Source of the DNA: Halichondria panicea
Taxonomy: Eukaryota; Porifera; Demospongiae; Suberitida; Halichondriidae
DNA length: 64,000 nucleotides
Assembly (NCBI RefSeq): GCF_963675165.1
Contig: NC_087380.1
Span: 2,533,803 to 2,597,802, forward strand
Direction: 5' to 3'
The translations under genes and the position numbers were made by a program. The notes beneath the pieces are model-generated. The model was not told the origin of the DNA. It ran no database searches and saw only the letters and a list, made by a program, of their open reading frames with translations. This document shows positions 1 through 64,000 of this stretch, piece by piece; position 1 is the stretch's first letter; each line of letters starts with the position of its first letter.

Positions 1-3000
1 CTAGTGCTATCAACAAATGCCACGGCCATCTTCCCAGCACACTGCTCATCGTATGGCGCTTGTTCTCCATTGCTATTAGCAGCTCCTATCCCAATAGTGT
101 AGATACTGTTGCAATAGCCATCAGCAGCACATGAGTCTCCCATGTGTCCACCATTGCCGGCAGCAAACACGAAAATGGTTCCTTTGCCCTGACGACCCTA
201 CAGTAAATATCATCATGCCTGTGTATATCACTAGCAGAAAGTGAAGGGTGCACTTAACACCATGAATATCGACACTATATAGCCACTAAATTGTTGAGTC
301 AAGAGGAAACATGTATATACTCCCAAGTAATACTTATAAATAATAGTTAGACACTGTTTAGGAAGTTTCTACATGATTTAGAAGCCCAAAGGGCTGGTTG
401 TAGTATCCCAAACGCAGTGAGCGTTCCACTAGCCCTGAGGACTTCTAAATCATGTGGAAACTTCCTAAACAGTGTCTAAGCATTATAGATCATAGCAACC
501 ATGAGTATTTAGCCAATCCGATTTGAATGTTCTTATCTAATCTTTGCTACAAGTGAAGTACATGATTTTCTAAGTAAGTAAGTACATGATTTTCTACATG
601 ATTTTCTAAGTAGGATAGAACACTTCATTTAGCCAATCAAATTGCAGTATTTATGGCTAATTTTATATAGAAAAACTGTTATGGAGGTGTCGATTGAATT
701 TAGATTCTGAGCGTAGTGAGGGTACTATACATGTGCCCTTGAGGTATTAAATCACGTGGACACCAACAAAACTTATTTAGTGCGCATGCATGCGCAAACC
801 TTTCCTCAAGGCTTGACAACAATTAACTTGGATACTATAAATTATAGGCATACTGTATAAGTGTCATAGTATATATATACCTACCTCTCTGAGGCACTTC
901 AGTTTCGCATGATCTTACATGCAGTCATGCTTAATACCAATAATATTATACTTGTATATTTAATTGCATGGATATCGTATAGCACATCAGAACGTACAGT
1001 TCTTGCAGCTGACTCAAGTACTTGAGAGAGCAGTTCTCCAGGTTGTTCAGCAGCTCCACCGTCGTCAGATGGTCCCCAGCTGCTGCTAAATATATGAATC
1101 TTGTCTGTCATGTGACCGAGTGCACTAGCCTCTGTGATGTCAGTTACAGCTAGTCCTAGCAATCGTATGCCTATATATACATGGAATTGTATACGGTATT
1201 AATTTACATGGTCCTCACAAAATACAATGTGTTAGCATTAATTGTATAGTACCGTATAGCACAACATTTTCGAAGATCTTAATTTATTTCGCTGTTTTCG
1301 TGGGTTAGCAATCTTCTCACAAAAATTAAGTCCCACGAAATGCACAGCTAATGGAAGACATGCACAACCGCGAAATTTATTCAACGAATTGCTTTTACCT
1401 GCCATTTCACAAAATTTAAGTGCTTCGAAAATTTAGCGCTATAAGGGTCATCATTTTGGGGAGGAAGCTGAGTATTTTGGGAGTATACTAACAGTAACTG
1501 TTGCAATTTAATGTTTAGCTTTGTAGAGCTTCATATAAGTTTTATGCATAATAAATTTCAGTGCATGAGCATTTCCTGTGAATGCAAGAGGACTATTACC
1601 AGTGATCCGACTGTTGTAGGCAACTCCCACTCCACAGTGTGAGTTGCTCTTTGCCATGGCGATCTCTCCCGCACAATTAGTCCCGTGAGATTCCCGATAC
1701 CCAAAGCCATCAACGTCTGGGAAAGGATTGCCGTCACTATCCACAACATCGGCTTGAATGGAAGAGTCCTGGTATAAGTATCGGTAAAAATTATCAACCA
1801 AGGCAAAGTTATGATAGCAGATCTTAATTGTAGATAGAGAGTATCATTGCACCAAGGGCGTATAAAAGAAGAGAGGGCATGCAACTCCACTATCAGTGCA
1901 CGTAGCTAGCAGAGTTCAAACGTGGGCAGAGGATGGTGTGCATTTGCATGAGTGCTAAAAATAGAAATTTCTATTTTTAGCATTTCATGCACATTCATCC
2001 GCCCACGTTTGAACTCTGCTCATTTGCTGTTGCATGCACTCTTCTTTTATACGCCCTTGGTATTATCAATGTGTGTATATACGGTAATAACATATAGTAA
2101 TCTAATGCCTTACTTACATAGTTTGCTCTCAGATCAGAGTGAGTGTACTCCACCCCTGCATGGAAATGAAAACAACCATAGCGTCAAGTTTAAAACAATA
2201 TCAGGGTACATACCGTCATCCACAATGGCTACCACACTACCACATCCTGTTATTCCCTGTAGCCACGCCCTCTCCACATTCAAGTCTCTGCCACCAGACG
2301 CTGCAGGCAGCTGGTTATCGTTTAACTATAGCAAGAAGTTAATCATGAACAATCAGTTAGTACAGTAGCTGTTACATTAGCTTAATATAGTACCTGCACT
2401 GTTTAGCTATAACAAACAATAAATTAAATGACAGGTAACAGTATAGACTATCGCTAAATCCGGCTCTCTGAAGTACGGTCACCTCGATATACTGGTTGTT
2501 TCGTTTATCACGGATTGCTAGCTTGATTTTTACTGCACAAAACTCGCCCTGAAATGCGGCCACTCGCTATTCCATATACTATAGTCAGTTCTGGCTGTCC
2601 CAATGTATTTACGGCCTGATATGATGTTTTGGGTATGGTTTGGCAGATAAAATTGGTTAAATAGAGAGAATCATTCTTTACGAGACAGAATCGCAATTAA
2701 TATTCAAGGTATATATAGGAACCGCTTTAGTCGTGGCTAATTTCTATAGCCACCTCGCTATTCCAGCTGAACTGCATGCACTTTCCCAAGGGGTGGACCG
2801 GATTAAAGAGAGTCTACTGTATAATTAACCCTACCAGTTGCCATTGAGTGTTCCATTGTGGGTCACTGGGCACAGAGTATCCCTTCTTGACCATCTTCTT
2901 CAGCTCTTGCTGCTTCACATATCCAACCTGTACGTATTATATAGCTGTGTGTACTAGAACTGAAATGGGTGCATGACAAACTCGAAATTAGAACAACCAC

Positions 3001-3858
3001 ATTGGGCATTACCGTCTAGAAATTAAAAAGTTCATACAGGAACAGGCAATCTGATCGGTTGTAGAGGTACAACTTATAAATTTGATTGGCTAGAGCTTAC
3101 TGCTGTTATGATCTTAACTGTTCTTATTCACAATTCCTGTTCTGTTCTGTTGTTTATATGTTAAAATCTAGACACTTGAGGTTTTTGGGTAGAAAACCCT
3201 CACTGCACGCGTTCCACGTGTAAAATCTCTAATACGTAGTACGTAGCCAGTGTATATTAACAGTGTACGTGTAGCTATAACAATGTAATATCCTTGACAA
3301 TATCCACATAGCAACAATGGAATTATGAGATGAGCTAGTCACTTCACGTGCACACTCACAATACTCTCACTCTCCATAGCAACAATGCTGCATGTCACAT
3401 GCACACTCACATTACTCTCACTCTCCAGAGCCTGACTGAGATGGTAGACAGGCAGACCACCGAGGCTTCTCTTCCCAAGCAAAGTGTGCTCAGGCATCAC
3501 AAAGTGGTACATGTCCTTGAGGAGATCTGGGCTCACCTACAGCCAACGAGTTGGAGCACATTGAGACTGAGTAGTATCAAGTCTAGCGGACTATAAAGAT
3601 ATACATAGTTAAATCTCAAGGTGCTGACGGTTAGCGACTCTATGTCACTTAAGGCGTATAGATACATAGCTAGTAACTAATGTCTATTGACTATGAAGTT
3701 ACCAGGCCTAAATTGGTGAAGCCATACTTTGCAGCAAGCTGGTCAGCAGCTTCTGCTCCTCCCTCCACTGCCACTGCCCAGCTGTTGGTGTAGGCCCTGG
3801 CTTCACCTCCAGAGAATGTGGCTGTTAGCACCAACATCAGAGACACTGCTTGCAACAT
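1..3858 (-). CDS. Furin-like proprotein convertase A (subtilisin/kexin type), 3' end outside window
   Basis: Predicted calcium-dependent serine endoprotease that cleaves secretory precursors at basic sites. Eight exons are visible (high to low): 3703-3858, 3411-3536, 2835-2927, 2214-2325, 2118-2155, 1600-1768, 998-1170 and 1-197. Exon 1 starts with a signal peptide (MLQAVSLMLVLTATFSGGEA); exons 1-3 hold the prodomain, with the basic run KKMVKKG before the mature enzyme. Catalytic Asp lies in VVAIVDDG, His in ESHGTNCAGE and the oxyanion-hole Asn in FAAGNGG. The Ser exon, P domain and tail would lie left of base 1. Exon phases match the neighbouring convertase B exactly, so the two are tandem duplicates. 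I see no stop or frameshift in the visible part. Family assignment is firm; substrate is unknown. Confidence 0.9.
347..480. repeat. Foldback element in intron 7 of convertase A
   Basis: The left arm from about 348 (TTAGACACTGTTTAGGAAGT) is matched by its reverse complement ending at about 480, giving arms of about 38 bp around a 55-bp loop. A second, more decayed inverted repeat lies at about 667-775 in the same intron. No coding potential. Confidence 0.8.
1250..1453. mobile_element. MITE, CCGTATAGCGG family, copy 1 (degenerate)
   Basis: Starts TACCGTATAGC...TTTTCGAAG and ends with the approximate inverted match CTTCGAAAATTTAGCGCTATA. It shares termini with copies at 11998, 42631 and 56693 and lies in intron 6 of convertase A. 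Confidence 0.65.
1852..2060. repeat. Long foldback element in intron 5 of convertase A
   Basis: Terminal sequence CCAAGGGCGTATAAAAGAAG recurs inverted at the right end. The arms continue through an interrupted match to a symmetric centre at about 1953-1981 that reads as a perfect palindrome. About 209 bp, apparently non-coding. Confidence 0.85.
2439..2819. mobile_element. Non-autonomous pogo/Tigger-like DNA element, copy 1
   Basis: The left end is CAGTATAGACTATCGC..AATCCGG and the right end, reverse complemented, is CAGTAGACTCTCTTTAATCC. TA lies next to the right end and close to the left. The CAGTAGACTCTCGTTAATCCGG-type terminus resembles pogo/Tigger inverted repeats (family knowledge). It sits in intron 3 of convertase A; the related copy at 9802 is in a different intron of convertase B, so these are separate insertions. 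Confidence 0.65.
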
Positions 3859-4343
3859 GTCACCATAATTTCAAGCCTGATTTCAAGCCACCAGCTGTGC
3901 TATCCAGCCCCACCCATTTTCTTTGCGGCGCATGCGCATTGCTTTTCTTTTCTATTCACAACGCTGCAACAAGATTTGATGCTATCACTTACCACTTGCA
4001 CTCCTATCAAATTATGATCATTGTCTGCACAGTAAGACTGCACGGCCATTATTTACATACATGTAGACTATATAATCATGCAGTATATATACGTATATAC
4101 TCATACACTCATAGAGGGTATATAGTTTAACTTTTGGGCAAAGAAGGATTTCTGATGGATCATTTCTGAAGTTATAAAATAGCTAAACAAATTGCCTATT
4201 GATTAGTACTCATTCTGATAGCAGCTCTGCTAATAAAACGGCAGGTAAATATATGCTAAAAACATAATTACATTGCATGGCTATAGCTTATTATAGTCTA
4301 CCACATCAGTTTGCATGAACAGAACTGTTTCTTCAAACTAGAA

Positions 4344-7300
4344 CTACATGGAACCCAACCACAGAGAGAGGAGTCCTATGAAGATAGTCAGCATGGTGAA
4401 CGAACTGAGGACAACAGCACCGCCTAGTACACACGCCACTTCCGGAATATCATCATCGTAGCAATAGTTGTTTCGTTGAATAAAGTTCTGAGGGCAAGAT
4501 CCGATACACTCCCGTGTCGTAGCATTACGTTGATAGCGACAAGCATCGCAATACTGAGCCCCCGATGCTGCACAGCCTTTGTTGAAGTCACAGCTCTCGT
4601 GGCACTGATTGGGGATTCGACTGACAGCTTCGGGTGTGTTGACAGTACCGTAAAACGTTATGCCATGGGCGATCACATAAACGGTACCACGTACAAAATT
4701 GTTTCTATTCAGTACGGTCAGAGTCCATGAACCACTTGGATTTTCTCCCCAGAAATGGATGGATGAAAATCGGAATTTAATATATCCAACGGTTGTTAAA
4801 TCGCGAAGTCGATATGGCAGAATGATTGATTTGGTTGTGGAGGGAGAATTGAGCTCCACTTGAATATTGCCCCGATACGGACCACGATTGACTGTCTCCG
4901 TTGTGTCTCCTTCTTCGTAAAAGTAATTGTTATCCGGGGTGGCATCACGGAAAGAGAGAGTGAGTTCCACCACAACGTGCTCAAGATAACGAATGTCCGA
5001 TGTGTACGTAGGGTAAATAAACAACCGATCATTTGGTCCTTCGGCCACTCTAGAGTTATATAGATTTGAAAAAGTTTAACATTTAGAATTTAAAAAACTT
5101 ACCCTGTGCTAGTTGAAGGTACAATAGTGTGAATCTATTGTTCGGGCACGCTGATCCAGTTCCGGGCACGAGTAACTAGTGCCTCTGCGTCTAGAGCACC
5201 AAATCCAAACTTGTGACTGACCCTCAGCGATGGAGTGGCACCATTTGTAAACCAGTCCCCGTTGACTAGGATGTCACGATTGGAGGTGTATGCAATTAGA
5301 TACTGTACATCCCGCCAGGTCAGGTCATTACTGCATGGGTAGAGAGCATGCAATCGTATGATGGGTATAGTGATTAAATCATTAATTTTGTAGCTCTGTC
5401 GGGATAAACTATACTAAACAATGGAGATTTATGCTATATTTCTTTTAGTACACAAAACACGCTTATAGCTAAGCTATATATACACCATAATAATAAATAC
5501 ATAGTAACTTACTTTGCTTCCAACATGAGTGCAATGATCCCCGAAGCCAGGGGTGCTGCAGCACTAGTACCATCAAAGTTGTTGATACAACCGTCTCTAG
5601 TACTTGTAGTTGTCTATGGGATAAGGAAATTCATATAGGCATAGCGTATATATACAGAGGATTTCAGATTGGTTGGTAGAAGATAAAAGTTGAAGTGCAG
5701 TCAACATGACCACTAATTGCATTAGTAGGACAGTGTGTGGTTATGATTGAGTGCATGCACTTCAACTTTTAACTTCTGCCAACCAACTTGAAATCCTCTA
5801 TAGTACTAGCTGTCAGAATATGCAGTTCGATCTGCTCACAACAGAACTGATTGTGATTTTGATATAATTATACTAGAGTATAGTATTGACAGTTTCTTTC
5901 ATAAAAAATATACGGCCTGGTGCGTGTCTATTGCATGCTTGCACACTATGAGTCTGAAGCCAGAATAATTATATAGGCCTTCATCTACCAGTACAGAACC
6001 AATTAAGCTCAACCATATGACTATCGTATAGGTAGATGAGGCCTATATATTCTGGCTTCAGACTCATAGTGTACAAGCCGTCTTGACCAATATATATACC
6101 GTACTCTACCGATATTACGCCCACGTCCGAAATTACGCCCACCCCCACTTTTAAGTGAAAGTTCTTGCATAGGCTAATTTGCCTCGAGAATACGCCCACC
6201 AGGAAGTGTATTGAGCAGTTGTCAGAAAAGGTTTAGCAGTTTCTTGTGTAAGCTGGTTAGCTCTGAATATATAGCTAGCTATAGCTAGATCCTATTTGCA
6301 AGTATAAGAGACACAGGACAAGGACAATCTTCTCTGAATCTCTGTTGAAGACTCTGACAGTGACCTTCTGATGCAGAATCTTGACTTGTATACCTTCTTT
6401 ATACCTAGCTATACGTTACCTATGCATTACCATGTTCGCTGTATTTATTGTATTTCAAGAGAGCTGGCAGGCCTCAAACGCAGACAGAAAAGACCTACAT
6501 GTAGTTTCTTAATGAGTGGGCGTAATTTCGAAGCAAACACCTGGGTGGGCTTAATTTCTGCTTTTTTCGAAATTAAGCCCATCACACCTGTAGCTGCTTT
6601 GTAGCATGCAATTAGGGTGGGCGTAATCTCGGTAGAGTACGTAATAGAGGCTAAAAGCCACAGTTAGCTAGCTAGCTAGCTGAAACAGCTGCAGCAAAAA
6701 GATTTGGGGGGTTCCCCCATGTATATAATCTGCAGCAAGACTAAGTGCATGCACACTATCACTCATGCATGCAATAGACATGCACCAGGCCGTATATTTT
6801 TTCCAAAATCGGCCTGAGAACAAGGCTACAGCCTAGCGTAAAAAAGAATTCACCCTTTCCACACAAGCCATTTACACACACTCACCACAAATTGCTCCTG
6901 ACTAGTGCTATCAACAAATGCCACGGCCATCTTCGAAGCACACTGCTCATCGTATGGCGCTTGTTCTCCATTGCTATTAGCAGCTCCTATCCCGATAGTG
7001 TAGATACTGCTGCAATAGCCATCAGCAGCACATGAGTCTCCCACCGCTCCACCATTGCCGGCAGCAAACACGAAAATGGTTCCCTTGCCCTGGCGACCCT
7101 GTAGAGAATATGAAAATAAACATGCATAATTTTATATAGTCAACACATTCACAGCATGCATTGAGCATGTATACATTTTTGTTGATGTGTTTTAATCATG
7201 CACTATGCATGTAGCAGAATTAAAGTGTTAATAACTCAAAGGGGGGGGGGCATTACTACTATATAGTTTAGACACATTATGTAGCAAATATGCATGACTG

Positions 7301-10300
7301 AATTATCAAAACATGTTCTTCTTTGACTCAGTATATATGCGCATGCAGTATAGCAGAACGTACACTTCTTGCTGCTGTCTCGAGTGCTTCAGAGAGCAGT
7401 TCTCCAGGTTGAACAGCAGCTATACCGTCATCAGGTGGTCCCCAACTGTTGCTGGATATATGAATCTTGTCTGTCATGTGACCAAGTGCCTTAGTCTCTG
7501 TGATGTCAGTCTGTCCATTTAATTCTAGCAACCGTATGCCTACACGGAAATTCCAATATATACATTGTCTTACATAATGCTCAAATGAATGCCCTGTCAA
7601 ATATAATGGTTTTCTATGAACATGCATGTCATTCTAAATGTGGCAGCAATTGTGGAAATGTCAATTTTAATCCTGAAACACCATAGCCTTGTTCCTAGGC
7701 CTTCCTTTTCTTGCTGATGAAGGCAGTAAAAAACGAAATGACAACATGAGGCAGTAAAGAAATTGATTCTACGACGTCTATATATACATATTTCTTTATT
7801 CCTCCAATTAATCCCATGCATATTTTATCTTATTGTGATGAAAACAGAAGAGCCCGCATGTGCATGTGCAGGCTATAATGATAGCACCCAAACCGCACAC
7901 AAATGTTCAAAAGATTAATTTGTAGAGGCCTGCTGTACATAAAAGACACACCTGTGATCTGACTGTTGTAAGCCACCCCCACTCCGCAGATTGTATTGTT
8001 TTTTTCCATGGCGATCTCTCCCGCACAGCTAGTCCCGTGAGATTCTGGAATCCCGTTGCCATCGTTGATCGGGAAAGGATCGTTATCACTACTAGTATTA
8101 GTTACATCGGCTTGAAAGAAGGAGTTCTGGTATGTGAACAAAATTATCGATCTAATGATCAATGCATAGTTACAGCAGATAATAAGAGTATAGTTGGTTA
8201 TAGATTTGACCGTGCTTTTGCACTTAGTTTTTGTTGGTACACACTTTTGTGTACCCAATTAAATATTTCGAATCGCATTGTATAATCGTAGAGCTCAAAT
8301 GGTGACGCATGCATTGCGCTATGTTTAAACTGTATGATAATCTAAATACAGAGAAGGAAACAATTATAATTAACTCGCTATACGGTATCAATGCGTTGCA
8401 GCTACAATACCTTTACTTACATAGTTTCCTCTTAAGTCTGGGTGAGTGTAATCCACACCTGCATGGGAATGAGTCATGTTTGATGATATAGTATCAGGTT
8501 AGACATACCGTCATCCACAATGGCTACCACACTGCCACACCCTGTTATCCCCTGTAGCCACGCCCTCTCCACATTCAAGTCCCTGCCACCAGACGCTGCA
8601 GGCAGCTGGCCATCGTTCAACTATAGCAAGAAGTTCATCATGAACATTCAGTTAGTACATGCAGTAGCTTAAGTAGTGTGCTATGCAAGCTACGAGAATG
8701 GTTCCGGAAGTTCTAAATTATTCATGTTGTGTGGGTAGCCATACAGTGCAACCGTACTGTGTGATGTCATACGTGATGCCATAGGAATGTATAATAGTTA
8801 TTTTAGAAGCATAAGGTATACGTGAGATCGAGTAAACTAAAGATTATAATATGAAGCCGGTGCTCTCGTGAACGATTGATTGATTTCACTTATAACACTT
8901 CAGGTAGACCAGACCCCAGGGGTATCATGACACCATCATTTTTACCTAGCAACTGACCACCCCCACTAATTTAGCAATTGTTTACTAGTGACTAAACAAG
9001 TGCATGTTCCCAGTGTTCTCACAGAAACATGGTTCAAAAACAGAAACTGGTATATAAATGTCTGTTAGGTCCTATCGCGGCAGACGCTCTTTCCCGGGAA
9101 AATGTTTTTTCCACTACACGTACACACCACACAGTTTACAAGTTCAATGGTGGCTAATGATGTCCACTGCTGTGCTAATGAAAGCACCACGGGTGCTCAT
9201 GCCTGGGTGGAGGCACCAAAGCTTTATGGCCCCCCAAAATCCTGGCTACGCCCCTGTACTGCATGCGCATATAGCTCCAACCCAGAAGAGGTACGACACG
9301 TGTGCCTCGATTACGCAATTAGCCTCTGCAATAAACATTGAGTGTGGGCGGATAATTGGGCATAATTACGCCCACGCTCAAGGTTATTGCAGTGGCTAAT
9401 TGCCTAATTGAGGCACGCCTGTCATCCAACCCAGTATGCACAGCAAATTTGTTCCTTTTTATCGGTTGCCATGTCGCCTCAAGGCGGGGTTAAGAGGGGT
9501 ATTCATCTTAAGGTGGGTATGGGCATAAATTAATCTAAAAAAAGCATTAGTCATACATTTTGTATATAAATTATACATCATTGTACTATCATACCAGTTG
9601 CCATTGAGTGTTCCATTCTGGGTCACTGGGCACAGAGTATCCCTTCTTAACCATCTTCTTCAGCTCTTGCTGCTTCACATATCCAACCTGTATAAATATT
9701 GTACGAGTCATTGTGGTCAGACATCAAAGGAGTCAATGTAGTGCTCTTGTAAATACAGTTAGTACATGCGCCTAATTTGACACTGGTGCTTAATATTGGT
9801 GCAGTAGCTATAGACTCTCACAATTCCGGCTCTCTGAAGTACGGCCACCTCGGCCATTTTGTTTAGCACGGCTGCTAGCTAGAGGTTTGCTGCATAAAAC
9901 TCTTGCCCTGAAATGCGGCCAGTACTCGCTATATATTCCGTATACTAGCCAGTACTGGCTGCCCCAAACTTTTAATACGGCCGGATATGACGTTTTGGGT
10001 GTGGTTTAGCAGAAAAAAGGGCATACTGATTCATTATTCTCAAGACAGAACTGCGATAAGGTAGTTTTTTTGCCGTGGCTATTTTATGAAATGTGGCCAC
10101 CTCGCTATTCCGGCCATGCAAACTGTACGGTCCCAAGGGTGACCGGATTAACGAGAGTCTACTGTTATAGCAGAGGAGGTTGGAAGGATGAAGGATGTTG
10201 AGATCACACGCAAAAAGAGCAATTAAAAACTATAAATGCTATTTTTGTGTCTAGTCAGCAGTTTAAGATATCAAGAGCTAGAGATAGCAGTAAGATCTAG

Positions 10301-11749
10301 AGGATTTATCATTACCTACATGCCATACTCCTGTTCAATCCAGGAAGAGAAGCCTCATCTCCAAAGATCTAGTAGTTTGGCTAGGAGAAACCTTAGTAGA
10401 GATTTTAAATCAGCAGTATCGATGTACGCACATGCAGCGGAAGAAGCCATACTGCTCATTTTTCCTTGATGGCCTAGTAGCACAGACTCAGCATATTCAG
10501 TATAATATTCAGCATTATTTGTTCTGGTTTATTTGTTCTGGTTTTGTAGCTGCACTATATCCTTTGTAAATCACCAGGCATACATACCCAGGTGGTCAAT
10601 ATGTGGGTATTTGCGGTATAATTATATGAAATATGTGGTCTACTAATGGGTTAACCTACTAAGAAATGCGGAATGAATTACAACCGAGGCCATTAATTCA
10701 AGCTCAAATGTCATTGGCTGCTAACATACATGACAACAGTATGACGCATGGACTATTTTACGCAATAAGTATACGTTACTGTGTACCAGAAATGCAATCC
10801 ATATGCATGGGGGTGTGAGTGGCTGGCCATGATTTAAACGTATGGGGCACATCGGTATAGCATTAAGCAAACAAGTATCATCACACTAATTAATTCGTAT
10901 GGATAAGAAATTATGAGAGTGTGGGAAGGCTGAACCTGATTTAATTATTGGGACACATCAGTGTGTATAGCATTAAGTAAACCGACGTAATTGAACCTAC
11001 GAATTATGTATGATTTATGTATAGGTACTTATAACTGCATGCATGCATGTGTATCAGAAATCATATAAGGGAGTAGTGTGGGAAGGCTACTATGATTCAA
11101 TTATTATGGAATGTGTGGGGCATTGTTTTAACATGAAGTAAGAGTTAATTACTCTTATTCTTATCTATACTCTTGCACAAGGTATTATAGAAACGTAGGC
11201 ATGCAGCATTACAGTGCACACCTATCTATATACACAGCAACAATGTTAAGAGCTGAGCTAGCCACACACTGACTCACATTACTCTCACTCTCCAGAGCCT
11301 GACTGAGATGGTAGACTGGCAGACCACTGAGGCTTCTCTTCCCAAGTAAAGTGTGCTCAGGCATCACAAAGTGGTACATGTCCTTGAGGAGATCTGGGCT
11401 CACCTACAGCCAAAAATATCTTGATATCTAGTTACCTATATATAATAAATTAGCTATAGTCTAGACCGTATCTGTATTACACATGCACTCAAGGTGCAGC
11501 ACGCAGACGGCGTACATACTATATAGATCTAGATCGAGGTATGTCTAGCTACTGTGTAGACCTCAATGCAGGTAGATCAAACAGAAAGCTTACCAAGCCT
11601 AAGTTGGTAAAACCATATTTTGCAGCAAGCTGGTCAGCAGCTTCTGCTCCTCCCTCCACTGCCACTGCCCAGCTGTTGGTGTAGGCCCTGGCTTCACCTC
11701 CAGAGAATGTGGCTGTTAGCACCAACATCAGAGACAATGCTTGCAACAT
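4344..11749 (-). CDS. Furin-like proprotein convertase B, full length but with an in-frame TAG before the P domain
   Basis: Predicted membrane-bound subtilisin/kexin convertase. Eleven exons: 11594-11749, 11278-11403, 9595-9687, 8509-8620, 8421-8458, 7952-8126, 7364-7539, 6886-7098, 5513-5613, 5103-5330 and 4344-5049. They sum to 2,124 nt (about 707 codons) with consistent phases. Order: signal peptide, prodomain, S8 domain with Asp (VVAIVDDG), His (ESHGTSCAGE), Asn (FAAGNGG) and Ser (FDGTSAAAPLASG), P domain (LEHVVVELTLSF, HFWGENPSGSW), a cysteine-rich furin-type segment, one transmembrane helix and a very short tail. Exon 10 reads NWISVPEQ, then TAG (5135-5137), then IHTIVPSTSTG, which joins in frame to the P domain. 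If that stop is real, the product ends after the catalytic domain. Introns carry several transposon-like insertions absent from copy A. Confidence 0.88.
5660..5804. repeat. Foldback element in intron 8 of convertase B
   Basis: Arms begin ACAGAGGATTTCAGATTGGT and include AAAAGTTGAAGTGCA, inverted on the right side to end at about 5804. About 145 bp. Confidence 0.75.
5903..6802. mobile_element. About 0.9-kb element with 36-bp terminal inverted repeats and nested foldbacks
   Basis: The left end (AAAAAATATACGGCCTGGTG, continuing to ATTGCATGC) is inverted at 6765-6802. Two further inverted repeats nest inside. One spans about 5945-6076 with arms containing ACTATGAGTCTGAAGCCAGA. The other spans about 6097-6645 with arms TACTCTACCGAKATTACGCC. 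The latter also holds several short repeats with a GGGCGTAATTTCG-type core. No transposase ORF seen. It lies in intron 8 of convertase B. Confidence 0.7.
9297..9416. repeat. Foldback element in intron 3 of convertase B
   Basis: GTGTGCCTCGATTACGCAAT ... GTGGGCG is inverted to end ...AATTGAGGCACGC. Arms are about 50 bp with a short loop. Confidence 0.75.
9802..10164. mobile_element. Non-autonomous pogo/Tigger-like DNA element, copy 2
   Basis: Internally similar to 2439-2819 (GGCTCTCTGAAGTACGGYCA, AAATGCGGCCA, GGATATGACGTTTTGGGT). The right end, reverse complemented, reads CAGTAGACTCTCGTTAATCC. It lies in intron 2 of convertase B (9688-11277). The remainder of that 1.6-kb intron shows nothing I can identify. 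Confidence 0.65.
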
Positions 11750-11997
11750 GTCACCAGAACTTCAAGGTGGTATAGATCTAGATATAGATCTAGAGTCTAG
11801 CTAGCTAGAGTGAGTAATGTTTATATAGTGCAATAGGCCAAGCCCCGCCCATTTTCCTGGTTGATGTCATGTAAAGATAAAAATAAAATTGCATGCCTGA
11901 TTGCCTATTATCATTTAGGTGTTGTACGTTTGGTTTGTTATAGATCTAGTTTTATAGTTCTGTTTGTTGTATATATACTTTCTGTCTTGTGTGAGTA

Positions 11998-12175
11998 TAC
12001 CGTATAGCGGAAATTTTCGATAAATGGCTCTAGTAAAGCCTTCAGGAAATGTTCGAGGTTGTGATTATTATTTGCCAAGAAATACACCCATGCACCAACA
12101 AGCTTTGCATCCCAGTTTTTAATTTTCACGTTAACTACTCTGCCCTCAAAAAACTCGAAAATGTATAGTCTATAC
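11998..12175. mobile_element. MITE, CCGTATAGCGG family, copy 2 (degenerate right end)
   Basis: Begins TACCGTATAGCGGAAATTTT; the right end retains only CTCGAAAAT plus a scrambled TATAG segment. It lies in the spacer between convertase B and the receptor cluster (11,750-12,240), which otherwise shows nothing recognisable. Confidence 0.55.
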
Positions 12176-12254
12176 CGCGCGAATTTATGATTGTCTGTTA
12201 GCTATATCCAGCTTTCAGACATAGCTATACATACAGAGCTCAGAATCAAACCAG

Positions 12255-12920
12255 TCCTGCATATCATGTTGTGTGCATGGTGTGATATCGGGACCAATGC
12301 TCAGGAGTTCACTGATATATAGCTGAGAACAAAATTTCTTTCTCAACAGTCAAAACATATTCAGCTGATCAGACTATCGAAGTTCTAGCTGGTGACGTGA
12401 TTGCATGGTGCTTGCATATATATACGACCCTCCTATAATGAGGGAGGGTTGTCCGGTTTCAGAGTGCAGCTGCATGCATGGGCATAGTTGGGTAACAAGC
12501 TGGTTCCAATTGATTCCTGATAGCATTAGCTCAAGATGTGGTAATTCAGCTGTTCCTAATTCTGTTTTAGTGGGTCTCAGTAGATTTTAGTGATCCTGCA
12601 AATAGAGATTAATTGTTTATACCACAATAAACCGTAATAACAATTCGATCCTTTACTAACTACCACACCAGTCCTCCAGCTGTGACTATATAGACATGCA
12701 GTTGTACAATATCGGAAACCTTTACCTCAACAGTTACTATACTCTATATACCCGCTGTTGAAACTTCTTCTGGGATATCAATATTTCTATCCCCAATTAG
12801 TTCAGTTGTGATTGCAGCATCGGTGACATCAACTGTTAGTCCAATAACACCAATTGCTATGTCCGCAATGTACACCGTGGCTATAGCAACATCGGAAGTA
12901 GTCTCCAGTAGCATCATCCA
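12255..12920 (+). pseudogene. Decayed ectodomain and stalk fragment of the RTK at 28693
   Basis: This stretch aligns by eye, in order, with 28,850-29,690 of the complete RTK. Matches include GGGACCAATGCTCAGGAGTT at about 12,290, CATATATACGACCCTCC at about 12,415, the GTAATTCAGCTGTTCC segment, then stalk sequence from about 12,660 (CTTTACCTCAACAGTTACTA). Frames are broken by many indels and there is no signal exon, transmembrane segment or kinase. It is a dispersed, truncated duplicate lying about 16 kb upstream of its relative. Confidence 0.8.
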
Positions 12921-13076
12921 TTGCAAGTGGTTTAAACGTCCTGCATTAATTAGAAACAACAATTATAATTTTGTAATGTCTACGTCCTATAATTGTTAAA
13001 CACAGCACACAACTGACACACGACATAATTAACGTTATTGTTCTCTGCACATGCAATCAACTTTAATAGTGTAACT

Positions 13077-13177
13077 AGCCTCGATCCCAGGCCGAGTTTT
13101 CGCTTTTATAACGGTTAGGCGAACAGTTGTTCGCCTAACCGTTAATAAAAGCGAAAACTCGGCCTGGGATCGAGGCT
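13077..13177. mobile_element. AGCCTCGAT foldback element, copy 1, with target duplication
   Basis: Near-perfect hairpin: AGCCTCGATCCCAGGCCGAG through TTCGCTTTTAT to a centre at about 13,127, then its inverse ending TCGAGGCT. It is flanked by ATAGTGTAAC at 13066-13075 and again at 13178-13187, a 10-bp target duplication. Terminus shared with 18607 and 22779. Confidence 0.88.
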
Positions 13178-13191
13178 ATAGTGTAACATGA

Positions 13192-13252
13192 TGTGGGCAG
13201 GCGAGAGCTCTGATGTGTGGGTGTTAGACTCTCTTTGGGAGGTGTGGCTGAC
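13192..13252 (+). promoter_or_regulatory. Conserved upstream block of the receptor cluster, copy 1
   Basis: TGTGGGCAGGC ... GATGTGTGGGTGTTAGACTC ... GGAGGTGTGGCTG lies about 90 bp 5' of the first ATG. Similar blocks precede the copies at 14980, 16945, 18726 and 24847, while the surrounding spacer is less alike. The GTGTGGGTG and GGCGTGGC cores resemble CACCC/GC-box (KLF/Sp-type) sites; that reading is inference. Confidence 0.5.
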
Positions 13253-13342
13253 TGATTCACACTAGTAACCTACTCTATCTAGCTCTATGTCAATTGAACA
13301 AGCCATCAAGCTCTAGTTTATAGTTAGTGCTGTGTGTTCATA

Positions 13343-14647
13343 ATGGAGTTGTATGCATTCTGCCTCTGTTTCATCTTGTATGGTAAGCACAGAGAAGAGA
13401 CATCTGTATATATTTGTAGAAACTTGTATAGAGTCATAAGATTTTTGTACAGGTCTGCCAGTAGTTTTGTGTCAGCTCAACTGTACCGACCAAACCTTTG
13501 GTAGTGAAAACGAAACAGAATACACTGAAGCAACAAATATGATGGTGTTTCTCAACTTGAACGATACAGTCGAGTGCTACGGTACTGTCTCCTCGTATCG
13601 ATACTGTCACTACCCCACTACACAGGGTAATCCAGTTAAACACAATGCTATTTTAGCGGTGTTTCGATTGGAAGGCAATCCTTAATGGGATCAGAAGCAG
13701 CTATCGAAGTCACAAGTATCGAACCTTTCAGTTGTAGTACTGATATGCTTGCAGCCAGTGTACAGATTGAACCTGGAGATGTACTTGGAGCATGTGTAGG
13801 TCAAAGACGAACAGGTGGTAATAGAGAACAGCTGAATCTTGTTGGGACTGATGCGACCGGATTTTCTGTCAGCGGTGTGTCTGTCAGTGACTGTCCCTCA
13901 GCCTATATAAATTCAGTAACAGTTACTGAACTGACGAATTTTTCAGACAGGATTCTTCATCTCTCAGCTGAATTCGGTGAGTTATTAGACAATACTCATG
14001 CAGTAGTAATACGAGACGTTTAATTGTTTATATAGCTCCTGCTGAGCCTCCAACTACACTCACACCCACTGATCCCCTAAACACTGATCCCCTGGCCACT
14101 AATCCACTGACAAGCTCAGGCTCTCTTGTTCCCACTCCAACAACTAATCCACCAACAGGAGGCAAAAAATCGTCAGCTTTTGTGATTCAATGTTCAAACC
14201 GTTTCTATTAGGAGCTGCCACTAACAACACAGCTGGAGTTGCAGAGTTGGTGTTATTGTTGCTCTCCTGTTTGTGGTCATCCTTGTAGCTCTGATAGTAA
14301 TCATAGTGATCGTCATTAAGAAGCGTGGGAAAACTTCATACGCTCTGAAAGAACACAGAATCCACTCACCTGGTAATTTTAGTGCACAAACATTTCTAAA
14401 TCTGTTTGAATTTCCGGTTTATCATCAGATAATGAAGTAGAGCTCAGCTCTGAAGTTTCACTTACGAACATACATAGCGAGCATGGACAAACATTCACAG
14501 TGAAGTCCAACGATGCTTATGGAACTACCACCATGAACAATAGGTCAGGTACTACAGTCGAGGAACAACTCGGAATGTGTCATAATGAAGCATATGGTAC
14601 ATCTACTGTTGTTATGACAATGAAGATCATGAGTATGATATGTTATA
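13343..14647 (+). pseudogene. Kinase-less six-cysteine receptor, copy 1 (broken)
   Basis: Exon 1 (13343-13382) encodes the start of a signal peptide (MELYAFCLCFILY). Exon 2 from 13453 encodes the six-cysteine ectodomain, then come a Thr/Pro stalk exon, a transmembrane exon and a tyrosine-containing tail. Against its paralogues it lacks 10 nt near 13,680, giving TAA at 13683-13685. It also has a 2-nt insertion near 14,243 at the start of the transmembrane helix and single-base losses near the tail end. Downstream pieces stay recognisable in other frames (GDVLGACVG at about 13,780). No kinase exons follow. It is either a pseudogene or a badly assembled allele. Confidence 0.8.
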
Positions 14648-14798
14648 AACAATGTTTCAATAGAATCAAAATTATTTTTTTAGCGTGTCTTTCCACGAAT
14701 GTCTATTTTATGTTCACTGTGTGTGTGTCTCTGAATGGCATATTTTAGTGTGTGCATTATTGAAACCAGTCAAGCACATCTGTGTGCTGAACTGGTGT

Positions 14799-14872
14799 TT
14801 GATGCGTGGGCAGGCTGGCTGACATCATGATGTGTGGGTGTTTGGTCTTTGGAGGCACTAGACGTGGCTGGC
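14799..14872 (+). promoter_or_regulatory. Conserved upstream block, copy 2
   Basis: GATGCGTGGGCAGGCTGGCT ... ATGATGTGTGGGTGTTTGG ... GACGTGGCTGG lies about 108 bp before the ATG at 14980. It is part of the same block family as 13192. Confidence 0.5.
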
Positions 14873-14979
14873 CCTGAATCTTCTTCATTTATAGTTAGAA
14901 TCTACAGCATTTGTCAGTCTAGCAAGCTAGCAGTCTATAGTCTATAGTCAGTGTATAGTGCTGTTAAGTTGTTATCATA

Positions 14980-16335
14980 ATGGAGGTGTACTCATTCTGC
15001 CTCTTTTTCATGTTGTATGGTAAGCATAGAGAATAGAGGCTGACATGCATTTGTAGATCTATTTGTAGAGAAAACTTTTAAAATTATCAACTAGATCTAG
15101 ATCTAACCACCTTTTTCTGTACAGGTTTGCCAGCAGTTTTGTGCCAGCTTGACTGTACAGACCAAGTTTTTGGGAATGAAAATGAAACAGAATATACACT
15201 GAGGCCACAGATACGATGGTGTACCTCAACTTGAACGATTCAGCAAAGTGCTATGGTACCCTCTCCTCGTATAAATTCTGTCACTACCCCATGACGACTG
15301 GGACAGATTACAATGCTTTTTTAGCTGTGTTTCGAAGACAAGGCGATACCTACGTACCCGTAATGGAGTCAGGAGCATTTCTCCAAGTCACGGTTGCTCA
15401 AGCCTTCAACTGTAGTACTAGTGTGCCTGAGGGGTCAGGCAGTGTACAGATTGAACCTGGAGATGTAATTGGAGTGTGTTTAGGGCCATTACAAGGTCAA
15501 AGAGAACAGCTGAATCTTGTTGGAAATGATGCAACTGGGTTTTCTGTCAGTGGTGTGTCTATATCTGGTAACTGCAATTTAAATACAGCAACGGTTACGA
15601 TTAGTGAACTGATAAATCTTCCAGACAGGATTCTTCATCTCTCAGCTGAATTCTGTGAGTTGATAGTACATATCATCACGAGATGTTCATAATTACTTCA
15701 TGTTCTTAGCTCCTTCTACCGAGCCCCCAACCCTACCTCCAACCACTGATCCCCTAAACACTGATCCCCCAGCCACTAATCAACCAACAAGCTCAGGCTC
15801 TCTTGTTCCCACCCCAACAACTAATCCACCAACAGGAGGTAAAAAATCATCAGATTTTGTAATTCATGTTCAAACCGTTTCTTGTAGGAGCTACCAACAC
15901 AGCTGGAGTTGCAGTTGGTGTTGTTGTTGCTCTCCTGTTCGTGGTCGTCTTGGTAGCTCTGATAGTAATCATAGTGATCGTCATTAAGAAGCGTGGGAAA
16001 ACTTCATACGCTGTGAAAGAACACAGAACCCACTCACCTGGTAATTTTAGTGCACAAACATTTCTAAATCTGTTTGAATTTCCGGTTTATCATCAGATAA
16101 TGAAGTAGAGCTCAGCTCTGACGTTTCCCATACGAACATACATAGCGAGCATGGACAAACATTCACAGTGAAGTCCAACGATGCTTATGGAACTACCACC
16201 ATGACCAACAGTAGGTCAGGTACTACAGTCGAGGAACAACTCGGAATGTGTCATAATGAAGCATATGGTACATCTACTGTTGTTAATGACAATGAAGATC
16301 ATGAGTATGATTATGTTATAAACAATGGTCAATAG
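14980..16335 (+). pseudogene. Kinase-less six-cysteine receptor, copy 2 (frameshift in ectodomain)
   Basis: Exon 1 is 14980-15019 (MEVYSFCLFFMLY); the ectodomain exon starts at 15125. A stalk exon (TEPPTLPPTTDPL...), a transmembrane exon with KKRGKTSYAVKEH and a tail exon ending at the TAG at 16335 follow. A 2-nt insertion near 15,193-15,197 shifts the frame after NENETEY; the rest of the domain is open in the shifted frame. The tail reads SNDAYGTTTM, HNEAYGTSTVV and HEYDYVIN, repeated tyrosine motifs with N at -3. No kinase lies before the next copy. The tail is almost identical to copies 1 and 3, so duplication is recent. Confidence 0.78.
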
Positions 16336-16823
16336 AATCAAAAATTACCATTTTCATATTTTTCTAGCGTATGCATTTCTATTTTATATGTACTCATTGT
16401 GTGTCTTCATCGTAAGTTATGTGTGCATGGTGGAACGGGTGTTGAATTACCTTAACATATTGAATTACATATTGAATTACCTTGACATATTTTTTCGCGG
16501 GTATTAATTTCTGTGTACTCGCAGATAATTTGAAAATGCATGAATCTTTTGTAGAAATGCTATGAATTAACACAACCAGAATTGGCACCAGTAAAATATG
16601 AAATCGCAGACAGTGAAAATATGCCACCTTAATTAATAAGGTCAAGGAGCATAATTATGAGATGGAGCGGCTCACTATAATATGATCGTCTAACCACATT
16701 TTTCCTTGTTTGTAATGTGCTAAGTGCGTTTGATCTATGTATAATGTTAGCAGCATTTATTTTAAGGGGTTTGACATTATCATAATGGCCGGGGCCAACC
16801 AAGGTATAATAGTTGATACATAT

Positions 16824-16891
16824 GTGGGCAGGCTGGCTGACATCGATGTGTGGGTGTTTGACACTATAATTATTCGGAGGCGTGGCTGGGT
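16824..16891 (+). promoter_or_regulatory. Conserved upstream block, copy 3
   Basis: GTGGGCAGGCTGGCTGACAT, CGATGTGTGGGTGTTTGACA and GGAGGCGTGGCTGG lie about 54 bp before the ATG at 16945. This is the clearest copy of the block. Confidence 0.5.
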
Positions 16892-16944
16892 TGAATCTCT
16901 AGCAAATCCAAAGAAGTATTGTAGCTAGTGCTGTTGTGATCATA

Positions 16945-18258
16945 ATGGAGGTGTATGCATTCTACCTCTGCTTCATCTTGTATGGTAAGAACAAAGAATA
17001 TAGAGAATAGAGGCTTAGATCTATGAACTATATAGACCACCTCTTTTTCAGTTGTACAGGTCTGCCAGCAGTTTTGTGTCGACCAAAATTTTGGTAATAA
17101 AAACGAAACAGGATACACCGAGGCCACAGATACGATGGTGTACCTCAATTTGAACAATCCAGCAAATTGCTCTGGCACACTCTCCTCGTATCGATACTGT
17201 CACTACCCCACAATGGATGCTTCTTTAACATATAATTCTATTTTAGCTGTGTTTCGATTGGTAGGCAGTGACTATTATGTAGCTGTGGATGGGTCAGACA
17301 TAGTTATTGAAGTCACAACCACTGAAGCCTTCGGTTGTGTCACTCTTCCATTCACTGCTACTGTACAGACTGAACCTGGAGATGTAGTGGGAGCGTGTGT
17401 AGGTCCAAGACAAGGTGGTAACAGACGTCAGTTGAATCTTGCTGGGAATAATGCGATCGGATATTCTGTCCGCGGTGCATCAAGATCTGGCTGTCCCACA
17501 AATAATTTAAATTCAGTAACAGTTATGAATAGTGAATTGCTGATTTTTCCAGACAGGATTCTTCATCTCTCAGCTGAATTCAGTGAGTTATTAGATAGCT
17601 AGTACAATACTTATGCAGTAGTATATAATACGAGTGATTATAATTATATTGTTCATATAGCTCCTACTGAGCCTCCAACTACACCCGCACCCACTGATCC
17701 CCCAGCCACTAATCCACTGACAAGCTCAGACTCTCTTGCTACCACCCCAACAACTAATCCACCAACAGGAGGTAAAAAATTGTCAGCTTTTGTGATTCAA
17801 TGTTCAAACCGTTTCTATTAGGAGCTGCCACTAACAACACAGCTGGAGTTGCAGTTGGTGTTGTTGTTGCTCTCCTGTTCGTGGTCGTCCTTGTAGCTCT
17901 GATAGTAATCGTAGTGATCGTCATTAAGAAGCGTGGGAAAACTTCATACGCTGTGAAAGAACACGGAACCCACTCACCTGGTAATTTTAGTGCACAAACA
18001 TTTCTAAATCTGTTTGAATTTCCGGTTTATCATCAGATAATGAAGTAGAGCTCAGCTCTGAAGTTTCACTTGCGAACATACATAGCGAGCATGGACAAAC
18101 ATTCACAGTGAAGTCCAACGATGCTTATGGAACTACCACCATGAACAATAGGTCAGGTACTACAGTCGAGGAACAACTCGGAATGTGTCATAATGAAGCA
18201 TATGGCACATCTACTGTTGTTAATAACAATGAAGATCATGAGTATATGATTATGTTAT
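16945..18258 (+). pseudogene. Kinase-less six-cysteine receptor, copy 3 (14-nt deletion)
   Basis: Exon 1 is 16945-16984 ([13 protein letters not shown]). The ectodomain exon starts at 17060 and has lost 14 nt at about 17,080 compared with the copy at 18726, removing the first cysteine region and causing an early stop. The rest (17,100-17,590) is open in a shifted frame and keeps GDVVGACVG. The stalk, the transmembrane exon and a tail ending in DNEVELSSEV...NDAYG...NEAYG follow, with a further 2-nt insertion (GAGTATATGATTATG) just before the stop. No kinase exons. Confidence 0.78.
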
Positions 18259-18533
18259 AAACAATATTCAATAGAATCAAAAAAACTACCCTATTCATCT
18301 TTCTAGCGTATGGATTTCTATTTTCATTGTGTCTTTATCATAATTTTATTGTGTGCATGATGAAAACTGGTGTTGAATTACCTAATTAAGATGACATATT
18401 TTTTCGCGGTTATTAATTTCTGATATTTGAGTAAAGGCGCCCTGGACCACAATCTACTACTGGGCCAATAAACATGTGACACTCATATAGCCATGTAATA
18501 ACTAATACATAATTTGTAGCTAGCTAGTGTTTG

Positions 18534-18600
18534 ATGCGTGGGCAGGCTGGCTGATATCGATGTGTGGGTGTGTGACACTACTATAATTATTTTGAGGTTA
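18534..18600 (+). promoter_or_regulatory. Conserved upstream block, copy 4, truncated by a foldback insertion
   Basis: GATGCGTGGGCAGGCTGGCT, ATCGATGTGTGGGTGTGTGA and ATAATTATTTTGAGG are present, but the GGCGTGGCTG half seen in copy 3 is missing where the foldback at 18607 sits. Confidence 0.45.
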
Positions 18601-18606
18601 ACATCT

Positions 18607-18652
18607 AGCCTCGATTCCAGGCCGCTGAGGTCGAGGGGCTGGAGTCGAGGCT
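18607..18652. mobile_element. AGCCTCGAT foldback element, copy 2
   Basis: AGCCTCGATTCCAGGCCGCT ... GGCTGGAGTCGAGGCT is a compact imperfect palindrome. GGTTAACA occurs at 18596-18603 and again at 18654-18661, consistent with an 8-bp target duplication. Confidence 0.8.
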
Positions 18653-18725
18653 AGGTTAACACCCAAAGAAACTTCAATCAATCATTAGCTAGCATTGTAG
18701 CTACTCTAGTGCTGTTGTGATCATA

Positions 18726-21700
18726 ATGGAGGTGTATGCATTCTACCTCTGCTTCATCTTGTATGGTAAGAACAAAGAATAGAGAATAGAGGCTGACATT
18801 TAACTAACTTATAATTATCTATTTACATTGTATCTAGCTAAGTTTGGCTATAATAATTTATGTATACCACCTCTTTTTGTGCAGGTCTGCCAGCAGTTTT
18901 GTGTCAGCTCGACTGTACCGACCAAGTTTTTGGTAATAAAAATGAAACAGAATACACCGAGGCCACAGATACGACGGTTTACCTCAACTTGAACGATCCA
19001 GCAAATTGCTCTGGCACACTCTCCTCCTACCGATACTGTCACTACCCCACAATGGATGCTTCTTTAACTTATAATTCTATCTTAGCTGTGTTTCGATTGG
19101 TAGGCAGTAACTATGTAGCTGTGGATGGATCAAACATAGTTATCGAAGTCACAACCACTGAAGCCTTCAGCTGTGTCACTCTTCCATTCCTTGGTAATGT
19201 ACAGACTGAACCTGGAGATATAGTGGGAGCGTGTGTAGGTCCAAGACAAGGTGGTAATAGCAGACGTCAGTTGAATCTTGCTGGGAATGATGCGATTGGA
19301 TTTTCTGTTCGCGTGCATCGAGATCTGGCTGTCCCACAAATGATTTAAATTCAGTAACAGTTATGACTAGTGAATGTATGGTTTTTCCGGACAGGATTCT
19401 TCATCTCTCAGCTGAATTCGGTGAGTTATTAGATATTACAATACTCATGCAGTAGTAATACGAGTGATTATATCATGCTCATATAGCTCCTACTGAGCAC
19501 CCAACCACACCCGCACCCACTGATCCCCCAAACACTGATCCCCTGACCACTGATCCACTGACAAGCTCAGGCTCTCTTGTTCCCACCCCAACAACTAACC
19601 CACCAACAGGAGGTAAAAAATCATCAGATTTTGTAATTCATGTTCAAACCGTTTCTTATAGGAGCTGCCGCCGATAACACAGCTGGAGTTGCAGTTGGTG
19701 TTGTGTTCGCTCTCTTATTCGTGGCTGTCTTGGTAGCTCTGATAGTGATTGTCGTCATCGTTATTACAAAACGTGGGAAAACTTCATACTCTCTAAGAGC
19801 CAATAACAACCACCAAGCTATCGGTGAGTTAAATTAATAATTGTCATCACATTCATGTATTAATGTGCAGGTATTGATAATCAAATCTATGGAACTGGGG
19901 AGCTGGAGTCAAGCTTTACTGATGGCAAAGATGTTGAAAATAATTACGAAGTGCCTCATGAAAATGGTGATATCTCTCCATATGAGGTAGTGCCTCCCAA
20001 ACGGATTGGGACAATGGCAGCTCCAGCATCTCATAAGAACCTGTCTGTTGCATCGCGCTCAGCCACCATGCCGTGGAACATCCAGCCTGCTCCATACGAA
20101 GGAATGGTAACTAAATCTATTTATGTCAATCTCTAAATAAGGTTGAGTAAGTCCCTTTTTTGTGTGAACGGTTGTAACAGTGTACGTATTCAGAGACTAT
20201 TACCATTGTGGGTGTATCAGCATCTGCTTGATATGGGATAGGTTATGAATACTAGGTTTGCTTATAAGGAGATAATTATTATTGGGAATTGACTTATTAG
20301 GTGTGTACACACACGCATGCACCACACTATCTCTAACTCATGCATGCATGCAGGCGTTTGGTGGTGATGTGTACTCTTCTCCAATTGATGCAATGAGATA
20401 CTCGGAACTTATTGAGCAGGTATAAATTATCAGATAATTGTTGACAAATACCTGTGTGTGGGAGCCGTTTAACATAAAATAAGCACTCTATGGTTTCTGG
20501 TTACCTTTGCTTGAGGTGAAATATTTACACATTAGCAACACACTGTTTATGCTAGACAGCCGTGTGTGTGTGTGTGTTGTTACAAGAGTATTCATTGAGT
20601 GTTGTTTTAAAATATAAAGCCACAAAAGCCCTACAATGTACGTCAATACTAACAAATACGTGAATGGTTATGATGCCAGTGTTGCGGGGAATCTTCTGTA
20701 GCACTTTATTGTATTGAGCAGTTAAAATTATATTATACACCTAATTTTCAGAACAAGGAAGAAGACATATACAGTAATGTGGACCCATTCCAAGCACCTG
20801 CCGCAGATGAAGATGAGATCTACTCGCAGCTGCATTCCTGGGGCATCCTAAACTTGTCCAGCAGCGATGTTGTGTGAGTTACATGTTGATCTCCCCCATT
20901 AATAATTGATTTGCTGTTTACATTGTCCTTCTATATAATGGAAGACTGTATTAAAACCATAATAGGCTTTTAGGCGTCCACAACTGATGCTATCTTTAAA
21001 TAACATTATCATAATTATACGGTAGTGGTTTTGCGGTCTATAGCTTCACCTTCAATTTCATGCTGGCAGTGGATTATAAGTTGAAGTATCACTATTGATC
21101 ACAACCACATGTAGGGCTTACATTGTTGAAAATAAATACGCACCCACAACATACAACATAATTATATATACTCACACTGCATGTAGCGTTTCAACTTATT
21201 TTGTTATCATAGAATAAAACGTCATCTCGGCTCTGGTCAGTTTGGTAGTGTGGAACTTGGTCAATGGAATAGACATGGAACTAAGCCAGTGGACGTGGCA
21301 CTCAAGAGTCTCACCAAAACATCAGAGGAGGACAAAGTCAAGTTCCTACAAGAAGCCGCCATCATGGCTCAGTTCAGACACCCTAACGTTATCATGCTTT
21401 ATGGAGTGATTGCTAAAGAGGAGCCAGTAAGTTATAGTAATATTCACTGTAGGGGCTGGGCTATAGGTTGTCCCTTCTTTGAATGGATTTATTTTTCTTT
21501 ACTTGAAATACAGTGTCTTATTCGGGGTACATGCATTAATTGTTTCACCCAACAGATGACGTTGGTTGTCGAGTTGGCCCAAAATGGAGATTTGAGAGAA
21601 TTCCTTCTTTCAATGAGACCTGAGTGAGTTATGCAGTTTTGACTCTACAATAAATTATATTTATTCTCACTAACAGGAGCTTTGGTGAAGAGTTAGACGA

Positions 21701-22583
21701 TCGTGCTCAAGATGATGGTACTATAACAGATGTGACTGAACGGAGGGAGAGGTCTAAGACACTGCCCCCTGAATCCAGCACCATGTTCCTGAAGTTCTCT
21801 CAACAAGTTGCTCTTGGGATGCAGTATCTGGCCGGCAAAGGATTTGTGCACAGAGACCTGGCTGCTAGGAACATTCTTGTAATCAAAAATAAAATTTGCA
21901 AGGTATAAATGTGATATATGAAGCTGAGTATCATACCTGCTATTGTGTATAGGTGGCTGATTTCGGTATGTCACGTGACTTGGAGAATGAGAGCTACTAT
22001 GTATCCCACGGAGGAAAAATTCCCGTCAAGTGGACAGCCCCTGAGGCCATTCACTACAAGAAGTACTCGACTGCCAGTGATGTGTGGGCCTACGAGTGTC
22101 TGCTCTATGAGATATGGAGCATTGGGCACAAGCCGTTTGAGGGAATTCGAAATGTGGATGTATGTTGCTATTTAGCATATTTTTTTTCACTTTTTGTCAT
22201 GTTTGTAGGTTATTGAGACTGTGGACTCTGGAAAACGATTGCCTCCACCTCCTGGAATACCAAAAATACTCTATGAGCTGATGATACTATGTTGGTAAGC
22301 TAGATCTATATAGCATTGTAGGCGCGTGATTATATTCCCTTATTTCCTTAGGCATCCTGAGACTGAGCTTCGCCCTGCTTTCCGTGATATTGTGTTGACG
22401 CTGGTTGGAAATAAAGAGAGAGTTTTGGACATTCCCGAGGAAGACTCCTCCACTAACCCACTGTCTGTCGTATTGGGAGCTCCACTGGAGGCCGGGGAGA
22501 ACATGTACTCTCAGCTGCAAAGTAGATATATTGATTACGCTGCACGTAAAGAAACTGAAGAAGACTATTTTGAGATTGATTGA
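18726..22583 (+). CDS. Receptor tyrosine kinase with six-cysteine ectodomain (RTK-1), one frameshift in the ectodomain
   Basis: About 13 exons. 18726-18765 and 18885 onward encode the signal peptide and six-cysteine ectodomain. A Thr/Pro stalk (about 19,486), a transmembrane exon (about 19,662; [20 protein letters not shown]) and juxtamembrane exons follow, with tyrosines in [18 protein letters not shown] and [10 protein letters not shown]. The kinase runs from about 21,212 to 22,480: GSGQFGSV loop, VALKSL lysine, [21 protein letters not shown] in the activation loop and PVKWTAPEA. The C-tail has MYSQLQ and ends at 22583. One G is missing at about 19,312 relative to the paralogue at 16945 (CGCGTGC against CGCGGTGC), causing TAA at about 19,346. 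The usual Gly of [10 protein letters not shown] is Glu (GAG, 22094-22096). Confidence 0.85.
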
Positions 22584-22778
22584 ACCAGTACTTTTTCTAT
22601 TGTGTGCTCTCAATTTTTAATGTCATGTTAATTACTATAATTGTGTCATTGGAGGGCATGGGGGTTGAGCCTCAAGTGTGTGGGTGTATATACAATTGAG
22701 TTGCTGATAATTATTGATGAACTCAAGAGTATCAGAGAGGCAGCATTGATTATTGCTTTACAGGGCTAGCTCTCCCTT

Positions 22779-22831
22779 AGCCTCGATTCAAGGCCGATTA
22801 AAATCGATTTAATCGGCTTGGAATCGAGGCT
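22779..22831. mobile_element. AGCCTCGAT foldback element, copy 3
   Basis: AGCCTCGATTCAAGGCCGAT ... ATCGGCTTGGAATCGAGGCT is a near-perfect palindrome of 53 bp. It is flanked by AGCTCTCCCTT at 22768-22778 and 22832-22842, an 11-bp direct repeat. Confidence 0.88.
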
Positions 22832-22974
22832 AGCTCTCCCTTTAATGGAGCATCATCTGGAACCATGCACCTATATACCACCACAGTATTTTTCCATGTG
22901 TGATCACAAGATACATGCAATAATACATGCCTGACATGAATGCCAACCATCTTGATCTTGGTTCAATAGCAGAA

Positions 22975-24660
22975 CAACATGGAGAAGGACATCTACAGCA
23001 ATGTGGACCAGTTCCAAGCGCCTGCTTCAGATGAAGATGAGATCTACTCGCAGCTGCGTTCCTGGGGCATCCTCAACCTGTCCAGCAACGATGTTGTGCA
23101 TGTGAGTCACATGTTGATCTCCTTAATCCAATGCATTATTTTTTGTAGGTTTTGGTCTCCTAATAATTTCCGAGTATTAGCTATGATAGAGAAAAATTTG
23201 CTACACTGGATGGTGCATGTGTGTATAATGTATTGCTAACATTGTGGTATTTCAGAATTCATGCTGGGAATCTTGATGGTACTGGCCTGGCATGCCATCT
23301 TTGGGAATGTTGGAGCCAACAATGCATGGATTTGGGTGATATGCACCGTCTTGTAACGAACAAACATGGTGGAATTACGAAATGAGCGATGATAACTACA
23401 CGATTTCTCAAGTAACGACTGAAATAATGGCAAACAATATAGGCAAGCGGATAGTTTTCGAAGCCTCTGTGTACAATTAATGTTAAATGGTCATGTGCAC
23501 CACTTTTGTTTCACTAAAATAGAAGTAACGGAAATTAGGTGAGCATGGTCCAATTTGCTGCATGGTGGGTACCACACAAAAGCATAACTCCTTACCACGA
23601 AACAGCTTTCTGTCAGTGTCTGTTTTGCTTTGTCTATGTTCAAACAATAATCTGCAAGGATTTTGTTGTCACTACTTGACTACAGTACTAGTCTCACTAA
23701 CCATTGCCATGGAAGGCTAGAGTGCATCCAGTATGTCTAAAGAGTAGATTACTGACTAGTTGAATGTACAAATGTATTATCTGGAAGAAATTGTGCTGAT
23801 ATACCATTGTAGTGGTAGGTGAATAAAACTAGGGCATTGTTTGAAAATATTTGGGTAATCCATTTAGGTAAAAATGGGGGTGATCGTAAAAAATGTATTA
23901 ACATCACAATTATCTGGAACTAAAGTCTTTCTTATCAACAGCTTAGGCCATGCAAAGTCAATTTGTAGTTTCTCAGGCTATTATTAGGCATTTGTTAATG
24001 ATAATGATATTCATAGAATTTTAATTTAAAACACACCCCTAACTTCCTCAATAAGCAAAAGTGCATAATTTTTACTAAGTCATAATTATAGCGAAGCCTA
24101 AAATTTAAGGACAGATTAGAACAAGCTGTCAAGTAGTACTAAGCCTGCATGTGTGTAACAGTCAATAGATCACACAGGAAATGGCTTACACTGTTGAATA
24201 AAATAATAATATGGACCACTCTCAGTGAACAAAATACAGTGTTTAAATATTTTGTTCCCTTTGTGCTAAAGCATGCAAAATATAAAATGTGGATGTATAC
24301 GTCATCAAATCTAGATCGTTCACTCATGTGTGCATGGTTATTGAGACTTGCATGTGGACTCTGGAAAAGTTCCATTTGTGTAAACATGAATATGGTGTTC
24401 CCCTCTCCTTACTTAGGCATTTTGAGACCGAGTTTCGTCCTGCTTTTCGTGACATTGTGTTGACGCTGGTTGAAAATAAAGAAATGGTCAGACTGAGCAT
24501 TCGGAGAACTCCCTCCACTAGTCCACTGGCTGGGGAGTATTGGGAGCTCCACTGGAGGCCAGGGAAAACATATACTCTCAGCTGCAAAAGAGATACATGT
24601 ATATTGATTACACTGCACGTAAAAAATATTTTGAGCCAAAAAACAGTCCTTTTTGTAGTG
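22975..24660 (+). pseudogene. Remnant of a tandem RTK copy (juxtamembrane and C-terminal exons only)
   Basis: 22,975-23,100 duplicates the RTK-1 juxtamembrane exon (EKDIYSNVDQFQAPASDEDE, then [14 protein letters not shown]). From about 24,340 the sequence again matches RTK-1: ATTGAGACT...GTGGACTCTGGAAAA, then at 24,416 the last exon ([20 protein letters not shown]), which shifts frame before the APLEAGEN-type tail. The kinase core is missing; 23,110-24,330 between the pieces shows nothing I recognise. A non-functional leftover. Confidence 0.8.
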
Positions 24661-24720
24661 TCAAGAGTTCAAAACTCTTGGTAGTGTTAATATTGTGTCC
24701 CTGCTTTCATTTTCGGCCTA

Positions 24721-24775
24721 TGGTGGGTGGGACTCAGATGTGTGGGTGTACAATTGAATTTTGGAGGCGTGGCTG
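24721..24775 (+). promoter_or_regulatory. Conserved upstream block, copy 5
   Basis: GATGTGTGGGTGTACAATTG followed by TTTTGGAGGCGTGGCTG, about 72 bp 5' of the ATG at 24847. Same block family as 13192-16891, in front of a more diverged receptor. Confidence 0.45.
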
Positions 24776-24846
24776 CTTTCTTCTATGTATAATAATTTTA
24801 ATGTTGTGATCTAGGTCAAAAGATCCAAGTTGCTGTAACTAAGCAA

Positions 24847-27800
24847 ATGCAAACTATGAGTGCTCGACTTCTCCAACTAGTATGCTTGCTGTTAGGTGAG
24901 TTTAATTAGCTGGCTAGTAAACTAATGGCTGAACTCAGAGAGAGTTAGATCTAGTCAATTAAAGTATAGTCTAAGTGAGGAGATTTGTGCAGCATTAATA
25001 ATTGACTTCTTTTACAGTGCTAACTCTCCAGCTGGCTGCTGGTCAAGTGGACCCTAACCAGTGCAGTGCTAATCAGCTTGGAACTGACAGGAATCCTACT
25101 GGTAGTAGTTCAAATATTGTTCGAGAGGAGTTCCTCTACTTGAACACAAGAGATCCATCAGACTGCTGGGGTACCATCACACAAATTAACTTCTGCTACT
25201 ACGAGCCTGCTATATCTCTACGTTCAAGCAATTCGATCTACAAAATAAATTTTGGTGTGTACAGACGAAGTTCGGAATCGGATGGTACTATTGTTTACAA
25301 CCTCGTCTCAGATGTTTTCACTGTTGAGAGGACCCAGTCGCAAATAGACAATGAATTAGACTATGATGATGGTGAATATGACAACAGTGATATATGTAAG
25401 AACTTTGATCTTGATCAGCCATTCACTGTGAACCCTGGAGATATTCTGGGTGCTTGTGTGTATGATCCCCCATCGGGCAATCAACATCAACTAGATATGG
25501 TTCGTTCAACTACTAGAAATGGATATAATTTACTAAGAGCTGGAACAACAGGGTGCACAAGTACTAGCCTTCCTCAAACTGTGTCAGCACTTACTGAGAT
25601 CGATGAACTAGCTCTTCACTTGTATGCAGACATCGGTAAGCCATTATTTTGCATGTTCTTATGTATGAAATGCTCCTTATTGTAGAGCCGTTACCTCCTA
25701 CTGAAGCTCCTACAACGGAGGCTCCCACCACCCAAGCTGCAACTACACCAGCTCCTACAACAGAGGTTCCCACCACCCAAGCTGCAACTACACCAGCTGC
25801 TACAACTGAGGCTCCCACCACCCAAGCTGCAACTACCCCAGCTCCTACAACAGAAGTTCCCACCACTCAAGCTGCAACTACACCAGCTCCTACAACAGAG
25901 GCTCCCACCACCCAAGCTGCAACTACACCAGCTCCTACAACGGAGGCTCCCACCACCCAAGCTGCAACTACACCAGCTCCTACAACGGAGGCTCCCACCA
26001 CCCAAGCTGCAACTACACCAGCTCCCACCACACAAGCTGCAACTACATCAGCTCCTGCAACCGAGGCTCCCACCACCCAAACTACGACTGAAGGTCTTAC
26101 CACAGAAACCTCAACTACACAAGTTACTACCACAGAGGGTTTCACTATCATACCCCCTCCAGTAACGCAAATCCCAATGACAGATGCACCCACTACCACC
26201 AATCCACAAACAACTGAAGACGCCACAACTTCCAGTGCAGGGGAGATTGACAATGTGGCTCAGGGTGGCAGCAATAACATTGTTACAATCATCGTGCCTG
26301 TTGTAATTGTTCTGCTTTTGGTTGGTGCTGTGTTTGGATTCATGATGTTAATAGTAATGAAGAGATATCGAAAGAAAGGACGTCGGGACTTCAATATTCA
26401 AAGCAGCAGGAACCAGAGAGGAATCGGTAAATTTATATATGACATATAATTATATGATTGAAGTATGCTTTATTTTAGATAATGTGCTCTACTCTAAGCA
26501 TGCAAGATCTGCTGAACAGGACACTGTAGTGTTTAGTCCAATCGCCGATTATGACGAGGTTAAGCAGCGCAGTGATTTTCATACTGACGAGGTTAAGCAG
26601 TGCAGTGATCTTCATACTGATGAAGATTATGACTTTATCGATGAAGACAAATACGAATACCCAGAAACAGATATTGAACTAGACTATGGAAATGTCTATG
26701 CAGAAGTCGGCCCATACAATGAGGTAAAATTTAATTCCATATTCATTTGTTGACAACTCATAAATTAATTAATATTGGTCATATGCATTACCATAAAAGT
26801 AGGTGGTTAACTATAAATACTGATAAAAACAAAATATGGTCTAGTCACATGCATAACAACAGTCACATGCTTGCAAATGAATCATTGCACAATAATATTA
26901 TGCCTTCCCACAGGACACATCAGGAAATTATGATTCACCTATCGATGCCCAAGGTGGCGTCAGATTTAGTGAGCTCTTGGAAAAGGTAGTTCACTTATCT
27001 GAGCCATCAGAATAGATTGCATGTTCTCCTCTTATAAATCGATTATTTAAATGTTACACTTTACAGAACAAAGAGGCAGATCTTTATGATCACATCAGTC
27101 CCTACCAAGTCCCCGCTACAAAAGAGAGACAACTTTACGGTCAACTCAAGTCGTGGGGAACAAGAAGCATACCTCTGCATGAAATACAGTGAGTAGATAG
27201 TGTATAGCTATCCATGGTTAGCTAAGTTTATACACGTGCACCATGCAGTGTTTCTCGAGATGTTGCTCCGAGTCAGTTCCGCAGCGTAGAGCAGGGGGTG
27301 TGGCGGAAGAATGGAAGAAAACCAGTGAATGTTGAATTAAAATGTCTTGTGGAGACATCGGAGGACGACAGGGTCAAATTTCTCCAAGAAGCCGCCATCA
27401 TGGCTCAGTTCGGACACTCTAATGTCATTCTGCTGCATGGAGTTGTGATTCAAGGAAGCCCTGTACGCCATTAAATTAAAAGCTATATAAACTTCATTCA
27501 TTGATTATTTAGATGATGATTGTTGCTGAAACTGCTACAAAGGGTAACCTCAGAGACTATCTGAACTCCCTCAGGCCAAAGTAAGAAGAATTATTCAATT
27601 TCAAACAATAATGCTTTTCTGCAGGCCTGGTGACCTTGTTTCGAGCAATGTCCCAATGCGTCTGCTTAAGTGTGCTCAACAAGTGGCTCTTGGGATGCAG
27701 TACCTCTCAGCTAAAGGATTTGTGCACAGAGATCTGGCTGCTAGGAATGTGCTAATGACTAGCAATAACATCTGTAAAGTGAGCGCAACGTTCATAATTA

Positions 27801-28475
27801 TGTGTTAGTGTAGACCTTATGGTGTCGGATATACTACACAGATCGCAGAGTTTGGCATGTCCCGAAACCTTGCCGATGAAAGCTACTATGTGTCGCAAGG
27901 GGGCAGGATCCCCGTTAAGTGGACAGCTCCTGAGACCATTCACTACAAGAAGTACTCGACTGCCAGTGATGTGTGGGCCTACGGGTGTCTGCTCTATGAG
28001 ATATGGAGTTTGGGACGCAAGCCTTTTGAGGGAATACAGAATATTGATGTAAGACTGACATTATATGACAGCAATCAATCTTTCATCCCAAATTCAGGTA
28101 ATCCAACTTGTTGACTCTGGCAAACGATTGCCTCCACCGCCTGGCTGTCCAAGGTTGATCTATGAGCTTATGACCATTTGCTGGTGAGTTGCGGTTACAG
28201 CATGCTTAGAAACTACTTCTATCACTTGTTTCACTAGGCACCCCCAAACAATGGTGCGTCCTGGTTTCCGTGACATTGTGCTGACGCTAGTTGGCAGCGA
28301 GGAGATGGTCTTGAACATTCCCGAGGAGGACTCCTCCACTAAACGACTGGCTGGAGTATTGGGAGCTCCACTGGAGGCCGGAGAGAACATGTACTCTCAG
28401 CTGCAGAACAGATACATTGATTATCTCCACAAAGCTGGAATGGAGACTGATACCGACTACTTCGATGTTCTTTAA
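24847..28475 (+). CDS. Receptor tyrosine pseudokinase with six-cysteine ectodomain (RTK-2)
   Basis: Exons 24847-24895 (signal start [19 protein letters not shown] at 24856 is an alternative), 25018-25635 (six-cysteine ectodomain), 25686-26426 (mucin-like stalk plus transmembrane helix [20 protein letters not shown]), 26479-26723, 26914-26985, 27067-27188, 27249 onward, 27513-27580, 27625-27778, 27842-28048, 28098-28183 and 28238-28475. Juxtamembrane tyrosines include DYDEV, DEDYDF, ADLYDHI and LYGQLKSWG. In the kinase domain the Gly loop reads APSQFRSV instead of GSGQFGSV, and the metal-binding DFG is EFG (GAG at 27848-27850). HRDLAARN, the beta-3 Lys (VELK) and PVKWTAPE remain. With neither Gly loop nor DFG Asp it is probably catalytically weak or dead and acts as a scaffold. 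The frame is otherwise intact; AATAAA occurs at 28519-28524. Confidence 0.88.
25700..26075 (+). repeat. Coding minisatellite: 45-bp units of a Thr/Pro/Ala stalk
   Basis: About eight head-to-tail units encode [15 protein letters not shown] with small changes (TEV for TEA, one shortened unit). It lies between the ectodomain and the transmembrane helix of RTK-2. It predicts a heavily O-glycosylated stalk whose length may vary between alleles. Confidence 0.9.
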
Positions 28476-28692
28476 ATGCGTACAAATTATGTTATCTGTG
28501 CATAGTTATACTGTTGACAATAAATAATTGAATACTGTGCATTTTGTTTACTATCTGTTTTGTGCACAACTTCCTACTTTTATAATATTCATTGATGGGA
28601 AAGGGATGATAAACCAGCCCCACCCCCATGAGCTGGTGTGCTTTATAGTGCTTTAGACATGAGTTTGCTATTGCTAGACTCCTGCTAGTACA

Positions 28693-32408
<3,716 letters not shown>

Positions 32409-32665
32409 ATTTAATATTTAATGCACACATTGTTTGTTTGATTAATAATTTCACCTATACTTTCATCTCAAGCTCTGTTAATTAAGAGATCATTATCCTA
32501 GGTATTCATAGAAGCCGTTGATCATGCACTCACGAGCCCCTCCCCCACTTTTGCAGAATCAGCAAACTGGAAGTTAGATCTTGTAACCTTTGTACTAGAT
32601 CTAGTAAACAAGGTCACTATAATAGCTGGCTAGGAGCACGGCGTTGTCAACACAATAGAGCTGGG

Positions 32666-35600
32666 ATGACTGGAGCAGCTAGATATATCTGGCTTCTGTT
32701 TTACGGTAATTTAAAACTCTAATCGTTAAAAAGATAATGAAGACATAAAATTAGCTAAATCTAGTCTGCCGATAGATGATCTAGATATCTATATAGCTTT
32801 ATAAACTTGAATGATCTGTTGAATGAACTGTTATATAATTATGAATGAACTGTTCCCTCAGGGCTGCTAGTGAGCATTCATTGTGTCAGTGCCCAGTCTA
32901 CTTGTGGATGGATCGGAACAAATTCTACCACACCTACTACGGCAAGCATCCAGCAGCTGTTTGTGCTTAACATGCTGGAGCCAGCAACCTGCGACGGAAC
33001 CATCTCAAATTATCAATACTGCTACTATCCGCTGATGAATGAAATCAGTTCAAATAAAGAGATTTCTTTATCGTTTGAATTTGCAGTATATCGAAGTATT
33101 AATGATTCCTACAGAAAGATGTCCGACTCTATTTTTGTCGCACAGACTGAGGTGACTGTGAAACAAATTTGTGTGACAGGATATTTCTCAGATCCAATTT
33201 CTGTTGATAAAGGTGACGTACTTGGAGCTTGTGTCAATATTAGCGCTGACAATGCTAGTACGCAAGTTAGTCCGATTGGAAACAATTCAAATTCCAATAT
33301 GTATTTGTTGACAGCTGGCATCGACCTCTGTAGTGGTTCCATTCCACCCTCAATTCCAAGACAAAGTCTCACGGAGACAAGAGGATTAGTTTTACATCTC
33401 TCGGCTACCGTATTATCGAGAACTAACTCAGGATTGATAGCCGAAGAAATTGTTGCAATTGTCGTTCCTCTAGCAGCTATAGCAATTATTGCTGTCGTAA
33501 TTATTGTGATTTACTGGAGTTGCAAACGGAGACATAGCATCAGTCCATTTGCTTCAACTGAACCACTTCTTCCTCAAAACCCTGGATATGGTGAGTATGT
33601 AATTAGTTATGTCTACATTCTCGTCGTATTGATTGCTTCAGCTTTCTGAATATTCACTTGCTTCATATACTTTTTCTAGATAATGCTATGTACTATGATG
33701 TCAGCATTATGCGCGGTGGGCACCAGTACAAATCAAGAGCGGACTCTGGCACCTACGAAGCAGTGGATTCACCTGAGTCAAGCACACAGTTTCACACTCC
33801 CATCCTTTCTGACAACTCCGCTCCTGACGACACAAGAATAGACTCGGGAAGTTATGCCGTGGTCAGACACACCTCGGTTCATAACCGAGCAGCGTTGGTT
33901 AGCCCGAGGGAGAACAGGGAAGATATGGAGGCTTCTCAAAGACATGTGTACGAGTTAGAAATCAGTAGCAGAACGCGAGGTTGCTCTTTCGAGTGCTCCT
34001 ATGAGGATGTCAATCACTACGAACCTATGGTGAGATATACTCAACCACACACCCACATACCTATATATACATTGAGCTGGTGTTTGGCTGACTAAGAATA
34101 CTTCTATGCTGTTTTTAACACGCCACCTGTTTCGTCACAATATGCTAGTACCCTGGGATGGAGTATCTTGATCCTCTTCAGGCCACTGAGAAGCCTGTAA
34201 CTATCACACAGTTGTTGGAAATGGTGAGTGTAAACTGGGTCATTGCCCTTATACGTGGGTTTGGGTGTTTAATTTGCTACAACTTCCTCTAAAATAATTG
34301 TAACGGCTGTTAGAATATACTACATGCACTAGACTAGGTCCAATAAAATGCATGGAATTTCCTGTTTCAACACTTATTTGTGGAGTTGTATACACATAAC
34401 CTATATAGTATGTGTTTATATCTGTATTTCCTCTCAGAACAAGGAAGAGGACATATACAGTGAAGTGCGTCCATTCCAGCGGCCTGCCTCAATAGAGGTG
34501 GATCTGATGGGTCAGCTAAAATCGTGGGACATACGAACTCTGGCGAGAGACACAATTGAGTAAGTTCAAAACCTGTTGATATAATCTATAGAAGTTGTAA
34601 AGCAGTGCTTTCTTATCAAACTAACTCTGTATTTCCAATCATTTATCCTTACAGCGTACAGCTGGATATTGGAACGGGGCAGTTTGGTACCGTAAAAGAG
34701 GGAGTGTGGCAGGAGGAGGATGGCAGGTCCACTAAAGTTGCACTCAAGAGCCTCAAACACGATTGTGCTCCAGATGACAAGCTCAAGTTCCTACAAGAAG
34801 CCGCCATCATGGCTCAGTTCAGACACCCTAACATCATCATGGTCTTTGGGGTTGTGGTGGAAAGCCAACCGGTGAGTGACTTATAATTACAGAGTTTTGC
34901 AGAATCCTTGCACCAGGGCTAGGGATGCGGCGATTATGCGAGCATAATTTTGAGAATAATGGGTAGCTTGGAGCATTAGGAATTATGCGGGAATAAACGG
35001 TAGAGTGGGTGGGAATAATTATGCCACGTGGCTAGCATTCTAAATAAAGCACAATTACCATTGTTATTGTACTCTACATGTAGCTCTGATCTGATCTCTG
35101 GGCTAGAGACTGCAGCTAGCTAGCTAGCTAGCCTTACCGGTAAAGACAGACCATAGACAGTATAGTAGACTACTAGTACTTTATATGGAATCTGAAGAAA
35201 ATCAAGAGATTAGATTACTGAACCTACTGAAGCCAATTCCAGTTCCAACAAGTAGAGACATATCGATGTTGGATCAACTCAAGGCACTTCGTTTGGTGAT
35301 CAGCAAGACAATACTCTTCAGGACTATGTACATTATTATATCATTATGTAGAGACTTCCTTGTGTTGCAATTTATCAAAAGATGATTTTTATTGTGATTT
35401 TAATAAAGAATAATGATTTTTTTTGAGAATAATGGGCTAAATCACTGAGAATAATAGGCTATAGCTTGGGAATTGGAGAATAGAATAATGGGTAAAATTT
35501 GGAGCATAATAGCCTCAAGCCTAACCAGGGCTAAACAGACACAGCAATGACTTCCATATATGGAAGTCAACTGCTGACTTATAATATTGTGTACATGTAT

Positions 35601-37672
35601 GCAGGGTGTCATACAGGGGACTCTAGGGATATGATTATCCGAGTCCCCTCTGGCTCCAATTCCCCAGGCATTCAGGTACCTCAGTTGTTATGACTGAGTG
35701 CTGAGTGTCCATAGCTGTTGACTTTTTTTAATTATTCAAAGTCCCCTCTATAATTTAAAATCCTGTATGACAACCTGGTATGTGTATAATTATTTGAATA
35801 GCTTGAATTGAAAGATGTCCTGTGATCCTAAGAGAGCATCAGCTTATAAGGTGGCGGATGGTGCACCAGGTAGAAATGTCGTGAAGTTGGTGTGCTTCAG
35901 CTGTGTGCAGAACTGTTGCTCTTTTCAATGATATCAGAACAGTTGATAAACAAAAACACCAGCTGTATTGACTGATATTGATAAGCTTATCATATTAAAA
36001 CAATTTCAGAGAGGCCAGATATTATTTACTTGCGAGAGGTTCTTTCTAATGAGACTGGTACACATGTTGATGCAGATTTTCAATTGCATTTACTCACTGG
36101 CCTCGTATTAACAGCTTCTTAGACAGCTTGCCCCTAAGGTCTTATACTGTAACAAAATCTCCTCAGGCAATTTTTCTGTCAGTTCCCGTCTTGTCAGCAA
36201 AAATCAGCATTTTAGGATGACCATCGAAAATCTGCAAGTCTTAATTGAAGGTCACTTCTTTGCTTTGCAAACAAGAACCATCTCTTTTGTCTGGTTATAT
36301 TTGAAGAATGCAAAAACCTCCAACATAAACTGATAATAATAAGCTTATCAATATATCAGTCAATACAGCTTGTGAATAAGCTGATGCTCTCTTAGACTCA
36401 CAGAACATCTTTCAATTCAATATACATACCTGTATAATTATGTACACTATAGTAAAGCAGTTAATTTCCATATATGGAAGTCATTGCTGTGTGTTTAGCC
36501 TTGTTGCAAGGCTCTGAAAAACCCTGCACAAATTGCAAATTACAAATTACAAATTGTATACTAAAAACAAACAACTTGTTAATTGGTTTTTCAGATGATG
36601 ATTGTAGTTGAACTTGCTACTAAAGGAGACCTCAGAAACCATCTCATCTCCATAAGACCAGAGTAAGCTGTAATGTGTATTACAGAATTCAGAATGGGTA
36701 ATGGTATTGTAAGAGTGTATTGCTTTCTATACTTTTGTGGAGTTAGATGCAACATTTTTTTAAGTGTAATTTTGTTTTCAGTTTTAGACAATCGTATAAT
36801 TTATGCAGTCCTAATGAGAAGCCTCCCGAAGGATTGAGCAAAACATTCTTAGAGTTCTCTCAACAAGTGGCTCTTGGGATGCAGTACCTCTCAGCTAAAG
36901 GATTTGTGCACAGAGACCTGGCTGCTAGGAACATACTTCTGTCCAAAAAGAATGTTTGCAAAGTATGAAAATCATTCATTTTCTGATATAATTATTATAC
37001 TTTTGTTTCAAACACCAGGTTGCTGATTTCGGTATGTCTCGCGATCTTGCTGACGAGAGCTACTATGTATCACACGGTGGTGTAATCCCCGTCAAGTGGA
37101 CAGCCCCTGAGGCCATTCACTACAAGAAGTACTCGACTGCCAGTGATGTGTGGGCCTACGGGTGTCTGCTCTATGAGATATGGAGTCTGGGACACAAGCC
37201 GTTTGAATCGCTAACAAACATCCAGGTACGTTTCAATAAGCAGTGTGTAATCTATTTGTACTTTACGACTGATAATCATTTCTTATATATAGAGTCTAGT
37301 GAGCCTTTTAACTCAGTATAACATACTTTTTTCTATTTAGGCTTTAAGAGTACTGGAAGTTGGTACAAGACTCTCTCCACCTCCTGGCTGTCCAAAGATG
37401 ATTTACGAGCTCATGACCCTCAGCTGGTATATACAATTATAAGCTTAGCTTCATTTCAATTGCATATTTCTACGCACAGGCATTCTGAGAGTTCCCAACG
37501 TCCTGGTTTTCGTGACATCGTGTTGATGCTGATTGGCAGTGAGAAGATGGTCCTGAACATTCCCGAGGAGGACTCCTCCACTAACCCACTGGCTGGAGTA
37601 TTGGGAGCTCCACTGGAGGCCGGGGAGAACATGTACTCTCAGCTGCAGAACAGATACAGTAGAAGTGTATAG
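32666..37672 (+). CDS. Receptor tyrosine kinase with six-cysteine ectodomain and almost no stalk (RTK-4)
   Basis: Exons: 32666-32705 ([13 protein letters not shown]), 32862-33590, 33680-34029, 34149-34223, 34438-34559, 34655-34871, 36595-36662, 36782-36962, 37019-37225, 37341-37426 and 37480-37672. The ectodomain runs straight into the transmembrane helix ([20 protein letters not shown]) within one exon; the usual stalk exon is absent. Kinase: [35 protein letters not shown] and PVKWTAPEA, all intact. Juxtamembrane tyrosines: GTYEAV, GSYAVV, EDIYSEV. The tail is shorter than in its relatives, ending NRYSRSV. Intron 6 (34,872-36,594) is unusually long and carries an inverted-repeat element. AATAAA is present at 37803-37808. 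Confidence 0.92.
35524..36503. mobile_element. About 1-kb long-inverted-repeat element inside an RTK-4 kinase intron
   Basis: Left arm AGGGCTAAACAGACACAGCA...ATGACTTCCATATATGGAA is inverted at 36,455-36,503. The match continues further in: GAATTGAAAGATGTYCTGTG and GAGAGCATCAGCTTAT occur on both sides. No transposase frame seen. The rest of the intron (34,905-35,520) is AT-rich with repeated GAGAATAATGGG-type motifs and a 66-codon open frame I do not recognise. Confidence 0.7.
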
Positions 37673-37989
37673 AACTAGAATATGTTTTCAGTTATGTTCA
37701 GAAAATACATAATAAGTTGCCTGTAGACTTATAGCTCAGACCACCTCTCCTCCCTTTTTATTGTGTGGCAGGAACTGCATGCTGAGAGATTATAGATTCC
37801 ACAATAAACATTTATCACCATGGAGATGTAGAGCAACACAAGAGAGGAGTAAACCAGGTCTTGCTCAGATCTCAATTCTAGTTGTAAGTGAGTTCACCTT
37901 GGTTGTAGATTATAGATTTGTTGCTGAAAAAAATGTAATGGTCTTAAAAACATGGCCTGAGGACAAATGAATCTCATCTGGGGACTAAA

Positions 37990-38480
37990 CATATTATTTG
38001 TATGCACAGACAGTAAAGAAGCCCTCACTATCTATCACTCTGAAGTCCAACAAGGCTTACGGTGTTCACAGTGAGACTCGAGACACTTACAGACTGCTGT
38101 ACGATAATGTTTTTGATGAATCAAACACATAATTATATGAAGCTGTATACAGAGGAACCTTTTTATGAAAGTGTTCTAGAATCAGGGGAAGGTACGGATG
38201 TGATGGGATGAACCATTATATGAATACTTGTCAGTTCACTATCAAATGCCTGACTATAATAATAGCAATTGCTTCATGGCATGCGTTTTTATTGCGTTTT
38301 TATTACAGGACAAATATCAACAACACCCGCTCAAAACTTCATCTTCATGCATTGATTTACCCCGATATGAGACTTCGAGGAAGTACCAGGAACCTACACA
38401 CTACAATGATGCGCGTCTGAAAGCAAGTGAAAATGAAATTGAAATGGACAGCAATGAGGAGGCATATATGGCAATCTGAT
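37990..38480 (+). pseudogene. Cytoplasmic-tail fragment of a kinase-less receptor
   Basis: Two stretches resemble the tail exons of the receptor at 40152. About 38,030-38,130 encodes LKSNKAYGVHSETRDTYRLL then YDNVFDESNT and a stop. 38,311-38,479 encodes DKYQQHPLKTS... ending EIEMDSNEEAYMAI and a stop. No ectodomain or transmembrane exon precedes them; RTK-4 ends 317 bp upstream. It could be a relic, or less likely an alternative 3' tail for RTK-4. Confidence 0.6.
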
Positions 38481-38768
38481 GTGAGAGATAGACAAACTGA
38501 GGAACTGGACTATGGTTATTCTGTATATACTGAATCACTGTTGTGTATGCCTCGTTATTGAGTGCTTGCATGCATACGTTAGAATGTGCTTGCCAAGTAG
38601 ACATGCATACCCTATAGCTAACTTCTGCAAACAAATTAAGCTGACTGCATCATGCCATGATACAAGTATACTGTAGCAAGATATGAGATGCAGCACAGTT
38701 TCATGTGTTGCCATAATATTGATGAGCATGCAGACATTGCTTGATTTAGTCTATTAATTTTCTATGCA

Positions 38769-39230
38769 GTGTTGGTGTTCCAGTTGTGGGCTGATGAACG
38801 AAACCAGTTCAAATCACAAGATTTCTCGATCTGCATTGTATTGAAGTATTAATAATTAGCAAGGTATCCGACTCTGTTTCTGTCAGACAGACTGAAATTA
38901 TACTGCTCAGGCCCAATTTCTGTTGATAAAGGCGACGTATTCTTGGAGCTTGTGTGACTGTCGATACTATAGTGATGCTACACAGGTTAATCTGGCTGGA
39001 CAATATGTTTGTAGCACTGCAGCAACAGCAACTATCTTAAACGATAATTTATGCCACGAACAAACTCTCCTCTCCCACAGCCAGTATACTGCATGGAAAT
39101 GTTTCGATCACCACAACGTCATCTTTTATAGTGCCTCTTTTGCTCCAGCCAACAACACCGGGGTAATCGTTGTGGCAATGGTGATTTTTTGGGTAGTCAT
39201 TTTGTACTGGTGAAGAGAGGAAGATTTCGG
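38769..39230 (+). pseudogene. Decayed ectodomain and transmembrane fragment related to RTK-4
   Basis: 38,785-38,960 matches the RTK-4 ectodomain exon around 33,040-33,230 (CCCAATTTCTGTTGATAAAG, then GGCGACGTATTCTTGGAGCTTGTGTG). Several frames are broken. 39,150-39,210 still encodes a hydrophobic run (TGVIVVAMVIFWVVILYW). Confidence 0.65.
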
Positions 39231-40151
39231 AAGGAGGTAGCAGAGGGAAATGTTGGTATAGGAATACTAACACTGGAATCAACAGTATATACTAGTGGTA
39301 TGCGTTTTTTTTTTAATGCATACTACACACACACTCAGTATAGGGTAGGTTAGTTCAATGTACAGTGCAATAATTATGCTAGTTAGTTCAATGTTAAAGG
39401 ATCAGTGGCCTGTTATCAGTGACTCACTGATCACTAAATCGATTGGGAGGGAAGTTGCTTTTGAGGCCTTGCCTGCAGTTGAACGAGCTCCTCTGATGGC
39501 TTGGATTGAAGATCTTAGGAGTGAGAACGAGAGGCAGTATCTCAGCCAATTCATTGTGGAGGTATAGGGTTGGGTTGGGTATGAGTAAGGTGTTTGTTTT
39601 GTTTTCCCACTGCAAGAAGTATGTGGATAGTCATACTCATAGATCTACTGATAAATCCGACTAGAAAAACATTTGCAATGTGAAAAATTGCTAGGATTGG
39701 CCAGGGGAACCACAAAAAAGCGTGGAAACAAGAAATCAGACGAGATACAAAGAGAGAAAAGGCTAAATAAACTATCTGTATAGCCAGTTCCTTGATGTGG
39801 CCTTTCCCTGCAGAGATAGAACAGTTTGAACATGAGTAAAAAATAATTGAAATATTGCTAAACAAGGGCAAACCCACTGCCAATCCTATGTAAAACCTAC
39901 TGATCACAGTAATGAGGCATATGGCACATCTGAGTGATAGGCAAACAGAGGAAACTCTTGACTAGATTTTTGCTACTGGACTGAATCACAGTTTGCCTTA
40001 TACGATATTTGAGTAACTGGTCATTGTCACCTCTCTGCATGACAGGAAACCATCCAAGATTATATTGCATTCCATAGGCAGAGGCAAGTTTTCCATGTAG
40101 ATATCCACTTCTATTATAGAGTCTACAAGAAATTTAAGCAGATTGGTACAA
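39231..40151. other. Spacer with short receptor-tail relic and an unrecognised 70-codon frame
   Basis: A plus-strand open frame at 39358-39567 (ends LRSENERQYLSQFIVEV) resembles nothing I can name. At about 39,911-39,960 AATGAGGCATATGGCACATC is a relic of the receptor tail motif NEAYGTS, also found near 42,000 and 43,435. Otherwise nothing recognised. Confidence 0.4.
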
Positions 40152-41976
40152 ATGAGGTGCAGCACACTTTCTATAATTTCCTGTGCTTGTAAGTGTCTGC
40201 TTTAATATTTATCGCTATAGAATTAGTCTTTGCAATGAGTTAACTAGTTTTTCTATGCAGTGTTGGTGCTCCAGCAGCTGGTGTCTGGACAGCAGTGTGG
40301 TACAGTCGGTCGTGTGGGCAGTACAAGGACTGGTGATAATAGAGCATATAATGAGTTCTACATTGATCGTGGTAATCGTGCTGGATGTGCTGGGATGATC
40401 ACCTCACTCTCTTACTGTTTCCATCGACCACCATCGACTGCTCCAGTTGCTAACGAATACCTGACTACAGTTGCTGTGTACAGACCAGCGAGTACCAATG
40501 CAAATGAGAATATGTTTACTGTTGTTTCTTCACCGATCACAATACAAAAGTCAGCAACAGACCTTGAAGCTGAATTAAACGCTGCTGCTGATACTAACTT
40601 CGCCTGCTCTGCATTTAACCTACCACAACCAGTACCCATGGAAACTGGTGATGTTCTTGGAGCGTGTGTGTTTAACCCTGATGACATTACAACCTACCGT
40701 CTTGATATAGTCAGTAGAGCTGCTTTCAATAATGAAAACCTCGTGAGAACTGATACACAACCTAGTGTCCCTGCTGGCTGCAGTGCCGCCACTACTGTGC
40801 CAGGTTCCTTTGATGGAGGTGCATTTGGTGCAAGACCTATTACTGGAAGATCTCTCCACCTCTGGGCAAACATAGGTAAGTTAGGGTCTTATTATATACA
40901 AAGTGTTGACTGCAAGTAAATGTTATGTTCTACAAAAGAAACTACAACTGAAGCACTCACACCTTTTACAACTACACCTGAACTAACTGAGGACACCACC
41001 ACACTAGAAGACAGCACAACTGACATGACCACAGCAAGTGGTCCACTGATTACTAATGGAGACTCTACTACAGCAGCCACAAACCGAGGGACAACGAGCA
41101 ACCCTGATGCCACCACTGCACAATCCATTGGTGGTGGGGGAGGTGGTTCTAACGTAGCAACCATTGCCATTGCTGTGGTAGTTGCGCTCATTGTTGTGAT
41201 TGCTCTAGTCGCCATACTGTTGGTAATACTTGCGCTGTTAAGGAGACGATCAAAAACATTGGGTAAGTCACTATTTTGCAATATAATGTCTAAAGTGAAA
41301 CTACAACAGTTTGTTTACATTCGTACGTATGCAGCAAAGAGTCTACACTCGACTAGTCTAAAGTCCAACAAGGCTTGTGGTGTTCATGGTGAGACTCAAG
41401 ACACTCCCACAAACTACTATATGATAATGTTATTGATGAATCAAACACAGATAAAGTTAACACAGAGGAGCCTCTTTATGATACCGTCACAGACTCTAGA
41501 GAGGGAAGAGATATAATAGAAGGACACCTGTACATCTCAGGTATAAAATTGACATGTTTAATGTTATACCACATTCAGTTCTACAACCATGCTTATTATT
41601 CTATAGTCGTATATGTGACTGCTTATTATTTTGATGGTGTGTTTTAATTATTGCAGGACAATTAGCAACAACATGTATTCAACAGCCCATTGATTTAAAC
41701 CCCGGTGTGATTTATGAGGAAGTACCAGGACCTACACACCACAATGATGTTTGTCAGCTGATACCTTTGACAAGTAACGAAGCTTACGGTGTACACAAAT
41801 CTAGAACTACTACAGAAACTCCCGGTGAAACATGCTCACAAGACGTTGACCTGAAGTCCAACAACACATATGGAGTGAAAGGGGAGGTGCAAGTTGCTGC
41901 CATTAATGGGAGCACTGATGCAGTGTACTATAGTGTCATTGGTCAGATTCTGGAGAGACAGCAAGTGCATGCATAG
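40152..41976 (+). CDS. Kinase-less six-cysteine transmembrane receptor with tyrosine-motif tail (frame slip in tail)
   Basis: Exon 1 40152-40188 joins exon 2 (40261-40875) to give the signal peptide MRCSTLSIISCALLVLQQLV and the six-cysteine ectodomain. Exon 3 (40939-41262) encodes a Thr-rich stalk, a Gly run and the helix NVATIAIAVVVALIVVIALV. Exons 4 (41335-41540) and 5 (41657-41976) form a tail with LKSNKACGVH, LYDTVTD, LTSNEAYGVH, LKSNNTYGVK and VYYSVIG. Compared with the fragment at 38,050, exon 4 has 2 extra bases near 41,425 (CTACTATATGATAATG). Read as written it stops at 41514-41516 and loses the tyrosine motifs of exon 5. No kinase follows. Either a damaged gene or an allele or assembly error. 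Confidence 0.75.
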
Positions 41977-42289
41977 AACTGAATTTTAAATGGATATACA
42001 GCAATGAGACACATGGCACATCTGAGAGGGATAGTGACTATAATTATGATAATGCTATTCTGTAAACTGAATTACTTGATCTCGTTTTATCATGTAACAA
42101 CAGTTACTTATAGTGCAGTGTTTATTATTGTACATGCAAGTGCTGGTTAGAATGCTTATAATAATGCCTGCACCACCTTTCATGCATGTCTTGACAGGAA
42201 TCATTGCAAAATCCCAAGATTATACATTCCACGTGCAGACTTAATGTTAGATCTATACTAACACTACCACAAACAAATTAAGCTGACTG

Positions 42290-42565
42290 ATAAGTGGGGT
42301 TAAGTGTATGCAGCTGTTTCTTCACTGATCACCATAAATAGGTTGGTAACATGCAGATTCAATGCTGCTGCTGACATTAACTTTACCATGTACCTTGCCA
42401 ATACAATGAACCAACTATCAATGAATACAAAGAGACAATTTTCTAAATGGGTACACGAACAGTATATGCTATGTCAAACCATGCCATTGCTGTGGAAGTT
42501 ACTGAGTTTGCTTTAGTTGTCATACTAGTCTTGTGCTATAATAAGGAGACGATCTAAAGCATCCA
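42290..42565 (+). pseudogene. Ectodomain and transmembrane relic of the receptor at 40152
   Basis: GCTGTTTCTTCACTGATCAC and AATGCTGCTGCTGACATTAA match the ectodomain exon near 40,520-40,600. ATGCCATTGCTGTGG and AAGGAGACGATCTAAAGCAT match the transmembrane exon near 41,165-41,255. The intervening sequence is deleted and no frame is open. Confidence 0.7.
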
Positions 42566-42630
42566 TTGTACTCAGTCAATCCGTAATTTATTAATTTTAA
42601 AAGTTGTCTGTAATAATCTTTACATGCATA

Positions 42631-42838
42631 TACCGTATAGCGGGGAATTTTCGTGGTGGTAAAAATTTCGTTTACCTTCAATGAGGTGATTTTCATAAGT
42701 ACAAAGTTCGTTCGACTTCATGCATGGCCTGCACTGAATTCCATGCATTCCAGTAAACCGCGCCTATGTTTTCATGGAGGCCAGCTTTCCTGCGAAAATA
42801 ACGAATTTTTACCCACGAAAATTACCCGCTATACGGTA
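42631..42838. mobile_element. MITE, CCGTATAGCGG family, copy 3 (best preserved)
   Basis: TACCGTATAGCGGGGAATTT at the left and ATTACCCGCTATACGGTA at the right form terminal inverted repeats of about 20 bp flanked by TA. Internal GGTAAAAATTTCG and ACGAATTTTTACC motifs are also inverted. No coding potential. Confidence 0.82.
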
Positions 42839-43079
42839 TGCATTCACTGATTGTGAGAGCATTGCAATTGCATATTATATATATAATATTATATCTGATT
42901 TGAATAAGCAGCATGTACATGAATTCATTGTTTGTATGCAAAGCGTGCAAGAAGCCCTCATTCTATCAGTCATGAAATTGACATTTAATTCTTCTTGTGG
43001 GAATACTTGCCTGCCCACTTATCAAAATAATCCAGGCCTTGACAATGAAGCATTCATAAATTATTGTACTGTACTAAGG

Positions 43080-43475
43080 CATGCATTATTATTGCAACAA
43101 TTAGCAACGCTTCATATGGCATTGATTAAAACCCTGTGATGGGACTTATGAGGAAGTAACAGGACCTATACACACTACAATGATCTGTGCATGCATGTCA
43201 GTTGATAATTATTTTTGGGCCTTATAGTGTCTACAAATCTGGAAATGAACAGAAATGCCCGGTGAATCATGCTCGTAAGAAGTTGAACTGAAGACCAACG
43301 AGGCGTATGGTATGAGAGGGGAGGTGAAAGATGTTGTCATTAATGGGACCACTGATGCAGTGTGCTATATATAGTGTCACTGACTCGCCTGGTCAGCAAT
43401 CTGGAGTGACAACCAGTGGAATTGAATTTGACAATGAGGCATATGACACATCTGAGAGAGATAGACAACAGAGGA
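43080..43475 (+). pseudogene. Tail-exon relic of the receptor at 40152
   Basis: Aligns with 41,650-41,960 and beyond: GAGGAAGTAACAGGACCTAT, AAGACCAACGAGGCGTATGG, GTCATTAATGGGACCACTGA. Stops and indels break the frame, although the motifs TNEAYG and DNEAYDTSERD survive. Confidence 0.7.
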
Positions 43476-43508
43476 GACCACCTCCACCCCCTTTTGCATG
43501 CATGACAA

Positions 43509-43562
43509 GTAGTCTCATGGATCAGCCCCTCGTAAGAAGGAGGGGGCTGATCCATGAGACTA
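43509..43562. repeat. Short perfect hairpin
   Basis: GTAGTCTCATGGATCAGCCC and its inverse, GGGCTGATCCATGAGACTAG, surround a loop of about 14 bp. It resembles the small foldback elements elsewhere in the window. The rest of 43,563-43,900 holds only weak similarity to 38,760-38,820. Confidence 0.8.
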
Positions 43563-43904
43563 GCAGGACAGGAGGAAATCGTTGCAAATCCTGCATTCCA
43601 TATTATACATTAGACAACTTTAATTATCTACTTCTACAAACATTAATGATAGATAAAAGTAGGACGAGATGCTTTCTGTATGTAATATTTGTTTCTGCTA
43701 TGTTAGTCTATGAGCATAATTATAATGATTATACTTGGCTTATTAATTGTTAGGGAATTAATCTGGTCCTATATATACTGGTGTTCCAGCAGCCCCATAA
43801 TTTATGCATGGTGTCTATAGACAGGGTTTGGGACTGATGAACGAAACCAGTTCAAATCAAGATATCGGAGTAGATCTAAGCTGTAATAATTATTAAATTT
43901 CAGA

Positions 43905-44010
43905 ACTCATAATGGGTATTCGTTTTATAAGAGTGTTTATAGAGACCTGGTTGCTAGGCAATTTGAAATTCCATGGCATGTTGCTGATTTCGGTATATAT
44001 GACTCTAAAT
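43905..44010 (+). pseudogene. Tyrosine kinase core remnant beside the large foldback
   Basis: TTTATAGAGACCTGGTTGCTAGG corresponds to the HRDLAARN region of the RTKs, and GTTGCTGATTTCGGTATAT to their DFG region, with the intron and everything else collapsed between them. It lies about 110 bp left of the 44118 element. Confidence 0.65.
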
Positions 44011-44235
44011 CAGCAAGATAACACTTGTTTTTCAGTCGTGTGCTGTGACGGTTTATAATCATTGTCACATTTTGGGGGATTTTTTATACACAAATAGAAT
44101 AATGGGTGAAATTTATGGGCTATACCTTGGTATAAAAAGTCACAATTCATGAATATAATTAAACCTCTATAATGAGGGTATAGGCATCAATATTATGGTT
44201 ACATTCCATTCCAATAAGTGTACGTACGCATGGAG

Positions 44236-46140
44236 TGTAACATATAATTATGTCACTACTGTAACAACTGTAACACCAGTCACCACTGTAACAACTGTAA
44301 CACATGTCACCACTGTAACAACTGTAACATCTGTCAACATTGTAACAACTGTAACAATTGTAACAACTGTAACAACTGTAACACTTGTCACCACTGTAAC
44401 GCTAGTCACCACTGTAACAAGTGTAACATCTGTCAACACTGTAACAACTGTAACACATGTCACCAATGCAACACATGTCACCACTGTAACGCTAGTCACC
44501 ACTGTAACAACTGTAACATCTGTCAACACTGTAACAACTGTAACACATGTCACCAATGCAACACATGTCACCACTGTAACAACTGTAACACTAGTCACCA
44601 CTGTAACAACTGTAACACCAGTCACCACTGTAACAACTGTAACACTTGTCACCACTGTAACACATGTCACCACTGTAACGCTAGTCACCACTGTAACAAC
44701 TGTAACACTAGTCACAACTGTAACAACTGTAACACTTGTCACCACTGTAACAACTGTAACACATGTCACCAATGCAACACATGTCACCACTGTAACGCTA
44801 GTCACCACTGTAACAACTGTAACACATGTCACCACTGTAACAACTGTAACATCTGTCAGCACTGTAACAATTGTAACAACTGTAACAACTGTAACACCAG
44901 TCACCACTGTAACAACTGTAACGCTAGTCACCACTGTAACAACTGTAACACTTGTCACCACTGTAACACTAGTAACAACTGTAACAACTGTAACACCAGT
45001 CACCACTGTAACAACTGTAACGCTAGTCACCACTGTAACAACTGTAACACCAGTCACCACTGTAACAACTGTAACACCAGTCACCACTGTAACAACTGTA
45101 ACACTTGTCACCACTGTAACACTAGTCACAACTGTAACAACTGTAACACTTGTCACCACTGTAACAACTGTAACACTTGTCACCACTATAACAACTGTAA
45201 CACATGTCACCAATGCAACACATGTCACCACTGTAACGCTAGTCACCAATGCAACACACGTCACCACTGTAACAACTGTAACACCAGCCACCACTGTAAC
45301 ACCAGTCACAACTGTAACAACTGTAGCACTTGTAACACTAGTCACAAATGTAACAACTGTCAACTGTAACACATGTCACCAATGCAACACATGTCACCAC
45401 TGTAACAACTGTAACGCTAGTCACCACTGTAACAACTGTAACACTTGTCACCACTGTAACACTAGTAACAACTGTAACAACTGTAACACCAGTCACCACT
45501 GTAACAACTGTAACACTTGTCACCACTGTAACAACTGTAACACCAGTCACCACTGTAACAACTGTAACACCAGTCACCACTGTAACAACTGTAACACTTG
45601 TCACCACTGTAACACTAGTCACAACTGTAACAACTGTAACACTTGTCACCACTGTAACACTAGTCACAAGTGTAACAACTGTAACACTTGTCACCACTGT
45701 AACAACTGTAACACCAGTCACCACTGTAACAACTGTAACACCAGTCACCACTGTAACAACTGTAACACTTGTCACCACTGTAACACTAGTCACAACTGTA
45801 ACAACTGTAACACTTGTCACCACTGTAACAACTGTAACACTTGTCACCACTGTAACAACTGTAACACATGTCACCACTGTAACGCTAGTCACCAATGCAA
45901 CACACGTCACCACTGTAACAACTGTAACACCAGCCACCACTGTAACACCAGTCACAACTGTAACAACTGTAGCACTTGTAACACTAGTCACAAATGTAAC
46001 AACTGTCAACTGTAACACATGTCACCACTGTAACAACTGTAACACTAGTCACCACTGTAACAACTGTAACATCTGTCACCACTGTAACAACTGTAACACA
46101 TGTCACCAATGCAACACACGTCACTACTGTAACACTTTAG
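44236..46140 (+). repeat. Left tandem array of the foldback element
   Basis: About 70 copies of the 27-bp pattern GTCACCACTGTAACAACTGTAACAC with variable spacer triplet, some units missing one 9-mer. A higher-order duplication is visible: about 45,220-45,370 and 45,870-46,020 share an almost identical segment ending AACAACTGTCAACTGTAACA. Confidence 0.9.
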
Positions 46141-46159
46141 TCTGGCACCACTATAGACT

Positions 46160-48705
46160 ATAAGTACTATAAGAACTAGTGTTACAGTTGTTGCATGTGT
46201 TACAGTGGTGACAAGTGTTACAGTTGTGACTAGCGTTACAGATGTTACAGTGGTGGCATGTTGTTACAGTTGTGACTAGTGTTACAGTTGTTACAGTGGT
46301 GACTGGTGTTACAGTTGTTACAGTTGTGACTAGTGCTACAGTTGTTAGAGTGGTGACTAGCGTTACAGTTGTTACAGTTGTGACAAGTGTTACAGTTGTT
46401 ACAGTGGTGACTAGCGTTACAGTTGTTACAGTTGTGACTAGTGTTACAGTTGTTAGAGTGGTGACTAGCGTTACAGTTGTTACAGTTGTGACAAGTGTTA
46501 CAGTTGTTAGAGTGGTGACTAGCGTTACAGTTGTTACAGTTGTGACTAGTGTTACAGTTGTTACAGTGGTGACAAGTGTTACAATTGTTACAGTGGTGAC
46601 TAGTGTTACAGTTGTGACTAGCGTTATAGTTGTTATAGTTGTGACTAGTGTTACAGTTGTTACAGTGGTGACAAGTGTTACAATTGTTACAGTGGTGACT
46701 AGTGTTACAGTTGTGACTAGTGTTACAGTTGTTGCATGTGTTACAGTGGTGACAAGTGTTACAGTTGTGACTAGCGTTACAGATGTTACAGTGGTGGCAT
46801 GTTGTTACAGTTGTGACTAGTGTTACACTTGTTACAGTGGTGACTGGTGTTACAGTTGTTACAGTTGTGACTAGTGCTACAGTTGTTAGAGTGGTGACTA
46901 GCGTTACAGTTGTTACAGTTGTGACAAGTGTTACAGTTGTTACAGTGGTGACTAGCGTTACAGTTGTTACAGTTGTGACTAGTGTTACAGTTGTTAGAGT
47001 GGTGACTAGCGTTACAGTTGTTACAGTTGTGACAAGTGTTACAGTTGTTAGAGTGGTGACTAGCGTTACAGTTGTTACAGTTGTGACTAGTGTTACAGTT
47101 GTTACAGTGGTGACAAGTGTTACAATTGTTACAGTGGTGACTAGTGTTACAGTTGTGACTAGTGTTACAGTTGTTACAGTGGTGACAAGTGTTACAATTG
47201 TTACAGTGGTGACTAGTGTTACAGTGGTGACAAGTGTTACAGTTGTTACAGTTGTGACTAGTGTTACAGTTGTTAGAGTGGTGACTAGCGTTACAGTTGT
47301 TACAGTTGTGACAAGTGTTACAGTTGTTAGAGTGGTGACTAGCGTTACAGTTGTTACAGTTGTGACTAGTGTTACAGTTGTTACAGTGGTGACAAGTGTT
47401 ACAATTGTTACAGTGGTGACTAGTGTTACAGTTGTGACTAGTGTTACAGTTGTTACAGTGGTGACTAGCGTTACAGTTGTTACAGTTGTGACTAGTGTTA
47501 CAGTTGTTACAGTGGTGACAAGTGTTACAATTGTTACAGTGGTGACTAGTGTTACAGTGGTGACAAGTGTTACAGTTGTTACAGTGGTGACAAGTGTTAC
47601 AGTTGTTACAGTGGTGACTAGCGTTACAGTTGTTACAGTGGTGACTAGTGTTACAGTTGTTAGAGTGGTGACTAGCGTTACAGTTGTTACAGTTGTGACT
47701 AGTGTTACAGTTGTTAGAGTGGTGACTAGCGTTACAGTTGTTACAGTTGTGACAAGTGTTACAGTTGTTAGAGTGGTGACTAGCGTTACAGTTGTTACAG
47801 TTGTGACTAGTGTTACAGTTGTTACAGTGGTGACAAGTGTTACAATTGTTACAGTGGTGACTAGTGTTACAGTTGTGACTAGTGTTACAGTTGTTACAGT
47901 GGTGACTAGCGTTACAGTTGTTACAGTTGTGACTAGTGTTACAGTTGTTACAGTGGTGACAAGTGTTACAATTGTTACAGTGGTGACTAGTGTTATAGTG
48001 GTGACAAGTGTTACAGTTGTTACAGTGGTGACAAGTGTTACAGTTGTTACAGTGGTGACTAGCGTTACAGTTGTTACAGTGGTGACTAGTGTTACAGTTG
48101 TTACAGTTGTGACAAGTGTTACAGTCGTTACAGTGGTGACATGTGTTACAGTTGTGACTAGTGTTACAGTTGTTACAGTGGTGACAAGTGTTACAATTGT
48201 TACAGTGGTGACTAGTGTTACAGTGGTGACAAGTGTTACAGTTGTTACAGTTGTGACTAGTGTTACAGTTGTTAGAGTGGTGACAAGTGTTACAGTTGTT
48301 ACAGTGGTGACTAGCGTTACAGTTGTTACAGTTGTGACAAGTGTTACAGTTGTTACAGTAGTCAAGTGTTACAGTTGTTACAGTTGTTATAGTGGTGACA
48401 AGTGTTACAGTCGTTACAGTTGTGACTAGTGTTACAGTTGTTACTGTGGTGACAAGTGTTACAGTTGTTACAGTGGTGACAGTGGTGACAAGTGTTACCA
48501 GTTGTTACAGTGGTGACTAGCGTTACAGTGGTGACAAGTGTTACAGTTGTTACAGTTGTTACAGTGGTGACTAGCGTTACAGTTGTTACAGTTGTTACAG
48601 TGGTGAGTTGTGACTAGCGTTACAGTGGTGACTGGTGTTACAGTTGTTGCAGTTGTTACAGTGGTGGTTGATGTTACATTGGTTACAGTAGTGACATAAT
48701 TATAT
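46160..48705 (-). repeat. Right tandem array of the foldback element, inverted relative to the left
   Basis: The same 9-mers occur reverse complemented (GTGACTAGCGTTACAGTTGTTACAG pattern). A block of about 540 bp beginning near 46,245 recurs near 46,786, showing internal amplification. Arm lengths differ (1.9 against 2.5 kb), so the arms have expanded independently. Confidence 0.9.
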
Positions 48706-48868
48706 GTTACACTTAATTATGTGGAATGGAATGTAACCATAATATTGATGTCATTATAGAGGCTTAATTATATTCATGAATTGTGACTTTTTATACCAAG
48801 GTATAGCCACTATAATGAACTACATATAAATCTAAATCTAAAAAATTAATTGATAGTTACTGTTATAA

Positions 48869-49232
48869 TTAAACCAGTTCTTTGAAGTTGGCATAAGTTT
48901 CAAAACTGTCCACATAGTCAGCCAGTGCCTCGTGACAGAAAGCATACATCTCCTGCACAGTGGTGAATGTAAAAAGTTAACTTGGTGAAATACATGCATG
49001 TATACCACAAAGAAGACATAGTACATGTAATAAATTTAATATAGCACAATTGTCATTTGATGGCGTACCATGGCAATAACTATTTGTAAACTTACAGGAC
49101 AGCTAACGAGCCCCTCCCTCTGTTTGCGAGCAAACTTGATAAACTGGAACACATCGACCACGCCCTCAATCTTGAGTCGCTCCAGTTGAGCATGCAGGGT
49201 GATGAACACTCCAGTGCGACCAATGCCATTGC

Positions 49233-49269
<37 letters not shown>

Positions 49270-52200
49270 AATGGTAGGATGGTAGTGATGCTTACGAGAT
49301 ACTTGTTTTCTTAATGCGTACCATCACACACACACATACTCACTTGCACATGACGATAATGGGCTTGTTGCCCGAGGCCATCTGAACAGCGTTCACCTCC
49401 TGCACAACGTCCAGTAAAGCGGCAGGATTCTGTGGGGGGTCCTTCTCGGTCCAGCGGGTGATGTGGAACTGTGTCACCACACAGGGGGGCGCATCGGAGG
49501 CTGCCATAGCAACAGATAGCTTCCTGACAACGTAGTTCCCATAAGCGTCGAATGTCTGCTGAGTGACAGTGAAGTCACCATAAGTGCCTGCTTCTCCTTG
49601 GAACTTGGGCCAGTAGCGATGGCACACCTCCTGTTGAAGAAGACACTAATAAGCTAGCGAAGATACATAATTATGATTAAAAAAAAACTTTAGGAGATGT
49701 ACGTATAATGAATTTTCTTTACTTATCAAAAAGTTTTTTGCTAGCTATATAATTATAGTTCTATTCTTACGTGTAAATCATTCACTTTCCACTAATAACA
49801 TTGTGAAAGCAAACAAAGGCACACAACACATGCATACAGTGTGTTACCTGCTCCTCCTCGCTGAGGGCACAGAGCATGACGATACAGCTGCACTCGTTCT
49901 CCACCACCATCCTCCACAAGTCTCCAGTGGTGTGCTCCAGGGGACCTTGAGTGGCTATGTACCCTCGCCTCTGTTGGTAGCCCTGGACAAGAGAGAGTTT
50001 AAAACTTGAAAGATTAAACAGTCGCTAGAGAAAGACATAGTATATGTGTGATACGGCATTAGCTTCCTCACATGAATGTAGCTGGCATTGATGTAGTTAG
50101 AACCAGAAGGTGAGAACTGAAGCTGGACTCTGTGCATCTCATCTACAAATGGAAAATGAAACCTCACTTGTTCAGTGCAGTTATGAGGTTAGCTTACTTG
50201 GCAGAATCTGAGAGTATCTGTTCTTGTCTTCATTCTCCTCATTCTGAGAGCTGTAGTAGTCCTCTGTCCCGTCAAGCCCAGAAAACTCACTCAAAACCTG
50301 AACAAGCAGACACAGTGACATATGCGACTCCAACAATAATTTAAAAGTCTGGAAAACATTAGCACAGGTAATTGGACAGAGCACAGACGCACTATAGTGT
50401 ACAAACAAAGAATAGAATCACTCACCTTGAACTGTCGCTGGAAGCCAGTGGGTGTGTTCTCATCAGCAGCAGCTGGTTCTTTGAGCTGGTTGACAGTTGT
50501 CATGAGAGCATGTGCTGGTATCTCTGTCTCCCCACACACTATAAGCTCCCTGAGGGCATCATGCAGGAAGATGTACTGGGACTGAGGAAGAGGGGGTGCT
50601 TATAATGACTGACTGGCCACAGAATATTCATCACATTGCATAATTGTAAACCACACATAGCAAAATACATCGTATAAGCATGTATACATGCATGCATGCA
50701 AGCACTGTATAATCTGTAATTTAATTACTTAACTGCATACATGATTGTACAATGTTATGTATTCACAGTACATAAAATTCACACATAACACAGAGTTAAA
50801 GCGTACCAGAGTCTGTACGAGGAGCACCCTCTGTTTCCGAATATGAGTAACACAATCGTAGATATGTATCATCCCGTCCTTCTCCATACGATCCAACATC
50901 GTATCCAAGACAATGAACGTTCCCGTGCGTCCGACACCAGCGCTGCAGTGTACGAGGAGTGGGCGGGGATCATCCTGGGGGTGTGTCTTACGAACAGCAC
51001 GGGTGAAGTAGATGAGGGACATGCCACTGGAGGGGACACCGTGGTCTGGCCAGGAGGTGTAGTGGAACAGGGTCACCTCAAGCACAGGGGACGAGCCGAG
51101 GATGGGCTATAGGGGGTGGGGTTTACAGTATTTATCAATGGGTGCTTGCAAGTGTGTACAAAAGTGGTACATGTTTATAACAATTAGTCATTATTATGCT
51201 TTCTACAATACATTTGTTAGCACAATGAAGTGTTTCTGAGGGCGTTGTATGTACAGTACACCAAACCGTATTAGTTAAGCAAACTGACTTGATTGACTTT
51301 CATTTTCCTGACAGTGAAGTCAGGGAAGGCCACCATACTGGTCAGAGAGACCACGATACCACAGCCCATCTCAAGAGGTTGGTCGTCCTTCAGGGGCCAA
51401 TAACACTCACACTTTTTCTATATTGGGTTATATATGAGGGAAAAAACAATGACACTGAAAACCACTAGCAAAATGTCAATAGACAAAATCATTTGATAGC
51501 AATAGTTGAATAGTTAAGTAGCTCACCCTGTCCTCAAAACATCTTGTGAGCATAACAATCGTTTGCAATTTATTCTCGAAAATCATCTTCCAGAAATCTT
51601 CCAGCGTATCAGGCAATGGACCTGAGTTTGGAGAAATGATACCGCAATCTAATGGAAATGTTAGTGCATTTACCTTGAGTAGCAATGTATTTGGTGTTAG
51701 CCATATAGCCCTGCAAGTATTGGTGTATGAAAACGAGCAACAATCAATGATAAAAATTGACTTACGTAAACGTAGCTGGCATTGATGTAGTCTGATCCTA
51801 TGATGTCCTTCACAGGCTTCAACTTAACACGGTTGAAATCATCTGTACACAGAATAAACACAGCATAATTAGTTAACACCAAAGGAATGTACTCACAAGG
51901 AAATACATTTCCGAATCTGTTCTTGGTTGTGTTCTGGGGCAGCTTTGACTCATTGTTGGGAGATTGGGGCTCCTTGCTGATGGACTGTGGAGGCAATAAA
52001 TTATAGACATTTGTGAACAGTGAGAAAGATTGCTCGACTCTGCACACATGCTCACCGTGTACTCAGTCTCGAAGAGCTTGTCTGTGTCCTCGTGCATCGT
52101 GTCCACATGAGCAGGGAAGTCAGTCGTGTAAAATGAACTGTTCTGACTAATTCCAGATACTGTGAAATATAAAAACATATAAGAAGCAGTACGTCACTAC

Positions 52201-55200
52201 TGATATAGTGGTTACTGCTATAGACCCACGTAGATAGTCTATATGGTACTTGTCCAAAATCAACCAAATTTCCCCTGCCCATAATTTTGATCTGAGATAC
52301 GTAATACTCTTTCCACTAGTCATAATGCATCCTTTATCTGTGTGGTATTGTGATGGCTTTTTAGTGAATACCTTGTGTATTATCTCTGCCTCCTTCCTTA
52401 CTGAAGGAGGAGGTGGTCACGCCAACATACATATTTGCATCAGGGGTCAAGGTGTCAATGTGGTCATCCAGGGGTATGTCCAATGAGGTCAGGGGGTCAA
52501 CTTTCACAGTGAAGAGAGATTTACGCGTGACCCTCCCTCCACCAAACGCAAAGCTAGAGAAAGTGTGCTTACCAGATCTACGAGCCCTGAAAGAATCATG
52601 GTAAGTACCTTAGCTTGAATATCAGTTTATGCAGGTCTGAATTATTTGTACTTTTATTGTACACAGAGAAAGATAGTTTTTGCATGGAATTTCATCAGAA
52701 ATGTCTTTGACTTACCTGACAAGAATGAGAATAACTGCTCCAATAATCAGTAGAGCAACCACCAAAATGACAATCGCAGCAACTATCCCTCCAACACTGC
52801 CATTGGAACTTGGTTCTGTGAGCAGAGATGATTACTGTAGAAGGAGTACAAAAACGGTATTCTCTCACCTATACAAGATGGGGTTGTGCCACTAAATGTT
52901 CCCTGTTCAGTATCACAAGTTCTAGTTGAGGTACCATCAAGACCAAAACCAGGTGAGCAGGAAAAGGTGGCCACAGTTCCAAAAACATAACTGCCCTTTT
53001 CCACTGGACTAGAGTATGAGACCATCCCGTTAATGGGAGCCACTACCGAGTCAGAGGGACATCGAATGTTGTTGGCTGTCCTTTAAAACAGTTATATGAA
53101 TAGTGCTGATATTAAACTCACCTGTAAGATTAGCACAAACACTCACTACATCACCATGGCCATCAGGTATTCTACAACAGTAGGTTCCTAGTGGAGCCTT
53201 GATATCACCTTGACGATAGAGTCTGACAACTTGATGGTATCTGATCCAATAAAACCCACTACCAGTGACACTGTTCTCGGTGATCATTGTTCCATTAGGA
53301 AACAACCATTCTCCTGAACCTTCTCGTGGGTTGTCCCTATCCCTGCAACAGATTGTTGAGTTGGTGTGACAGGTCAAGGCAGAGTCATTTGTGGCTGCAA
53401 TTATGGTCACTAGAAGGTTACTCTTGTTGGTAGAGTACGATAATCCTTGAAGTGACAGAAAGAGTGGTTGATCTGGATGATTGAGATATAAGCATATGAA
53501 CCATGCATGGCTTATTTTGGTGCAAAGCAAACCTGCACAAACAGGAGCAGCTCCACTCCACACCCCCACAGTACTACGACCATCGCCAGTACAAGTCCTT
53601 AAATAATTTCCTCCTCTTTCCTCCATACCCAAAGGACAGAATAACATCAAGTATCGTGCTTGTGTTCCAAAGGGGTAAAGTGGTCCAGGAGAAAAATGGA
53701 TTACCGAGCCATGGGGATGAGTGAGAGGTGGACACATAATAGCTGTAATTATAAAAAATTAAATTTGATTTTGCGCATAATAATTATTACAGACTTTGGC
53801 AAAGGATGTCTTCTCCACTCCATGTCTTGTCAGGCTGACATGTTCTAATTCTCACGCTAGGAGACAGTCCGTGCCCCTCATCACAGCTGTGTGTAGCCAC
53901 AGTACCCTCCAGTCTGGGAGTAGTAGATGGACTATAGCTGATCACTCCATGGGTGAGGGTGATATTATCACAGATTGCTGCATCATTGGAAGTGAATACC
54001 AGTACATAATTATATTAAAAGGGAATGCATGGAGATTGATATTCGCATGTTTTCATACCTCTGCAACTTGGTATTGATCCAGTCCACACTCCCATTCCAC
54101 TTGTACCGTTCACGCAGGTCCTAATGTTCACACCAGACAGCTTGTAACCAGACACACACGAGTACACAGCAGTGGCCCCTTCTGCTCTCGGTGTGGTGTC
54201 AGGATTGAAGATGATGTCGCCATTCACAATTTGGTGAAGGTCTTTGCATATGGCTAAGCATTGTATACGTATACCATTACATTTAGTAGTAGTAATTAGG
54301 CCACTATTCACCTGAGCAAGTTGGTCTCGTGCTCCAACTCCCACTAGCCTCACAAATCACAGTGGCTGATCCTGACATGTGATATTTATCGTTACATGTG
54401 TACAACACTGTCCCTCCAAATGTTGTTCTGGTTAGTGATCCAGGAGATCCATTGATAACAGTGGGAAGTTCACCACAGTCCACAACTGTACGTAATAGAT
54501 ACAATTATGAAGTAAGAAAATTCATTTAACCATACTTGTACAAGTTGGTAGAGGCTCCCAGATCCCATTAGTCATACAGGTAGTTGTTGCTGTGGTGACT
54601 CCTGGAGAGATCCAGTATCCGGTTTTACAGGTGTACGTCACTGTCCCTTGGTACAATATGTCAGGATTGGGTGTTCCAGGAGATGCATTGGTGCCAGAGG
54701 GAGGATTACCACAAGTAACACCTGCATAGATTTACATAAAGTGTGGAGAAGCAGAACAGTATTATTGTTACTTACGTTGACAAGTTGGTTCAGTCTCCCA
54801 CATCCCACTATCCATACAGGTAGCTGTTGTTGTGGTGACTTCATTGGAGACCTCATACCCACTGTCACAGGTGTAGGTCACTGTCCCTTGGTAGGTTGTG
54901 TTGGTTGGTGCTCCAGGAGATGCGTTGATACCAGAGGGAGGGGGGCCACAATCCACAACTTAGTGGATGAGAACAGTTTAATCAGCATAATCATAGTCGG
55001 GGAGCAACTTCACATACGTTGACAAGTTGGTAGAGGTCCCCAAGTCCTGTCAGCCATACAGGTAACTGTTGCTGTGGTGACTCCATTGGAGAATTCATAC
55101 CCACTGTCACATGTGTAGGTCACTGTCCCTCCGAGAGCTGTGCCAGGGGTGGGTGTTCCAGGAGAGACATTCATAACAGTGGGAGGAGAGCTACAGGAAA

Positions 55201-57031
55201 CAGCTATTAAACATAACCGTGATTATGCCATATTCCAATGAATTCACAGACCACTATACCTGAACAGGTAGGTATGGTTCCATTCCAAATGCCTTCTGAA
55301 TTCACACCAGATTTAGTGCAGTTACTCTTTTTGTCCCCACTTGTTAGCTCATACCCAGTATCACACTCATAAGTAGCTGTTGTTCCATAGTCATAAGGCT
55401 CAGTTGTGTCACTGGAGTAGGCAATCACCCCATTCTCAATATCAGGGAGAGCAGAGCAGGTGATTTCTGTGGCAATATTAAGTAAACGAAAGTAACGCAA
55501 GTACAGCATATCAGATTTACCAGAACATGTTGGACTGTCACTGTCTAGCACATATCCTGCCTCACATCCACAGGTGAATGATCCCTCAGTGTTGGTACAC
55601 ACTTGCAGCTGGCAGATGTTGGGTCCAGCACACTCATCAATATCATCACCTTTACAAAGCATAATACTGATCCTAAACTATACCCACAATAATAACGTAC
55701 ATCCTCTTCCATCAGTAGCAAGTCGATATCCAGAGTTGCAGTCACAGGTGTATGATCCAGAAGTGTTGGTGCAGATCTGATCACAGCCATGAGCACCAGA
55801 GCATTCATCAATGTCTACACATGTGTGTGTAGACATGGATGCTACATTCAGTATTTCTTGGTGTATTGCAAACCTGCACAGATGGGAGCAGTTCCAGTCC
55901 ACACCCCCACAGTACTACGTCCATCACGCACACAAATCCTCACATCATTTCCTCCTCTCCTCTCCTGTCCAGGAGGGCATGTAACCATGTACATTGCTTG
56001 TGTTCCAATTAAGTATGGGGAAGTTTTTGGAGAGTAGGATATTGGCTCATAGGGAGAGTCAGCAAGAGGTGGACAGACAATAACTGTTCGAAAAAACAAA
56101 TTATAATCGTACACGTTTTTTGTTTTTAATTACCATTGCAAGTAACAATTTCTCCACTCCACGTTCTGTTTGACTGACACATTCTCTTACGTTCACCTAA
56201 AAGAACATAACCACTATTACAGTTGTGAGTGGCCGTAGTTCTTTCCAGTCTTGGAGAAGAGGTTGGGTCATAGGTCACATTTCCATTGGTGAGAGTGATG
56301 TCATCACAGAGAGCTAGCAAATGATTATGATAAATTTTACTTTATAAGTATACAGTCCACTTACGCTGACATACTGGAGCTGACCCATCCCAGCTTCCAC
56401 CACTCTTACAATTCCTGGTGGTGGTGTTTCCATAGAGGGTGTAGCCAGGGTTACAGGAATAGGTAGCTCCAGAGAAGATAGATCTGTTGTTAGGGGATCC
56501 ACCATTGTAGGTAATGTTTCCATTGGTGAGAGTGAGGTCAGAACAGGAGGTCACTGTCTCTATGTAGGAATTTATACACTCAAAAGCAAAAATCCATTCC
56601 ACCTATATAGATCTACACCAACGCACAGGTTTACCAGGTGTACTGCTGCGCTGCATGCATGCATTATTAAACAAAGGTGAATCTTCTCCACATACCGTAT
56701 AGCGGGTAATTTAAGGGGGCAAAATATTCATGGTTGAGCAATAATTATTTAGTCATTCCGTGGATAATATTTTCGTGGTTGCTGCTTGCACTGCAGGTAA
56801 AGGTATATAGGCATGGTCACTTCATTTGTGGGTAAAATATTTGTGGTTAGACCTTCAACCAACAACAAAAACCACAAATATTTTGCCTCACGAAAATTAC
56901 CTTCTATACGGTAATGAATATTGCTTGCAAGGTCAATAGCTAAACACACCCTTTCCACACACTAGTAGGAGCTGAGCAAATCCAGTCAAAAGGACCAGCC
57001 AAGAGACACAGTCACCTTGTAACTTCTTCAT
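48869..57031 (-). CDS. Receptor-type protein tyrosine phosphatase 1 (sushi/EGF/Ig ectodomain, tandem PTP domains)
   Basis: Thirty-two exons with consistent phases, about 1,698 aa. 56950-57031 encodes the signal peptide ([20 protein letters not shown]). Ectodomain exons, all phase 1-1: three sushi (CCP) domains (56365-56559, 56134-56313, 55874-56083), two calcium-binding EGF domains ([25 protein letters not shown]), eight more CCPs (55,466 down to 53,533), an Ig-like domain (53122-53472) and a last CCP (52869-53075). Transmembrane exon 52716-52815 ([20 protein letters not shown]). D1 has SWPDHGV (51044-51052) and [10 protein letters not shown] with nucleophile Cys at 50945-50947, so it is probably active. 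D2 keeps C-x5-R (MCNNGIGRTG) but has WTE instead of WPD, so it is probably inactive. Stop TAA at 48869-48871, only 61 bp from the foldback element. Upstream in-frame ATGs before 57031 are possible. Confidence 0.93.
49234..49268. repeat. (GT)n microsatellite in D2 intron of RPTP-1
   Basis: About 17 GT units just inside the intron 49232-49343, with a short CA run at 49325-49336 near the other end of the same intron. Confidence 0.95.
56693..56913. mobile_element. MITE, CCGTATAGCGG family, copy 4
   Basis: TACCGTATAGCGGGTAATTT at the left, AAATTACC..CTATACGGTA at the right, flanked by TA. Lies in intron 1 of RPTP-1. Confidence 0.8.
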
Positions 57032-58926
57032 GCTGTCTTCATTCATGCATGCATGCTTCAGAGTAATTGGCCTTAATAGTGCATGATGGCAACAGGAAGT
57101 CTGAAATATTAATGCAATTTCCGGTACACGCATCAAAGTGTACATGCACCCACATACATACACCACATACACAGAAAAAGAATCCTACACATTACACACA
57201 ATACTGTACAAATGCTAGTACTGACGGCCCCTGCATGTCCACATGGACAGTAATGTAAGCACCACAGCAATGAACTAATATCAATGGTGGTGTGTATGGG
57301 TGTGACAAGCTATGGTTGGTCGAACAAAGAAGGATTCTTTGGATATACCAGTGACCAAGAACCGTCTCACCTGGAGGGAGGGGGGAAAACTCTAAGACAA
57401 ATAAATCAATAAATAGTCGCTAATGTGTATCACACACACACAGTCGCGAATTATTATTTCATAGGCTTTCAAGGAGAGTCTTAGTAGATCACTTTGTATT
57501 ATTGCCATCATACACAGTGAACAGATTGACAAATGGAGCAAAGGCAACATGCACCATTTGTTAAACTATCACAGCCCTAGGCTATTGAAAGGTGCACAAA
57601 CATTGCCTCAGGCACAACACAACAGGTAATGCTCACAATAAACACTGAGCACTCTATCAGATTGAAAGCAAGCACACACCCACTCACTCTAAGCACAAAC
57701 AATTGCAGACAAACAGGCTAGATCTATACTCTTTGAAGGAAATGTACATAATACAATTAAATTGTGTACACAGCTATATACATGTAAGGTGCATGGAAGA
57801 GTAAATAGGGTGTAATCTGAATAGGAAACCATTGCTAGGGAAAAGGCTGAAATCTGTAATATAATTATTATGCTGAAAGTAAATAATGTGCACGTAGTAA
57901 TGGGATGCAAATATAGCGTTTTCAAGTAGCTGATCAGCTGCTGAGACTGCAGGCAGGGAGGACAGACAGTATAATACACATACATAGCAATCTTATTCCT
58001 GTCATTCATACAAATGTGTACGTATAGAACAGCTAGCAGTGCATGTGAGCACATGCGGGAAGTATTTACCACAAGGCTATACATGTAATATTTGCAGGTT
58101 GTTACTCTTTTGAACAATGAACACACTCGTTGCTTGGAGAGACATAATTCAAATAGAACAACAATCCATAACCTTTTCTACTGCATGCTCATACACATAA
58201 TTATACACACCCTCATCTGTGTGGTGGACTGGTGGTCTCTGGTCTGGCCCCTCCCACTCTCGGAGGGTCGTAATTTCTCAGAGGGGGTAGTATCTTCCCA
58301 CCACGCCCCCCAAGCTCCTGCGATATCCGCTGGTAGTCAGGTCTGGAGGTCAGAAATAATGAAAGTTTATACAGGTAAAGGTTTATATGTTTTTGTAGAA
58401 GACAATGTGATGTAGCAAAGACAACACACAACATCTGCTCTTGCAACTTCCTTAAGCTACGTATCCATGTTAGTATCATTGTTGTAAGAAGAATTTTACG
58501 TACTCATGAAAACTGAATGCAGTGTGGTGGTAAACAATGAGAATCAAGAGGTTCCAAGCAATTCATAACCAACTGCACCATCATTGCTAAGCAACAATAT
58601 CTTAGCTGCAAAACACACGTATTAAGAGTCTCTCGTCCTCCTCCACTCCACTAAAGTCAGCCTCAATACGTTCAATATGAGCATTGATCTCATCGTTATA
58701 CCAATCACGCTGCTGGAGGTGTAGAATTGAATAACACATTAAAACTAGTTTAGTTAGGAACACACTCTCACCCCAGCAAGTGCAATAATTCAGTAACATA
58801 AAAGTCAGTGGTAAACACATTCACAGTTTTGCTATTGGTATAATCTAAGTATGTACAATAATCTAAAAACAAAATAATTATCAAAGCAGCAGTAAATTAA
58901 ATGTTTTATGTGCGAATTACTGTTAA
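57032..58926. other. Spacer between the two RPTP genes
   Basis: 1.9 kb with no repeat I recognise apart from short CA runs. It must hold the promoter of RPTP-1 and the 3' untranslated region of RPTP-2. Two coding-like minus-strand segments are described separately at 58222-58710. Confidence 0.5.
58222..58710 (-). CDS. Two orphan exon-like segments, unrecognised
   Basis: Minus strand: 58,616-58,710 after a CTCCAGCAG acceptor reads RDWYNDEINAHIERIEADFS then GVEEDERLLIR, strongly acidic and probably helical. 58,222-58,330 reads RISQELGGRGGKILPPLRNY then DPPRVGGARPETTSPPHR and a stop. A phase-0 splice between CGT|GTGTGT-like donor and CAG|CGGATATC is possible. They lie 3' of the RPTP-2 stop at 58927, on the same strand, with no counterpart after RPTP-1 (where the foldback lies). 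They could be an alternative RPTP-2 tail or the end of an interleaved gene. I do not recognise a family. Confidence 0.35.
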
Positions 58927-59414
58927 TTAAACCAGTTCTTTGAAGTTGGCATAAGTTTCAAAACTGTCCACATAGTCAGCCAGTGCCTCGTGACAGAAAG
59001 CATACATCTCCTACATAGTGGGTGGATGTACGGTGATTACTTAATATTGAAAGATAATGTCTACAAAGCACACAGGTACTTTTAGTTTACTTTCAAAATA
59101 AACAGTGTAGCTAAACATTGGATCTATACAGCATAGAATGGAGAATAGAATGTAGTAGAACAGTAGAATATAGCTTCCAATAGACTTGTAAACTTACAGG
59201 GTTGCTAACGAGCCCCTCCCTTTGTTTGCGAGCAAACTTGATGAACTGGAACACATCGACCACGCCCTCAATCTTGAGTCGCTCCAGTTGAGCATGCAGG
59301 GTGATGAACACTCCAGTACGACCAATCCCATTGCTGCATGTGTGTGAGGGGGAGGTAGTAAGGCATTAAGTGTCACTGTGGGTAGTGAGACATTGTTTAC
59401 TTTGCATAAGTTGC

Positions 59415-59446
<32 letters not shown>

Positions 59447-59505
59447 GGGGTAGTGAGACAATGAGATACTTATACTAACACGGCTGTACCATAAAAAATA
59501 AAAGT

Positions 59506-59591
<86 letters not shown>

Positions 59592-62500
59592 TCACTTGCA
59601 CATGACGACAATGGGCTTGTTGCCTGAGGCCATCTGAACAGCATTCACCTCTTGCACAACGTCCAGTATAGCGGTAGGGCTCTGTGGGGGGTCCTTCTCG
59701 GTCCAGCGTGTGAAGTGGAACTGTGTAACCACAGAGGGGGGCTCATCAGAAGTTGCCATGGCAACAGATAGCTTCCTGACAACGTAGTTCCCATAAGCGT
59801 CGAATGTCTGCTGAGTGACAGTGAAGTCACCATAAGTGCCTGCCTCTCCTTGGTACTTGGGCCAGTAGCGATGGCACACCTCCTGTTGATAAGTAGACAC
59901 GAATAGGCTAGCAAAGAATGTACGATAAAAAAACTTTAGGATACATATAATGAATTTTCTTTACTTCTTAAAAAGTTATTTGCTAGCTATAGATAGTTCT
60001 TTTCCTATGTGTAAATCATTCACTATAAACATGTGAAAGCAACTAAAGATACACACCACATAATTATAGTGTTACCTGCTCTTCCTCCATGAGGGTACAG
60101 AGCATGACAATACAGCTGCACCCATTCTCCACCACCATCCTCCACAAGTCTCCAGTGGTGTGCTCCAGGGGACCTTGAGTGGCTATGTACCCTCGCCTCT
60201 GTTGGTAGCCCTGGACAAGAGAGAGTTTAAAACTTGAAAGATAAAATCATATGAACAGTCGCTAGAGAAAGACATAGTATATGTGTGATACGGCATTAGC
60301 TTCCTCACATGAATGTAGCTGGCATTGATGTAGTTAGAACCAGAAGGTGAGAACTGAAGCTGGACTCTGTGCATCTCATCTACAAATGGATAATGAAACC
60401 TCACTTGTTCAGTGCGGTTATGAGGTTAGCTTACTTGGCAGAATCTGAGAGTATCTGTTCTTGTCTTCATTCTCCTCATTCTGAGAGCTGTAGTAGTCCT
60501 CTGTCCCGTCAAGCCCAGAAAACTCACTCAAAATCTGAGCAAGCGGACACAGTGACATAATTATGCGGCTCCATAATTTTATAATAACTGGAAAACATTA
60601 GCACAGGTAATTGGACAGAGCACAGACACACTATAGTACGAACAAAGCATAGAATCACTCACCTTGAACTGTCGCTGGAAGCCAGTGGGTGTGTCCTCAT
60701 CAGCAGCAGCTGGTTCTTTGAGCTGGTTGACAGTTGTCATGAGAGCATGTGCTGGTATCTCTGTCTCCCCACACACTATGAGCTCCTTGAGGGCATTATG
60801 CAGGAAGATGTACTGAGACTGAGGAAGGTGTGGGGGATGCTTATAATTATTGACTGACTGGTCACAGAACATTTATCACGTTGCATGGGTACACATTATT
60901 GTGATAACCACACATAGCAATCGTATAAGCATAATTATATGCATAATTATATACATGCATGCAAGCATGTACAATCAGTAATTTAACTGTGTACATGTAC
61001 AATGTCATGTATTCACAGTACATTAATTCACACATAATACAGAGTTAAGCGTACCAGAGTCTGTACGAGGAGCACCCTCTGTTTTCGAATATGAGTAACG
61101 CAATCGTAGATATGTATCATCCCGTCCTGCTCCATACGATCCAACATCGTATCCAAGACAATAAACGTTCCTGTGCGTCCGACACCAGCGCTGCAGTGTA
61201 CGAGGAGTGGGCGGGGATCATCCTGGGGGTGTGTCTTACGAACAGCACGAGTGAAGTAGATGAGGGACATGCCACTAGAGGGGACACCGTGGTCTGGCCA
61301 GGAGGTGTAGTGGAACAGGGTCACCTCAAACACAGGGGACGAGCCGAGGGTGGGCTATAGGGGGTGGAGTTTACAGTATTTATCAATGGGTGCTTGCAAG
61401 TGTGTACAACAGTACCAGTGGTACATGTTTGTAACAATTAGACATTATTATGCTTTCTACTTTACATTTATTAGCAATGAGGTGTTTCTGGGGGCGTTGT
61501 ATGTACACAGTACACCAAACCGTTTTTAGTTAAGCCAACTGACTTGATTGACTTTCATTTTCCTGACAGTGAAGTCGGGGAAGGCCACCATACTGGTCAG
61601 AGAGACCACGATGCCACAGCCCATCTCAAGAGGTTGGTCGTCCTTCAGGGGCCAATAGCACTCACACTTTTTCTATAAGGGGTTATGGAAATAACAAATG
61701 ACACCGAAAACCACCAGCAAAATGTACAAGATTTTCAATAGACAATAATTTTGATAACGAGGGTTAAATGATGTAGTAGCTCACCCTCTCCTCAAAACAT
61801 CTGGTGAGCATGACAATCGTTTGCAATTTATTCTCGAAAATCATCTTCCAGAAATCTTCCAGCGTATTAGGCAGAGGACCTGAGTTTGAAGAAATGATAC
61901 AGCAACCACTACTGGAAATGTTAGTGCATTTACCTTGAGCAGCAATGTATTTGGTGTTAGCCATATATCCCTGCAAATAATTATATAGGTGTATGAAAAA
62001 CGAGCAACAATCAATGATACAAATTGACTTACGTAAACGTAGCTGGCATTGATGTAGTCTGATCCTATGACGTCCTTTACAGGCTTCAACTTAACACGAT
62101 TGAAATCATCTGTACACAAAATAAACACAGCATAATTATAGCAAACCCAAACGAACGTACTCACAAGGGAAGACGTTTCCAAATCTGTTCTTGATTGTAT
62201 TGTGGGACAGCTTTGACTGGTTGTTGGGAGAATGGGGCTCCTTGCTGATGGACTGAGGGGAGAAAGAATTAGGCAATCAATTAACTATATCACATTTGTA
62301 AACTGTGAGAAATATTGTTCGACTCTGCACACATGCTTACCGTGTACTCAGTCTCGAAGAGCTTGTCTGTGTCCTCGTGCATTGTGTCCACATGAGCAGG
62401 GAAGTCAGTGGTGTAAAATGAACTGTTCTGACCAATTCCAGATACTGTAAAATGTAAAACAAAAGTAGTTGCTACAGGCATACTCACAGGGATGTCCATA

Positions 62501-64000
62501 GTACTCCGCCCATAGTTTGTATCTAGATACGTACATTGAGATACAATTTGATAGCCTTTCCTTAGCCATGCATCCTTTTCTGAGTGTGTGGTATTGTGAG
62601 ATGGTGGATACCTTGTGTATTATCTCCGCTTCCCTCCTTACTGAAGGAGGAGGTAGTCACACCCACATGCATATCTGCATCAGGGGTCAAGGTGTCAATG
62701 TGGTCGTCCAGGGGTATGTCCAATGGGGTCAGGGGGTCAACTTTCACAGTGAAAAGAGATTTATGCGTGACCCTCCCTCCACCAAATGTAAGGCCAGAAA
62801 AAGTGTGCTTACCAGATCTTTGAGCCCTGAAAAATTTATATTAGGTACATTGTATAATAATTATCAGCAGGAGTGCATGCACTCCTGATATCAGTTTATG
62901 CAGCTCTGAATTATTTGTGTTTTGTTAGACTTGTTTTACACAGTGCATGAATTTCCTTGACTTACCTGACAACAATGAGAATAACCGCTCCAATGATCAA
63001 TAGAGCAACCACCAAAATAACGATCCCAGCAACTATCCCTACAACCATGGCAGTGCTACTCGTAGTTGGTTCTGTGGGTAAGAAGAGAGTCGTGATGGTA
63101 ACTCATCAGATTGGACTAATATTTATGTGCATCACACACATAAATGTAAACAATATACTGTACCTTCGCATTCTGGTGGTCTGCTCCAGGTTGCATTTGC
63201 CTGACAAGTACTTGTAGCAATCCCAAAGAGTGCATAGCCATCATTACAGCTGTATGTCACTGTCCCTGTGAATGTTGTGGTTGTTGGTATCCCAGGAGAT
63301 CCATTGGTAATAGACGGAGGGGTCCCACAGTCCACAGCTATGTGTGCACATTATCATGTGATCAAATATACAATTATTATAGTAGAACATACGTGGACAT
63401 TGAGGAGCAGCACCATCCCACTGACCACTAGGAGTGCTTCCATCACCAGTACAGGTCCTCTCATTGACTCCACTTGTTAACACATGTCCATCGTTGCATT
63501 GATAAGTAGCTCTTGTTTCATAGTCATATGGTATACTAGTACCACTAAAGTAATTGATTATTCCATTTGTAATGCTTGGGAGAGCAGAGCACATGATATC
63601 TGAACCAGAAACGAGTTTTGATCTATTCAGTAGCATTCAATTAACTCACGATCACAAGTTGGTTCACTTCCATTGAATCTCCCGATTGTCCCTCTACCAT
63701 AATCAGTGACACATGTTCGACTCTCAGTACTGTTCAGACCATAACCAGGAGAGCAGGTGTAGGTGGCTACTGTGCCAAAGATGTACATGTACTTGCCATT
63801 TTGCATGCGCAATTGGTTTGAGTAAGTCACATTTCCATTAGTAGGTTCAGTCAGCGAGTTACATTGGGTTGCTGAAAGTTTTAACTAAGTAAAATAATCA
63901 TTAACTATTTAGTGCAAGTGACTTACAGACACAGCTTGGCTCCTGACCACTCCACACTCCAATGGCGTCCATTCCATCATCATCCATACACACTCGTACC
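58927..64000 (-). CDS. Receptor-type protein tyrosine phosphatase 2, 5' part outside window
   Basis: Close tandem paralogue of RPTP-1 with the same exon order from the last exon (stop TAA 58927-58929, preceded by [10 protein letters not shown]) up to the transmembrane exon (about 62,965-63,073; [20 protein letters not shown]). D1 contains SWPDHGV and [10 protein letters not shown] (Cys codon 61193-61195). D2 contains MCNNGIGRTG with WTE replacing WPD. The juxtamembrane region is shared with RPTP-1 ([19 protein letters not shown]). The ectodomain visible comprises three complete CCPs directly before the membrane (63,165-63,335; 63,390-63,597; 63,652-63,872) and part of a fourth up to base 64000. 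The Ig-like domain of RPTP-1 is not in the corresponding place, so the ectodomains differ while the cytoplasmic parts are nearly identical. No lesion seen. Confidence 0.9.
59415..59446. repeat. (GT)n microsatellite in D2 intron of RPTP-2
   Basis: About 15 GT units with one C interruption, inside the intron 59340-59596. Confidence 0.95.
59510..59588. repeat. (CA)n microsatellite at the opposite end of the same intron
   Basis: About 39 uninterrupted CA units ending 9 bp from the D2 exon boundary. They are complementary to the GT run at 59415-59446. Confidence 0.97.

Follow-up and report, generated by a model that had tools for sequence, protein, structure and literature searches.

Receptor tyrosine kinases (RTKs) have undergone expansions in sponges, and the identity and targets of many of their ectodomains are largely open. 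Paired activating and inhibitory receptors of vertebrates are encoded by clustered genes with shared ectodomain types and have tails that either signal through an ITAM partner or contain an ITIM. ErbB3-like docking receptors lack catalytic activity and provide an active partner with tyrosine docking sites. In the sponge Halichondria panicea, one report counts almost 200 putative cytokine receptors in which tyrosine kinase, Ig and fn3 domains are dominant (PMC8242945). Two further reports describe lineage-specific expansions of Eph receptors in sponges (PMC6485061) and an Ig-type RTK in Geodia cydonium (PMC12018476).

Here we describe a receptor cluster of H. panicea within a 64,000-nucleotide stretch of DNA (the window), whose members share an ectodomain that we call the GDxxG domain. 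Like RTKs of the Eph, EGFR and IGF1R classes, these receptors are predicted to be single-pass and can carry a PF07714 kinase, but Pfam scans of the ectodomains and of genes E, F and G reported no Ephrin_lbd, fn3, SAM, receptor-L, furin-like, Ig or other catalogued ectodomain family. They differ in the same way from the sponge Eph receptors, with an ectodomain of Eph LBD and fn3, and from the Geodia RTK, with an Ig-like ectodomain. The cluster shares with the vertebrate paired receptors its clustered genes, shared ectodomain types and alternative signalling tails, but its ectodomain is a different one and its tails contain either a kinase of their own or NEAY motifs in several copies. Gene E, with a degenerate kinase, resembles the ErbB3-like docking receptors, whereas no kinase exon was found, among the matches listed, in the kinase-less members.

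Eight copies of the domain (span 13454-40875) lie in the window, where we modelled three complete RTK genes (E, F and G) and one kinase-less receptor (C). The spliced models are continuous with AG/GT internal borders, and signal peptides and transmembrane (TM) segments were judged by eye. As read from the sequence, the architecture is a signal exon, one domain, a Thr/Ser/Pro-rich stalk, a TM segment and then one of two tails. Three of the eight copies (A, B and D) have a frameshift within the domain exon and are broken or misassembled. The features of the window, all on the + strand, are as follows.

12275..12999, +, decayed F-like fragment, a stalk piece rich in a 12-residue stretch (by eye)
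13454..13976, +, member A (L062), ectodomain exon, frameshift near 13680
14422-14613, +, member A, kinase-less tail with NDAYG/NEAYG motifs
15126..15655, +, member B (L057), ectodomain exon, frameshift near 15197
16090-16308, +, member B, kinase-less tail
16945..18260, +, gene C (L030), complete kinase-less receptor, signal peptide and TM by eye: signal-peptide exon 16945-16984, ectodomain exon 17052-17582 (phase 1-1), T/P-rich stalk 17661-17771, TM 17822-17980, tail 18037-18260 with NDAYG and NEAYG
18726..22583, +, gene D: signal-peptide exon 18726-18765 (by eye), ectodomain exon 18885-19421 (frameshifted near 19315), stalk, TM and kinase exons 19487-22583 (intact)
22970..23113, +, remnant copy of the D juxtamembrane exon (tblastn E 3.9e-17)
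24418..24635, +, remnant copy of the final D kinase exon (tblastn E 1.1e-15)
24856..28475, +, gene E, RTK with degenerate kinase: ectodomain exon 25018-25635
28693..32408, +, gene F, complete RTK: ectodomain exon 28819-29379, kinase exons 31148-32408
32666..37672, +, gene G, complete RTK: ectodomain and TM on a single exon 32862-33590, kinase exons 34655-37672
38890..39960, +, decayed remains of a G-like ectodomain, plus an isolated piece of NEAYG tail (by eye)
40261..41976, +, gene H (L038), kinase-less receptor: ectodomain 40261-40875 (phase 1-1), stalk and TM 40939-41262, tail, read unspliced, with NEAYG and NNTYG to 41976
42280..44010, +, decayed H-like and kinase (VADFG) fragments (by eye)

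The first-pass annotation had described a cluster of receptors sharing an unnamed six-cysteine ectodomain on one symmetric exon. At its core this is right, but neither the six cysteines nor the symmetric exon defines the domain. The five members that it named (exons at 18885, 25018, 28819, 32862 and 40261) all encode the domain, and we found three more at 13454, 15126 and 17052. In the window copies the domain is ∼180 residues long with six cysteines. The spacings Cys2-x9-Cys3 and Cys4-x19-Cys5 and the core GD[VIM][LIV]GAC are present in all five named members but not in B, which has Cys4-x21-Cys5 and GVC, or in L011-type copies, which have x18 and GVC; the LHLxA ending is not general, as F ends in MHIYA. 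Encoding by one phase 1-1 exon is common (C, E, F and H, with AG/GT borders) but not universal, as the exon of G is not symmetric. Among 28 members examined on contig C4, which contains the window, 18 have a phase-1 donor (GT one base past the domain) and in five (G, which is L024, and L019-L022) the domain continues in frame into the stalk and TM; the remaining five were unscored as truncated or frameshifted hits (L010, L017, L018, L029 and L036).

The six-cysteine form represents one branch, enriched in cysteines, of a larger superfamily that also has members on contigs C13, C16 and C17. We rejected six cysteines as a defining trait: Cys5 and Cys6 are jointly missing in L067-L069 (minus strand, upstream), and Cys3 and Cys4 are jointly missing on C17. 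L059 (minus strand, upstream), read to a point short of its end, lacks Cys5. The joint losses, as read by eye, suggest the disulfide pairs Cys1-Cys2, Cys3-Cys4 and Cys5-Cys6, with L070, which lacks Cys2, as an exception. The ectodomain is probably disulfide-stabilised and all-beta.

The GDxxG domain is uncatalogued in Pfam, PDB sequences and NCBIfam, in agreement with the earlier failure to match it to common receptor domains. Pfam-A (24736 models) yielded no credible match (best E 0.046), with no scanned member near the cut-off of any family, and NCBIfam gave one row at E 0.12 that is not credible. Against PDB sequences, the smaller A1 profile returned weak rows only (LAMP3, E 0.18; an Eph receptor chain, E 0.59), and neither the larger A2 profile nor the C17 profile returned any row up to E 10. 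No description of the domain was found in the titles and abstract openings of the open-licence literature searched. We rejected a bacterial or viral origin after finding no confirmed relatives in viral_contigs (profiles A2 and A4) or in genome_contigs (F alone as query).

Across the genome (131 Mb in 39 contigs), F as query found 28 other stretches, window members among them, at similarity beyond chance (E from 2.4e-81 to 6.1e-12). The window belongs to a ∼240-kb array on C4 that holds about 40 domain stretches and near-identical blocks spaced about 10.2 kb. The wider superfamily adds a C13 receptor and 45 stretches located on C17, here too with kinases, and the link is a profile match at E 2.4e-9 that scores above 100 of 100 shuffles. 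Three tyrosine-kinase clusters (C4, C13 and C17) thus include receptors with the GDxxG domain: the domain occurs with a tyrosine kinase also on C17 (L070) and C13 (L093), and a tail of the kinase-less type occurs on C17 (L071).

The domain had been reported as joined to either a tyrosine kinase or a short tail; this proved correct, and the short tail bears repeated NEAY-type tyrosine motifs. We typed 31 array members, 18 with a downstream kinase exon and 13 with none found; "kinase-less" here means no DFG exon before the next domain among the matches listed (150 of 271 candidates scored), so that a diverged kinase could have been missed in such a member. The NEAY-type motif, first spotted in these same genes and counted afterwards, occurs in none of the 18 kinase-linked and in all 13 kinase-less members, each of which has 2-4 copies as compared to a shuffle mean of 0.06 or less. 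A total of 18/18 plus-strand DFG exons between 2.555 and 2.757 Mb, among the matches listed, sit 1.8-4.9 kb downstream of a domain copy (compared by hand). All 39 matches of the NEAYG DNA pattern on C4 (7.8 Mb) fall inside the array, between 2.548 and 2.740 Mb, and the genome total is 110 as compared to 27 for the reversed pattern. The C/D-like, H-like and L011-like ectodomain types were each found with both tails.

The kinases of F, E and G match PF07714 (E 4.7e-87, 1.9e-78 and 3.4e-85, respectively). F, G and D retain HRDLAARN and DFG; gene E keeps HRD, has EFG for DFG, and lacks the GxGxxG loop. Among PDB kinases, F scores best with EGFR (two stretches of one entry), followed by EphA3, EphA7, FAK and IGF1R. 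A juxtamembrane YxxPhi-x13-YxxL pair is present in D, E and F, and a YSQLQ tail follows the tyrosine kinase. The first motif of the pair in D has V, and G is without the second Tyr. The ITAM consensus is YxxL/I-x6-8-YxxL/I, and with 13 residues between its motifs the pair in D, E and F does not fit it.

Sensors and kinases differ in their divergence. Among the three main subtypes, ectodomain dS ranges from 1.4 to saturated and that of the kinase exons is 0.07-0.26, with amino acid identities of 20-50% in the sensor vs 80-98% in two kinase exons; in comparisons that include window genes D-G, kinase dS rises to 0.27-0.91. We rejected recent gene conversion across the entire kinase region as the source of the kinase similarity, because introns are at shuffle level between subtypes. 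As the intron between the kinase exons is at that level, and as D-G kinase dS is higher, the low kinase-exon dS could reflect synonymous constraint. The ectodomains of L033 and L035 are nearer to L034 than to L025 (L033: dS 0.20 vs 0.46), but their kinases are nearer to L025 (dS 0.05 vs 0.24; whole intron 78-80% vs 51-53%), which likely reflects one ectodomain/kinase recombination in the array. The AU test for recombination, weak and post hoc, gave p 0.042; run in reverse, on the ectodomain, it was non-significant (p 0.074). Broad diversifying selection was rejected: ectodomain omega is mostly 0.2-0.8, with two pairs just above 1 (1.06 and 1.01). Local pN/pS exceeds 1 in the F-like group (2.00 in the C1-C2 segment, up to 2.96 in one 15-codon window), from few changes.

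We consider it somewhat probable that this tandem array of single-pass receptors is a paired system in which old, diverse sensors feed either catalytic or docking outputs; the paired-system trait that we observe is one ectodomain type with two alternative signalling tails. Joint action of kinase-less and kinase receptors is suggested by their shared ectodomain types and clustering. Ligand binding by the GDxxG domain would cluster the receptors, and the kinase-bearing partner would autophosphorylate and also phosphorylate NEAY tyrosines on kinase-less partners that have a matching ectodomain type. These tyrosines could then recruit PTB or SH2 adaptors, so that kinase-less receptors would act as docking co-receptors or decoys and the sensor subtypes would feed a shared output. 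Copies may duplicate or decay, and ectodomain and kinase halves may be swapped between them, which would renew the array. Its most likely use would be lineage-specific recognition of microbes, of self and non-self, or of a diversified ligand family. The clean split between kinase and docking tails makes joint signalling directly testable.

Alternatively, the receptors may respond, like ordinary RTKs, to a small family of endogenous ligands (growth factors or contact ligands) during development or tissue growth, with the array serving simple dosage or tissue subdivision and the kinase-less copies being degenerating by-products. We consider this improbable: ectodomain omega below 1 in most pairs, the catalytic motifs conserved in F, G and D, and the many broken copies all fit it, but a specific repeated tyrosine motif common to the 13 kinase-less copies and absent from the 18 kinase-linked ones argues that the former are not mere truncations, and the gap between sensor identity (20-50%) and kinase-exon identity (80-98%) also counts against it. 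The paired system may, in a narrower form that we regard as possible though unlikely, be an allorecognition or innate immune locus whose receptors recognise polymorphic labels of self or molecules on microbial surfaces. A tandem array with decayed copies and near-identical blocks at a spacing of about 10.2 kb, the similar outputs of old sensors, the kinase or docking tails and a local pN/pS >1 in the F-like group, although from few changes, are consistent with such a locus, as are the almost 200 putative cytokine receptors given for this species in PMC8242945; broad positive selection in the ectodomain, in contrast, was not found. A separate question is whether the domain has strongly diverged from a catalogued beta-sandwich family to which it belongs (e.g. 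Ephrin_lbd/discoidin-like, MAM, CUB or C1q-like) and is missed by profile methods. By eye, the hydrophobic pattern and disulfides resemble a beta-sandwich, and the weak LAMP3 (E 0.18) and Eph receptor chain (E 0.59) rows of the small profile point the same way, but these rows have no counterpart up to E 10 with the larger and C17 profiles and no scanned member approaches a Pfam family cut-off, leaving this somewhat unlikely.

If the locus serves recognition, sponges would have a candidate receptor system whose sensor is invisible to Pfam-based immune surveys. Rather speculatively, the large GDxxG superfamily may sustain a paired system for self/non-self or microbial recognition in an early-branching animal lineage, with one sensor repertoire (about 40 domain stretches on one array, 45 on another chromosome) linked to interchangeable kinase and NEAY outputs; in that case sponges would possess an equivalent of paired immune receptors that uses neither Ig nor lectin domains. 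The domain profile is now usable for finding further members.

Neither the 38890..39960 nor the 42280..44010 fragments were recovered by tblastn. The isolated NEAYG piece corresponds to a DNA-pattern match at C4:2573713 (window 39911). Both cluster limits, 12255 and 44010, sit inside decayed fragments as judged by eye.

The window, C4:2533803-2597802, belongs to a genome of 131 Mb in 39 contigs. One ectodomain occurs in the window in eight copies, A to H, all on the plus strand between ~13.4 and 42 kb; genes D, E, F and G bear a kinase, and A, B, C and H have none among the kinase exons listed. Gene models with splice sites taken from the sequence yield complete receptor tyrosine kinases for E (934 residues), F (973 residues) and G (744 residues) and a complete kinase-less receptor for C, with AG/GT at every internal exon border of the four models. 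A Pfam scan detected the PF07714 kinase in E, F and G. Pfam rows for non-kinase families in these three proteins all fell short of their cut-offs; the strongest, at E = 1.1e-5 and weaker, lay in the stalk and transmembrane region of F, and the ectodomain had no row. The kinase is preceded by a YxxPhi-x13-YxxL pair in D, E and F, and G lacks the second tyrosine of the pair. In gene E (window 24856-28475), whose open frame is complete, EFG replaces DFG and there is no GxGxxG glycine-rich loop; its kinase looks degenerate, making E a candidate pseudokinase receptor.

The ectodomain, named here the GDxxG domain, spans ~160-200 residues with the following order: C1; C2-x9-C3 within CxGTIxxxxYC; a VYR/VFR strand; Y..VS; a C4-x18/19/21-C5 element finishing in GDVxGAC or GVC; C6; and an LHLxA-like end. 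The first-pass annotation could not assign it to a common receptor domain, and we likewise found no credible match in Pfam-A, PDB sequences or NCBIfam. From contig C4 the queries were the eight window pieces, 13 members of the larger profile A2 and profile A2 itself; further queries were seven diverged members, one C4 member with three from contigs C17 and C16, nine members of the C17 profile A4, and profile A4. The best Pfam row had E = 0.046, and NCBIfam yielded a single row at E = 0.12. In PDB, two rows (E = 0.18 and 0.59) came from the smaller profile A1; neither recurred with A2. The residue pattern suggests a beta-sandwich fold.

Genome searches at E ≤0.01 found at least 40, 24 and 28 stretches with queries F, G and C, and queries H and E found at least 37 and 39 at E ≤0.1, all on contig C4. 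These stretches lie at 2.518-2.754 Mb, except for two that make up a single copy at 1.653 Mb; an additional minus-strand domain stretch lies at 2.513 Mb. Part of the array is recent, since near-identical blocks recur ~10.2 kb apart around 2.69-2.71 Mb (loci L018/L017, L020/L021 and L034/L036).

Array members carry one of two tail types. Coordinates of domain copies and of kinase DFG exons were compared by hand, with 150 of 271 DFG candidates scored. All 18 plus-strand DFG exons among the matches listed at C4 2.555-2.757 Mb sit 1.8-4.9 kb after a domain copy; 13 further members have, among the matches listed, no kinase exon before the next domain. The tyrosine motif N[EDQN][AT]Y[GSRAV], spotted in these tails first and counted afterwards, is present, within the first 1.1-1.5 kb past the domain, in 13/13 kinase-less members with 2 to 4 copies each (shuffle mean ≤0.06), as compared to 0/18 kinase-linked members. 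Set aside from this count were small or broken fragments (2618093, 2622022, 2630169, 2638029, 2647157, 2670959, 2673341) and their neighbours, the 1.653 Mb copy and the minus-strand copies. Genome-wide, an NEAYG DNA pattern has 110 matches versus 27 for the reversed pattern and, with 100 of the 110 places listed, 39/39 C4 matches fall inside the array on the plus strand. Among the matches listed, C1 has 39, many of which share a single word and may be repeats, and C17 has 8; on C17, the tail of the kinase-less receptor L071 carries, by eye, NEAYG, NQAYG, NEAYV and NEAYT.

The interval C1 11.3-17.7 Mb accounts for 37 of the 100 NEAYG-coding places listed, many letter-identical, and about thirty kinase-like open frames occur on the same contig at 15.5-17.4 Mb. 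Outside both arrays, the matches listed include groups of 4 at C6:4235770-4297180 and 3 at C11:5947210-5965894, the latter near tyrosine-kinase matches at 6.01 Mb.

The domain extends beyond contig C4. The diverged minus-strand copy L059 found at least 27 stretches at E ≤0.1, three of them on C17 and one on C16 (best E = 2.9e-5, weakest 0.016). A C17 copy in turn found at least 47 at E ≤0.01, of which 45 are on C17; C16 and C6 have one each, that on C6 very short. Profiles A2 and A4 align over 94 columns (probability 96.2, E = 2.4e-9) with a score of 63.3; the best of 100 column shuffles reached 18.3 and the reversed profile 10.6. L070, on C17, encodes in order the domain, a stalk, a transmembrane segment, a tyrosine-rich tail and kinase exons. 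On C13, L093 has one clear domain copy (E = 7.3e-10, small set of frames) and a putative second (E = 0.13, accepted by eye alone), followed by a transmembrane segment and kinase; a second C13 region, L094, has kinase exons and no domain match above threshold.

Omega inside the H-like, L019-like and L011-like groups ranges from 0.19 to 1.06 for the ectodomain and, where computable, from 0 to 0.20 for the kinase DFG exon. The most constrained segment is C2-C3, with no change in the H-like group and pN/pS of 0.13 in the F-like group. Short loop windows give values above 1, reaching 1.09 for the H-like group; in the F-like group, on few changes, pN/pS is 2.00 for the whole C1-C2 segment, with a maximum of 2.96 in one window. 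Across the three main subtypes, dS of the ectodomain starts at 1.4 and reaches saturation, against 0.07-0.26 for the kinase exons; comparisons involving window genes D, E, F and G give kinase dS of 0.27-0.91. Either swapped kinase exons or constrained silent sites could account for this contrast. The short intron separating the two kinase exons, compared whole, is 25-47% identical across subtypes, which is shuffle level and counts against recent conversion of the whole kinase region.

Recombination between ectodomain and kinase is better supported in one case, L033/L035. In the ectodomain tree both join L034 and L036 as a starred clade (99/96); their kinase is nearer L025, with DFG exon dS of 0.05 versus 0.24 to L034 and whole-intron identity of 78-80% versus 51-53% (shuffle maximum 49). 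An AU test on kinase DNA, chosen after the tree was seen, weakly rejected the ectodomain grouping (p = 0.042). L034/L036 are joined with L019-L022 in the kinase protein tree (97/94) and not in the kinase DNA tree; an AU test on the ectodomain did not significantly reject this grouping (p = 0.074).

The anatomy, as read from the sequence, is that of receptors; we infer that they signal jointly and have a role in recognition. In the most likely mechanism, a ligand would bring together receptors of the same ectodomain type, kinase-bearing members would trans-phosphorylate their clustered partners, and the YxxPhi and NEAY sites would recruit adaptors. N-x-x-Y is the core of PTB-type sites. In Halichondria panicea, tyrosine kinase, Ig and fn3 domains are reported to dominate a set of almost 200 putative cytokine receptors, a diversity detected only via comparison with the Amphimedon proteome and suggested by the authors to be a Porifera-specific superfamily (PMC8242945). 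The GDxxG receptors fit this account, whose passages on the cytokine receptors do not name the domain.

Other elements of the window flank or intersperse the receptor genes:
899-8258, minus strand, proprotein-convertase-like gene pieces, probably two genes (Peptidase_S8 twice, P_proprotein once)
13076-13178, perfect inverted repeat with 34 nt arms and a 35 nt spacer
44251-48695, giant minisatellite of 27-bp units in two oppositely oriented halves (69.6 + 94.1 copies)
49036-63633, minus strand, receptor-type protein tyrosine phosphatase exons beside the kinase array, by eye two similar-looking copies

The phosphatase copies match PF00102 (E = 1.7e-30 and 1.8e-30), with sushi and EGF exons close by. 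Stretches near 18600 and 22780 resemble the inverted repeat by eye; the element is a small hairpin repeat and may be a MITE. The minisatellite unit is TGTCACCACTGTAACAACTGTAACACC up to 46116 and a reverse-complement-like unit from 46175, and GC skew shifts from -0.37 to +0.36 across the two halves.
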